From positions 42,423,001-42,487,000 of the forward strand of contig NC_080560.1 in assembly GCF_030253575.1 (NCBI RefSeq): 64,000 nucleotides of DNA. The letters are read 5' to 3'. The notes beneath the pieces were generated by a model, which saw only the letters and a list, made by a program, of their open reading frames with translations, had not been told where the DNA came from and made no database searches. The stretch comes from Rhododendron vialii (taxonomy: Eukaryota > Streptophyta > Magnoliopsida > Ericales > Ericaceae). A program made the translations under genes and the position numbers. Below, piece after piece: positions 1 through 64,000 of this stretch (position 1 is the first letter of the stretch; each line of letters starts with the position of its first letter).

Positions 1-2270
1 ATTTTATAAAATAACCACAGTTATTATGACAACACCTAAAATTGTCATTTTCTTAACACAATGTGTTGTATCAAAAGAAAACATATTTAAATAGCACAAA
101 TTATATAATAAACCATAATTATTATGACAATACCATAAATTGATGTTTTCTTACCACAATATGTCGTACCAAAGGAAATTAATTAAAATATTCCGTAATA
201 ACACATGTCTAAAATATCTCAAATTCAGTAATATAACCAAATTTGTTATGACAACACCATAAATTGACGTTTTCATACCCAAACCGTGTCGTATAAAAAA
301 ATTCAATCAGAATGTTCAATTAACGATAGTTATAATTAACAAAATATCATACCACAAATTCAGTAATATAACCAAATTTGTTATGACAACACCATAAATT
401 GGCGTTTTCATACTAACAACGTGTCGTATAAAAAAAATTCAATCGGAATGTTCAGTAAACGATAGTTATAATTGGCAAAATACAATACCACTAATTATTT
501 CAATTCCTACCACATAATTTTAAAATTTTCACCATATTATCTTAATTTTTGATTCCCTCCATACGATTTTTTCAAATTCTTATTTTCCCCTACACAATAC
601 CTCAATAATTTAAACTAAAAATGAAGTTCTCGCACAAAATTTTCATCCAAGAAATTCACCAAAAAGTAAGTATTATATCCAAATTTTTGAATACAACTAC
701 AATTTCCTCTCAAAATATTGTCTAAATCAAATTCTTTCTCTACAAAATTTAATTCAAAAAATTAAAATTCCTTTGTGGAAAATGAGAGGTCACTAAAAAA
801 ATAATTATCCTACTGTCTCAAATGCATACACTTTCGACACTAAAATGGAGTACAAAAAAATAAGTGTGAATATCAAAAAATAGAGTGTGAAAATTACTCC
901 CCTTTTTGTAATTGGTGAAATTAATTATATTAATACCCAATCTTATTAATATTCAGGGCGGTGCACTTAACAATTGGCACTATATATTTGACACATGGAT
1001 CGGTGTCAAACCTTCACCCTATGCATACCAATCAAAATTTAATGGTGATCCTTGGAACTAGGTCGTGGAAGTAAAATCTAAATAATTTTGTAAATTTATT
1101 GTCATTGTACTTTCTTTCAAAAAAAATATTATAGTCGACATATTGATTTACACCAATGACATAGGCTATAATATGATCTACAAGTGTAGGCCCAGCACTA
1201 GGACGGAAGCATTTAAGGTCTCTGTCTTCTCAAATTTTTAGCCTGAAAATAAAGTCCCAACATACAAGAAAATATTATATAATTAATAGCCTTTAGAATT
1301 ACAAATTCTTAATTGTGTACCATAGTGATAAAGTGTTGAAATTTGAACATTTATCTAAAAGATCTGGGGTTCAAGTCTTACACCCTTCGTTCCTATTTTT
1401 TTTAAAAGAATGTTATTATTTTTTAGGATAAATTACATAGTTAGTTCTTAAAGTTTCATACTTCAACAAATCTCGTCGTTCAATTTCAATACAACATTAA
1501 AATATAATAATGCACCATCTGAGCCCCACGTAAGGTGTTTATTTTATTTTATTTTTTATTTTATCAAAATCGTTTGTCTTTTACATAATATTAATTAGGT
1601 CATTCGTACCAAGAATGAAGTTGATGGCTTATAGCTAGACACTTAATTGGATGGAAAATATCATTCTATTATTCAATTTTCCTGCCGATGATGGAGCTTT
1701 CTAAACCTGATTGAGACAAAAATTTACGTAGGTGACTTAATCAACAAACATAAAAAATTCAACGGATTTGATCGTCATTATTGTGTCACAGTCGCATGGC
1801 TACATTACATTCAACTACAACAGAAGACTAGATTTCATACCAAATACTATAAATTGACTGTACAGTCTAAATGTCGTTAGTGAGTGTATTTTTAAAATGA
1901 TCGATTAGGACTGTTAGGATGTTAAGTTATACAATATTTAATTTGTGATATTTTAGACATGTATCTTGCTTGGGTATAATAATTATTGATTGTGCTGCGA
2001 TATATTTTGGTCTTGTATCTAGTATCTTTTGATCAATTTCTTTTGGTACAACACATTGTGGTAAGAAAGTGTCAATATTTTGTGTTGTCATAATAATTGT
2101 GGTTATGTTATATAATTTGTAGTATTTTACACATGAGAGAGAGGGAGAAAAAGTCAATGAGGAGAGAACAACCTGTTACCTGCTAAGCCCTTTTTTTATT
2201 TTATAAATTGATTTAATAAATTGGTGGTCCGGATTATTTACTTTGAAATTCAAGGGTTTAAAATTATGAT

Positions 2271-2669
2271 GCGTACGGTACACCCCTAATAAGGGGTGTG
2301 TACCATAGGACTACCCTTTTGTGGATGATAAGTTTGGATTAAACCTAACTACCTTGCTTGGGTTGCTATGGCTTAATATATATGGCAAGAGAGGAACTGG
2401 ATAGTTTTTCAAGAGGTTCGGCTTCCGGCTTCTTTGCAGACCGTTCATATTGACAATTAGTAATTCAGATTTATTGAATATTTTTACCGGTAAAAGTATA
2501 TTCTTGCCTGTAAGAATATCAAAACAAATCTAGACGATTAAAAATAATATCCGACGGTTGCGATTATTTGGACTCTACCTCTGGAGTCAAAACCTTGACA
2601 GCAAACAAGCCATTTCCTCCGCCGGGTAGTCCTATGGTACACACTCCTTATTAGGGAGTGTACCATACG
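2271..2669. repeat. Core with paired palindromic termini
   Basis: A central block of about 300 bases is bounded by two near-identical, inverted 45-nt segments (2271-2316 and 2623-2669). Each segment is itself a hairpin around TAATAAGG or CCTTATTA, with GTGTACC/GGTACAC arms. Both carry GTCCTATGGTACACA or its complement. The interior holds no open reading frame of note. A shorter decayed match to the palindrome occurs near 4453-4480. This looks like the middle of the surrounding inverted repeat, or a small MITE that landed in it. Confidence 0.55.
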
Positions 2670-3314
2670 CACCATGATTTTAAACCCTTGGATTTAAAAG
2701 TGAATAATCCAGACCACCTATTTATTAAATCAATTAATAAAATGAAAAAATGGCTTAGCAGGTAATAGGTTATTCTCTCTTTTTTGACTCTCTCTCTCTC
2801 CCTCATTTGTAAAATACTGCAAATTATATAACATAACCATAATTGTTATGACAACACAAAAAATTGGCATTTTCTTACCACAATGTGTCGTACCAAAAGA
2901 ACATTTAGAATTGTGCATTTAATATACTTGATATAAAACCAATTTCTCTGTTGTAACTGAATGTACGGTTGACTTGCAACCGCGACACAATAATGACGAT
3001 CAAAACCATTGATTTCGTTATATTTGTTGATTAAATAATCCACATAATTTTTTGGCTCGATAGGGTTTAGAAAGCCCTTTCATCGGCACCCGAATTCAAT
3101 AGTAAAAAGATTTTTTTGTCTAATTAAGGGTCTAATGATAAGTGATCAACTTCATTCTTGTATCTGGATACATTAAATTTTTTCGATTACGCAGTTGCGA
3201 TATCTAATTTTGGTGACAATGCTAAATATCGTGTGACTTGATATTCTAACAGTTATGATCGATCATTCTAAAAATACTCGCTAACGACGTTTAGTTATGG
3301 TATGGTATTTTGCC

Positions 3315-3850
3315 GATTATAACTATCGTTAACTGAATATTCTGATTGAATTTTTTTATACGACACGTTATGAGTATGAAAAAGTTAATTTATGGTGTTG
3401 TCATAACAAATTTGGTTATATTACTGAATTTATGATTTGGTATTTTGTTGATTATAACTATCGTTAACTGAACATTCCGATTGAATTTTTTTCATATGAC
3501 CCGTTAAGGGTATAAAAACGTCAATTTTTTGTATTGTCATAACAAATTTGGTTATATTACTGAATTTGTAGTTTGGTATTTTGCTAATTATAACTATCGT
3601 TAATTGAACATTTCGATTGAATTTTTTTATATGACATGTTGTGGGTATGAAAATGTCAATTTATGGTGTTGTCATAACAAATTTGGTTATATTACTGAAT
3701 TTGTGATTTGGTATTTTGCTAATTATAACTATCGTTAACTGAACATTTCGATTGAATTTTTTTTATATGACAAGTTGTGGATTTGAAAACGTTAATTTAT
3801 GGTATTGTCATAACAAATTTGGTTATATTACTGAATTTGTGGTATTTTGG
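3315..3850. repeat. Tandem repeat, about 135-bp period, 4 copies
   Basis: The motif AACTATCGTTAACTGAA recurs at about 3321, 3456, 3592 and 3727, giving a steady 135-136 base period. Between the motifs lie GTTGTCATAACAAATTTGG and a TTACTGAATTTGT block. The complementary array occurs near 230-490 with two units of the same period. Copy number therefore differs between the two arms of the inverted repeat. Confidence 0.8.
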
Positions 3851-4439
3851 ACTTGTTACAAAATATTTTAATCAATTTCCTTTGCTATGACAGTTGTGGG
3901 CATGAAAATGCCAAATTATGGTATTGTCATAACAATTATGATTTGTTATATAATTTGTAGTATTTAAATATGTTTTCTTTTGATACGACACGTTGTGATA
4001 AGAAAATAACAATTTTAGGTATTGTCATTACAAATTTGGTTATTTTACTGAATTTGTGGTATTTTACAAATGTATTTTGTTTGGGTATAACAATTGTTGA
4101 TTCTGGTACGACATATTTTGATTTTGTTATGGAATATCATACGTGTCAAAGAATTTTTGGTACGACTCATTGTGGTAAGATAATGCCAATTTATAGTGTT
4201 GTCATAATATTTGTGGGTATCATTATTTAATTTGTGATATTGTATACATATATTTGGTTTTGGTACAAGTATTATGGTTTCTGGTACGAATACTTATGGT
4301 TATATAATAACAATATTTTTTAACTATGAGTAATCTGCTAATGACTTGTTCAACAGGTAAATTTTGAAGTAGATGTCGTAACTAGCATAAAAAATATGCA
4401 TTAGAAAATCAAAAATCGGCATAATGAAAATCACAAATT

Positions 4440-4871
4440 GTCATAATTTAGACATACGGTATACCCTGTGTACCATAGCTTCAAAGGCCTTGCCTTTTGC
4501 GACTATTTTAGACAAGATTTGTTTTGTTGTTCATGTTAGAAGTTCTCAATTTGGGTCTGTCAAGGAAAACCCTCTCAACTCCGGGGTATTTTGCCTTCGC
4601 AAAATTAATTCCGAATAGGGTTTTTTTAATAGCCTAGCTGAATTAATCCCGCATAGGATTTTTTTAATAGCCAAGCTGAATTCTGTTCTTGGAAAGAAAA
4701 GTTCATACAATCGGGCAAAAGAAAGAAAAAAAAAAAGAAGAGAAAAGTTCATGCACACAGGCAGAGTTTGGTTCTCCTTTTTTGGAGGCTATGTAATAAA
4801 TTTCCATACCCCGGTTGCCCCTGTACAATAGTCCAATATTGTACTTTTAATTAATTTTTCCTTACCGCGAC

Positions 4872-4906
<35 letters not shown>

Positions 4907-5340
4907 TTTTTTTCTTTGTTTTTGGTACCTCTTTTCTCTCCATCGTCATCTAAATGCTGTTTACATGCATTAAACTTTCATAGCCATACTTTATAGTAAT
5001 GGCAGTGAAGAATGAGTAGTGCTTTGTATTTCCTCTATATAAACTTACGGTTCATGTATTTTTTTTGGCACAGTTTCAGAACAGGATCTATGGCTACATG
5101 GAACTGTTGAGAACAGTCCTAGATATTGTCCAAAAGCAAACTACGGCCGCAGTTAAACTCAAACCCAATCGAGCTATCCAGAAGGCCAACAAGACTATAT
5201 ATACACTACTTGCTTTGTGAGTCTTTTACTCAACTTAACTGATATTGGCAATATGGCCATCTACATCAATATCTTTCTGCTAAGTATGATCTCAAGTTTC
5301 AACCAGTGCAACCCCTTAGATTAAGGAGGATTCCACAAAA
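4440..5340. other. Gene-free 3' flank of PR-10 copy 1; duplicated module A1
   Basis: No gene is seen. From about 4545 this stretch is alignable with 11800-12340 (3' flank of PR-10 copy 2). Its part from 5080 to 5270 also aligns with about 7990-8200. Shared landmarks include TTGGGTCTGTCA, CAGTTGCCCCTGTACA-like text and GCAATATGGCCATCTACATC. It shows that each of the first gene copies was duplicated together with more than 1 kb of downstream DNA. Confidence 0.7.
4873..4906 (+). repeat. Uninterrupted poly(C) tract, 34 C
   Basis: Thirty-four consecutive C are followed by seven T. The duplicated copies of this flank lack the tract: near 11960 the corresponding place reads straight through to TTTTTGGTGCCTC. 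The complementary G run could form G-quadruplex structures. Tract length may be affected by sequencing or assembly. Confidence 0.9.
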
Positions 5341-5575
5341 AAAGATTAACACCACATTAATTGATAACTTTCTGAATTACAACTCCGGATGAAAGACAAC
5401 TTTACACAGTCTTTCTTATTGACTGAAAGTGGCAAACAACAGCAACCGAAAACCACGCCTTTAGCTAAAGGCACTTCCTCTCAAGAAAAAAAAAAAAGGA
5501 GTAAAGGCACACCCATTGTAATACATATCTCAAGTTCTCAAGTTGGAATCCGAGAACTAAGCATTAATTAGTAGT

Positions 5576-6233
5576 TTAGCAATCAGGATTTGCCAAGAAA
5601 TAGGCCTCGACAGCCTTGAAGATGCTTGAAGCCTTATCTTTGCCAGACTTGATTTCCTCTTCTGTGACTTTGTTATCACCTTTGGGGCAGTAGATGCTCC
5701 TGTTCTGGCAGATGGATCCTCCATCGGGAGAGGGTACAATCTTGATGTGGTAAGAGATTGACTCGAAACAGTCCAAAGCATCACCTTCGATGATGCTGTA
5801 ACTGTATGTGAAGTTCTCTTTGTCGACGGCATCAACCTTGTGTTTCACACACTTGTGTTTGCTACCTGCATATGGGAGATTTAAAAAGCAGCTTTGTTAA
5901 TACAATATCATTCCAAATTGAGCTTGTTGGTTACTTGCATCTTACTAAATTCAACCTTTATATATGCCTGAATATATGGCATATATGGAAGGAACAAAAT
6001 TTTGTCATGTACTATAATATGGTCAAAAGAAAGAACAGAGTAAACTAACCTTCGCTGAAAGTGGTGAGCTTGATGGTTCCAGCTCCGCCATCTCCTTGGA
6101 GGGTGTCCACACTCTTGATGGCCTGTGGGAGGACCTTGGGGATGAGGGTGTCGCGGTCAAGGACAAAGGCCTTGAACATCTTGGCTGGCAGGATTGAGGA
6201 AGTGACCTCCATATCGTAAGTGATGGGAGCCAT
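5576..6233 (-). CDS. PR-10 / Bet v 1-family protein, copy 1 (157 aa)
   Basis: Two exons on the minus strand: exon 1 6050-6233 and exon 2 5576-5865, with a 184-bp GT-AG intron splitting codon 62 in phase 1, the conserved Bet v 1 position. The product starts [10 protein letters not shown] and carries the glycine-rich loop GDGGAGT (about residues 47-53), [15 protein letters not shown] in the middle and a C-terminal helix ending LANPDC. At 157 residues it is normal for the family. PR-10 proteins are cytosolic binders of hydrophobic ligands, and many respond to pathogens. I see no frame break. Oddities are Ala for Gly at residue 2, Arg in VLDRDTLIPK where paralogues have Gly or Ala, and FSEG where copies 2 and 3 have FGEG. 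Cysteines at KHKC, FESISY-proximal DCFE, YCPK and the C-terminus mark the clade of copies 1-3. Closest neighbour by sequence: copy 2. Confidence 0.9.
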
Positions 6234-6338
6234 GATGATGATCGGAATGAACTTAGAAGGCAGAAAATGAAGAAGAAGAAGAAGAAGAAGAGTAGGAATT
6301 AAGGATTAATTTGTAGGGAAATGGGAGAACAAGAGGAA

Positions 6339-6347
6339 ATATTCATA
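6339..6347 (-). promoter_or_regulatory. Altered TATA box of PR-10 copy 1
   Basis: On the minus strand the position that reads TATAAATA in nearly all other copies reads TATGAATAT here, about 106 bases upstream of the ATG. The surrounding CCT...CTCTTGTTCTCCCAT context is conserved, so this is the same element with a substitution. Promoter strength may be reduced. Confidence 0.6.
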
Positions 6348-6349
6348 GG

Positions 6350-7900
6350 GTTAGCTCCCTTTGTTGGCTGTGGACTATTCAATTTCAAACAAATAACAAG
6401 ATTAAAGAAAATTCGAACAGATGAATCATTTGAATTCTAAACATCATCAGTGGGCGGTGGTCAGAGTAGATATTAAGAAAAAAAATTCACACAAAAATAA
6501 GCTACTGGAATAAAGTCTTCTGACCCGAAAAGAGAAATGGTTTTTCCAATGTTTATTTCTTGATCGTTTACGCGTATATGTAAAAGCTTAAACTGTTAGA
6601 GCATGAACAAGTCGCTCTTGTGTGGCCAGACTCTTCTTTTAGAAGTGGGCTGACGGCTTGCATATTTTTTAATTTTAGGTAACTACAATCAGCAACTCAA
6701 GTAAAATATCAAGATCCGCCAAAAAAAAAAAAAAAACTGATGAAGAACAGGATAAGATGTTAGACAGATACGTTATTTAACTAATTTTAGGACAGATAAG
6801 TTATTTAACTGATATTATCCTCAGCATTCCAGTGGTGAGTCATTTGTTTTTATAACCAATAGTATCCACATGGGATCCTATTTCTTGTCCAATATGACTG
6901 CTTTTCAGCAAACAACACGGGGGTTCATTGTTGTTTAGCTATCAAGAAACAGTGGTGCTACGGCGCCCACTCCTCTGTTTTACCATTCAAAATTCACCGT
7001 TCAACATTTCACCATTCGTCTAGGCAATCAATGGTCCGGATTTTAAAAAAATGGATTGTCCAAAACACTTTTGAACGGTAAGATTGAGAGCAGTAAAAGG
7101 TGAGTGATGGGCATACACTTTCTGACCAAACAGGGAAGGAAGCAAGTGCGGGGCCTTTGCCCTTGCACCATGCAAAATGGTGCCATTTTGTATGAGGTGA
7201 GTGGAGTGGTGAATTGGTGCCGTGGGGTAGACTTTTGGTATTTTAAAATAGGGAAAGCTGTAAAGGCTAGAAGTAAAGAGTACAAAAAAACACATTCACT
7301 AACACTAAAGCCATCCTCCCCACAAACGCATCAATCTTCACGGCTCAACGAGTTTATCTCATGACGTCCTTGGAGGCCACAGATCTTGGAAATGTCTTCT
7401 AGAAGAGATTTTATGATACTGAAACATACATGGCCACCTCCAGATCAAAAAGAAAGTAAGAAACATACATGGCACTTGTTGGAAAAATGGAATTTTTGAT
7501 ACGAGATTTTTGGGATTTTGGCCCCAAAATTAAAGTGGGATTCCCATACCGAATGAGGTGGGCCCAAGTTCATTTAGAAACTCCTAAGCAAGGGGTTTAA
7601 GCCGTAAAAAAAGAATTAACAAATTCCATTGAGAAATGAATGAGAAATTGCCTCTCAATGTTGGTGTATTTGGAAGGTGGAAAGTCGGTTTTCACAATCA
7701 TCCCAAAAAGTTGTGAACTTGCTATATATAATAGTACCCAAATTTACCAAAGGAGAAAGCGTGCTTGTTATGGGGCTTTGGGCGTGCTTGTTATGGGGCT
7801 TTGGGCTTCGACCCATAAACTGTGCACGTACTGCCGCTCGCTCGGGCTGGACTATGGACTTCGGTTGTCTTGGGCCAAGCTCATTCCGCCTTATCTTTTT
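6350..7900. other. Intergenic: upstream of copy 1, MITE-like segment, short tandem repeat
   Basis: I see no gene. About 6955-7180 resembles a MITE also seen near 43270 and 55101-55305, with GGTCCGGATTTTAAAA, CCAAAACACTTTTGAACGG and GAGATTGAGAGC-type motifs. A perfect direct repeat of about 23 bases (GCGTGCTTGTTATGGGGCTT plus 3) lies at 7758-7805. The open frames of 90-127 codons in 7020-8020 overlap on both strands and match no family I know. Confidence 0.5.
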
Positions 7901-8335
7901 ACAGGCCAGAAGTTTAAGTGGAGTGGGCTTGGGAATACTTGGCACTGTTTCTTCACCATCATCCTTGTCACATGCAATACTGTGAACGATCGAAATAGGA
8001 TTTATGGCTTCATGAACCATTGAGAACAGTTAAAGATCTGGTCCAAGGCGAACTACCGCTGTTAAACTCAAGCCCGAGCTATCCAGATGGGCGCAACAAG
8101 ACTATACATAATTACTTGCCTGGCGAGTCTTCTGCTCAAATTACTATTGAAGTAATATTGGCAATATATATGGCCAATATCTACGTACATGAATTCCTGT
8201 CTTATTTGCAACTGCCATTTTTTAATTACAGCTTGATACAGCGATGCAGATGCGGTCCTATTTAATAGATGACATTGAACCTCTACTTATTTCTTGTCTT
8301 GTCAAAGCAGTATTTGACAAAAGGTAAGTACATAT
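7900..8335. other. Orphan copy of the PR-10 3'-flank module (A2), gene missing
   Basis: This segment aligns with 5080-5270 and 12160-12470: ATGGCTTCATGAACCATTGAGAACAG, the CTGTTAAACTCAAGCCCGAGC block, GGCAATATATATGGCC, and the GCTTGATACAGCGATGCAGA and TTTGACAAAAGG blocks. In module A3 these lead on to the terminator side of PR-10 copy 2. Here the similarity stops at about 8332, where the foldback repeat array begins, so the PR-10 gene expected next is absent. Confidence 0.65.
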
Positions 8336-10492
8336 GAAAATGAGTTTTAACATCAATAGGTTCAACGATCTTTGAGTTGATCTACTTCCGACCAACTTTT
8401 CGTAAACCAAAGTTTATTATTTTCATGGTTCGATTCCACCATCTTGAAGTACTTTGAATACCCTCTTTATCGATATCGATATGAAATAGGTCTGGATCCG
8501 ATTTAAAATTATTGTGATTCCATGATTTTCAAAAAATAATTTATTTTTCGACTTATTGTGGGTAAGATTATCATATCTTTTGATGTGTAAATATTTTTTG
8601 GGCCAAACTAATTTGGTTAGAAATTAGGCTTGACAAGCTTTTTAATGGTTCAAACCATGTAAAAATCGGAGTTCGGTAGTGTCCGTGATAATACCGTAAA
8701 GTTTGGTCGGTTTCCAAATTTGAAGGATGCGCCCGGGCGCATTGAACGGGCGCCTGGGGTGCATCAAATTGCGTCTGGGGCACAATAACATTTGGTCAAA
8801 CTTTACGGGGTCGCCCCTCCCGAACTTCGATTTTTGCAAGATTTAAACTAATAGAAAGCTTGTGGAGTCAACTTTCAAACCCAAGTAGTTTGAATCTAAA
8901 ATTATTTGAACACGAAAAAATATGACCAATTTACTACCAGTGAGTCGAAAAAAATCATTTCGGTAAAATGCTCGTGTCATTCTCGTTTTAAATGGGATAA
9001 ATACCTATTATATATCGAAAAAGAGGATTTTCAAAGTACTAAAAGATAATGGAATCTGAACATAAAAATAATAATGTTTAGTTATGTATGAAAAAGTGTG
9101 TTTTAACATCAATGGCTTCGACGATCTATGAGTTGGTCTACTTCCGACCAACTTTTCGTAAACCAAAGTCTATTATTTTCATGGTTCGATTCCATCATCT
9201 TGTAGTACTTTGAATACCCTCTTTATCGATATGAAATAGGTTTGGATCCGATTTAAAATTATTGTGATTCAAGAATTTTCCAATAATAATTTATTTTTCG
9301 ACATAGTGAAGTAAAATTATCATACCTTTTCATATGTAAATAATTTTTGGGCCAAACTAATTTGGTTAAAAATTAGGCTTGACAAGCTTCTAAACAATTC
9401 AAACCACATAAAAATCGGAGTTTGATAGTGTCCGTAACAAGAACGCAAAATTTGGTCGATTTTCAAATTTGAAGGATGCGCCCTAGGCGCATTGAAGTGC
9501 GCCTGAGGCTCATGGGTTTGCGTCTGAGGCGCAACAAAACTCTACAATTTGTCAAACTTTGGAATTTTGTTCCAACACTCCTGAACTCAGATTTTTGCAA
9601 GGTTTGAACCGATAGAAAGCTTGTGGAGTCTACTTTCCAACTCAACTAGTTTGAGTCTGAAATTATACTAACATCAAAAGATATGACGAATTTACTCCCA
9701 GTGAGTCAAAAAATAAATCATTTCGGTAAAAGCTCGTATCTCGCTCTTTTTAAATGGGATAAATACGTATTATATATCGATAAATAGAATTTTCAAAGTA
9801 CTAAAAGATAGTAGAATTTAAACATGAAAATTATAAAGTTTAGTTATGTATGAAAGTGTGTTTTAACATCAAAAGCTTCGACGATCTTTGAGTTGGGTCT
9901 ACTTCCGACTTTTTGTAAGCCAAATTCTATTATTTTCATGGTTCGATTCCACCATCTTATAGTACTTTGAATACTCTCTTTATCGATATGATCGAAATTG
10001 GTCTGTATCTATTTTAAAATTATTGTGGTTCAAGAATTTCCGGAAATATTTATTTTTTTACCTATTGTTGGTAAAATCGTCATATCTTTTGATATGTAAA
10101 TGATTTTTGGACCAAAATAATTTGGTTAGAAATTAGACTTGACAAGTTTTTCAACAGTTCAAACCACGTAAAAATCAGAGTTCGGTAGTGTCCGTAATAA
10201 GACCGCAAAGTTTGGTTGGTTTTCAAATTTGAAGGGATGCCCCAGGGGCGCATTGGTCAAACTTTGCGATTTTGTTCCAGACACTCCCGAACTCCGATTT
10301 TTGCAAGGTTCGAACCGATAGAAAGCTTGTGAAGTCTACTTTGCAACCCAAATAATTTGAATTTAAAACTATTTAAACATCAAAAGATATGACCAATTTA
10401 CTCCCAGTGAATTGAAAAATAAATCATTTCGGTAAACGCTCTTATCTCCCTTTTTTTAATTGGGATAAATACATATTCTATATGCTTATAGT
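8336..10492. repeat. Tandem array of about 757-bp foldback monomers (2.8 copies)
   Basis: TTTTAACATCAA recurs at 8345, 9101 and 9861, a period of 756-760. Each monomer is a long imperfect palindrome. For the first, the centre is about 8745: AAAAATCGGAGTTCGG (8661) pairs with CGAACTTCGATTTTTGC (8821), and the outer AAAGTTTATTATTTTCATGG pairs with the segment at 9050-9080. The middle is GC-rich (GCGCCCGGGCGCATTG-like) in otherwise AT-rich DNA. The third copy is cut at about 10490. Related monomers lie at 26.9-28.5 kb. No protein is encoded. Confidence 0.8.
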
Positions 10493-10499
10493 CGAAAAT

Positions 10500-10897
10500 A
10501 AGATTATGCTTTTGTCCTCGTTGTCAAGCCAAAATCATGCTTTTGGCCTCGTGGTCTCTCTCTTTTTCTTTTTCTTTTGACAAAAGAGAGAAGATTTTAT
10601 TCATATGGTTGGCTAACGCCTATCTATACTACTTCTTTTAAATGTTCGAAGGTGTTTCCTACATTTTTTTTTCCACAATGTACGAAGGTGTTTCCCCTCT
10701 ACGCCTCTTCCCCAGACGACATGGCTCCCCAAACGACATGGCTCCAACGGATTTGATACAAAACAACGACAGCCTCTCCTGGCTTCCAAAGGACACAACT
10801 CATTAGGCGGGGAAACAGAAAACGCTTCCCAAAATTGCTCCACCGCTCCATTCTTCGCTTCCACTGAAGTTTGGCAGCCGACAACCAAGGGCGCCGA
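10500..10897. other. Gene-free stretch next to the RNase H relic
   Basis: It contains pyrimidine-rich sequence (10545-10580) followed by a continuation of the sequence downstream of the RNase H-like relic. Open frames of about 91-98 codons on the minus strand overlap each other in different frames. I see no recognisable domain in them. Confidence 0.35.
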
Positions 10898-11657
10898 CTA
10901 CAAATCAGACAAACCATTAAAAAGAGCTTTCTGAGCACAGTTGTGTGCAGCCCAATTACGTTCACGTTTGATAAAACTAAATCCACCGTAATCAAAATGA
11001 TTCTTCAAAACAAGACAGTCATGTATGAGCACTATCACGTCAGTGGGTGGATCATGTGCCTCCGTGCATTTCCTCACAATCGCTTCTGCATCCGATTCTA
11101 TACTGTAGAAACTTTAGATCCATCTCAAAACCAATCTCAAAACCAATTGGCAATGAGTGGAGAGGTCCCAGATGTTATTAAGTGATCATCCATTCCACTC
11201 CCAAGTAATGTGGGATTCTATTTCCTTAACATCCCCCCTCACGTGCAGCCGCATTTGAGGTCTGTCACGTGTGGCCACTTTTTGGGTCCTATCATCGTGC
11301 AGCCTTTGTGTTGGTCTGTCATCGTGGGGTGTGGATTGTTAATTTTTAAAATGTGGGGTGGAACGGGCCCCGCTCTGATACCATGTAGAAACTTTAGATC
11401 CATCTCAAAACCAATTGGCAATGAGTGGAGAGGTCCCAGATGTTATTAAGTGATCATCCATTCCACTCCCAAGCAATGTGGGATTCTATTTCCTTAACAC
11501 CCTGGGTAAGTTTCAAGGAGATCCCCAGCTTCAACCCATCACGAATGGCAAGAGCTTCTGCAATTCTTGACAACTTGATTCCAGGATGCATTGTTAACAA
11601 AATGCCAAGAACTTTTCCATCAGCCCCACGAGCATATCCAAGACAACCGCGATTTGC
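10898..11657 (-). pseudogene. RNase H-like (RVT_3-type) domain relic, split by a TRIM
   Basis: On the minus strand, 11500-11657 reads RGCLGYARGADGKVLGIL then EALAIRDGLKLGISLKL. After the inserted TRIM, 10898-11103 reads IESDAEAIVRKC and ends FIKRERNWAAHNCAQKAL...LSDL-stop. The GxxGxxxRxxxGxxL, EAxAIRxGL, ESDAxxIV and R-N-x-A-H order matches plant RNase H-like domains. These occur at the end of LINE ORF2 and in many plant-encoded RNase H proteins. The N-terminal part is missing. It is a dead fragment, most likely from a LINE, though a decayed host gene is possible. Confidence 0.65.
11104..11499 (-). mobile_element. TRIM (terminal-repeat retrotransposon in miniature), minus strand
   Basis: Two direct terminal repeats of about 116-128 bases (11104-11231 and 11384-11499) read TGTTAAGG...TTCTACA on the minus strand, with canonical TG...CA ends. 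Just inside the 5' repeat is TGGTATCAGAGC (11372-11383), a primer-binding site matching initiator tRNA-Met. The interior is about 150 bases and ends in a purine run (GTGAGGGGGGA) before the 3' repeat. There is no coding capacity, as is normal for TRIMs. The repeats are nearly identical apart from a short internal duplication in one, so the insertion looks fairly young. I see no clear 5-bp target duplication. Confidence 0.85.
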
Positions 11658-11659
11658 TC

Positions 11660-12690
11660 AGTGAATTACTAATGTCTGATCGATTTAATTTTTTCTCAGG
11701 ACTATTCCACACATTGAGGTCTATAAAATGGAAGGTTTGAATTTTTTTGGCTATGGACGAAGCCCAAATAGAGAAACACATCAGCTTGTTATGCCTTTGG
11801 GTCTGTCAGGAAACACCCTTTTAACTCCATGATTTGTAGCCTTTGGCAAAATTCCCCACAGGGTTGTTTTTTTCTAGCCTAATTGAATTCTGTTCTTGGA
11901 GGATATGCAATAAACCCCAGTTGCCCCTGTACAGTAGTCCCATCTGGTAGTTTTAATTTTATGTTTTTGGTGCCTCTTTCGTTACCCTCCATCTTCATTT
12001 AAATGCTGCTTTTGAAATTGTGAACCATGGAGAGTTTAACCCTTCAACTAATGGGAAAACTTTCATGGCCATCCTTTACAGCATTGGCAGTGAAGAATGA
12101 GAAGTGCTCTGTAATCTGTATCTCCTCTAGATAAACTTACAATTCATGTATTTTTGGCATCCTTGTCATGGCTACACAAATAGTTGAGAACGGTTCTAGA
12201 TCTGGTCCAAGGCGAGGTTTTTTGGTTAAACCCGAACCCAAGCTGAACACAATACTAGACACAACTTGCTTGGGGAATCTGTAGCACGAAATAAAAATGT
12301 TGGCAATATGGCCATCTACATCAATTGCTATCTGATTTGCTAATGACATGATTATTGATTGCTTGATACAGATATGCAGATTCGGTCCTGATTAACAGAT
12401 ATGCTTGATACTTCAATAATTGATCTCGAAGTTCATCTTTTCAAAGCAGCATTTGACAGAAGACAAGTATGATCTCGAAGTTCTTATATGTTTAAAATAC
12501 CTTTAATTCATATATCCCGAAATACAATCCTGGATGAAAGACAACATTATAGTGTCCTTCTTATTGACTGAAAGTGGCAAACAACACACAACACACAACC
12601 GAAAACCACGCCTTTAACTAAAGGCACTTCCTCTCAAGAAAAGGGGAAAAAAATAGAGTAAAGGCACACCCATAGTAGTACATATCTCAA
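11660..12690. other. Gene-free 3' flank of PR-10 copy 2; duplicated module A3
   Basis: This is homologous to 4545-5560 downstream of copy 1, including CAGTTGCCCCTGTACAGTAG, GGCAGTGAAGAATGAGAAG and the block just before the gene end (GACTGAAAGTGGCAAACAAC near 12568). That last block recurs near 5428, and inverted near 18620, in the 3' UTRs of copies 1 and 3. No separate gene is seen. Confidence 0.6.
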
Positions 12691-12725
12691 GCTCTCAACT
12701 TGGAATCCGAGAACTAATCATTAGT

Positions 12726-13375
12726 TTAGCAATCGGGATGTGCCAAAATGTAGGCCTCAACAGCCTTGAAGATGCTTGAAGCCTTCTCTTTGCCAGACTT
12801 GATTTCCTCTTCTGTGACCTTGTTATCACCTTTGGGGCAGTAGATGCTCCTGTTCTTGCAGATGGATCCTCCATCGGGAGAGGGTACGATCTTGGTGTGG
12901 TAAGAGATTGACTCGAAACCGTCCAAAGCATCACCTTCGATGATGCTGTAACTGTATGTGAAGTTCTCTTTGTCGAGGGCATCAATCTTGTGTTTCACAC
13001 ACTTGTGTTTGCTCCCTGCATATTGGAGATTTAAAAAGCAGCTTCGTTAATACAATATCGATTTCGTTCCAAATTGGAGCTTCCTGATTACTTGCATCTT
13101 AGTAAATTCAAAACATCATATATGCCCGAACATATAACATAAAGAAGCAACAAAATTTGGTCATGAGAAAGAACAGAGTGAGTGAACAAACCTTCGCCGA
13201 AAGTGGTGAGCTTGATGGTTCCAGCTCCGCCATCTCCTTGGAGGGTTTCCACACTCTTGATGGCCTGTGGGAGGACCTTGGGGATGAGGGTGTCGCCGTC
13301 AAGGACAAAGGCCTTGAACATCTTGGCGGGCGGGATTGAGGAAGTGACCTCCATATCGTAAGTGATGGGAGCCAT
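12726..13375 (-). CDS. PR-10 / Bet v 1-family protein, copy 2 (157 aa)
   Basis: Minus-strand exons 13192-13375 and 12726-13015, with a 176-bp GT-AG intron in codon 62. The product begins [20 protein letters not shown] and ends [10 protein letters not shown]. The glycine-rich loop GDGGAGT, the Bet v 1 core [20 protein letters not shown], and helix 3 ([20 protein letters not shown]) are all present, and no frame break is visible. Like copy 1 it carries Cys at KHKC, SICKN, YCPK and the C-terminus. It differs from copies 1 and 3 by HTKIV in the middle of the sheet and by AHPDC at the end. Its TATA box is intact. The role is inferred from the family: a cytosolic, probably stress-responsive, hydrophobic-ligand binder. 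Confidence 0.92.
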
Positions 13376-13483
13376 GGTGATGATCTTTAAGAACTTAGAA
13401 GGCAGAAATGAAGAAGAAGAAGAAGGATAAGTTTGTAGGTGGAGAAGAGCTTGGTGTGAGGGAAATGGGAGAACAAGAGGAGC

Positions 13484-13491
13484 TATTTATA
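13484..13491 (-). promoter_or_regulatory. TATA box of PR-10 copy 2
   Basis: The minus strand reads TATAAATA about 109 bases upstream of the start codon, inside the TTTATAAATAGCTCCTCTTG context shared with the other copies. Confidence 0.75.
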
Positions 13492-13499
13492 AAGTTAAT

Positions 13500-15290
13500 T
13501 AGCTGCCTTTGGTGGCTCTGTAGACCATTCAAAGAAAGGAATACCAAGAATATTAAACTACAAGCAAAAATAAACTACGTACTAGATTAAAGTTTTCTGA
13601 CCCAATTAGAGAAATGGTTTTATAAGATTTATTTTTTAAACAGTCCACAACGTAATTGCTGTATTAATAATTGACATAATTAAGAAACAATTTAACTAAG
13701 GCAAAAAATATTCTTGTAATTGGATCTAATTAAGTGGATCTAAATTTTGCACAGGGTAACTATCTATCCTAGGAGAAGGGAAAGGGTGCATGGTTTGAAC
13801 TCCTGCAGGTGAGCAGGCTATGAAGTAATGGATTTACCAATACAGGATATGGGTAAGACATAACATCGATATTGAGCTACGAAAAAAATGAAAGAATTAA
13901 TAGATGTTAGTACTGCATTTGTCAGTATAAAATCCAATTTTATAATTTTTAGCATTGTACTACTCGTATCACAAGAATGGTGAGAAACCATTGTCTCTTC
14001 CTTAAGCAAATATATTGTATACAACTTTACGGGGTTACTTATTCAACGGGTTTTTTAATAGCGAAACATAATTTTTTAAAACTTATTTAACTGTAGATAT
14101 TCAATTTTATGGAACGTACGTATTTTTTCTATCGCCATGGAATGTACTTATTACAAAAGAAAGATTCAAACAATTATATATGAAAAGGTATCATTTCGAT
14201 TCCACTATTTGTTTCTGGTTAAGTATTGAGTAAACTACGTACTAGGCAACCACATTCTCTATAGTCTATTCCTGACAATTTTATTCTAATTGTGCAAGAA
14301 GTAACACAACGTTGATTTTGTAGAAGTTCGGATACGTGACCTAGAAAATTCGAAAACTACCCGATACTTCAGCAATATAGTTTGCATTGCGGATGCTTTT
14401 GGAATACCATCCGTGAGAATCGAAGAAGCATGGTGTATACGATACGAACGGGACTCCCATAGAGAAGTATTTGTGCTTCATCGTGAGTTGGCTACAAGGG
14501 TTCTTTTCCTACAACGGGGGCATATTTCTTGCTCAAAGGTAATTTTATTTGAATCTTCAAATTTCCAAGTCAATGAACCCCAAGGGTTTGGCCCCGTGAT
14601 CAAGCCTGGGGCTTAGTGGTTTGCTCTCTCTTAAGGTTTTAGGTTCGAAATCATTCAGGTGCTATCAACTCTTTTGGGGTCAGTTCATACAGAGTTTTGC
14701 CCTGCCGATCTCTATTTGAGACCAGCAAATGCGCGATTGGATCAGTCTCCTAAAATTAATTAAGGTGCACGTAAGATGGTCTAGCCACCCGAGTTACAAA
14801 AATACTAGATGAAAGTCGCGATTATATCAAGTCAATGGTATTAGCCTATCATGTTTGAATGTGGGGTCGTCTTCTAGATGAGCTGAAGTTTCCACATGAA
14901 AAGACAAATTAATTTCCTCCCAAGTTGTGCTTTTCAGATCTGTTAAAGTTTCTCATTCAGCTTTTGAAGTGTCTTTTTTGGTATGTAAGTCGCGATTATA
15001 TTAATAGGTGGGCCGAGCTTGGACTAGTAGTTTTGCTGAATATTACTAGTATATATAGGCAACGGAATAATCGGTGGCTGCTAAAAAATTCCTAAAATGA
15101 CTGAACTGCTCAAAATTGATGTGTTCCACTAATTAAAATAAATATTTATTTTTTGACTTAAAGGTGATGTATTGTGAGAGAATGGCATGTTTCGTAAAAC
15201 AGAAAATAAGTACTTAAATAAAAATCTTAGCGGAACGGAGGGTCATCAAATAAGAGAGCCTAGCTTATACAAAATAAGAAACAGTGATCG
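13500..15290. other. Intergenic between divergent copies 2 and 3, with a SINE-like element
   Basis: No gene is seen. About 14575-14806 looks like a plus-strand SINE. It has GTTTGGCCCCGTGATCAAG upstream, a TTAGGTTCGAAATC B-box near 14640, and a 3' part (TCAGTCTCCTAAAATTAATT, CACCCGAGTTACAAAAATA) shared with SINE pieces near 33650, 48700 and 56700. The rest is AT-rich sequence with no feature I can support. Confidence 0.5.
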
Positions 15291-15293
15291 ATC

Positions 15294-16002
15294 TTTAAGG
15301 TAAGTCAACTCACACGGTTTTTAAGTGTGCTGAGTCAGCAGCAGTTGTGGCTGGTTGTGGTAAATCTTTGTGTATGTACCATTATTGATCTTTTAAGTGG
15401 AGTAGCATCAAATTTTGTAACGAGGCATAATTTTGGAATTTTTTTGCAAATTTTTTGTTGTGATGTATGATATTGGAATTTTATCTTGTTTGACTACTAA
15501 TAATCGTTGGTATTTTTGAAGCTAATTTATCTTTTATCATTTTGCTTGTGATGTACGTTAAGACTCCATTATTTCAACATCGCTTTAGGCCCAACGCGTT
15601 AGGGCCGGCACCGAGAGTGATCAAAATCTATCTAAATCAAACTTTAAGGTAAATCGACTCACACGGTTTTTAAATGTGCTGATTCAGCAGCAGTTGTGGC
15701 TGGTTATGGTAAATCTTTGTGTATGTACCATTATTGATCTTTTAAGTGGAGTACTAGTAGCATCAAATTTCGTAACGAGGCATAATTTTGGAATTTTTTG
15801 CAAATTTTTTGTTGTGATGTATGATATTGGAATTTTATCTTGTTTGACTACTAATAATCGTTAGTATTTTTGAAGCTAATTTATCTTTTTTATCGTTTTG
15901 CTTGTGATGTACGTTGAGGCTCTATTTTTTCAATATCGCTTTAGGCCCAACGTGTTAGGGCCGGCAGGTACCGAGAGTGATCAAAATCTATCTAAATCAA
16001 AA
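15294..16002. repeat. Tandem duplication, two copies of about 355 bp
   Basis: CTTTAAGGTAAGTCAACTCA at 15294 and CTTTAAGGTAAATCGACTCA at 15645 begin two near-identical blocks. Both run through GCAGCAGTTGTGGCTGGTT and TTAGGCCCAACGCGTTAGGG to ATCAAAATCTATCTAAATCA. Only scattered substitutions and a few short indels separate them, so the duplication is recent. Neither copy has a convincing coding frame. Confidence 0.85.
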
Positions 16003-16124
16003 GTAATTGCTTTGGGGACATCAAGGTTGACTGCCAACCAAGTCATATTTTGACCGTTGGCTTCCTAGAATGCCTGCTCCTCCAGAACAAGCCCCCCGAT
16101 GGGTACTGTTCGATGAAAGATTAT

Positions 16125-17410
16125 TTGGTGTGCTTCGGAAACCGTCACGTGGTGCTCGATCGACATCCACTTTGCACAAGACATTGAGGTGGAACTTACA
16201 TATTTGTTCTTGAACTCCACCATGAGAATGGTGGAGTTCAAATTTGGTAAGAAAAGGGTCCGGGCCCCAGGGTCACACTGAATAATTTTTCCTGGTGAAG
16301 ATTGGATCTTTTGTTCGATCCAAGTCCAAGTAAACCCCATAATTCTTGGGTCAATCAAATTCCTAGACATTTTCAATGGTTTATACTTTATATACCGCAA
16401 AATTCTAAGATGTGTTAAAAACACATTGAAATCGATCTGGGGATCGATAACGTATTAATTTTGTGATTGAAGAGAAATAATTAGGACAGCAATTAACCGA
16501 GCTGCTCGCAAGCGGCTCGTGGCTCGGCTAGTTTAGTAATCGAGCTGAACTCGAGTTTTTGGCTCGTTTACTAAACGAGCTGAGTTCAACACTTGAAAGC
16601 TTGGCTCTTTTTATAGGCTCAGTTCGTTAAAAGATCGAGGCTCATTAAGTAAATTAATTAGCTAGGCTTGGCTCGTTAAAAGCTCAACTCATTTACAAAT
16701 GAGTCGAGCTCGAGTTTTGAGCTCGTATAGTAAATGGGCTGAGCTTGAATACAATAAAGCTTGGCAAATAACAAACCAAACATTGTGGTGGAACCTACAT
16801 ATTTTAACAAGCTGAGCTACGTGGACACCGCTACGTGGTGCTCTATGTCCACTTTGTACAAGACATTGAAGTGGAACCTACATATTTTTTCTTGAACTCC
16901 ACCACAAGAATGGTGGAGTTCAAGTTTGGTAGGAAAAGGGTCCCGTGCCCCATGGTCACACTGAATAATTTTTCCTAGTGGATCTTTTGCTCGATCCAAG
17001 TCCAAGTAAACCCCATAATTCTTGGGTCAATCAAATTCCTAGACATTTTCAATGGTTTATGTACTTTAATACCGATAATGCTAAGATGTGTTAAAAACAC
17101 ATCAAAATCTGGGGATCGATAACTTATTAAAATCCGTTATGGTGTGTTTATAACTTTATATCGTGAGAAATAATTAGGACTACAAATAAATCGAGCTGCT
17201 CATGGCTCGGCTAGTTAAGGGTCGGCTTGTTTAGTAATCGAGCCGATTTCGAGCTCCAGTTTTCGGCTAGTTTACTAACTAGTTGAGCCCAACACTATAA
17301 AACTCGGCTCTTTTTATATATAGGCTCAGCTCGTTAAATGAGGCTCATCGAGTAAATCAATTAGCCAGACTTGGCTCATTAAAGGCTCAACTCGTTTACA
17401 AACAATCAAG
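16125..17410. repeat. Tandem duplication, two copies of about 680 bp, with a GCTCG-rich part
   Basis: CAAGACATTGAGGTGGAAC (16177) and CAAGACATTGAAGTGGAAC (16858) mark two copies. Each holds CTTGAACTCCACCA, CCCATAATTCTTGGGTCAAT and then a stretch rich in GAGCTCG/CGAGCTC words (16490-16740 and 17190-17400). The two copies differ by small indels. Minus-strand open frames within them are not conserved between the copies, so coding is unlikely. It is probably part of an unclassified repeat. Confidence 0.75.
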
Positions 17411-17686
17411 ATATCTGCCTCCCCCATGGCGGATCCAGTTGCAAGAACACGAGCAAATATCGTACCAAAGGTGATGTCTAAGGGTTTATAAAAAAAATTC
17501 TCTTTTCGGGTCAGAAAACTCCATCCTAGTAACTTGGAGTATTTTTGTGAGAATGTGAATTTTTTCTTGACAGCTACGTACTCTGACCACCGCCCTAGCT
17601 ATCATGTTTTGAATTCAAATAATCTACCTGTACAAATTTTCATTAATCTTGTTATCTGTTTGAATAGTCCACCAGCTACCTAACCC

Positions 17687-17694
17687 TATAAATA
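17687..17694 (+). promoter_or_regulatory. TATA box of PR-10 copy 3
   Basis: TATAAATA lies 121 bases before the ATG, followed by CCTCCTCTTGTTCTCCCAT as in the other copies. Confidence 0.8.
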
Positions 17695-17814
17695 CCTCCT
17701 CTTGTTCTCCCATTGCACTCACACCAAGCTAGCTCTTCGATCTCTATCTACTAACTAATCTTTCTTCTTCTTCTTCTTCCTTTTCTACCTTCTAAGCTCT
17801 TACACATCATCATC

Positions 17815-18478
17815 ATGGGTGCCATCACTTACGATATGGAGGTCACTTCCTCAATCCCACCCGCCAAGATGTTCAAGGCCTTTGTCCTTGACGGCGACAC
17901 CCTCATCCCCAAGGTCCTCCCACAGGCCATCAAGAGTGTGGAAACCCTCCAAGGAGACGGCGGAGCTGGAACCATCAAGCTCACCACTTTCGGCGAAGGT
18001 TTGGTTCACTCACTCTCTTCTTTCTTATGACCAATGTTATACATGACCTAGCTACTTTTGTTGCTTCTTTATTTTACATATTTGGGCAGATAAAGATTGA
18101 ATTTACGAAAGATGCAAGTAATCGAGCGGCTTCAATTTGGAATGATATTGAATGAAACTAAGATGCTTTTTAAATCTCCAATGTGCAGGTAGCAAACACA
18201 AGTGTGTGAAACACAAGGTTGATGCCGTCGACAAAGAGAACTTCACATACAGTTACAGCATCATCGAAGGTGATGCTTTGGACGGTTTCGAGTCAATCTC
18301 TTACCACATCAAGATCGTACCCTCTCCCGATGGAGGATCCATCTGCAAGAACAGGAGCATCTACTGCCCCAAAGGTGATAACAAGGTCACAGAAGAGGAA
18401 ATCAAGTCTGGCAAAGACAAGGCTTCAAGCATCTTCAAGGCTGTCGAGGCCTACCTCTTGGCAAATCCCGATTGCTAA
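17815..18478 (+). CDS. PR-10 / Bet v 1-family protein, copy 3 (157 aa)
   Basis: Exon 1 is 17815-17998 and exon 2 is 18189-18478, with a 190-bp GT-AG intron in codon 62. The product begins [20 protein letters not shown] and has the loop [27 protein letters not shown], the helix [20 protein letters not shown] and the terminus LLANPDC. It is full length for the family and unbroken. It belongs with copies 1 and 2 (KHKC and YCPKGDNK, C-terminal Cys) but lies on the opposite strand, so copies 2 and 3 are divergent, 4.4 kb apart. The 3' UTR contains CACTTTCGGTCAATAAGAAAG, also seen downstream of copies 1 and 2, with AATAAG as a possible poly(A) signal. The function is a family-level inference only. 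Confidence 0.93.
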
Positions 18479-18669
18479 ACTACTAATGCTTAGTTCTCGG
18501 ATTCCAAGTTGAGAACTTGAGACATGTATTACTATGGGTGTGCCTTTTTTTTCCTTTTTTCCTTCAGAGGAAGTGCCTTTGGTACAAGGTGTGGTATTTG
18601 GTTGTGTGTTGTTTGCCACTTTCGGTCAATAAGAAAGAAACTATAATACTGTCTTTCATCCAGAATTGT

Positions 18670-19480
18670 ATTTGGGGAAGTATGAAATAAAGGTATTTTA
18701 AGCTTTTTGTTGAATCATCCTGAAACATGCAAGAACATTTCTTTATGGGGCTGCGCCGATTGATGTTTGAGATCATACTCTAATTTTTTTTTTTGGAACG
18801 GTAAAGAGAATTTTTTTAAATTTTTGAATAAGCATTACAAAGACTAAAGGGAACAAGGATAACAATGTCATCACAACCCGCATCAAATATCTCAACTATG
18901 TTGGCACATAAGAATTGGGACAATCATCTGCCAATTCAAGACCCAAAAGAGAAAGGGAGATTGCGAGAAGCCAACTCGCAGAAAGAAGAAGAAAAGATAC
19001 AAAACAGTAGAACAAAAACAGGGGAGATAGGTATCCCACACCCAAATCTTGATTACGTCAAATACTGCTTTGAAAAGCTGAAAATTATGTTGTTGATAGG
19101 CAATGCCACTGACACCACATTTTATACTCCATAAATACAGGCGTGGTGGCAGGGCCACACAAACACTTGTATGAAGCCCACCACACTTGTGTCTAGAGAA
19201 TAAAAATATGGTGTCACTAGACTTTCCCATTGTTGACACCTCAAACAATTAAAGATACATAATCTTCATAGATTGCCAAAATCATACTCCAGTATTTACT
19301 TTCATTGATTGACACCTCTGCCAGTATAGATAATCTTCCCAGATTGCCAAAATCATAATTACTTTCACTATACTGCATACATCCAAAGGTTTTGCATCTT
19401 TTTATGACTGTATAAGGTGTCCAAAGAGAAGCAACAATTTGCAACAATCCTACAGTATCGATCATATCTACTCTCTGAGC
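18670..19480. other. Intergenic before the SPH gene
   Basis: I recognise no gene. Open frames of 89 and 118 codons at 18865-19250 lie on opposite strands over the same bases and match no family I know. A direct repeat of ATTGCCAAAATCATA occurs near 19274 and 19342. This stretch would include the promoter of the SPH gene at 19487, but no TATA box stands out. Confidence 0.35.
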
Positions 19481-19593
19481 AGAACAATGAGTTCTTTTCT
19501 TTCTCAGTCACTCATCATAACGTTTCTCTTTGTTTCGACTACCTTGTGCGGCGAACAACAGCTTGTTTCCATTGCCAAGAGTCAGGTGGACTT

Positions 19594-19908
19594 TGTAAAG
19601 GATTCTCAGAAGTTGACCGCTCAACTGCTTTGACCAGCTCAACTGTTGCTGAAACAGATTTCACCTCCACTTCCACGTCAGATTAGTGGTTAAGTTTGTT
19701 GAGATTAGCTTCTAATTAGGGACAGTAATCAGTTTTGTAATTAGGGATATAAAAGGAGGGGCTGCTGTGTATTGTACTGAGGATTTCAGAAAGGAAATAA
19801 TAGAAAAGTGCCTTTCTTCTCTTCCTCTCTCATATATTTTCTCTCTGTGTTTCTTGAAGAATCTTTGAAATTTCTCTTAGTTTTTGTCAAGAATCATGAA
19901 TTTCTTCA
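19594..19908 (+). repeat. 5' LTR of the copia element
   Basis: Starts TGTAAAGGATTC and ends ATTTCTTCA, followed directly by the primer-binding site. It contains TATAAAAGGAGGGG near 19748, a likely LTR promoter, and a pyrimidine-rich CTTCTCTTCCTCTCTC stretch. It is about 97% identical to the 3' LTR. Confidence 0.9.
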
Positions 19909-20009
19909 TGGTATCAAAGCCCTAATGGCGAAAGTCTGTTGATCCTAGGTGTACATCGAAGAACAGTTGTTGATTTCAAGTTAGGGTTTCTCACAGATCT
20001 CTTCACCAA

Positions 20010-20900
20010 CCTAGGGTTTGTCAGATATCTTCAGCACCATGTCTGCAAGTGCAACTGATACGGGGGTTACGATGCCTCCTTCCTTGGCGTTTCTGGTTGC
20101 CAATTTTCATACGCTCGTCAAAATCCAGCTAAGTTCTGATAACTATCGTCTTTGGAAAACACAAGTCTTGAATGCTCTTCGTGCGAATGGATTTATTGAA
20201 TATGTTGATGGTACTATTCGTGCTCCACCATTACAGATACGTGATACAAGTAACAATCTTATCACCAATCCTGCCTTTCTGCTTTGGAAGTTAATTGATA
20301 GTCAATTGCTTTCATGTTTGACGGCATCATTGTCTGCTTCTGCTTTACCTCTAGTGTTAGGGTTAGAACATGCATGTGAAGTTTGGAGTTGTTTGGAGCA
20401 GCGGTTTAATTCCTTATCTAGAGCCAATATTCATGATCTTAAGCGCACTCTGATCAATTTTACCAAGACTAGTACAATGGACCAATACATAGATGACATC
20501 AAAATCTGTGCTCAAAAATTAAGTGTTGTTGGTTATCTTGTGGATGATGATGATATGGTGTTCCATGCTCTTAATGGATTACCAGAAGAATTTGATCCCA
20601 TAAAACCTGTTATTGGAGCACAACGAGATCTAAAGTTTCATGAGCTAGTGCCAATTTTAAAGGCAAAAGAGGCACGTTTACACAAGGGAAAAGGGGCGTC
20701 TAGTTCAGCTAGTGTGTTTGTTGCCACTCAGAAAATGCAAGATCTACATGTATCTGGTTCAGGTAGTTCTGCTCAGGGTTCCATGTTGCCAAACACTGGA
20801 TCTTTTTCTGGTTCTATGGTTCCATCCTCTTCTTCTTCTGTGGTATATCAGCAGTCTCAACCTCAGATGCAACACTCTTAGACTCCTATGTTTCAGTCTC
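20010..20900 (+). mobile_element. gag region of the copia element (fossil)
   Basis: The deduced protein contains LSSDNYRLWKTQVLNALRAN and SLSRANIHDLKRTL followed by MDQYIDDIK, typical of copia-type Gag (UBN2/retrotran_gag). A remnant of a Cys-rich knuckle (CQICGK) lies shortly downstream near 21000. The fossil is decayed. Confidence 0.85.
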
Positions 20901-21099
20901 AACTATCACAGGGTACTTACTTCCCTCAATCCTCATAGTCAGGGCTCAGATTTTCTAATCGAAACAAGCCACGAGGTCAAGTCTTTGATCCATTTTCGAA
21001 GCCAAGATGCTGTCAAATCTGTGGAAAAGACAATCATACAGCTTGTACTTGCTATTATAGAAATACACAAACCTCTTTTCCCTCTTCCTCTTCACAAAG

Positions 21100-23180
21100 C
21101 ATGTTTCCTCCGTTAGTTTTTCAACCACCAAATATGTGGAGACCTGATCATACCACACAGTTCTCAGTACCATTTCCCCATGGACAACCCTATGTTCCTC
21201 CACATCCTCATGGATTTTCTCATTCTAGACCTCAGGCTCATTTTGTGCAATCTGATTTCTCCTCACATGGCTCTGGTATTCCTTTCTCACATGGATATAA
21301 TAGTGGTTACAGTGGTCCTATGTACTCCACTCCAAGTATTCTTCCAGGATTTGAGAGTCCCACAGTACAGCATTCCTCAGGCCCTTCTACAGTAGCTTTT
21401 ACTGCTACTTATCCAGCAACTCAAGGATCTTCTGCATATGTCTCTCCTTCTCAGAATTGGTATTTTGACAGTGGAGCAACAAACCATGTCACTCTTAATG
21501 CTGCAACACTCACTCAAACTCAGCCCTATACTGAAGGAATAGGAGTGACAGTTGGGAATGGTAAGATTCTACCTATTACATGTGTTGGGAAAGGACTATT
21601 GCCTACACCAAATGCCAACTTTCATTTAACCAATGTTTTGCACACACCTGCTATCACACATAATCTTCTTTCTGTTTTTCAGTTTGCCAAAGACAATAAC
21701 TGTGCCCTAACCTTTGATTCCTCTGGTTATGTCATTCAGGACAACCAGTCTCAACGGATTCTATTTCAAGGACCATGCCACAAGGGTCTCTACCCTATTC
21801 AGACTGTTTCTGAGTCTTCTTCTACTCAGGTTCCTGTGGCTTTTCATAGTAATAACATTGTGCCAGTCTCTCCTGCCTTTCTCTGGCATCAGAGGCTTGG
21901 TCATCCTAGTTTACCTCCTTTTCACGCTTTAATAAAGCAATTTGATTTGCCTGTTACCAAACTTTTTAATGTCTCTTGTTATAGTTGTCATAGTGTGAAA
22001 AGTCACAAACTGAGTTTTCCTATTTCTGTTTCTAAATCTGTTCAACCTTTTGATTTGTTACATATGGATGTATGGGATCCTGCTCCTATACCATCTGTTA
22101 AGGGGTTTAGATATTATCTCCTCATCATTGATGATTGCACTAGATATTCGTGGTTGTTTCCCTTGCACTATAAATCTGATGTTAAGACAACTCTCACTCA
22201 TTTCAAAGCTTATGTGCAAACTCAATTTCATACTTCTGCTAAGATGGTGAGATCTGACAATGGAAAAGAATTTGTTAATCATTATCTTACTAGTTTGTTT
22301 CTAACTAGTGGTATAATACATCAGACTTATTGTCCACACACACCAGAACAAAATGGTGTGGTGGAAAGAAAACATAGACATCTTATGGATACTACTCTCA
22401 CACTTCTTCATCAAGCAGGCATGCCAGCTAAGTTTTGGTTGGAAGCTTTACTCACAACAGTTTTTCTAGCTAATAGACTTCCTCACTCTTCCTTGAATTT
22501 TCAGGTTCCTTTTGTTCTTTTCTTTCATACAAAACCTGATTATCAAGCTCTCAAACCTTTTGGTTGTGCTTGCTTCCCTTGGTTAAAACCATATAACTCA
22601 CACAAACTAATCCCTAAATCCAAACCTTGTGTGTTTTTAGGATATTGTCCTACTTCTAAAGGATACAGGTGTTTTGATCCAATATCCAACAATGTATACA
22701 TCTCTAGACATGTCAATTTTATTGAGTCTGATTTTCCCTATACCTCTCTTGTTTCTCAGTCCTTATCTCATACTTCAAATGAGTTGTCTACTTTTGTTGT
22801 TCCTCTTACTAGTTTCCAAGATATTGTTGTCACAGTTCAACCACCTGTGCCTGTGCCTTCTGTGTCTTCTTCTTTAGCTTCTTCTGTTGTTCCAGTTCCT
22901 TTTTTTGAGCATACATCCTTTCCAATTCAATTTGGTTCTGATTTTACTGTTCATGTTCCTATTTCAGCTGTTGTTTCCTCTTCTTCTAGTCCTATTTCAT
23001 CTTCTCTTTCTGATCCTGCTTCTATTGTTCCCTCTTCTCCTGTTGTTGCTTCATCACATTCTATGAGAACTAGGTCTAAAAATGGTATATACAAACCACG
23101 ACATCCTCTGACTTTGCTTGCTTCTGTGTCCTCTTTTCCTACTAAAGAACCTTCTCATTTCTCTGAAGCCATAATTTTTT
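21100..23180 (+). mobile_element. Protease and integrase region of the copia element (fossil)
   Basis: WYFDSGATNHVT near 21460 is the retropepsin active-site motif of copia elements. LWHQRLGHPS (about 21880) is the pre-integrase zinc-binding region. HMDVWDPAPIPSVKGFRYYL and the later VRSDNGKEF (about 22245) and QNGVVERKHRHL (about 22350) are the integrase core. The region ends in a Ser-rich linker with RTRSKNGI, the usual start of the RT part. Confidence 0.88.
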
Positions 23181-23189
23181 AGCCCTGTC

Positions 23190-24490
23190 ATCAAACAGCC
23201 CACTATTAGAATTGTGCTTAGCCTAGTTGTTCATCATAATTGGAAGCTATGTCAATTAGATGTCTCCAATGCTTTCTTGCATGGAGTCATTGACGATGAG
23301 GTTTATATGAAGCAACCCTTGGGTTATAAGCATTCTCAACATCCAACTTTTGTGTGCAAACTCAAAAAGGCATTATATGGTCTGAGACAAGCTCCAAGAG
23401 CTTGGTTTTCTTTCTTCTCTGGCTTTCTCATTCAACAAGGTTTTCAGAACAGCAAGGCTGATGTGTCTCTCTTTACTCTGAAGAATGATCGAGGAATTAC
23501 TCTCGTTCTTGTATATGTTGATGATATCATTGTGACTGGAAGCAATCCTGAATATATCACTGATCTTGTTGCTGTTCTTGGTACAAGATTTGTTATGAAA
23601 GACCTAGGCACTCTTAGTTATTTCTTGGGTATTGAGGTACTGAGACATGGTTCTTCTGTTATACTTTCTCAAGCTAAATATGCTACCGATTTGTTAATCA
23701 AAGCTGGAATGCAAGATTGCAAACCAAGTGATTCCCCCTCTTCTATTAAACCAACAGTTCTGGAACCTGATCTTCCATTGATAGATCCTAGTTGGTATAG
23801 AACCATTGTGGGATCCCTCTAATATCTTACTTTAACCAAACCTGAAATATCTTTTGCTGTTAATGTTGCTGTCAGCATATGCATGATCCTAGGGAAAGTC
23901 ACTTTGTGGCAGTGAAAAGAATTTTGAGGTACATCAAAGGCAGCCTGCAACAAGGTCTTGTCTTTAGTCCAGGTCCACTTCTTCTTACTGCATATTCAGA
24001 TGTAGATTGGGCAGGGAGTCACATGGATAGAAGGTCTACTACTGGTTTTTGTTTATTTTTGGGCTCAAATCTTATCTCATGGTGCTCTAAGAAACAACAT
24101 ACAGTGGCTCGATCCTCTACTGAAGCTGAGTATAGAGCCCTTGCTCAAACCACTGCTGATATTCTTTGGGTTCATCAACTGATGCTTGATCTTCATCTTA
24201 CTCCTTCTATTCCTTATACTTTGTGGTGTGATAATCAATCTGCAATAGCCCTTGCATCCAATCCTATCTTCCATGCAAGGACTAAACATGTTGAAGTGGA
24301 CTATCACTTTATACGAGAAAAAGTTCTGAACAAACAGGTTGATATTCAACACATTGGGACATTGGCACAGATTGCAGATATTTTTACAAAAGCTCTGTCC
24401 GTAGCTCGGTTTCAATTCTTGAAGACCAAACTCATGGTCGTGGAGACTCCCATGAGTTTGCAAGGGGCTGTTAGCAGAACCCATTAGCTA
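23190..24490 (+). mobile_element. Reverse transcriptase and RNase H region of the copia element (fossil)
   Basis: QLDVSNAFLHG and LYGLRQAPRAW, then the catalytic YVDDII (about 23520), mark the reverse transcriptase. The RNase H part shows DVDWAGSHMDRRSTTGFCLF, STEAEYRAL (about 24115), LWCDNQSAIALASNP and ADIFTKALS. It ends just before a purine run (GCAAGGGGC) and an internal LTR of a different sequence. Confidence 0.88.
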
Positions 24491-24741
24491 GGACTCAGAT
24501 GAGTTTATGTGATTGTTTTGTACTAAAGTGTAGTTAGTTACAACTGATTAGTTGCAGATTAGTTAGCATTAGTTTGGGGGTTAAGGCCAGCTGAGCTGGC
24601 CACATTCAAGTTGAGTCACATAGATCTTTGTAAAAGGAACGCTGAGATTCAGTTGACAAAAACAAGGAGAAATGAATATCTTCTCTCTCTTCTCTCTCTC
24701 AAGTCTATCTTCTGTTCTTGACGATTAGGGTTTCTTCTATA
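24469..24741 (+). repeat. Internal LTR of a second copia family
   Basis: It begins TGTTAGCAGAACCC right after the purine run that closes the RNase H region. It runs through a pyrimidine-rich tail to ...GGGTTTCTTCTATA and is followed by TGGTAT, the start of a primer-binding site. It does not resemble the outer LTRs except for the general promoter and pyrimidine layout. This implies that the coding part and the outer LTRs come from different copia families. Confidence 0.7.
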
Positions 24742-24745
24742 TGGT

Positions 24746-25670
24746 ATTAGGGACAGTAATCAGTTTTGTAATTAGGTATATAAAAGGAGGGGCTGTTGTG
24801 TATTGTACTGAGGATTTTCAGAAAGGAAATAATGGAAAAGTGCCTTTCTTCTCTTCCTCTCTCATATATTTTCTCTCTCTGTTTCTTGAAGAATCTTTGA
24901 AATTTCTCTTAGTTTTTGTCAAGAATCATGAATTTCTTCATGGTATCAAAGCCAGGTTTACCCACTCCTGATTCTCTTTTTGTGGATATACATCTGTATA
25001 GAACTCTTGTGGGTTCTTTGCAATATCCGACATTGACTAGACCAGAGATCTCTTATTCTGTAAATGTTGCTTGTCAACATATGCATTCCTCAAAACAGAG
25101 TGATTTCATTGCTGTTAAAAGGATCCTATGGTACATCAAGGGTACTGTGCATCAAGGGTTGCACTTTATTTCTAGTCCTCTGACTCTTACAGCTTATGCA
25201 GATGCTGATTGGGCAGGGGATCCTGTTGATAGAAGGTCCACTACAGGTTTTGCTGTTTTTATGGGGTCTAATTTGGTATCTTGGTGTGCCAAGAAACAAC
25301 ATACAGTGGCCAGGTCCTCCATTGAAGCTGAGTATAGGGCCATGGCACACACAACTAGTGATTTAATTTGTCTTCAACAATTATTTTCTGAGTTGCATAT
25401 CACTGTGGCCACTCCACCCATGTTGTTTTGTGATAACAAATCTGCCATGGCACTTGCTTCTAATCCTGTGTTTCATGCCAGGACCAAACACATTGAGATA
25501 GATTATCACTTTATTCGTGAACAAGTTCTTAGTAAGCATATTGCTTTGTCTCATATTTGCTCTGCAGAACAACTTGCTGATATCTTTACCAAAGCTTTAT
25601 CAGTGTTTCGATTTCAGTTTCTTAAGTCCAAACTCATGGTGAGTGATCCTCCCATGCGTTTGCTGGGGGA
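24746..25670 (+). mobile_element. Internal partial outer-type LTR plus second RT/RNase H end (fossil)
   Basis: From about 24746 the sequence is the outer LTR again, lacking its first 140 or so bases and ending TTTCTTCA at 24940. A primer-binding site TGGTATCAAAGCC (24941-24953) follows and is joined directly to the end of a reverse transcriptase (LYRTLVGSLQYPTLTRPEIS) and an RNase H (DADWAGDPVDRRSTTGFAVF, ADIFTKALSVFRFQ). This RNase H is clearly diverged from the one at 23.9-24.5 kb and presumably belongs to the outer-LTR family. Gag, protease, integrase and most of RT are absent from this part. Confidence 0.75.
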
Positions 25671-25987
25671 TGTAAAGGATTCTCAGGAATTGACCAGCTC
25701 AACTGCTTTGACCAGCTCAACTATTGCTGAAACAGATTTCACCTCCACTTCCACGTCAGATTAGTGGTTAAGTTTGTTGAGATTAGCTTCTAATTAGGGA
25801 CAGTAATCAGTTTTGTAATTAGGGATATAAAAGGAGGGGCTGCTGTGTATTGTACTGAGGATTTTCATAAAGGAAATAATAGAAAAGTGCCTTTCTTCTC
25901 TTCCTCTCTCATATATTTTCTCTCTCTGTTTCTTGAAGAATCTTTGAAATTTCTCTTGGTTTTTGTCAAGAATCATGAATTTCTTCA
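25671..25987 (+). repeat. 3' LTR of the copia element
   Basis: Same ends as the 5' LTR (TGTAAAGG...TTCTTCA), preceded by a purine-rich CTGGGGGA and followed by the target duplication GACTT. Confidence 0.9.
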
Positions 25988-26457
25988 GACTTAATTAATC
26001 CGCGATATCTCTGATAGTCCTGAACCATTATCAGTTAGTTGCCAATGCAATGGTTCCGGTGGCGGAACGCGTACACTCTTCAAAGGCCAAGAAATCAGGT
26101 GGAGATTTGGGGCCGATGTCTCCGCATCAAGTGCTCAATGTCACTTCAATTGGCAATCCAAAGACAAATCTTTTAATGTATATGATGGGAGTGTGCGCAA
26201 ATATTGTGGAGTTTCGAATGATACGTGCACTTGCTATTGGTGCGCGAAACCTGACGGTTTCTATACCAGTGGTGATAAGTCACAGTGGAAGACACAATAT
26301 AGCTGGTCCGACTCTTAGTTTGTTCCATCGTTATACTGCATCAGTTATTTGGTGCTCCAATAAATTATCAGTGCTCATAAGAAGCTTAGTTTCGCTTATG
26401 ATCCTTTTATATCTGTTGTGACACATTCGTTTACACATCCTTATTCATTGTTTTGAT

Positions 26458-26692
26458 AACTCAGGTGTCCAGGCTAGCTTAAGCCTAAAGTGCACTTTGA
26501 CTAATTTTGGGACCGATCCCACCACCCCCTTGCGGGAGTCCCAATTAAAGCCAAAGTTTGTGCTTTGTATGGATTGACACCAAAAAAGTTGAAAAGATCG
26601 AGAGATTTCGAACTCAAGACCTTTTAAAGGAGCAAACCCTTAAACCCCGGCCTTGACCATTAGACCGACCCCTTGACTGGAGTGCAACGTTA
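26458..26692 (-). mobile_element. tRNA-derived SINE, minus strand
   Basis: On the minus strand it starts near AAGGGGTCGGTCTAATGGTC (A-box-like). A B-box-like GAGTTCGAAATCTC follows about 55 bases later. The body has CAATCCATACAAAGC and GGGACTCCCGCAAGGGGG, and it ends near GGACACCTGAGTTAT. The same 3' body and tail recur at several places in this window (near 14750, 33650, 48700, 53050, 56700). It lies just downstream of the broken SPH gene. Confidence 0.7.
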
Positions 26693-26895
26693 TCGATATT
26701 ACAGGGCAAAAAATAAAAATTTAATGACACCTCAACAGCTCGTAAAGGCCATTGACTTGGTCTAGCCCTACGGCTAAATATAATGTGTACTCAAGCAATT
26801 TAAGGGTATAGAACAACATTTCATTTAATTTAGGTTCTAATCCTAAAAGGATATTGAAAATAGAACTTGAAGTGAAATCAAATCAAGGTTAATTT

Positions 26896-28500
26896 CATAA
26901 ATCAAAATCTATTAATTTCGTGGTTCAATTCAACCATATTGTAGTACCTTGGATATCTTCTTTATCAATATAAAAGAGATTTCGATCCGATTTAAAATTA
27001 TTGTGATTCAAGGAGTTTCCCAATATAATTTGTTTTTCGACCTATTGAGGGTAAAATCGTCATATCTTTTGATGTGTAAATAATTTTTAGGCCGAACTAA
27101 TTTGGTTAGAAATTAGGCTTGACAAGCTTTTTAGCGGTTCAAACCACGTGAAAATCGGAGTTAGAGAGTGTCCGTGACAAGGCCGCAAAATTTGATCGGA
27201 TTTGATATTTTAAGGATGCGCCTAGGGCGCAATGAAGTGCGCTCGGGGCGCATGGAATTGCATCTGGGGCGCAATAAAGCTCCACAATTGCTCAAACTTT
27301 GCACGTTTGTCCCAGGCACTTCGTAACTCCAATTTTTGCAAGATTTGAATCCTCAGAAAGCTTGTGGAGTCTACTTTTTAACCCAAGTAGTTTGGATCTA
27401 AAATTATTTGAACATCATGACCAATGTACTCCTTTTGAGTTGAAAAATAAATCATTTTGGTAAAACGCTCACATCTTCCTCACTTTAAATAGGATAAAAA
27501 CCTATTATATATGGATAAAAAGGATTTTAAAAGTACTAAAAGATAGTGGAATCCAACCATGAAAATAATTGTGTGATTTGGGTCATGGTGGAGGTGGTCG
27601 TGATCAGCAGGTGAAATTAAATATTAAAAATTAAGCAATTTTTGTGTGCTTTGATAAGTGTGGAAAGCCCTATGAACTCTTCAAGTTTATTAAGAAAAGA
27701 ACGAGTACTTTAGAATTGGGAATGAGTACCGATTGGAACTTAGAATGAGGGGGATGGAGCGAAAATGTGTTTTAACATTAGTGGCTCCGACGATTTTTGA
27801 GTTGGTCTACTTCTGACACTTCTGACCAACTTTTCATAAACCAAAATCTATTAACTTCATTGTTCGATTCCACCATCTTGTAGTACTTGGAATATCCTCT
27901 TTATCGCCTCTTTATCAATATAAAATATGTTTCGATCAGATTTAAAACTATTGTGATTCAAGGAGTTTCTCGAAATAATTTATTTTTCAACCTATTGAGG
28001 GTAGATTTGTCATATCTTTTGATGTTTAAATAATTTTTGGGCCGAACTAATTTGGTTAGAAATTAGGTTTGACAAGCTTTTCAATGGTTCAAACCGCGTG
28101 AAAATCGAAGGTTGGGAGTGTCTGTGACAAGACTGCAAAGTTTAATCGATTTTGATATTTGAAGGATGCACCTAGGGCGCATAATTGCGCCTGGAGCGCA
28201 ATAAAGCTTCACAATTGGTCAAACTTTGCAGGTTTGTCCCGAACACTCCCGAACTCCGATTTTCGTAAGGTTTAAACCGTCAGAAAGCTTGTGGAGTCTA
28301 CTTTCTAACCCAAGAAGTTTAGATCTTAAATTATTTGAACATCAAAATATATGACCAATTTACTCTCGATGAGTTTAAAAATAAATCATTTCGGTAAAAT
28401 GCTCTCATCTTTCTCACTTTAAATAGGATAAAGACCTATTATATATGGATAAATAGGATTTTAAAAGTACTAAAATATGGTCGAATCGAACCATGAAACT
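26896..28500. repeat. Second block of foldback monomers (two copies)
   Basis: About 26896-27560 and 27769-28500 are homologous to the 757-bp monomers at 8.3-10.5 kb: CACCATCTTGTAGTACTT, TATCATATCTTTTGATG-like text and AAAATCGGAGTT/AACTCCGATTTT pairs around a GC-rich GCGCC centre. The two copies are separated by about 200 unrelated bases. The first is cut at its left end. Confidence 0.75.
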
Positions 28501-28559
28501 AATAGAGTTTACTTCGTGAAAAGTGGGTAGTAAGTAGACCACGACAAAAATCATCGGAG

Positions 28560-28815
28560 CACTACCACCAACACTGTCCTCAAAACACAACCTTTCCACC
28601 ACCTATATCACCGTCACTACACCACCGTTACTTCTAAACTTACACTCTTCTACCACCATTGGCATCTCACCTCAACCCTACCCTCTTTGTCTTCATTTAA
28701 CAACTACCACCAACACCACCACTTCAAATGCCACGACTATCACACCTCCACATGCAACTGCACCACGACCACCACACCACCACTACCAGCATCATTTTAG
28801 CACCACATACCCACC
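28560..28815. repeat. CCA/CAC-rich, strand-biased low-complexity tract
   Basis: The plus strand is strikingly rich in ACC, CCACC and CAC words, with few G, for about 250 bases. No long open frame is present. It lies where exon 2 of the PR-10 pseudogene should be. Confidence 0.7.
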
Positions 28816-28973
28816 AGTCCACCCCCCTCTGCAAAAGGAAAATAACTTTCCAAATTAAAGAGGTTCCATCAGAGTAAATTATGTATGAAAAAATCTAAAT
28901 ATATGATTTCTTGAAGCAACTTAAATATTGTATGTGCAATAATGTAGAACATGTAGCGATGATAGAAACTAGC

Positions 28974-29157
28974 CATCGCCAAAAGTGGTGAGCTTGATGG
29001 TTCCAACTCCTCCATCTCCTTCAAGGATTTCCACGCTCTTGATGGCTCGCGGAAGAATCTTGGGGATGACGGTGTCAGCGTCAAGAGCAAAGGCCTTGAA
29101 CATCCTGGGAGCAGGGATTGGGGAAGGGATCTCCATATCGTAAGTGATGGCACCCGT
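28974..29157 (-). pseudogene. PR-10 exon-1 pseudogene
   Basis: The complete exon 1 of a PR-10 gene on the minus strand keeps its frame ([19 protein letters not shown], the loop GDGGVGT, TTFGDG) and the GC splice donor of the clade. The initiator, however, is ACG instead of ATG, and no exon 2 follows: past the donor comes AT-rich and CCA-rich sequence. Substitutions are few, including VLDADTL changed to ALDADTV. It is closest to copy 7 (44.7-45.3 kb), which shares [14 protein letters not shown] and GDGGVGT. Its TATA box (29278-29285) is still intact. A transcript would give no normal PR-10. Confidence 0.88.
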
Positions 29158-29277
29158 GGTATAATTGGATAGAAGTGAGGAACTGAACAGGCTAGTGAAG
29201 AAGAAGGGGAAATAAGTAGGATTAATAGTTTATTTGTGGGAGATACTGGTGTGGGAAAATGTGAGTAGCAGAGGAGG

Positions 29278-29285
29278 TATTTATA
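29278..29285 (-). promoter_or_regulatory. TATA box of the PR-10 pseudogene
   Basis: The minus strand reads TATAAATA followed by CCTCCTC, the context shared with intact copies, about 121 bases upstream of the lost start codon. Confidence 0.7.
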
Positions 29286-29478
29286 ACTAGAGTGAGTCTA
29301 ATGGTCACCTTGTGGGGGCTGGACTAACCCCAAAAAAAAACTATCAAATTTATTTGATTCAAATAACAGCCTAATGGGAATATAAACTATTCATATTTGA
29401 AGTCAGGTCAGAGTAGCTGTTACACAAGAAATAGCAAAAAGAGAATTCATAAGGTATTTGCTGTGAATAATTGACAAG

Positions 29479-29822
29479 ACTTTGATCTGGTCTTCCAGCC
29501 CAACGGTCAAGAGCGGGAGGTTTTGGGTTCGACTTTCGAGCAGATAGACTAACATTGACACCACTCGTAGTAGTTTAATTCACGAACCGACTAATGCTAC
29601 CTGCGGCCAAAAAAAAAAAAATTTGACCGGACCTGGGAATAAATTAACAAGACTTTGATCTGGTCTTCTAGCCCAACGGTCAAGAGCGGCAGGTTTTGGG
29701 TTCGACTTTCGAGCTGATAGACTAACATCAACACCACTCGTAGTAGTTTAATTCACGAACCGACTAATGCTACCTGCAGCCAAAAAAAAAAAATTTTTGA
29801 ACGGACGTGGGAATAAATTAAC
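29479..29822 (+). mobile_element. Tandem pair of SINE copies, about 170 bp each
   Basis: Two adjacent, nearly identical units each start GACTTTGATCTGGTCTTC. Each has CCCAACGGTCAAGAGCGG (A-box-like), a B-box-like GGGTTCGACTTTCGAG and an A-run before GGAATAAATTAAC. The units differ by only a few bases. A tandem SINE dimer from duplication or repeated insertion is the best reading. Confidence 0.7.
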
Positions 29823-29824
29823 TA

Positions 29825-30580
29825 GGGTATATACCAGGATCTGTGAGTGTCCTGACTTTGTGCAGGTTAATTTACTCACACATTTGATTCTTTAAATGAT
29901 AATGGAACAATGATGGTATAGTACAACTTCTACCATTTTGACCAAAAAAGAAACTGTAAAGCCTGATGAAGTAATCTTATCCTCAATTTCTTTCTTTCTT
30001 TCTTTTACCACTTTTTATGTATTTTTGTAATTTGTCCTTCAAATATAAACTATAAGGTATGATGGTATAGCCAATGTTTTAAAAGTCGCTAGGCGCTAGT
30101 CGGGCGATCCGCTACCTTCGAGTTTCGAGGCCTAGTAATTGGCGATTAATCGGCCCATATCAATTAGTGATCGGCGATTAATCGACGGATAGCAATTAGT
30201 CGGATTTAGTTGGATAGGCCCTGCCAACGATTAACTGCCAATTAATTTCTTTTTTTTTAGAACACTTACAGCAACGAACATTGGGATGATACGTACTTAG
30301 AAATGGTGGTCCGAAGAATCTCGATAGTAGCTCCATGAACAATCCTTTGCGGGATTGGATTTTTCGATAGCGGAATTCATGGTAGCCTAACACGTTTGAT
30401 CCTAATCGGAACATATAATTTTCTGGGGTTGTCTTCTAGATAAACTGATGGTTCTTCCACATGAAAACAAAGATTTCCTCTCCACAGTTATTCAAATTCG
30501 TTTGTTTTTTTTAGTTCTTATGGTTTGTAGACTTGACTGTGGCAACGGATGGGCCCTGCTTAGACAAGTACTCCTTTGGA
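29825..30580. other. Intergenic, old dispersed repeat fragments
   Basis: No gene. About 30080-30235 holds GCTAGGCGCTAGTCGGGCG-type text with repeated GGCGATTAATCG words, a low-complexity repeat. The rest is unassigned. Confidence 0.35.
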
Positions 30581-31200
30581 ACATCAATTTTGACCAGCAA
30601 TCCAGGTGTATTGGGCCCTTGGCTACTAACTGGAATAGGAATATGAAAGCTAAGCCCATCATTGGCATGATTTAATGTAGGGGAAAATGACGGCCTTAAA
30701 CGTGTTTTGATAATTAATACCCGATAGTTTGTTTAACATTGACTTCAAATCTCCTAGGTACGTTATGTACGTAATTCATAACATTTACAAAAACTGTGTA
30801 ATAAGAAACAAATTTGCACACAAACCAAGAACAAAACCAATATGACCGTTTGGCTTGTCTTGTTTATTATTTACTTTTGTGAATTCATCTTTAGTGAACC
30901 TTTTTCGTATATATCTAGATGAAAAGAAGCAAAAAGATAGAAATAGAAATTTGATCCCTTCCAAAAAGAACCAATGAACAAATATCACTGAAAACCATAA
31001 TGAGTCTCATCAATCGATACACTCAGAGAGACATCTCTCCGATGGAAAATTACTACAATAAAAAGTCCTTTTTATCGGATGCAATCCACGAAAGCCACCA
31101 CTCACCAAACAAACAAAAAGACCAAAAACCACACCTTTGAAAACAGAGACACGCTCATAAGAACATACACAGATCAATAAATATTCCTAGGAACTCTGGT
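30580..31200. other. 3' flank of PR-10 copy 4 (duplicated module B1)
   Basis: Gene-free. It aligns with three separated pieces: 33395-33570, 38093-38281 and 40565-40797, the last being the 3' flank of copy 6. The landmark GTATTGGGCCCTTGGCTA is near 30608 and 33423. The landmark GAAACAAATTTGCAC is near 30805 and 38096. Module B1 keeps these contiguous, so the other copy has been split by insertions. Confidence 0.7.
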
Positions 31201-31203
31201 TTT

Positions 31204-31782
31204 TTAGGCATCGGGATTTGCCAGGAGGTAAGCCTCGATAGCCTTGAACATGCGGGAGGCCCTCTCTTTGCCGGCCTTGATTTCCTCTTCGCTGACTTGG
31301 GCATCGCCCTTGGTGGTATAGATGCCCCTGTTCTTGCAGACGGATCCTCCCTCAGGGGCGGCCACAATCTTGATGTGGTAGGAGATCGATTCAATAAGCC
31401 CCGCGAAGCCATCGCCTTCGATCACGGTGTAACTGTAGGTGAAGTTCTCCTTGTCGACGGCATCCACTCTTTGCTTCGCGCTCTTATACGCTCTGCCTGC
31501 ATATCCAGAGTAGCCCACATATTCATTAGATCAATTACCTATACAACATTTAGTGCAAATAATATTATAATTACATAGTTATAGTAAAGAAAACTAGCCT
31601 TCGCCAAAGGTGATGAGCTTGACGGTTCCGGCTCCTCCATCGCCTTCGAGGATTTCCACGCTCTTGATGGCTTGGGAGATGATTTTGGGGATGAGGGTGT
31701 CAGCGTCAAGAACAAATGCCTTGAACATCCTAGCTGGAGGGATTGAGGAAGGGACCTCCATATCGTAAGTGATGACACCCAT
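31204..31782 (-). CDS. PR-10 / Bet v 1-family protein, copy 4 (158 aa)
   Basis: Minus-strand exons 31599-31782 and 31204-31496, with a 102-bp intron, the shortest of the set, in codon 62 with a GC donor. The next GT, four bases on, would bring in the TAG of GGCTAG, so GC is the only in-frame choice. The product starts [20 protein letters not shown] and has GDGGAGT and [20 protein letters not shown], ending LLANPDA. Exon 2 opens [10 protein letters not shown], where relatives have SAYKS. It pairs with copy 6 ([18 protein letters not shown]) and has extra changes ([22 protein letters not shown]), so it is somewhat more diverged but unbroken. Its 5' leader contains a (GA)n microsatellite. Confidence 0.9.
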
Positions 31783-31820
31783 GGTGTTTTGAAAGTGTGA
31801 AAAAAATGAACAGGTGATGA

Positions 31821-31821
<1 letters not shown>

Positions 31822-31866
<45 letters not shown>
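31822..31866. repeat. (GA)n microsatellite in the 5' leader of PR-10 copy 4
   Basis: About 22 GA units lie between the TATA box and the ATG of copy 4, reading (TC)n on the gene's sense strand. The matching leader of copy 6 has AAGAAGAAGAAG instead. TC-rich leaders are common in plants; this one is expanded. Confidence 0.9.
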
Positions 31867-31869
<3 letters not shown>

Positions 31870-31917
31870 GGAAGGTTTAATTGGTGTGAGAAAAATGTGA
31901 GATCGAAGTAGAGGAGG

Positions 31918-31925
31918 TATTTATA
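31918..31925 (-). promoter_or_regulatory. TATA box of PR-10 copy 4
   Basis: The minus strand reads TATAAATACCTCCTC, about 136 bases upstream of the ATG because of the GA tract. Confidence 0.75.
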
Positions 31926-32007
31926 GATAGGGTCTTAAGGTCTCACTTGGGTGGACTATTCCAAAAGATGAGCAAGTTGATTTGTAAAAGTCGTTGGAAA
32001 TTGATTA

Positions 32008-33394
32008 TGTAGCAGGCCGAGCAAAATGGTTCGTGCCATGCCGAACATGATCCATTGGTCCAGTTCGAGTTCACATCGTCTTACTCTTGACATCCGGCAT
32101 ACCGTTCGCTTCACAACCGAGGTTCTGTCATTTACCGTCCGCTTAAATGGCTCGGTCTCTACTTCTCTTATGGTGGGGAGAAATGTTCGGGTAGAGACCC
32201 TCTGACGGTCGCACAACACGCTCGGTTCCGAACGAGCGTGGGCTAGTACTCCAGCTCGCCCGCATGGGAACAATAACCTCGACCGTGACGACGGTCGTGA
32301 TGTCATCCGAGCGGTTATCAGGATAAGGGTGAGGGCACGCGAAGGTGTCAGCTTACCCCGCGAACGGTTACGAAACCCCAAACATGACGCAAAGGTGACA
32401 TCATCCGACACGTGTCGAGCATTGGTGCAATCTTGGAGGCCAAGCTAAGGATTCTCTATAAATACATCATTATGCCTTCTTGTGGGAGGTACACAGTAGA
32501 CATTCTTACAACCCTAGCTCTTGGTTCTTTGCTTCTCTCTGCTAGAATACTGATTCTTACACCGGAGGGCCATTCCGGAGAACCTCCGGTGTGGTTTTTA
32601 AAGGTGCTTCATTTTGCAAGGCGAGGAGAAGGTCAAGAGCAGATCTCGAAACCCTAGATCAAGGAGAACGAACCATCTCGAACGAAGCCCCACAATTTGG
32701 TGAACCTGACGTGAATCTTTCTTTTAGATCCGCGGCAGCTCCTTCGTTGTCCTTCCTCTTGCTCGTTCTCTAAAAACTTCTCCAACCACATCGCCGCCTA
32801 CCAAAATGGGCGGACCACCACCTCCTTTTCAACCCCTCAACCCCCCTTACCAATCACCTCTGAAACCGGGGTCAACTTCGCTTCCCCATCTTACCCCCCT
32901 GGATTTACTCCTCCTGGCGGCAGCGCCACCCTCCAACATCCGGCTGGCTTGAGTGAGGATGCTTTGGCTTACATTCAAATGTTGGAACAACAACAGGAGC
33001 AAACCAACGCTGACGTCGCTATCCTCAAGTTGGAAATCGCTCGAATCAAGGCAAGTAATCATCCGGCCGCCTCCCATTCTGATTCTCAGGGAAGGCACCG
33101 AAGGAGAAACTTGCCTCCACCCCCTCCATTAGCTGGAAATGAGAATCCACGCCGCATCTCTATCCACGGCCGCCTGGATCCACCGCTAATGGACAATCGG
33201 GACGAAGACGTTGCTCGCTTTAAGCAACAACGTTCTTCGGTCCACAAGCGCCTCGGCGGGGGTACGGGCGTGGGAGGCGTGGAAGTAGGATGAGAAGGCA
33301 GCCCACATACCGTCTACTCTAGCTCAACGGCAAGAGACGAGTACTCTCGAGGCTCTCAGAGTTATGACACTGTGAAGCTGCTTGACAATCAACA
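32008..33394 (+). mobile_element. Ty3/gypsy-type 5' LTR with partial gag (fossil, truncated)
   Basis: The LTR is 32008-32694 (TGTAGCAGGCC...CCCCACA), with TATAAATACATCA near 32457. Internal sequence follows to about 33394, where it stops against duplicated flank DNA. The internal part encodes a Gag-like N-terminus (LSEDALAYIQMLEQQQEQ, ILKLEIARIKA). Such coiled-coil starts are usual in plant gypsy gag of the Tat/Athila kind (lineage tentative). No 3' LTR or pol is present. A matching LTR sits alone at 36379-37066. The undisturbed paralogous flank at about 41637-41650 shows the original target, ...TTGATTATTTG. Confidence 0.75.
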
Positions 33395-35070
33395 AGCATT
33401 AATTTTGACTAGCAATCCTGGTGTATTGGGCCCTTGGCTAACTAACTGGAATAGGAATATGAAAGCTAAGCCCATCATTGGCATGTTTTATGTAGTTTGT
33501 TTAACATTGACTTCAAATCTCCTAGGTACGCTATGTACGTAATTCATAACATTTACAAGAACTGTGTAAAATAATTCCGGCTCTGTCCATATGGGGCTTT
33601 GCCCGTCGTCAAATGGGGTCGCCCGGTAGTAAACGGCTAGATTGGTCTCCTAAAAATTAGTCAAGATGCGTGTAGATTTGCCCAAACACCTTAACTTAAT
33701 TAACATATTGTGAATCACGGTTGATGCTGTGAATTGACGTGCAATGTTATCAAATTTTCTGCAAAAACCTATGAATTCATGCACATACGATTCATACACA
33801 TCCAAGCACAGAGTTCGTGCTATAGTATTTCGGTGATTCTCCGCGTTAAACATAGAAAATGGTCGAATGGAATAGCTATTTTTCGCTGTAATTAAGTAGT
33901 TACATTGCTTAAGTTTGTTCAGTATTGCCGCTAGAACCCATGATGGGTATAGGGATGCTGTCGAGCATATCCCTGTAGAGTGATGTGGAACGGCTGATCC
34001 GGCCGTTCACCTCAGCAATCGACTGCTCAAATTGAATAAGAGGTGTTTTTTAGTTTGGAGAGCAAAAAATTAAAATGTCCCGTGGACTAATTGTTAGATT
34101 TCCGGATTACCATGTGGAATGAGTTACAAGTAATAACGTCACAAAAATTATTTGGGTAACTCATTAATCTCAAAAAGCCAACATCGGTGATTGGTCAACA
34201 CCGCACCTAGTGTGGTTGGTTCGTTACTCTCTCTTCCAAGGGAGAGGTCCTGAGGTGCTCGATCCCTGTTGTAACAATCAACCCCTAACGTCCAATCGTC
34301 TGACCAAAAAAACACATCGGTGATTGTTAATGTTCCACCGTCAACATTTTGTTGTGCCCAGAATCAAGCACACGCATACAAACAAATACAGAGACGATGA
34401 TATTTAGGTGGTTCGACAACTGCGCGCCTACTTCAAGGTTAGCGAATTTCTATTTTGGAAGAGATTTACAATGCACTCAAATACCATAACCTAAGTGCAT
34501 ACTGGTCACCTCACAACTCACTCTGTTTTATAATACACATTCATCTCTCACGACGCATGAATATATAGAGGCAGAGAGAATACTATTCTCGATCGACTCA
34601 AAAATCATTTTCAGAACCTTGATCAAGTCGCTCATGGTTGCTGGTCTTCGTCGTAAGGAAATGCCCGCCAACCTTGAGATCTTGAGCAAATCCAAATACT
34701 AACATGTGTTGAATAGCAACAATCTGGCGTTACGTATTAATTGAGTGGGAGTACCATGTGAAAATGTGGCATGATACTCCGAGAGTATTGAATAATTACT
34801 CGTCGACTATGACTGCAGCAAACAAATTGTACTTCTCGTTTCAACGTGTTGGGATATGGTTTAAGAAAAAAGCTTAAACATTATACATTGATACTGTCAA
34901 AAACACATAGCTTTAATGAAAGACAACAATAGTGTCTTCCTTATTGAATGGATGCCCTCATCTATAGACAAACAACCGGAAACAAAAAACCAATCTCTAA
35001 CAAGTCAAATAAAAGCACACTCTTGATAGATGCTAAGCTCTCAATAAGGAGTTTAGCAACTAGCTAGGCT
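33395..35070. other. Intergenic: fragment of module B, SINE piece, unassigned DNA
   Basis: 33395-33570 copies 30580-30790. About 33580-33690 is the 3' part of the common SINE (GGTCTCCTAAAAATTAGTCA, GCGTGTAGATTTGCCC). 34310-34690 is unassigned sequence with GGTGGTTCGACAAC, of the kind seen in degenerate LTRs. No gene is seen. Confidence 0.4.
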
Positions 35071-35076
35071 CTAGAT

Positions 35077-35703
35077 TTAGGCATCAGGATTTGCCAAGAG
35101 GTAGGCCTCTAAAGCCTTGAACAAGACTGAGGCCGCTTCTTTGCCGGACTTGATTTCCTCTTCTGTGACTTGGGCATCACCTTTGGTCTCATAAATGCTT
35201 CTGATCTTGTAAATGGATCCTCCATTGGGACCGGGTACGATTTTGGTGTGGTAAGAGATTGATTCGAACTTGTCCATCAACTCAGCACCGTCAATTACGC
35301 TGGAACTGTAGGTGAAGTTCTCTTTGTCGATAGCATCAACTCTATGCTTCAAAGTCTTATAAGCGCTGCCTGCATATTAAGAAAAGAAAACACATACACA
35401 TTAGTTTGTATTTCAAATTGTTTATCTTTCTACAAATGACAATCTCAGTACTCTACAATTGGCATAAGTTTATCTTTGAAGGGCCATTGAAAATTAGTAG
35501 TGTGAGAAGAGAAACTAGCCTTCGCCAAGAGTGATGAGCTTGATAGTTCCAGCTCCTCCGTCTCCTTCGAGGGTTTCCACACTCTTCATGGCCTGTGGCA
35601 TGATCTTGGGGATGAGGGTGTCAGCGTCAAGGACGGAGGCCTTGAAGACCCTCGCGGGAGGGATTGAGCAAGGGACCTCCATATCGTAAGTGATGACACC
35701 CAT
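35077..35703 (-). CDS. PR-10 / Bet v 1-family protein, copy 5 (158 aa), diverged
   Basis: Minus-strand exons 35520-35703 and 35077-35369, with a 150-bp GC-AG intron in codon 62. The protein starts [20 protein letters not shown] and ends [10 protein letters not shown]. It is the most diverged intact member of the second clade: [13 protein letters not shown] in exon 1, KTLKHRV, then [39 protein letters not shown], and [12 protein letters not shown]. The usual ICKN/VCKN cysteine is Tyr here (IYKI). The glycine-rich loop GDGGAGT is kept, the frame is open and the TATA box is intact, so it is probably expressed. Altered residues at the ligand-cavity mouth could mean a different ligand; this is inference. 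Confidence 0.9.
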
Positions 35704-35820
35704 GGTGGTTTAGAAGTTGGAAATGAACAAAGGATGAAGAAGAACAAGAAGTAGTGAGAGTAACAGAGGATAGATTGGTATGAGGAAATTGTGTGAGGGA
35801 AATGTGAGAATTAAAAGAGG

Positions 35821-35828
35821 TATTTATA
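35821..35828 (-). promoter_or_regulatory. TATA box of PR-10 copy 5
   Basis: The minus strand reads TATAAATACCTCTTTT, 118 bases upstream of the ATG. Just upstream, TTGTTTGGGAAGTGGACTAT occurs twice within 50 bases (about 35855-35930), a local tandem duplication. Confidence 0.75.
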
Positions 35829-36002
35829 GAATACTTGGGGTCTAAAAGTCCTATTGTTTGGGAAGTGGACTATTCTAATATATTCCGTTATTGTTTGGGA
35901 AGTGGACTATTCTAATATATTCCGTTCTGGACAAGAAACTGAATTTAAATAGAATACGTACTTTTGAATCCAACTAGTATTCGTTGAAAGGTAGTTATTG
36001 AA

Positions 36003-36237
36003 TTTTTTTTTCTTTTTTTAGGTGCTTAAAATGGTAGTGCAAGTATGGTTCTTAGTCACCTTTGCCAGGGAGTTGTATCGTTTGGTCACAGCACACCACT
36101 ATCGTAGGGGATCCCAGTACCGCACCTAAGTCGGGACCGAAGCTAACATCCCACCACGTGTGGCTATGGGGATTTGAACCTGAACATTGTCCAACCAAGT
36201 CTAAGTTTCCGACCACTTAACCAACCCGAAACTTGAA
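36003..36237 (-). mobile_element. SINE with target duplication and A-rich tail, minus strand
   Basis: On the minus strand it reads TTTCGGGTTGGTTAAGTGGT (A-box), then CAGGTTCAAATCCCC (B-box). The body has GTGGTGGGATGTTAGC, and it ends in AAAAAAAGAAAAAAAAATT. It is flanked by AGTTATTGAA (35993-36002) and AGTTATTCAA (36238-36247), a 10-base target duplication with one mismatch. It is a different SINE family from the one at 26.5 kb. Confidence 0.85.
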
Positions 36238-36378
36238 AGTTATTCAAATGAATACCCTGCAACACGAACATATATAGCTTATAAATAAATTTAACCTCAG
36301 CCCTCTACTTTGAAGACTTGAAGAGTTTTACACATGTTGTCGCAAATGTTGGAAATGAGCACAAAAAATTTACTTATT

Positions 36379-37066
36379 TGTGGGGCTCCATTTTGGGTGG
36401 TTCGTCCTTTTTGAATGGTGGTTCGGAGTTAGCTCCTGTCTCCTTTACTCAGTCCTGCAAAATGAAGCACGACTAAAAGACCACACCGGAGGTTCTCCGG
36501 GATGGCCCTCCGGTGCAAGAGTCAGTTTGCTTGCCAGGAAAAGTTAGAGATTGGGAGCTAGGGTTTTGTTTGAGCGTACCTCTTCCAAGAAGGCATAATG
36601 GGATATTTATAGGAAACCCTTCGCTTGGTCTCCAAGATTGCACCAACGCTTGACACGCGTCGGCTGATGTCACTGTTGCATCACGTTTAGGGTTTTGCAA
36701 CCGTTTTTATGATGAGCTGGCACCTTCACGTGCCACCATCATTGTCCTCATAACCGTTCGAATGACGTCACGACCGTCATCATAGCCATAGTTGCTGTTC
36801 TGATGCGGATGAGCTGGATCGTCGACCAAGCCATGCTCGGCACCGAGCATGTTGTGGGACCTTCGGTAATTATCCGAACGAACGTATCCTCCACCCCGAG
36901 CAGGTGTAGGGAATGAGGCATTAAAGGTGTAAGTAGAGGAACCCTCGGCGACAGGGACCTTCGGCTACGGTTCCTGATCCGAACGTCCAAAGAAAGATGT
37001 CTTGGAGTTGAAAGTAATACTTGATCACGCTCGGAATGGCCGAGCCATTTTGCTCGGCCTGCTACA
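36379..37066 (-). mobile_element. Solo LTR of the same gypsy family, with 5-bp target duplication
   Basis: Minus-strand TGTAGCAGGCCGAGCAAAAT...GAGCCCCACA, 688 bases, matches the LTR at 32008-32694 in length and layout, including the hairpin CCGGAGGGCCATCC...GGAGAACCTCCGG. TTATT lies on both sides (36374-36378 and 37067-37071), and there is no internal sequence. This is the product expected from recombination between the two LTRs of one copy. Confidence 0.88.
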
Positions 37067-37322
37067 TTATTCACCGTAAAGCTCGTAATGTACGTATACG
37101 TGTGCAGTTAACCCTGATAGATTCTCATCTTTAGAAAGTTTAGTAGTGTTGTCACGTTAATTCAATGGTTTTTAGGCTCAAAACATGGCATGTTTGGGAA
37201 ATTTCAAATTTCCAAGTGGTCTCAAAAACATTTTAGGGGGCACTAATGTGAATTCTTTGGGAGGTAATTGAAAGATTCACTGCCAAAACAGGGATATAAA
37301 TGTAGTTCTGAAAAGTCAAGGG

Positions 37323-37691
37323 TAGGGGTGTGCACTGGTCGGACGGGTCGGGTTTGGTCCCGAACCCGACCCGACTGGTCGGGTATTGAATTTTTGGGCC
37401 CCGAACCCGAACTGAAGGAGTGGGGGTAACCGTCCGCGTGCCCGATTTTTTTGGTCGGGTCGGGTTTTGGTCAGGTCGGGTCCGACCAAAACCGAAGTAA
37501 ACTATATGAATTCGTTGCCCTTTTTGTCGGGTTTGGTCAGGTCGGGTAAGAAAAAACAGCACCCCAAGCCCCGAACCGAAAACTAATTTTTTTAGAAAAA
37601 TGTACCCGTACTTGACCGAACCACATGTTCGGCCCCGCCCGAAACCTTTCGGGTCGGGTCCGTCGGGGCTCGGTTTTTTTGCACACCCCTA
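37323..37691. mobile_element. MITE with AGGGGTGTGCA inverted ends, GGGTCGG-rich
   Basis: AGGGGTGTGCA at the left and TGCACACCCCT at the right form the terminal inverted repeats. The interior is rich in CGGGTCGGGT and CCGACC words that can pair with each other. Such ends resemble hAT-type MITEs. A target duplication is not clear. Confidence 0.7.
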
Positions 37692-38092
37692 ATCTGGGGT
37701 ATGAAAGAAGGTGGCGGGCAGTCGTCGGTGGCTAGAGGAGAGAGAGAGAGAGGCGGTGGGAGAAGGAAGGTGGAGGGAAAATGCAACTTTTTCGGTTAAT
37801 GAAAAACATGTGAGGGAATTCATAATTTTAAATATTAATCTGACTAGACATTCCTTTTAGCTGGTTGATGGCATTAGTCGAGGTGCTCATAAGTGTTATT
37901 GAAAGTATACCCGATCAATAATTTCAGAGTCTTTTGAGATTGATCGATGTGCAAGCAAGTGTCACCGGAAATTTATCCGGCTATTAACTCCAAGTCTTGA
38001 GTAGCAATGTGCCAGAAATGGATATTTGTAACTTTTAGGGCACCTATTAAATGCAACGTTAAAAAAAAAAAAAAAAAGAGGCAGCGACAAGA

Positions 38093-38281
38093 TGAGAAAC
38101 AAATTTGCACGCAAACCAAGAACAAAACCAGTATGTCCGTTTGGTTTGTCTTGTTTACTACGAGTATTTACTTTTGTGAATTCATCTTTAGTCAATCTTT
38201 TTCGTATATATCCAGATGAAAAGAACCAAAAAGATAGAAATAGAAATTTGATCCCTTCCAAAAGGAAACAATGAACAAATA
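38093..38281. repeat. Displaced fragment of module B flank
   Basis: It is a near copy of 30802-30985 (AACCAAGAACAAAACCA, TCGTATATATCCAGATGAAAA). It stops at ATGAACAAATAA, where module B1 continues into ATCACTG; that continuation resumes at about 40565. The stretch 38281-40565 is therefore inserted DNA relative to B1. Confidence 0.7.
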
Positions 38282-40560
38282 ATAAGCTAACGACCCTTAT
38301 TATTGAACTTGCATAAACGATTTTCGGAGAAAAAATAAAAGCACCGGCGCTAGTAGGCCCGTAATTTCTTTGCTACTTGTTTACATCACATTTCACCGCA
38401 TGTCGATGATCGACCGAAAGGTGGCAATTATGAGAATGCTTCCTATTTTATTATTATTAAGTATTCGTATTAATATTAGAACTAATATTAGTATTCCTTT
38501 TATTATTATTTGCATGCAGGACACTTGGTTTGCTCCTACACATGTGGAAGTTAAAAGGACACTTGTCATGCTCCTACACATTTGAAGGGAAGTGGGAAGT
38601 TATTTTGACAAGTGGAAGCAAAAGATTGAATGAAAACTAGTGGAGAAGTTAGGAAGCTATTTCCTACGTTTGTTGTTTTCTATAAATAGTCTTTTAAGAC
38701 TTTATTGTATTTCCTCTCCAACAAATCAAAGTCTATCTTTATTTGTCTTAATTTTTGGCACTACTAACCCATTCGGGTTATAATTAGGAGTAGGAGTAGA
38801 ATTTCATATTCTAAGCTTAACTTAGGATCTTCGATGTGTCGCTCACGGCGATGGATCAATCGTTGAAGATTAATGGAAGTCTCTTCCATTTGTCTTCAAT
38901 TTTGTTCTTAATCTCACATTTGACTCGACTACCATTTCTCTTCAGGTGAAGTCCTAAAATACGGCGTGGAACCACGGATCCGTCTTGTGGAGACATAGCC
39001 GCATTCGCCCTTATTTTTGTTGTTGGCATTGTTTCCCGAAATCTCTGATCTAGGAAAAAATTGGTAAACACTACTCGACTTAGAGATTTGTCGGAGTGTG
39101 CGCAAATTAAGTGATCCGGACACTCAATTATAGAAACAGAAGATCAAGTTTTCCAACCAAACAATAGGGACATCAATGTTGACCACCAACGTGTTTGTTA
39201 GGGACATTGCCTTTTCCTTGGATATATATTGAACGGCTAGAACAAATCAAAACCCCACATTATAATGAGGTGAAAGGGAACACTTTTGGCCCTCTCATAA
39301 TTTCTTATTGAAGTTTGCGTTGTGGGTTGATAAAGACCAAAACGGTCTGGCTAATAAATACCAGAAAATGAATGTTTACCAAAACTCTCTCCACTTGCAT
39401 GCACATGTGCGAATGTGAGCATAAGCGTGAAAGTATCTGTAAAAAATATTCCGATATACTAAAATTCACTAGAGCAATGGTTAATAGTGCGAGCGTAGAA
39501 GAATGATTTAGTGCAGGAGCGAAGGGCATTCTGAGGGATTTGACTAAAATAAGCATACATTTTGTGCTACGTACAAACAGGGGCAGAGCTTAAAGCTTAG
39601 GACAGGGGCTAATGCTTTCCACTGTCCGACTCTTTAATTAAAACAAAGCATTGCGATGGTCCCGGTAGATGATTGCGCAATGTGATTTCTATCCAGTGCC
39701 TTGAATGTCAACAAAGCTCTGGTAAACGGATAAAGTAATTATGACTCTTAAGGTAGCCAAAGGCTAAAGGAAAATTTGGGTACATGGGATTTGAGGGCTT
39801 GAATTTATAGTATAAATTGAGAAACTTGGCCCCACATTACATATGATTGCATTGAAAAACTGTTACAACTCTGCATCAATGTAGAGTTGTAATATGGTTT
39901 GGAATATGTCTTATGAAGATCGAATATAATTTTCTGTATCTTCTGTAGTATAAAAGATTTTCAAGGTCAAAGAAAATTATTATGTGCTCCTTTGACATGC
40001 TCCACAGTTCACAGTTACTCTCTTCGTCCCAAAATGATAGTTCAGCTCATAAATGAGGACTTAAAAATCATAAAATTTTTAGAATAAAATTTTTTAATTT
40101 TTAATTTTTTGACAATATACTACATATCATTGAGTTCTTCAAATTAATGAAAACTTTTGAATTTTTTTCTCAAAAAATTTATTATTTTTAAGTCCTCGTT
40201 TTGCGAACCAGACTATTATTTTGGGATGGAGGGGGTACTAGAATATTCTTTTGCCTAGGAGAGGTTAATTGGGACCTATTTGGCTTCAAATGTGAGGATA
40301 TCAACTTTTCTCAAGGCTTATGTTGCAATTTGCAATTTAAAATTTAACATGTATGTCTAAATTAAAATACACACTTCAACCAGTATGACAATTTACCTTC
40401 TTTTTTCTTCTTTAAAAAGGAGGTAAATTGCCTTGAATTGTGGCATCCTTTTTGCTATACTTTTCCTTTAATTTTTTTTATTCTTTTATTTTATTTAGTA
40501 CTATCAGTGGAATAAAGTTAATCAAAAAAATATTTGACATAAGACTTATATTGCAAAGAA
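38282..40560. other. Insert-like segment between module B pieces, no gene
   Basis: About 2.28 kb. It includes LTR-like text with TATAAATAGTC near 38683, an ATTATTA-rich stretch at 38440-38510, and a Stowaway MITE. No domain is recognisable in open frames shorter than 100 codons. Confidence 0.4.
40018..40235. mobile_element. Stowaway-type MITE
   Basis: Its ends are CTCTCTTCGTCCCAAAATGA and the inverse ATTTTGGGATGGAGGGGG, flanked by TA on both sides (40016-40017 and 40236-40237). The CTCCnTCCGTCCC-like terminus and TA target are diagnostic of Tc1/mariner-derived Stowaway MITEs. The interior is AT-rich and self-complementary. Confidence 0.85.
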
Positions 40561-40796
40561 TAAGGCTATATATATCACTGAAACCCATAATGAGTGTTAT
40601 AAATCGATACACTCATAGAGACATCTGTCCGATGGAAAATTACAATACAAATTCCTTACCTTTTTATTGGATGCAATCCACGAAAGCCACCACTCAGCAA
40701 ACAAAAAAAAAAAACCAAAAACCACACCTTTGAAAACAGAGACACACTCATAAGAACATACACAGATCAATATATATTCTTAGGAACTCTGGTTTT

Positions 40797-41409
40797 TTAG
40801 GCATCGGGATTTGCCAGGAGGTAAGCCTCGATAGCCTTGAACATGCCGGAGGCCTTCTCTTTGCCGGCCTTGATTTCCTCTTCACTGACTTGGGCGTCGC
40901 CCTTGGTGGTATAGATGCTCCTGTTCTTGCAGATGGATCCTCCCTCGGGGGTGGCCACGATCTTGATGTGGTAGGAGATCGACTCGACAATCCCCGCAAA
41001 GGCGTCGCCTTCGATCACGCTGTAGCTGTAGGTGAAGTTCTCCTTGTCGATGGCATCCACTCTTTGCTTCGCGCTCTTATACGCGCTGCCTGCATATCCA
41101 GAGTAGCACACAGATTCGTTAGATCAATTACCTATACAACATTTAGTTCAAATAATAATACAGAACATTAGTTTAAGGCAATAATACAGAACATTATAAC
41201 ATAGTTATAGTAACGAAAAACTAGCCTTCGCCAAAGGTGATGAGCTTGACGGTTCCGGCTCCTCCATCGCCTTCAAGGATTTCCACGCTCTTGATGGCTT
41301 GTGGGATGATTTTGGGGATGAGGGTGTCGGCGTCAAGGACAAAGGCCTTGAACATCTTGGCTGGTGGGATTGAGGAAGAGACCTCCATATCGTAGGTGAT
41401 GACACCCAT
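40797..41409 (-). CDS. PR-10 / Bet v 1-family protein, copy 6 (158 aa)
   Basis: Minus-strand exons 41226-41409 and 40797-41089, with a 136-bp GC-AG intron in codon 62. It starts [20 protein letters not shown] and has the loop [70 protein letters not shown] and the end LLANPDA. It is unbroken. It is the duplicate of copy 4: both the coding sequence and about 230 bases of 3' flank match 31.0-31.8 kb. The upstream flank at 41600-41650 preserves the site where a gypsy LTR entered the copy-4 module. The molecular role is inferred from the family. Confidence 0.92.
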
Positions 41410-41547
41410 GGTGCTTTGGAAGTGAGAAAAAAATGAACAGGTGAAGAAGAAGAAGGAGAATAAGAAGAAGAAGAAGAGAGAATAGGGAAGGTTTTAATTG
41501 GTATATGTGAGGAATTGGGGTGAAGAAAATGTGAGAAGTAGAGGAGG

Positions 41548-41555
41548 TATTTATA
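41548..41555 (-). promoter_or_regulatory. TATA box of PR-10 copy 6
   Basis: The minus strand reads TATAAATACCTCCTC, 139 bases upstream of the ATG. Confidence 0.75.
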
Positions 41556-41639
41556 GATTGTAGGGTCTAAGGTCGGCCTCACTTGTGTGGACTATTCCAA
41601 AGGATGAGCAAGTTGATTTGTGAAAGTCGTTGGAAATTG

Positions 41640-44600
41640 ATTATTTGAAATGGAACCAGAGAAGAATGGTAAAAAATCGGTATCGCATGGAAAAGGAATA
41701 ATGAAGAAATCAAAGACTTCACATGCAGGAGATATGCAAGAAAGACTTTCTAGCTCGCTGCCAATCCACGATCTCTGCCGCCCATTGCGGGCTCCATCGT
41801 GCGTTCCGTTAGGAATCAACCTCCATGTTCAACCCACGAGGTCCCTACGGATCTTGGAAACTAGAATCGCATAAATTGCAAAGCAAATAGAAAGAGTGTG
41901 TAAAGAAGACAAAGAACACACGAATATACGTGGAAAAAACCACTAAGTTGTTTTTTTTTTTTTTGTGGGAATATGCTACTCTGCAGGCTCTATAAGATAA
42001 ACAGTTTAGATTACTCCAATAAAAGCCAGTTGGACCCACAAACGGCGGTTTAGAAGTTAAACTCTTTTAATAACTGGTTGTTCAGGTTAGTTTACACATA
42101 TCCCGAATAATCCTAGTCATCTAAAGTTGATGACTGGATAAACCTTCAATTTATGACCGATAAACTTTCACTTACCCTACTTACAAAAAAAATATAATTT
42201 CAATAATCATTTCACTAACCCTACTTGCACTAAGGAATAATTTGTTGGTATTTTTAATTTATCTGTACATATAGTTACTGGGTAATAAGGTAGTAAATAA
42301 TTCGATGTATTACTTTCCGACCAGAATATTTTTATATATTTCTCCCATTATAATACCTAGGTCTATAGCCTACCATATATATTAGACCCAATTTCATTAT
42401 TTGGTGGGATCACTCTCTTTTTCTAAAATTCTTTTGCTTCATGCGCTTTCGATTATTTAGACTAATTAATATAACTCTTGGGATTATTTAAGAAATGGGT
42501 ACAGCTTGGACAAGTTACTCATGATGTCTTGGAGAGCAATTTTGTTCACCCTCACCTTGGATCCAAAAGTTCAATACTTGGGTTTGTTATAAGTCTTGGG
42601 ATTTTTTTGGTTGCCCCACCTAGGGGGTTGCCCAAGATCGAGAGCTTGCGGGGCTTACTCCGGGACCGGTCCTGGGTTTGTAACTTATAGAGCAATTTTG
42701 ATTTTTTTCTTTCTTGAGCACTCACCGGTATTCGATTAAGCTGAGTTTTGCGTGGTCGATCTACTAATCAATAGATTCATATAGAATAAGTGATTTTGAT
42801 TACCACATCGGAACCTGCAACGTATCTCATTGAATGTGGGTAAACTTACTCTCACCCAAGGCGAACATCAACAAAATTCCTCTCGATATCTCGAGGTTTG
42901 AGATGTTTGTCCAATCGTTAATTTCGGAGGCCAAAATTAGTTGGTCAAAACACCCGGTTATGAGAATGAAGAAAGGCACTCTGAAATTATTGAGCAGGGA
43001 ATCATCCATCAGAGCCCAATTGAATTCAAGACTTCTGGGGACGTCAATGTTGACCATCAACGTCCTAGTAGTTGTATTGTCTCACTGGCTTCCTTGGAAA
43101 TAAATTCAAACCATGAGAGAAATTTATTCATGGAGAGGTCATGATTAAGTCGTTCACGGAAAACGCGTAATCTCATCCGTGCGTTTCGCCAATTTACAGT
43201 TGAGATATATTTTTAATCTTTGACCGGTAATAAATATCTATTACCGTTAATAGTTTGCCTTTAATCTGGATCGTCCAAAATACTTTTGGACGGCCGAGAT
43301 TGACCTCCGTAAATACGGAAACTCCGTAAATAAAGATTTTCCCTCAAACCATGTGCCAGTGGGCCATTGACCTTTTTTCTTTTTGGCATGGCGAAAAAAG
43401 AGATTTTATTTTGATAATTAAAGCAACGGTTACTGTGGGCAATTGAGTTGAATCATGGATCCCATTCACGGGTAAAGCACCAATACTACTTTTTGTTATT
43501 CCAAATTCTACTAAGTTTTATCTAGGAATCGGCTTTTCAACAGTTGGACCGGAGATAAGTCTCTGCACTTACATTTCAGTCGTTCATCTCGACAATTAAT
43601 AGTCCAAATGGTCTAGATTTTATATAACAATTCATGCATGGGAAGAATATGTCCTTAGAAAGATTCTTTCAATAAATCTGAATCATTAGAAGTGTCTTCG
43701 GCCAGCTGAGAACAAGGATGGGACCAGGGGGGTCTAGTGGCGGCAACCGCCACAACAAGAATTTTAGAAAATACAATTATTATATATATAAAAAAAATTA
43801 TGCGTAACTTTTATAGTCTCACCACCACTAGATTTTTTTAGTATACATTTCGCCACTACTAGGGTAAAATCTTGATTCCGTCCTTGACTGAGAATACATG
43901 AACAGCTCTCTGCAGTCCAACCTCATAAAGTCATAATGCAGAGTAGCCTAGCTCAAAATTTACTGGCCCGGAAATAGAAATTTAACTTTCCTAGGCTAAG
44001 AAGCATATTAGCATTAATTTTGGGCATAAAGGCTTTTTCCCATTAAAAATGTTAGCAAGCTAGCATCGATCTAAACTATCTAAGAAGGAGGTGGGAGTTG
44101 AGGCAATTAGGTGAGCATTGGTTTGGAACTTTGTCATAGTATATCTTTCACTAATGAATGTGTCTTGTAGGATGGATTTAACCTCTAGGGATTGAAGCAA
44201 TGGTAGTCGTCTGACAACCAGGAGGTTTGAGAAACCTTTAGTTAACCTGGGATTCAACTCCACATGTGTGCTATCAAATCTTGTATGAGCTAGTGGATAG
44301 TTGAAATGATTCTCTGTATTAGTCGATCTATTGAGCCGGATACTGAGTTATCAAAAATATGTGTGAGATATGTGAAAAAATTACCTCAACAATAGCTTCG
44401 GGGATCAATGGCGCAGAGATTTCAATAGAGCAAGGATGAGAGAATGATGATCACATGGGCATTGCATAGTTTAACAAAGAAGTTAGAATTTATATTCCTT
44501 CATTCACTTTGACATTGCATTGAGGAAAGACTACAATAGTCTTCTTAATTGAATGAAAACACTCAATGGCAAACAACAACAACAACAACAACAAATCGCA

Positions 44601-44670
44601 CTTTTAACAAATCATACAAAGGCACACTCGTAAGAATATGTAACCCAAGTTGTCCACACCCTTGGGACTA
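41640..44670. other. Intergenic between copies 6 and 7, no gene recognised
   Basis: Three kilobases of AT-rich DNA. About 43160-43340 contains GATCGTCCAAAATACTTTTG and paired TCCGTAAATACGGA words, resembling the MITE family near 7050 and 55100. About 44570-44595 is an (AAC)n run in the 3' UTR region of copy 7. Open frames below 90 codons show no domains. Confidence 0.4.
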
Positions 44671-44681
44671 AGTATTAGTTT

Positions 44682-45262
44682 CTAGGCATTTGGATTTGCC
44701 AAGAGGTAAGACTCGACGGCCTTGAACATGCCTGAGGCCTTCTCTTTACCAGCCTTAATTTCCTCTTCTGTGACCTGGGCATCTCCCTTGGTGTGATAAA
44801 TGCTCCTGTTCTTGCAAATAGAGCCTCCATCGGGAGTGGGAACGATCTTGATGTGGTAAGAGACTGACTCAAAAAGACCCATCAAAGCATCACCTTCGAT
44901 GATGCTGTAACTGTAGGTGAAGTTCTCTTTGTCAATGGCATCAACTCTCTGCTTCACACTTTTATAAGCGCTGCCTGCATGTTCAAAAATTAGTTAGAAT
45001 GCTTGTTAGTTTGCCTTTTTTTTTTAAATCAACTCATCATACGATTGATCGTATTAGAGAAAGGAAACAGAAACTAGCCTTCTCCAAAAGTTGTGAGCTT
45101 GACAGTTCCAACTCCTCCATCTCCTTCAAGGATCTCCACGCTCTTGATGGCCTGTGGAAGGATCTTGGGGATGAGGGTGTCGGCGTCAAGAACAAAGGCC
45201 TTGAACATCCTGGGGGCGGGGATTGAAGAAGGGATCTCCATATCGTAAGTGATGGCACCCAT
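44682..45262 (-). CDS. PR-10 / Bet v 1-family protein, copy 7 (158 aa)
   Basis: Minus-strand exons 45079-45262 and 44682-44974, with a 104-bp GC-AG intron in codon 62. The start is [20 protein letters not shown], the loop is GDGGVGT, then [46 protein letters not shown] and the end SYLLANPNA. It is the only copy ending NPNA and the only one stopping with TAG. The exon-1 pseudogene at 28974 is its nearest relative. No break is visible. It faces away from copy 8 (ATG at 46795), so the two may share the 1.5 kb between them as promoter space. Confidence 0.92.
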
Positions 45263-45377
45263 GGTAATGTGTTAGCTAGAAGTGAGGAAATGAACAATGA
45301 GAAGAATTAGAAGGATCTAGTAATTGGTAGTAGAGGAAGAGATATTGGGATGAGTGAAGTATGAGAACTAGATGAGT

Positions 45378-45385
45378 TATTTATA
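45378..45385 (-). promoter_or_regulatory. TATA box of PR-10 copy 7
   Basis: The minus strand reads TATAAATAACTCATC, 116 bases upstream of the ATG. Confidence 0.75.
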
Positions 45386-45389
45386 GTGT

Positions 45390-46540
45390 GAGTCTAGGAT
45401 CCATAGTCCAACAAAATTTCCAAAAGCTGATTGAATAAAATGATTCCGAATACCCATCACATAAATCCACATCATAAATTCTTTTGGGGACATTAATTTT
45501 GACCACAAACAATTGTATAAAGATGTTGAAATCAAACCCCTGGGAGAGTCCATTCCAAGCCTTCTAGATTAATTGGAGGTCGGCTACTCTATTCAATCAT
45601 TGATCATATAGACATTCCAGCAGGTTGCAGGCCTATCGGTCTGACATAGGGTTCCGGGTATGCAGGCTCTTTGGGCTTGTGTCCTGGGCTGGCTCACACA
45701 TCGGGAGTTTGGGTTGAGTTGTGTGTGTGTGTTTAAGGGTCCTCATACCCTCCCCTAGTCAGCAATTGTCTAGTGGGAGTAATAAGTAGAATTATCTTTC
45801 TATCCTCTGACGAAAAAAAACATATACGTCGAGTTAATTTTGAAACATATGGATTGGGGGTTGGGAGGTCATTGAAACGGAAAGCCTTGACTCTTGGCTT
45901 GGTTATTAAGAGTTCTCTCTTCGAATCGGGTGACCCACCTATCGAGTTGATTTTAAAAAAATCAGAATAACTTTTTATGTGCGATAACAGAATCGAAATA
46001 ACTATTGCTGCTCATGTCTCAACTTACTATTGGAGTTTCAATACCTCGGTAATGGGCTGATTAATCTGGGGGACTAATCCCATCGTCTAGTAGAGACCTA
46101 ATTAGAGCCAAGGCAAACCCCATGTGGACTGGTTAAACAAAAGAATCGATAGCACCGAGGTGGGCGTCGAACCCCCCAAACCTAATACGAATAAGCCACC
46201 AATTGTTAAAATAAAAAAATTGGCCCACATATTCTAGACTATCAACATGACTTTTCTTATGGGAAACTAAAAAAAAACCTAAATTCTGTTTTTTTTTTTT
46301 TTTTAAAGATAAAACCAACATGTAACTTTATTTTTGAAAACCAGGTGTCCGGGTCAACATTCGCACACCTCGACTAATTCTAAGGACAATAAGTAATAAG
46401 CCCATCGTCCACTAACGGGAGCCCCACTTGAATCCGGAGACCAACATGTAACATTGTCCTACGGTAGCTTTTCCCTGCTCATACAAATGAACCAATAATG
46501 TGGAAACTTTTCTTTACTACTTTTCCTGAGCACGGCTACT
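45390..46540. other. Divergent intergenic region between copies 7 and 8, SINE remnants
   Basis: No gene. About 46340-46450 is a minus-strand 3' piece of the common SINE (CCAGGTGTCCGGGTCAACAT, CGCACACCTCGACTAATTC). Near 45890 AGTTCTCTCTTCGAATCGG resembles a tRNA-type B-box. Confidence 0.4.
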
Positions 46541-46678
46541 TTGACATTCCTGTTTGTTGACTTTCAAAAAAGTTTATTCTAAATGAATTTATTATAACTA
46601 ATAATCAACCGGGTATATTTTAAGAATAGTTCCATTCCAACACCCGTAGGACCTCTACACTTCAGTACTCTTTAAATA
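46541..46678 (+). promoter_or_regulatory. W-box pair and TATA variant of PR-10 copy 8
   Basis: TTGAC at 46541-46545 and TTGACT at 46557-46562 are separated by 11 bases, as in copies 9-11. W-boxes bind WRKY factors, which are known regulators of PR-10 genes. The TATA position (46671-46678) reads TTTAAATA instead of TATAAATA. Confidence 0.6.
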
Positions 46679-46794
46679 CCTCCTCCAGTTCTCACATTTT
46701 CCTCACACCATTTCCTCACATACCTTGAGCAGTTCCTCCTTAATCTTTTTTACTCTTCTTCTTTAGTTCATTTTTTTCACACTTCTAAACTACC

Positions 46795-47506
46795 ATGGGT
46801 GCCATCACTTATGATATGGAGGTCTCTTCCTCAATCCCTCCATCCAAGATGTTCAAGGCCTTTGTCCTTGACGCCGACACCCTCATCCCCAAAATCCTCC
46901 CACAGGCCATCAAGACTGTGGAAACCCTCCAAGGAGACGGAGGAGCCGGAACCATCAAGCTCATCACTCTTGGCGAAGGCTAGTTCCTATTCTTGTTAGC
47001 AATTAATGTACCATGTTCTTGCCCGGATATTTTTATACCGGAATTACTTTTGTTGCTTCCACCAACTCCAAAATCGGCCAAGTTTTTTCGTATCTGGTTT
47101 GGAAACAACAAAAATAGTTTTTACCGTGCAATTGGCTTTGGAGAATCTAACGTGAGCTAATTTTTCTGAAGGTAAACTAATTTCCATGTGAATTTGCTAC
47201 TTCTAATATGCAGGGAGCGCATACAAGAGTGTGAAGCAAAGAGTTGATGCCATTGACAAAGAGAACTTCACCTACAGTTACAGTGTAATTGAAGGCGATG
47301 CTTTGATGGGCATTTTCGATTCAATCTCTTATCACATCAAGATCGTAGCCTCTGCCGATGGAGGATCCGTCTGCAAGAACAGGAGTATTTATCAGACCAA
47401 AGGTGATGCTCAGGTCACAGAAGAGGAAATCAAGTCTGGCAAAGAAAAGGCCTCTGCCATGTTCAAGGCTATTGAGGCATACCTCTTGGCAAATCCTGAT
47501 GCCTGA
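46795..47506 (+). CDS. PR-10 / Bet v 1-family protein, copy 8 (158 aa)
   Basis: Exon 1 46795-46978 and exon 2 47214-47506, with a 235-bp GC-AG intron. It starts [20 protein letters not shown]; it has [13 protein letters not shown], where copies 9-11 have [13 protein letters not shown], and [53 protein letters not shown] and the end LLANPDA. It is intact. AATAAA lies at 47632-47637. The last 323 bases of gene and 3' UTR (47288-47610) are identical to copy 10 although its intron and flanks group with copy 9. Family role: cytosolic ligand-binding stress protein. Confidence 0.93.
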
Positions 47507-47649
47507 AACTAAAGCTTCCCAAAGTTTATGTTGAGATTTCTATTTGATGAGTGTGTAGCTTGCTTTTGTATCATGATTTAAAGGTGTGATCTTCAGTTTC
47601 TTGTTGTTTTTCCGATTTGTTGCTTTTGTTCAATAAAAATGGCGCTATA

Positions 47650-47868
47650 TTGTAATCTTTCTTCAAAGAAACATCCATGCATGATGTATCGATTGATAAG
47701 AGTCATAGTACAATAATTGAATCTCAATGACATTATTCAGATAGTGATTTTCATGGACTCTTCTGCGCGGAAAAATTAAAATATGCATGAAAGTGTGTTA
47801 TTTTTTCAATCGAACAGGAACGTAAGTTTCAAAAAATGACCAAAACTGTTAGACTGAGGTATCAGTGA
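47650..47868. other. Start of the 3' flank of copy 8, shared with copy 9
   Basis: It matches 54730-54955 closely (GTATCGATTGATAAGAGTCA, TTTTTCAATCGAACAGGAAC). Both lack the roughly 450-base segment with the antisense exon-2 relic found after copies 10 and 11; the junction is at GATTTTCA..GGACTCTTCTGCGC. Confidence 0.7.
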
Positions 47869-48272
47869 GTGTTGCTATATGTACCGACCACGGGGAGGGA
47901 AAACGTACCGACGGCCGCCGGCGGGCCGTCTCCGGCCACCGGACGGTCGATCCGAGCCGTTCAAAAATTCTAAAAAATAAAACCGAGGGGGTCAGCGCGG
48001 GAATCAAGGGCATCCGAGGTGTTTAGGGTGCTTGATCAAAGCACCCTTTTTTCGTGTATATATGTGTGTGTACATATATACACGAAAAAAGGGTGCTTTG
48101 ATCAAGCACCCTAAACACCTCGGATGCCCTTGATTCCCGCGGTGACCCCCTCGGTTTTATTTTTTAGAATTTTTGAACGGCTCGGATCGGCCGTCCGGTG
48201 GCCGGAGACGGCCCGCCGGCGGCCGTCGGTACGTTTTCTCTCCCCCAATGGTCGGTACTCATAGATTTTTCG
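47869..48272. mobile_element. Long near-perfect hairpin element, 404 bp, GC-rich
   Basis: The arms 47881-48065 and 48075-48259 are inverted copies with only a few mismatches, meeting at a short GTGTGTGTAC loop near 48070. Landmarks are GTACCGACGGCCGCCGGCGG and its inverse, and GGGTGCTTTGATCAAGCACC at the base of the loop. GAGGTATCAGTGA (47856-47868) and GAGGTATCAAGTGA (48273-48286) flank it. The paralogous site after copy 9 (about 54940-54953) has a single GAGGTATCCAGTGA and no insert. No coding frame is present. It is a young foldback or Mutator-like MITE. Confidence 0.85.
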
Positions 48273-48540
48273 GAGGTATCAAGTGATATGCTTGAAATTT
48301 TTTGATTAACGTTTTATCTTTTGGTTAGATAATTATTTAATAACCTTATACAATGTGGTATGAAAACCTAAGATTTAAGCGCTCTCGGAAGGCAAGAATT
48401 CAATTAAATAAATGAATTTCAATTCATTACCCGCCGGTCAAAATTCGTTTATATGATAAGTCTAGATATTGGAGAAAAAATAGGGATAATTTGACTCTAT
48501 ATTTTTCGAAGTACTTTTGACAATGAGGTGACAACTAATT

Positions 48541-48775
48541 AGAAACCTCGACGAGTTGGCCTAACGGTCAAGGCTCGGAACTTAGGAATTTGTCTCCTCC
48601 TAAGTTGTCGAGTTCAAAAGCTCTATGGTGATATCAATTTCTTTGGGATCAATCCATACGGAGTATTTACTTAGGTCTTAAGTGGTGGGCCCGCTAGAGG
48701 ACAGTGGGTTTATCATCTCGTAGCATTAATCGAGATGCGCATAAGCTGGCCAGACACCTATTTATAAAAAAACCA
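48541..48775 (+). mobile_element. tRNA-derived SINE, plus strand
   Basis: It starts CGACGAGTTGGCCTAACGGTCAAGG-like (A-box). TGTCGAGTTCAAAAGC is the B-box region, followed by GGGATCAATCCATACGG and GAGATGCGCATAAGCTGGCC, ending near an A-rich stretch. The same insertion is present at 55343-55552 downstream of copy 9, so it predates that duplication. Confidence 0.75.
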
Positions 48776-50182
48776 ACTGATTAGTCAACATGAACTGAAA
48801 TGGTTACTCAGTGAATTTCGAAAATAAATAGGAATGATGAACGGTTCAACTGATCATCATGAATCCGGATAATTGATCAATGAGCTAATAATTGGTTTAT
48901 TCCTCTACTAAAATAATTGGTGCCCCAGGACCACCAAATAAATTTTGGTCAATCCAAATACCAAGATCAGCTTGCGATCTAAGTCAAGTCGCTGCGGTCC
49001 ACGCAGTAGAAATGGTCTTTAGATTGTGACTTTGAAATTTACAACATATTCAAGAACAAACTTGACTGGCCCTTATGTAACTATGGACTAATATTGAGAG
49101 TACTTCATTGGGACAATTTTGTTTAGTAAGTTATTTGTTTCTAATTCTTTGTGTAGAGAATTTTAGTTATTACTCTGTTTGGAAGATTTTATTTAGTTTT
49201 TGGCAACATTTTGTGGTAGGGATACTGTTTTGTTAGAAGATTGGAAATGTTCAATTTATGGCTTCTGTAACGACTCTGATTTTTGGTGAATAAAAATTTT
49301 GTTAAATTTTTAAATTTTATTTTAATTACTTGGATTTGCTTTTAAAATTCCTTTTTAATTTCTAAAAATCCGTCGTAATTAGATTTGAGACTTTTAAAAT
49401 TAAATCTCTTCGTACCAGACAATCTAGTCATTTTCTAAAGACAAATATGCTTGTAGAAACACTTGTATATTTTCCTAGTCAATGAAATAAAATCTTTAAA
49501 ATTATATTTCTTAGCTAGAAATTCTGCATGGCAAGTATAGTTAACTTTTAACCAATTAGTTGGAGAAACCTAACTACCAAATCACCTAGTTATTTTTCCC
49601 TAACCCTGGATGAGTCCTTTCAACCCTCTTTGAACTTTATGAACCCCTCCAACCCTAGTTGAACATTTTAGACCTAGGTAGGTAATTATTACACTTCATG
49701 TCTAATCTTTTCAAGCCTTATCATTATTATTCCTTCACTCATTGGATAATAATTGTTAAAGAAATTTTTATTTCTTGGATAATAAACATTGAAAATTGCC
49801 AATGAATAGATAGATTTGACAAGACAGAGCATAGACCAAAGGAAGTCATCATTTTGCTTCCAATAGAAGCAAACCTAGCTTTACTCTTTTTCTTTATTGA
49901 AATGTCACTTTCAAAAGGATATTCTTTCAAGAATATTCCTTCTCCTTATTTCCTCTTTAATCTTTGGGTAATAATTACTAGGGAAAATTTTATCCTTTGA
50001 GCAATAGAAATAAGTTTTGCCAAAAAAATCCAAGAAGTACACCTAGATTTGACTAGACAAGTCAAAACTAAATTCCATCATATTGCTTCCAAAAAAAGTA
50101 GACCTATTTTCTTTTCATTGAGTTGTCACTTGAAAACCCATAACCCTCACTCTTTTCCTAGACCTATTAGGACTACTTAGTA

Positions 50183-50184
<2 letters not shown>

Positions 50185-50248
<64 letters not shown>
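50185..50248. repeat. Compound microsatellite (TA)n(CA)n inside the solo LTR
   Basis: About 22 TA units are followed by about 10 CA units, then a GAGAG-rich purine stretch to about 50335 and a (GT)n run at 50339-50350. Confidence 0.9.
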
Positions 50249-51636
50249 TGGTACTAGAGAGAGAGGGGGAAGGAGAGAGAGAGAAGCCTAGAGAGGGAAA
50301 GAGAGGGGAGGCCGAGAGAGAGAAAGAGAGAGGATCAGTGTGTGTGTGTGCGCTTGTGTATTGGACACTCAAACAAGCTACCTATTGTACACTCAAGCCT
50401 AGTACAACATGACAACTCATTTCTAGACTTTATTTTGTTCTTTCTTGCAAGCAAGCCATCCTAGGACAAGACAAGACCAAAAACCCTTCATGATTTGTCA
50501 CTTCAAAGCCATACCTATCATAATTGCTTCTTTACCCATTTAATAATAATTGTTAGGGAAAAATTTGTCCCTTGGATAATAAAAGTTAGTCTTGCCAATT
50601 GAAGCCAAGATTTTTGCTATAAATAGCACTCATTACTTACCATTCAACTCACACCTTCCATCCTTCTACTTCTCTCTCTAGAATCCTTGTATTTGTTCTT
50701 TGTTCTTCTTGTTCTTAGTGGTCTTGAGTTTTTCTTGAAGTTCTTCAAGAAACTCAACCTAGGCCGCCACCAAACCACCACTCGACCACTCTTTCGATCC
50801 AAAAAGTGAGTAGTTTTAGTTAAGAACTAGTTTCGAGAGAAATCTTTCTCTTTCAAAACTACCGTAAGCTTACCGTAGGAAGTCACTCCGTTCGTTAGTC
50901 GACATACTTACTTTTCCGTAGCCGCCCTACCGCCAAGAAGAACGATAGATTTTTCGTCCTCATTATCTCTAAGTATACGTAGATTATCCTTACTTACTTC
51001 TCTAAGTATAATTAGAAGTTGTATATTACTTGTACGTTTGAAATGTATATATTGTTGTTTTGTTTGAAATGTATGAGAACTTAAAAAGTGTTTTACTAAA
51101 GACTTGAAAAGAAATATGACGATGTTGAACATATCGACCTTATTTTCCGGAAAAACATATGTTGTTTTGAACTTCTCTAAAAGAAAGAAAGAACGGATTT
51201 TGAAAGATAAGACTTTATCATTTGATAGAAGTATTCGTATTTTGATCTTTAGGATGATTATGAGCATGTATACATGAATTGTTTGTATTACTTGTTGTGT
51301 GATAAAGCATAAGCGATTTTCACTCCAAATGCATCCGTACGTGTGGCGTTATGCTTTAAGTGGTGATTTGAGCATGATTAGTAATATAGAGTTGGATGAT
51401 CTTGCTAGTTTAGTTTCAATATTACAATGAATGATTTATGATTACGTATGTGAAAAGTCCTACCGCGGAGTCGTTGCATGAAAACGAGACACAGAAATTG
51501 AGAAAGTAGAAACATGATACCTAGGGTGTGGTTAATGGAATAATGTGATTTGCAAAAAAGAAATGTTTTGGAAACTACAATGTGGCCGGACTTGGTAGCC
51601 CATTGTGAGGAGTGCGTGTGTAAACTATTTTCGAAA

Positions 51637-51990
51637 AGTCCAATGGGAATCCAGAGCAGCGGACCAATTGTGGTATACTCGGGAACCCAGAGCGGAAGAA
51701 CCGAGGGATGAATTGTGGTTTGGTTATCCGTGGAGAGGAGTCAACGCAATTGGTTTAATGATTTTTTTAGAACCCACATGGGAATCCGGACCGGCGGAAC
51801 CATTGTAAGGATACTCGGAAACCCGGAGCGGCGGAATCGAGGGTTTTGAATTGTGGATTGGTTATTCGTGGAGAGGAGTCAATGCCAAATTCAATGTTTT
51901 TGTGTGCCAATGGGAACTCGGTGCGGCGGAACCGTTGTGAAGATACTCGGGAGACCAGAACGGCGAAACCGAGGTTGGGTGTGTTAAAAA
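51637..51990. repeat. Tandem repeat of about 130 bp inside the solo LTR (three units)
   Basis: GGGAATCCAGAGCAGCGGAC, GGGAATCCGGACCGGCGGAA and GGGAACTCGGTGCGGCGGAA start successive units. Each continues with a GATACTCGGGA-like block, AGCGGCGGAATCGAGG and GTGGAGAGGAGTCAA text. The units are moderately diverged. Confidence 0.75.
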
Positions 51991-52523
51991 TGATTTTGAA
52001 AATATTGATTTGATAAATGATAAATGGAGACACGGTCCACAACGAGTCGCGTAGGAGAAACTCAGAAAATCATGGACACCAACGTTAATTTGAATTGTGA
52101 ATGTGGATGTGTCTTTGTTAACTGTTTTGTTAGATATGCATGTACTATGTGGAAATCGTTAATATTATGATCTAATGTTTGTAATTTAAGGGTTAGTGGG
52201 TATGAATTATTCTATTGAGCTCTCGTAGCTCATGGTGTTATCTTTGGTGACCCTGACATATTATACTGGTGGCGACACTGGTATAATGTATCAGACTTTG
52301 TAGATGATCAAGGTGAGTTGTACACCTTGGAGGCCTTTGGAGCTGAAGAACTGGCTAGGATGGAGGAGCAGACAGATCTGTAGTTAGGAACCCTAGTTTT
52401 CCTCCGTTTTGTAATGAAAGTACTCTTATGGAGGTTGTGACGTAATAATGAGCCAAACTCTATTTTGAAGTTCCAATAAAATTGTCTATTTAACGTACCC
52501 AAAATTAGGGGCGTTACAGCTTC

Positions 52524-53620
52524 CCATGCGTGATTCATGTTGACTTGCAGTTAATTGGTCAAGTGGGAGCATGACAGCAAGTAAAGACCCTTATCCTTTC
52601 CAACTTCCACTGCTAATCAAAGTATCATTGGGACCGCTAGAAATTTGTTCACTTTAGAGTCCCGAGATTAGTCGACACGCTCGTAAACGAGCCCGAACAC
52701 CCAATTGTCAAGACTATGCAATTCGTGATTTAAGCGTATAACCATTTCAACAAAAGTTTGATTTCTAGAAGTTCAGATTCCAAAAGGCAGCTAATGCATG
52801 CTTAAATACAGTAGTCTTATTGTCAGCATTGGTGTCCCAGAAGACTTTCATTTACTACAATTTCCAAAGTTGTACCCACCAATAAATATGTTGAAATTAT
52901 TAAAATTGGCTCAAATTTATGTGGCTATCGACTTGGGTTACTTTGGCCGACTGGAATAAATATAACTTCTGCCCAGAATCCAAAGAGTTAGACCAACTAA
53001 TGCCAGTCCATACAGAGCTTTGCTCCGGCTTTAATTCGGCTCCTCACAAGTGCACGGTTGGATAGGGGCCCCAAAATTAGTTGAGGTGTGCGAAAACTGA
53101 CCCGGACAATTGAGTTATAAAATAACCTACTACTTCTTACGGTAACTCCAATGTAACAATTGCCTCAAAAATCAAATTCAAACTTGATGGAAAACTACCT
53201 TTGATCACTTCCTTCCTGGCATTTAGCATGAATCAGTAGCTGTAGAAATTAACGTTCTTTCCCTTCCATGCATGAGAATGGATTTTGTGGGAAAAAATTG
53301 GAATACGTATATCAATTGCCAAATAAGCCTTAAACTTATAATTGTGATATTTCAAAATATAAACTTCCGTATGAATAAGTGGCGTTCTGAAAGAGAGGAG
53401 AGCAAAAATGTTAACTCGAAAGAGGATTGCGACAAGAAGGTTGGCGCAAGTGAAAACCCCCTCTCTTTTTCGTTTAGCCGACGAGATCGGACAAGAGTTA
53501 AGTAATTAAAAAGGAAAATAAATATAAGACTGCCAAGCTTGGAAGCTTTTTCCTTGATCATACAAATGGACTGTCAAGATGTGTGAACTCTTTTCTTTAT
53601 TTGTTCCTTCTCCTAACAAT
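52524..53620. other. Upstream flank of copy 9 (module C), with SINE piece
   Basis: It continues module C after the solo LTR and aligns with 56075-57240 and partly with 60400-60880. About 53000-53130 is a SINE 3' part (CCAGTCCATACAGAGC, CCCAAAATTAGTTGAGGTG), also present at about 56600-56750. No gene is recognised. Confidence 0.55.
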
Positions 53621-53627
53621 GGCTACT

Positions 53628-53756
53628 TTGACATTCCTTTTTGTTGACTTCAAATTATATATTTTCAAGTTTTCTCATAATTATCAAAGTGGCAGCTTTT
53701 TAGAATACTCAATTGCCCACAAAAGAGGACCAAAAGACTTCAGTACTCTATAAATA
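53628..53756 (+). promoter_or_regulatory. W-box pair and TATA box of PR-10 copy 9
   Basis: TTGAC at 53628-53632, 11 bases, then TTGACT at 53644-53649; TATAAATA at 53749-53756, 122 bases before the start of exon 1's ATG region. The arrangement is shared with copies 8, 10 and 11. Confidence 0.65.
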
Positions 53757-53877
53757 CCTCCTCCATCTCTCACATTTTCCTCACACCATTTCCTCACATA
53801 CCTTGAGCAGTTTCTCCTTAATCTTCTTATTACTCTTCTTCTTCAGTTCTTTTTTTCAACACTTCGTCTAAACTACC

Positions 53878-54588
53878 ATGGGTGCCATCACTTATGATAT
53901 GGAGGTCTCTTCCTCAATCCCTCCATCCAAGATGTTCAAGGCCTTTGTTCTTGACGCCGACACCCTCATCCCAAAAATCCTCCCACAGGCCATCAAGAGT
54001 GTGGAAACCCTTGAAGGAGACGGAGGAGCCGGAACTATCAAGCTCATCACTCTTGGCGAAGGCTAGTTCCTATTTTTGTTACAAATTAATTTACCATGTT
54101 CTTGCCCTGATATTTTTATACCCGAACTACTATTGTTGCTTCCACGAACTCCAAAATCAGCTAAGATTTTTGTTATCTGGTATGGAAACAACAAAATAGT
54201 TTTTACCGTGCAATTAGCTTTGGAGAATCTAACGTGAGCTAATTTTTCTGAAGGTAAACTAATTTCCATGTGAATTTGCTACTTATAATATGCAGGGAGC
54301 GCATATAAGAGTGTGAAGCAAAGAGTGGATGCCATTGACAAGGAAAACTTTACCTACAGTTACAGCGTAATTGAAGGCGATGCTTTGATGGGCATTTTCG
54401 ATTCAATCTCTTATCACATCAAGATCGTAGCCTCTGCCGATGGAGGATCCGTTTGCAAGAACAGGAGTATTTATCAGACCAAAGGTGATGCTCAGGTCAC
54501 AGAAGAGGAAATCAAGTCTGGCAAAGAAAAGGCCTCGGCCATGTTCAAGGCTATTGAGGCATACCTCTTGGCAAATCCTGATGCCTGA
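53878..54588 (+). CDS. PR-10 / Bet v 1-family protein, copy 9 (158 aa)
   Basis: Exon 1 53878-54061 and exon 2 54296-54588, with a 234-bp GC-AG intron very similar to that of copy 8. It starts [20 protein letters not shown] and has [34 protein letters not shown] and the end LLANPDA. Exon 2 encodes the same protein as copy 8 although about eight bases differ, all synonymous, while the introns differ at roughly one site in ten. That fits purifying selection on a working gene. The poly(A) signal AATAAA is near 54719. It is intact. Confidence 0.93.
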
Positions 54589-54729
54589 AACTAAAGCTTC
54601 CCAAAGTTTTTGTTGAGATTACTATTTGATGAGTGTGTAGTTTGCATGCTTTTGTATCATGATTTAAAGGTGTGATCTTCAGTTTCTTGTTGTTTTTCCG
54701 ACTTGTTGCTTTGGTTCAATAAAAATGGC

Positions 54730-57250
54730 GCTATATTGTAATCTTTCTTCAAAGAAACGTCCATGATGTATCGATTGATAAGAGTCATAGTACAATAATC
54801 GAATCTCAATGACATTATTCAGATAGTGATTTTCACGGACTCTTCTGCGCCGAAAAATTAAAATATGCATGAAAGTGTGTTATTTTTTCAATCGAACAGG
54901 AACCCCAAGTTTCCAAAAAGTACCATAACTGTTAGACAGAGGTATCCAGTGACATATGCTTGAAATTTTTTGATTAATGTTTTTATCTTTTGGTAAGATA
55001 ATTATTTAATAACGTCCTTATACAATGCGGTATGAAAACCTAAGATTCAAGCGCTTTCGGAAGGCATGAATTCAATTCAAATAAATAAATTTCAATTCAT
55101 TACTCCACCGCTCTCAATTTTACCGTCCAAAAGTATTTTAGACAGTCCGGATTTTAAAAGAACTTTTTCAGGAAAGAGTTTAACTCTTCTTCCCTGAAAC
55201 TATTCCCTGAAAGAGTTTTTTTAAATCCGGACCATTGATTGCAGAGACGGACGGTGAGATTGAGTGCTGCTGTGGAGGGAGCGTTGAAACAGAGCGGTAG
55301 GGGTAGACTTACTATTTGACAATGAGGTGACAACTGATTAGAAACCTCAAGGGGTTGGCCTAATGGTCAAGACTGAAACTAAGGAGTTTGCCTCCTCCTA
55401 ATTAAGTTCTCGAATTCAAAACTTCTCAGGTGATAACTTCTTTGGGGCCAGTCCATATGGAGCATTTACTCCGATATTAAGTGGTGGCCCCGCTAGTGGA
55501 CGGTAGGTTTGGTCGAGATGCGCGTAAGCTAACCAGAAACTTGTTTATAAAAAAACAACTGATTAGTCAACATGAACTGAAATGGTTACTCAATGAATTT
55601 CGTGTATAAATAGGAACGATGAACGGTTCAACTTATCATCATCATGGATCCAGATACTTGATCAATGAGCTAATAATTGGTTTGTTCCTCTACTTAAATA
55701 ATTGGTGCCTCAAGACCACCAAATAAATTTTCGTCAATCCGAATACCAAGAATCAGCTTGCAATCGATCTAAGTCGCTGCGGTCCACGCAGTAGAAATGG
55801 TCTTTAGATTGTGACTTTGAATTTAACATATTCAAGAACAAACTTGACTGGCATTCTATGTTACTATGGAGTAATATTATTTAGTTTTTGGGACAATTTT
55901 TATTGGCATACTTTTCTTGAGCATTTTCTTTAGTAAGTTATTCGTTCCTATTTCGTTGTGTAGAGAATTTCATGTACTCTGTTTAGAAGATTTTATTTTA
56001 GTTTTTGGCAACATTTTGTGGTAGGGATATTGTTTTGTTAGAAGATGGGCAATGTCCAATTTAGGGCTTTCCATGCGTTATTCATGTTTATTTGCTGTTA
56101 ATTGATCAAATGTGAGCATGATAAAGTAAAGAGCCTTATCCTTTCGAACTCTCAGGTTCAACTTCCACTGCTAACCAAAATATCATTGGGACCGCTAGAA
56201 ATTTATTAACTTTAGATTCCCGAGATTAGTCAACACGCCCGTAAACGAGCCCGAACACCCAATTGTCAAGACTATGCGATTCGTGATTTAAGTGTATAAC
56301 CATTTCAACAAAAGTTTGATTTCTCTAGAAGTTCAAATTCCAAAAGGCAGCTAATGCATGCCCAAATACAATAGTCTTATTGTCAGCATTGGTGTCCCAG
56401 GAGACTTTCATTTACTACAATTTCCAAGTTGTGCGTACCCACCAATAAATATTCTGAAATTATTAAAATTGGCTCAAATTTATGTGGCTAGCTATCAACT
56501 TGGGTTACTTTGGCCGGCCGACTGGAATAAATATAACTTCTGGCCAAAATCCAAAAAATTTAGACCAACTAATGACATTATCATACACTGACTACATCTT
56601 AATTAGAGTTGGAGCCAGTCCATACAGAGCTTAATTTCCTCCGGCTTTAATTCGGCTCTCCGCAATTGGACGGTTGGAAAGAGTGATCCCCAAAATTAGT
56701 CGAAGTGTGCGAAAGCTGACCCGGACACTTAGAGTTATAAAAATAACCTAGCTACTACTTCTTAGAGTAACTCCAACCTTACAATTGCCTCAAAAATCAA
56801 ATCCAACCTTGATGGAAAACTACCTTTGATCACTTCGTGGCATTTGGCATGAATGAGTATAACTGTAGAAATTAAAACGTTTTTTGCCTTCCATGCATGA
56901 GAAAGGATTTTGTGGGGGAAAAAATTGAATACATATTTCATTTTGCCATATAAGCCTTAAAATCAAAATATAAACTTCCGAATTAACAAGTGGCGCTCTG
57001 AAAGAGAGGAGAGCAAAGCTTTAACTCGAAAGAGGATCGCGACAAGAAGACTGGCTCGAGTGAAAACCCTCCTATCTTTTTCATTAAGCAGACGAGATCT
57101 GACAAGAGTTAAGCAATTAAAAAGGAAAAATAAACATTGACTGTCAAGCTTGGAAATGCTCTTAATTAACTTTTCCTTGATCATACAAATGGACATTAAG
57201 GTGTGTGAACTCTTTTCTTTAATTTGTTCCTTTTCCTAACAATGCATGGC
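54730..57250. other. 3' flank of copy 9 and upstream flank of copy 10 (module C)
   Basis: Gene-free. It matches the flank of copy 8 apart from three things: the hairpin element and solo LTR are missing here, and 55101-55305 carries a MITE-like replacement. It holds a SINE at 55343-55552 and a SINE piece at about 56600-56750. An open frame of 77 codons at 56358 has no recognisable domain. Confidence 0.6.
55101..55305. mobile_element. MITE-like element in the flank of copy 9
   Basis: TACTCCACCGCTCTC at the left pairs with GAGCGGTAGGGGTA at the right. Inner TTTTAAAAGAACTTTTTCAG and CTCTTTCAGGGAATAGTTTC blocks are also self-complementary. The corresponding flank after copy 8 (48435-48510) has unrelated sequence here, so the element replaced or displaced about 75 bases. 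Similar sequence lies near 7020-7180 and 43270. Confidence 0.6.
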
Positions 57251-57254
57251 TACT

Positions 57255-57389
57255 TTGACATTCCTTTTTGTTGACTTCAAATTATTTATTTCCAGTAGTT
57301 TTCTCATATAATTATCAAAGTAGTGTAGGATTTTAGAATATTCAATTGCCCACAAAAGAGGACCACAAGACTTCAGTACACTATAAATA
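57255..57389 (+). promoter_or_regulatory. W-box pair and TATA box of PR-10 copy 10
   Basis: TTGAC at 57255-57259 and TTGACT at 57271-57276 with the same 11-base gap; TATAAATA at 57382-57389, 124 bases before the start codon. Confidence 0.65.
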
Positions 57390-57512
57390 CCTCCTCCATT
57401 TCTCACATTTTCCTCACACCATTTCCTCACATACCTTGAGCAGTTTCTCCTTAATCTTCTTTACTCTTCTTCTTCTTCAGTTGTTCATTTTTTTCCACAC
57501 TTCTAAAACACC

Positions 57513-58171
57513 ATGGGTGCCATCACTTACGATATGGAGGTCTCTTCCTCAATCCCTCCATCCAAGATGTTCAAGGCCTTTGTCCTTGACGCTGACACCC
57601 TCATCCCCAAAATCCTCCCCCAGGCCATCAAGAGTGTGGAAACCCTTGAAGGAGACGGAGGAGCTGGAACTATCAAGCTCATTACCCTTGGCGAAGGCTA
57701 GTTACTACTTTAATTATACCAATTTATCATGTTCTTGCCATAATATTTCTATGCTGGAAACTATAATTGTCGCTTGACAAAATAGTTCTTAGAGTGAGAT
57801 TGTCTATGGAGAATTTCATTAGAGTTGGTTTTTTTCCTATTGGTAAACTAACATGCATTTGCTACTTATAATTTACAGGCAGTGCTTATAAGAGTGTGAA
57901 GCAAAGAGTCGATGCCATTGACAAAGACAACTTTACCTACAGTTACAGCGTCATTGAAGGCGATGCTTTGATGGGCATTTTCGATTCAATCTCTTATCAC
58001 ATCAAGATCGTAGCCTCTGCCGATGGAGGATCCGTCTGCAAGAACAGGAGTATTTATCAGACCAAAGGTGATGCTCAGGTCACAGAAGAGGAAATCAAGT
58101 CTGGCAAAGAAAAGGCCTCTGCCATGTTCAAGGCTATTGAGGCATACCTCTTGGCAAATCCTGATGCCTGA
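57513..58171 (+). CDS. PR-10 / Bet v 1-family protein, copy 10 (158 aa)
   Basis: Exon 1 57513-57696 and exon 2 57879-58171, with a 182-bp GC-AG intron whose sequence groups with copy 11, not with copies 8 and 9. It starts [20 protein letters not shown], has [14 protein letters not shown], and is unique in [14 protein letters not shown] (Asp where all others have Glu). It ends LLANPDA. The stretch 57953-58275 is identical to copy 8. It is intact, and its 3' flank holds an antisense exon-2 relic. Family-level role only. Confidence 0.93.
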
Positions 58172-58435
58172 AACTAAAGCTTCCCAAAGTTTATGTTGAG
58201 ATTTCTATTTGATGAGTGTGTAGCTTGCTTTTGTATCATGATTTAAAGGTGTGATCTTCAGTTTCTTGTTGTTTTCTTCCCGAATTCGTTGCTTTTGTTC
58301 AATAAAAATGATGTTATATTGTAATCTTTCTTCAAAGAAACGCCCATGATATATATGGAATCTCAATAACAATATTGTTCAGATAATGATTTTCACACTT
58401 TGTTTTTTTTGTTCATACTCTTTTTTCGTCCGTAC

Positions 58436-58531
58436 CTCAAAGAGATTGACTCAAATCTCGTCAAAGCATGGCCTTCAATTACGCTATAATTGTATGTGGA
58501 GTTCTCCTTGTCGATTCCAACAATGCCTTGC
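58436..58531 (-). pseudogene. Antisense PR-10 exon-2 relic after copy 10
   Basis: On the minus strand it reads GIDKENSTYNYSVIEGHALT then RFESISLR, which is the Bet v 1 core ([16 protein letters not shown]...FESISY). No splice acceptor, C-terminal helix or exon 1 is attached. It is a small internal fragment of a more diverged paralogue, in the opposite orientation to copy 10. Confidence 0.8.
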
Positions 58532-58636
58532 TCTAATTTGCACTAAATTGGCTTCCTTTGTATCACTTGAAAAAAAAAATATAATAATCTAGGACACAAT
58601 TCGAGACATAACTGTCTTCGAAGCCGTCCGAAATGT

Positions 58637-58638
58637 CG

Positions 58639-58671
<33 letters not shown>
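58637..58671. repeat. (GT)n(AT)n microsatellite
   Basis: TGTGTGTGTGTGTGTGTG is followed by TATATATATATAT. The matching place after copy 11 (about 62800) has only a short GTCGATATATTTATA, so the expansion is specific to this unit. Confidence 0.85.
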
Positions 58672-58672
<1 letters not shown>

Positions 58673-58958
58673 CAAACGACTCTGGATACAGTTGTATTCG
58701 GAATTGTGTTTTAAATTGTATTTCTACCAATACTCTCGGAAAAATTCAAATGAGTTTTTGCATTTTAATTTACCTATACCAACATATTGTACAAATTAAA
58801 TTTTATCCACATAGGAAAACTACTGAGAATTTCGAACTGCACAGTGGAAAGTCAACTTCTGAGCGGAAAAATTTTACTAATATGCAAGAAAATGTGTAAT
58901 TTTTTCAATCAAACAGTGACACGACTTTCCATAAAGGGCCAAAATTGTTAGACTGAGG

Positions 58959-59188
58959 GATTGGAAAATTCTATAATGTAAGGCCCTGCAAGGCATTTTG
59001 TAGGGCACACAAAAACCATCAATCTTGACAATGAATGGTTGAGATATAATTTTTAATTATGACTGATAAAAATCATTTATTACCGGTCATAATTGATTTT
59101 TAATGTGGACCGTTAATTGATGAGATCGACGGCTATGTGCCGCTATACACGTGCACTACACGGGGGTGCACTACAGTACCCCGGATCC
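58959..59188. mobile_element. MULE-like MITE, 230 bp, with 10-bp target duplication
   Basis: TAGACTGAGG occurs on both sides (58949-58958 and 59189-59198). The paralogous site after copy 11 (near 63087) has a single TAGACTGATG and continues straight into TACTATCAATTATCTC. The interior has TAATTTTTAATTATGACTGA and its near inverse. A 9-11 base target duplication is typical of Mutator-like elements. The terminal repeats are weak. Confidence 0.75.
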
Positions 59189-59207
59189 TAGACTGAGGTA
59201 GTATCAA

Positions 59208-59865
59208 TTATCTCTCTCTCAAAAACTCCCTAGCCGTCTCTCTTCCTTTCCCTCCCTCGTCCTAGAGTTTTCACCACCCATATGCAGTGGCAAGAAGGGA
59301 GGGCTTTACCCTTAATGGAGTATGTTTTTCTTCCTCTACTAGTTATGGTTTTTTCGCTTTCAATAACTCCTACTTTTCAATGAGGGTTTTCTCTCTTGAT
59401 CTCAGTTTGAGAGTTTCTTTCGGTGCACTACTCTTTTCTTTTCTATTGGCTTTCCTTCATCACTAATCCCTCCTCCGCCGCTCCTCCTCCATCGCCACCA
59501 ACACGTGGTCACCAGTGGGCTGGCTTCCATGCATGGTTGTGGTTCTTGTTACCATCTTGAGGTCTTCGGAGATCCGTGATTTCTGGTCGTGGTCACAAAG
59601 GCTCTACCGGTGACCGATTAGGATGGTTTGTGATGTTATGGATTTTTTCCTTTCTTTTTTTTTTTAATTTTTCGATTGGATTTCAATCCAAGCTTATGGC
59701 ATGAAGTGTGTGTTTTTTGCTGGGAAATGTTGTTTGGTTTGGGGTAGGGGGATAGCCATTATCCCTGTGTAGAAACGAGTCTTCTACTTGATGTATTTTG
59801 ATTAAAATTAATAATATCACATGTTATCGTTTTAAAAAGAAAAAAAAAAAGTTGCATCAATTGAG
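59208..59865 (+). mobile_element. Retroposed insert with A-rich tail, unit of copy 10
   Basis: The segment begins after GTAGTATCAATT with a pyrimidine-rich CTCTCTCTCAAAAACTCCCT and runs through CACCACCCATATGCAG and CTTCGGAGATCCGTGATTTC. It ends in AAAAAGAAAAAAAAAAG next to GCATCAATTG, a decayed copy of the 12-base flank. Copies 8 and 9 lack it. The poly(A)-type tail and flanking repeat point to a LINE-type or LINE-mobilised insertion. No reverse transcriptase is recognisable. Confidence 0.6.
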
Positions 59866-61360
59866 ACGCTTGAAATTTTTTATTAATCTTTTATCTTTTG
59901 GTAAGACATTTATTAATAATTATCTTTTGGGATTTCAGCTCTCGGAAGACAAGAATTCTATTCATTACGCGCCGGTCAAAATTCTCTTATACGATAAGTC
60001 TAGATGGGGAGCGGGGGTGTATCACATTCGAAAATTGGGGTAGCTTGACTATGTACATTTTTCAAATTGCTTTTGACAATGATGTAACAACTGAATTAGT
60101 CCACATGAACCCAAATTTTTATTCAATGAATTTCGTATAAATACGAAAGATGAACGGTTCAACGGATGATCATAAATCCAAATAATTGATCAAATCCTCA
60201 AGTTAACGACGGTCAAACCCTCTAGCTGTCCCAAGATTTGAAATATTTGGCCTCCGTGGTATTCGAATTAACGTGCGAGTTGTAGTGTGGACTACAACTT
60301 TAATTACTCTTTTTTAGAAGATTTTTATTAATTAGTTTCTTGCAACATTTTGTGGTGTAGGTATTGTTTTGTTAGAAGATTGGGAATGTCCAACTTAGGG
60401 CTTCCTATGTGTGATTCATGTTTATTTGCAGTTACTAAATTATTGATTAAATGGGAGCATGACAAGAAGTAAGGAGCTTATCCTTTTGAACTCTCAGTTT
60501 TCACTTCCACTGCTAACCACAAAATCTTTCAGACCTCTTGAAATTTGCTTGGACAGTAACTTTAAAGTTCCGAGATTAGTCGACATGCGCATAAATGATT
60601 GTGAATACAAAATTATCAGGGAAATGTGATTCATGATCATTTAAGTGTACACTACCATTTCTACAAGTTTGATTTCTAGAAGTTCAGGTTCCAAAAGGCA
60701 GCCAATGGCCCAATACAGTAGTCTGTGTTCAACATTGATGTCCCAAAAGGCTTCAAACTACAATTTCCAAGCTGTACCCACCAATAAGTATGTCGAACAC
60801 TATACCACCAAAATAACAACCGAAAAGAATGATCCTCAAATTATTAAAATTGGTTCAAATTTATGTGGCTATCAACTCCTAGGGGTTTGACCAAGTGGTT
60901 ATGAAAAAACAATAAGAGTTTTTCCATGAGGTCATAGGTTCTATTCCTACGAAGGCCAAACATTTCAAACCTTAGAGGCACTGAGAGTTATGCCCGGTTG
61001 TTACCACATCTTAGACAAGGGCAGAGCTAAATTGAGGAGAGTGGCACGAGCCACCAGGCCACCCCTGATTTCATAAATAGTGTTATTATGCACTTACCGA
61101 AACCAAACCGAGCCTTAAGGAGAGTGGCACGAGCCACCAGGCCACCCCTGATTTCATAAATAGTGTTATTATGCACTTACCGAAACCAAACCGAGCCTTA
61201 AGTTCCAATCACTTGGGGTCGGCTACATGAATCTTTTTCCTCCATTGAGCTCTGTCAAGAGCCATTTGCTCTTGACAGACAGCCAAGCTTGGAAGCTTTC
61301 CCTTGATCATACAAATGGACTGTCAAGATGTGTGAACTCTTTTCTTTAATTTGCTCCTTC
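59866..61360. other. Upstream flank of copy 11, with SINE-like and LINE-tail remnants
   Basis: No gene. About 60878-61000 has GGTTTGACCAAGTGGTTATG and AGGTTCTATTCCTACGAAGG, resembling A- and B-boxes. About 61195-61260 has CACTTGGGGTCGGCTACATG, a text I associate with 3' ends of plant LINEs. The rest matches 56075-57240. Confidence 0.5.
61036..61201. repeat. Perfect tandem duplication, 2 x 83 bp
   Basis: GGAGAGTGGCACGAGCCACC begins two identical units (61036-61118 and 61119-61201), each ending CCAAACCGAGCCTTAA. No difference is seen between them, so the event is very recent or it is an assembly effect. Confidence 0.9.
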
Positions 61361-61377
61361 TCCTAACAATGGCTACT

Positions 61378-61513
61378 TTGACATTCCTTTCTGTTGACTT
61401 CAAATTATTTATTTCCAATAGTTTTCTCACATAATTTATCAAAGTGGTGTAGGTTTTTAGAATACTCAATTGCCCACAAAAGAGGACCACAAGACTTCAA
61501 TACTCTATAAATA
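61378..61513 (+). promoter_or_regulatory. W-box pair and TATA box of PR-10 copy 11
   Basis: TTGAC at 61378-61382 and TTGACT at 61394-61399, again 11 bases apart; TATAAATA at 61506-61513, 120 bases before the ATG. Confidence 0.65.
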
Positions 61514-61632
61514 CCTCCTCCATTTCTCACATTTTCCTTACACCATTTCCTCACATTTCTTGAGCAGTTTCTCCTTAATCTTCTTTACTCTTCTTCTTCA
61601 GCAGTTCATTTTTTTCACACTTCCAAACTACC

Positions 61633-62294
61633 ATGGGTGCCATCACTTATGATATGGAGGTCTCTTCCTCAATTTCTCCATCCAAGATGTTCAAGGCCTT
61701 TGTCCTTGATGCCGACACCCTCATCCCCAAAATCCTTCCCCAAGCCATCAAGAGTGTGGAAACCCTTGAAGGAGACGGAGGAGCCGGAACTATCAAGCTC
61801 ATCACCCTTGGCGAAGGCTAGTTACTACTTTAATTATACCAATTTATCTTGTTCTTGCCATAATATTTCTATGCTGGAAACTATTGTTGTTGCTTGACAA
61901 AATAGTTCATAGAGTGAGATTAATTGTCCGTGGAGAATTTCATTAGAGTTGGTTTTCTCCTATTGGTAAACTAACATGCATTTGCTACTTATAATTTACA
62001 GGCAGTGCTTATAAGAGTGTGAAGCAAAGAGTCGATGCCATTGACAAAGAGAACTTCACCTACAGTTACAGCGTAATTGAAGGCGATGCTTTGATGGGCA
62101 TTTTCGATTCAATCTCTTATCACATCAAGATCGTAGCCTCTGCCGATGGAGGATCGGTCTGCAAGAACAGGAGTATTTATCAGACCAAAGGTGATGCTCA
62201 GGTCACAGAAGAGGAAATCAAGTCTGGCAAAGAAAAGGCCTCGGCCATGTTCAAGGCTATCGAGGCATACCTCATGGCAAATCCCGATGCCTGA
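61633..62294 (+). CDS. PR-10 / Bet v 1-family protein, copy 11 (158 aa)
   Basis: Exon 1 61633-61816 and exon 2 62002-62294, with a 185-bp GC-AG intron close to that of copy 10. It starts [20 protein letters not shown] (Ser for Pro at residue 15) and has [34 protein letters not shown] and [18 protein letters not shown], ending YLMANPDA (Met for Leu). It is otherwise the same protein as copies 9 and 10 and has no breaks. The poly(A) signal AATAAA is near 62422. It lies in the last of the four tandem units and carries the same antisense relic downstream as copy 10. Confidence 0.93.
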
Positions 62295-62572
62295 AACTAA
62301 AGCTTTCCAAATTAAGTTTATGTAGCGATTTCTATTTGATGAGCATGCTTGCTTTTGTATCAGGATTTAAGGTGTGATCTTCAGTTTCTTGTTGTTTTCC
62401 CGAATTTGTTGCTTTTGTTCAATAAAAATGACGTTATATTGTAATCTTTCTTCAAAGAAACACCCATGATATATCACTCGATAAGATCGTCATGGAATCT
62501 CAATCACATTGTTCAGATAGTGATTTTCACACTTTATTATTTTTGTTTGCACTCTTTTTTCGTCCATACCTC

Positions 62573-62675
62573 AAAGAGATTGACTCATATCTCGTCAAAG
62601 CATGGCCTTCGATTACGCTATAATTGTATGTGGAGTTCTCCTTGTCGATTTCATCAATGCCTTGATTTAATTTGC
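62573..62675 (-). pseudogene. Antisense PR-10 exon-2 relic after copy 11
   Basis: The minus strand reads GIDEIDKENSTYNYSVIEGH followed by ALTRYESISLRYG, the Bet v 1 core in open frame. It is the duplicate of the relic at 58436-58531 and slightly longer, keeping IDEIDKEN (compare VDAIDKEN). No exon 1 or C-terminal helix is present. Confidence 0.8.
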
Positions 62676-63099
62676 ACTAAATTGGCTTCCTTTGTATCAC
62701 TTGAAGAAAGAAAAAAAATAGAAAAGAGTCTAGGACGCAACTTCCGGACATAATTCGAGACACAACTGTCTTCGAAGTCGTCTAAAGTATGTCGATAATG
62801 TCGATATATTTATATCAAACGACTCTAGATACAGTTATATTCGGAATTTGTGTTTTACATTGTGTTTCTACCAATACTCTTGGAAAAAATCAAATGAGTT
62901 TTTGCATTCTAATTTACCTATACCTAACATATCGTACAAATGAAATTTTATCCACAGAAAACTACTGAGAATTTCGAACGGCACAGTGGAAAGTCAACTT
63001 CTGAGCGGAAAAATTTTAATATGCAATAAAGTGTTATTTTTTCAGTCAAACAGTAACACGACTTTCCAAAAAGAGCCAAAATTGTTAGACTGATGTACT

Positions 63100-63590
63100 A
63101 TCAATTATCTCTCTCTCAAAAACTCCCTAGCCGCCTCTCTTCCTTCCCCTCCCTCGCCCTAGGGTTTTCACCACCCATATGCGGCAGCAGGAGGGGAGGG
63201 CTAAATAGTTATGTTTTCTTCTTCCACAGTGATGATTTTTTCCACTTTTGATAGCTCCTTTTCAATGAGGGTTTTTTCTCTCAATCTTAGATCTAAGAAT
63301 TTATTTTACTCTACTCCTCTCTTTTTCCTCTTGGTTTTCATTCATCACTGATCCCTCCTCCTCCGCTCCTCCTTTTTCGTCGCCAACACGTGGTCACCGA
63401 TGGGTTGGCGTTCATGCATGGTTTTGGTTCTTGTTAGCATCTGATCAAGGTCTTCGGAGATCCGTGATTTTTGGTCGTGGTCGGAGTGGCTCTACCAGTA
63501 ACGGATTAGGATGGTATTTTAATTGAGATTAATAATATTAAATGTTATCGTTTTAGAAAGAGAGAAAAAAAAAAAAAAAAGGAGGTAGTA
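63100..63590 (+). mobile_element. Retroposed insert with A-rich tail, unit of copy 11
   Basis: The same insert as at 59208-59865, with an internal deletion after GGATTAGGATGGT. Its tail is a run of about 17 A near 63565-63581. GTACTATCAATT on the left and GTAGTATCAATT on the right form a 12-base flanking duplication with one mismatch. The insertion therefore predates the duplication that made units 10 and 11. Confidence 0.65.
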
Positions 63591-64000
63591 TCAATTGCGA
63601 CACTTGAAATTTTTTATTAATCTTCTATCTTTTGGTAAGACATTTATTTAATAATTATACAATGTGGTATGAAAACCTGGGATTTCAGCTCTCGGAAGGC
63701 AAGAATTCTGTTCATTACTCGCCGGTCAAAATTCTGTTATGCGGCAAGTCAAGATAGGGAGGAAAAAAAATTTTGGGGTAGCTTGACTCTGTATATTTTT
63801 CTTAGTGCTTTCTGACAATGATGTAACAACTGAATTAGTCTACATGAACCCAAATTGTTATTCACTAAATTTCGTATAAATACGAAAGGTGAACAGTTCA
63901 AGTTAACGACGGTCAAACCCTTTAGTTGCACCAAAGTTTGAAAATTTGGCCTCCATGAAATTCGAATGAACATGCAAGTTGTTGGCGTGTAGCGTGGACT
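63591..64000. other. Module C flank continuing to the window end
   Basis: It matches 59866-60290 and 48286-48480 (GAAATTTTTTATTAATCTT, GTATGAAAACCTGGGATT). No gene is seen. The tandem array may continue beyond the window. Confidence 0.55.

Follow-up and report, generated by a model that had tools for sequence, protein, structure and literature searches.

A GC–AG intron shared by a tandem PR-10 subfamily of Rhododendron vialii, most likely an inherited near-neutral donor variant

In eight of the 11 intact PR-10 genes found in a 64,000-nucleotide stretch of Rhododendron vialii DNA (NC_080560.1, positions 42,423,001 to 42,487,000; hereafter the window) the single intron begins with GC and ends with AG, as judged by frame analysis, and an exon-1 pseudogene carries the same donor. 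Judged from the sequence, this pattern is very probably the legacy of a single inherited T-to-C change in one donor that is still spliced by the U2 spliceosome and that was passed on by tandem duplication. We regard the GC donor as most probably a near-neutral variant that was inherited, and a special regulatory role for it is not supported by the comparisons made among the genes of the cluster.

The PR-10 cluster and its single intron

Searching the window with PR-10 sequences revealed, besides the 11 intact genes (c1–c11) and the pseudogene, three short exon-2 remnants (Table 1). The intact copies are tandemly duplicated genes of the PR-10 (Bet v 1) family, the family of multiple related genes that also includes birch Bet v 1 and kiwi Act c 8 and Act d 8. 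A Pfam scan, run on c8, matched residues 1–155 of its protein to Bet_v_1 (PF00407) with 90.6 bits against a cut-off of 22.4, and the other 10 intact copies aligned over their full length. The solved structures closest to these copies were 8QHI and 8QHH, which PMC10649968 describes as Act c 8 and Act d 8 of kiwi. All 11 intact copies have, if spliced in the first register, one intron, which interrupts codon 62 after its first base and leaves an exon 1 of 184 nt, and the same position, codon 62 between the first and second base, is described for birch PR-10 genes (PMC1552068, PMC2671506). For the pseudogene no exon 2 was found within positions 29300–28001, and a scan of the window against Rfam returned no matches.

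Table 1. Positions in the window of the PR-10 genes, the pseudogene, the exon-2 remnants and the retroelement.
Feature	Position	Strand	Structure
c1, GT donor (GTTAGTTT), 157 aa	5576..6233	-	exon 1 end 6050
c2, GT donor (GTTTGTTC), 157 aa	12726..13375	-	exon 1 end 13192
PR-10 exon-2 remnant, sense	17405..17482	+	upstream of c3
c3, GT donor (GTTTGGTT), 157 aa	17815..18478	+	exon 1 end 17998
Copia-type LTR retrotransposon	20018..25764	+	broken frames
Pseudogene, exon 1 only	28974..29157	-	start codon ACG; donor GATG|GCTAGTT
c4	31204..31782	-	exon 1 31782-31599, GC-AG intron 102 nt, exon 2 31496-31204
c5	35077..35703	-	exon 1 35703-35520, GC-AG intron 150 nt, exon 2 35369-35077
c6	40797..41409	-	exon 1 41409-41226, GC-AG intron 136 nt, exon 2 41089-40797
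c7	44682..45262	-	exon 1 45262-45079, GC-AG intron 104 nt, exon 2 44974-44682
c8	46795..47506	+	exon 1 46795-46978, GC-AG intron 235 nt, exon 2 47214-47506; PF00407
c9	53878..54588	+	exon 1 53878-54061, GC-AG intron 234 nt, exon 2 54296-54588
c10	57513..58171	+	exon 1 57513-57696, GC-AG intron 182 nt, exon 2 57879-58171
PR-10 exon-2 remnant, antisense	58440..58536	-	268 bp downstream of c10
c11	61633..62294	+	exon 1 61633-61816, GC-AG intron 185 nt, exon 2 62002-62294
PR-10 exon-2 remnant, antisense	62574..62670	-	279 bp downstream of c11

Several further elements lie amongst these genes. Each antisense remnant makes up an inverted repeat with exon 2 of the gene that it follows (72 nt, 76% complementary, for c10; 73 nt, 79% complementary, for c11), so read-through transcripts of either gene could form a hairpin, and the remnant upstream of c3 is 71–80% identical to the 11 copies over 59–79 bp. 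The copia-type element separates the subcluster of GT genes from that of GC genes; of the five ORFs scanned there, three had Pfam domains (gag, integrase and reverse transcriptase) and those at 23879–24487 and 24916–25764 gave no Pfam match. Both of these presumably resemble the RNase H end of a copia element, which suggests that two copies of the element are present.

The GC donor and the choice of splice register

A preliminary description of this DNA had reported G|GCTAGT at nine exon-1 ends and G|GT in copies 1–3, and direct reading bore out both statements: GCTAGTT stands at all nine sites (c4–c11 and the pseudogene), and the three GT genes read GTTAGTT (c1), GTTTGTT (c2) and GTTTGGT (c3), such that in these first seven bases of the intron c1 and the GC genes differ at +2 only. 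The 158-residue protein described for the GC donor was likewise recovered, since joining it to the CAG|G acceptor that the genes share leaves an uninterrupted frame of 158 codons in each of the eight GC genes; the three GT genes each have 157 codons. Among the eight GC genes the GCTAGTT block is invariant at 7/7 positions, compared with 19/45 fourfold sites, which fits constraint on a working donor and is silent on any preference for C over T. Sequencing error was ruled out, as nine loci, distributed over both strands, all show the same base, and so was a U12-type intron, given that the donor reads GCTAGT in 8/8 GC genes against the ATATCC-like consensus described for that class (PMC3033335).

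The strength of the donor was assessed as the predicted energy of its duplex with the U1 5′ end, a crude measure by which the GC donor reached −5.2 kcal/mol, compared with −6.7 for c1, −6.0 for c2, −5.4 for c3 and −9.3 for an ideal GC donor, whilst the pseudogene donor reached −3.7 kcal/mol. The GC donor is thus weaker in U1 pairing than all three of its GT sisters, and lies near the weakest of them, c3. U2-type GC–AG introns have a strong match to U1 in the rest of the donor, and the base that matches U1 at +3 is A. The GC donor pairs at −2, −1, +1, +4, +5 and +6 and is unpaired at −3, +2 and +3, the T at +3 producing two adjacent mismatches (+2, +3). Among sites up to 60 nt from the junction, U1 pairing was best at the GC site in seven of the eight GC genes, the exception being c4, in which one GT at +60 outscores it but sits beyond the in-frame stop. 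When all GT and GC sites of each whole gene were ranked, the GC site came 2nd to 7th of 51 to 65, and the donors of the GT sisters came 3rd, 3rd and 6th of 57 to 60.

The further claim that the GC donor is the only choice that yields 158 residues holds strictly in c4 and had to be given up for the other seven GC genes. Introns were enumerated for each gene by trying GT and GC dinucleotides at or beyond gene position 120 as donors with AG acceptors that left an intron of 50 nt or more, and pairs that preserved the frame and gave a product of 150–166 residues were retained. In c5–c11 158 residues were also obtained, with the substitution S63Y, from a GT–AG pair whose donor and acceptor each lie 4 nt further downstream. 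In c4 a product of 158 residues results from the GC donor alone, and the five other frame-keeping GT/GC–AG pairings are all shorter, with residues removed; residue 63 of this copy is Arg, specified by an AGA codon (31494–31492, minus strand) next to the splice junction. The shifted register is also open in the GT genes c1 and c2 and is therefore no special feature of the GC genes, whereas GT gene c3 lacks a GT at +4 and must therefore use the first register for its 157 residues.

Could both ends of the true intron then be displaced 4 nt downstream (GGCTA|GTT...CAGGCAG| or CAGGGAG|), with an ordinary GT donor and Tyr63, possibly alternating with the GC register to give two isoforms? Besides the open 158-residue frame in seven of the eight GC genes, such an intron would find in c5, c6, c7, c10 and c11 a downstream acceptor that is CAG like the upstream one. 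Against this, the shifted frame stops at a TAA in c4, the shifted donor pairs with U1 at −0.2 kcal/mol compared with −5.2 for the GC donor, none of the GC genes has a G at either −1 or +5 relative to the shifted donor, c3 offers no GT at this position, and the Ser encoded at residue 63 in the first register is kept in 10 of the 11 copies as well as in two kiwi proteins and one strawberry protein. We therefore consider a shifted canonical intron very unlikely and, on account of the c4 stop, the poor U1 pairing of the shifted donor and the Ser63 shared across copies, take the GC donor as the better reading of these sequences. Less likely still is a two-register intron, by which the subfamily would make Ser63 (GC–AG) and Tyr63 (GT–AG) isoforms from one gene in seven of the eight copies, the second open GT–AG pair of a c1-like ancestor, still present in c1 and c2, having buffered the change from GT to GC. 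For the GC donor itself, frame, conservation and U1 pairing together argue for splicing at the GC site, and we infer that the GC introns are probably spliced efficiently.

Origin and retention of the GC donor

The GC and GT genes were separated with 100% ultrafast bootstrap support in trees of the whole CDS, of third positions, of exon 1 alone and of exon 2 alone. When the pseudogene was added to the exon-1 tree the split was supported at 99% and the pseudogene was placed as sister of c7 (bootstrap 97). A protein tree including two kiwi sequences and one strawberry sequence had low support inside the GC group and did not place the GC copies in a single clade, leaving the position of the root uncertain, so that GC could in principle be ancestral and c1–c3 reverted. 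Because the c1 donor departs from that of the GC genes at a single base, one change is enough, and a T-to-C change in a GTTAGTT donor would most simply explain all nine GC copies. The direction is less certain: that GT is the ancestral state would rest on c1–c3 and on the GT donors of most birch PR-10 genes.

The GC donor had further been said to have been kept through at least eight duplications, a number which holds when the pseudogene is counted, the eight intact genes requiring seven. With gene conversion, fewer of these retentions of the GC donor would be independent. Divergence among the GC genes reaches dS 0.72, and dS is not the same in the two exons, a difference that such conversion could have produced; dN is below dS in every pair among the 11 genes. 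In a separate comparison, that of c6 with c8, dS was 0.24 in exon 1 and 1.03 in exon 2, and gene conversion confined to exon 1 may account for the contrast.

The preliminary description had also taken the long retention of the GC donor as a hint of slower or regulated splicing, and here its reading was not supported when set against other C sites of the same genes. A C was unchanged across all eight GC genes at 10 of 20 majority-C fourfold sites and at 21 of 40 majority-C third positions with a conserved codon prefix, these silent or near-silent sites being linked to one another and not fully independent. For a neutral C at +2, survival is therefore expected about half the time with no special cause needed, and selection for GC deduced from retention alone was dropped as unnecessary. 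The related point that a retained intron would end translation in a 62-residue product is correct for all eight GC genes but is not specific to them, as GT gene c1 gives the same product; in the other two GT genes the corresponding products have 95 (c2) and 71 (c3) residues.

That GC was nevertheless kept by selection for slow or regulated splicing, with retention giving the 62-residue product under some conditions, would be in keeping with the immediate stop on retention in 8/8 GC genes, with U1 pairing weaker than in the three GT sisters, and with an enrichment of GC donors in alternatively spliced genes, including those of Arabidopsis, for which earlier work is cited in PMC2490688. Yet a C is expected to survive about half the time, the stop is identical in c1, U1 pairing lies close to that of c3, and the introns of the GC genes otherwise diverge freely in sequence and in length (102 to 235 nt), such that we regard selection for slow or regulated splicing as very unlikely. 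The weak U1 pairing, together with the one true pseudogene that has the same donor, might instead point to a defective donor, with c4–c11 mostly unspliced and becoming pseudogenes, but their frames are intact in 8/8 cases and dN is well below dS between GC copies at dS ~0.6, making this the most improbable of the explanations considered.

The preferred explanation remains a single inherited donor change. In the ancestor of the c4–c11 subfamily an AAG|GTTAGTT-like donor would have become AAG|GCTAGTT through one T-to-C change, which we infer to have been an effectively neutral event; the major (U2) spliceosome would still recognise the donor on account of the U1 pairing kept at −2, −1, +1 and +4 to +6, and the descendants would have inherited it through ordinary tandem birth-and-death duplication. 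With eight paralogous copies of one intron carrying GC and three carrying GT side by side in a single genome, the cluster provides a natural set in which to ask whether a GC donor alone alters splicing. It may matter for annotation too, as a gene predictor that allows GT donors only would be expected to misplace or break the eight GC genes, or to choose the S63Y model.

Comparison with known GC–AG introns and PR-10 donors

The intron described here has the GC donor, the AG acceptor, the G at −1, the A at +4 and the G at +5 of plant U2 GC–AG introns and, unlike their consensus, which has A at +3, carries a T at that position. It also differs from GC–AG introns in general in being common to a whole tandem subfamily. 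Birch PR-10 donors are described as mostly AG:GT (PMC1552068, PMC2671506); a 2009 survey of 134 sequences gives AC:GT (a pseudogene) and AG:AT amongst its 5′-site exceptions and names no AG:GC there, and a 2006 birch paper names one GG:GT donor. A search of the open-licence literature brought up no description of a PR-10 gene with a GC donor, although wording such as ‘GC donor’ could escape a search of this kind.

Elsewhere in plants GC donors form a small minority, as the preliminary description had stated, with reported values of 1.2% (PMC6310983) to 1.5% (PMC7072748) of introns, and GC–AG introns are reported to be often conserved (PMC6310983, PMC7072748). Of the introns in other plants that are homologous to Arabidopsis GC–AG introns, 9,830 were GC–AG, 13,045 GT–AG and 121 of other non-canonical types (PMC7072748), and in primates and rodents 298 changes from GT to GC were inferred as against 40 in the reverse direction (PMC2490688). 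Intron 12 of SYMRK, a functional gene, is described as having a GC donor in most dicots (PMC10668435); that case concerns orthologues across species, whereas here the donor is shared by paralogues in one cluster. Given the precedents from SYMRK, from Arabidopsis and from primates and rodents, a GC donor held by a whole group of genes is thus a known kind of event.
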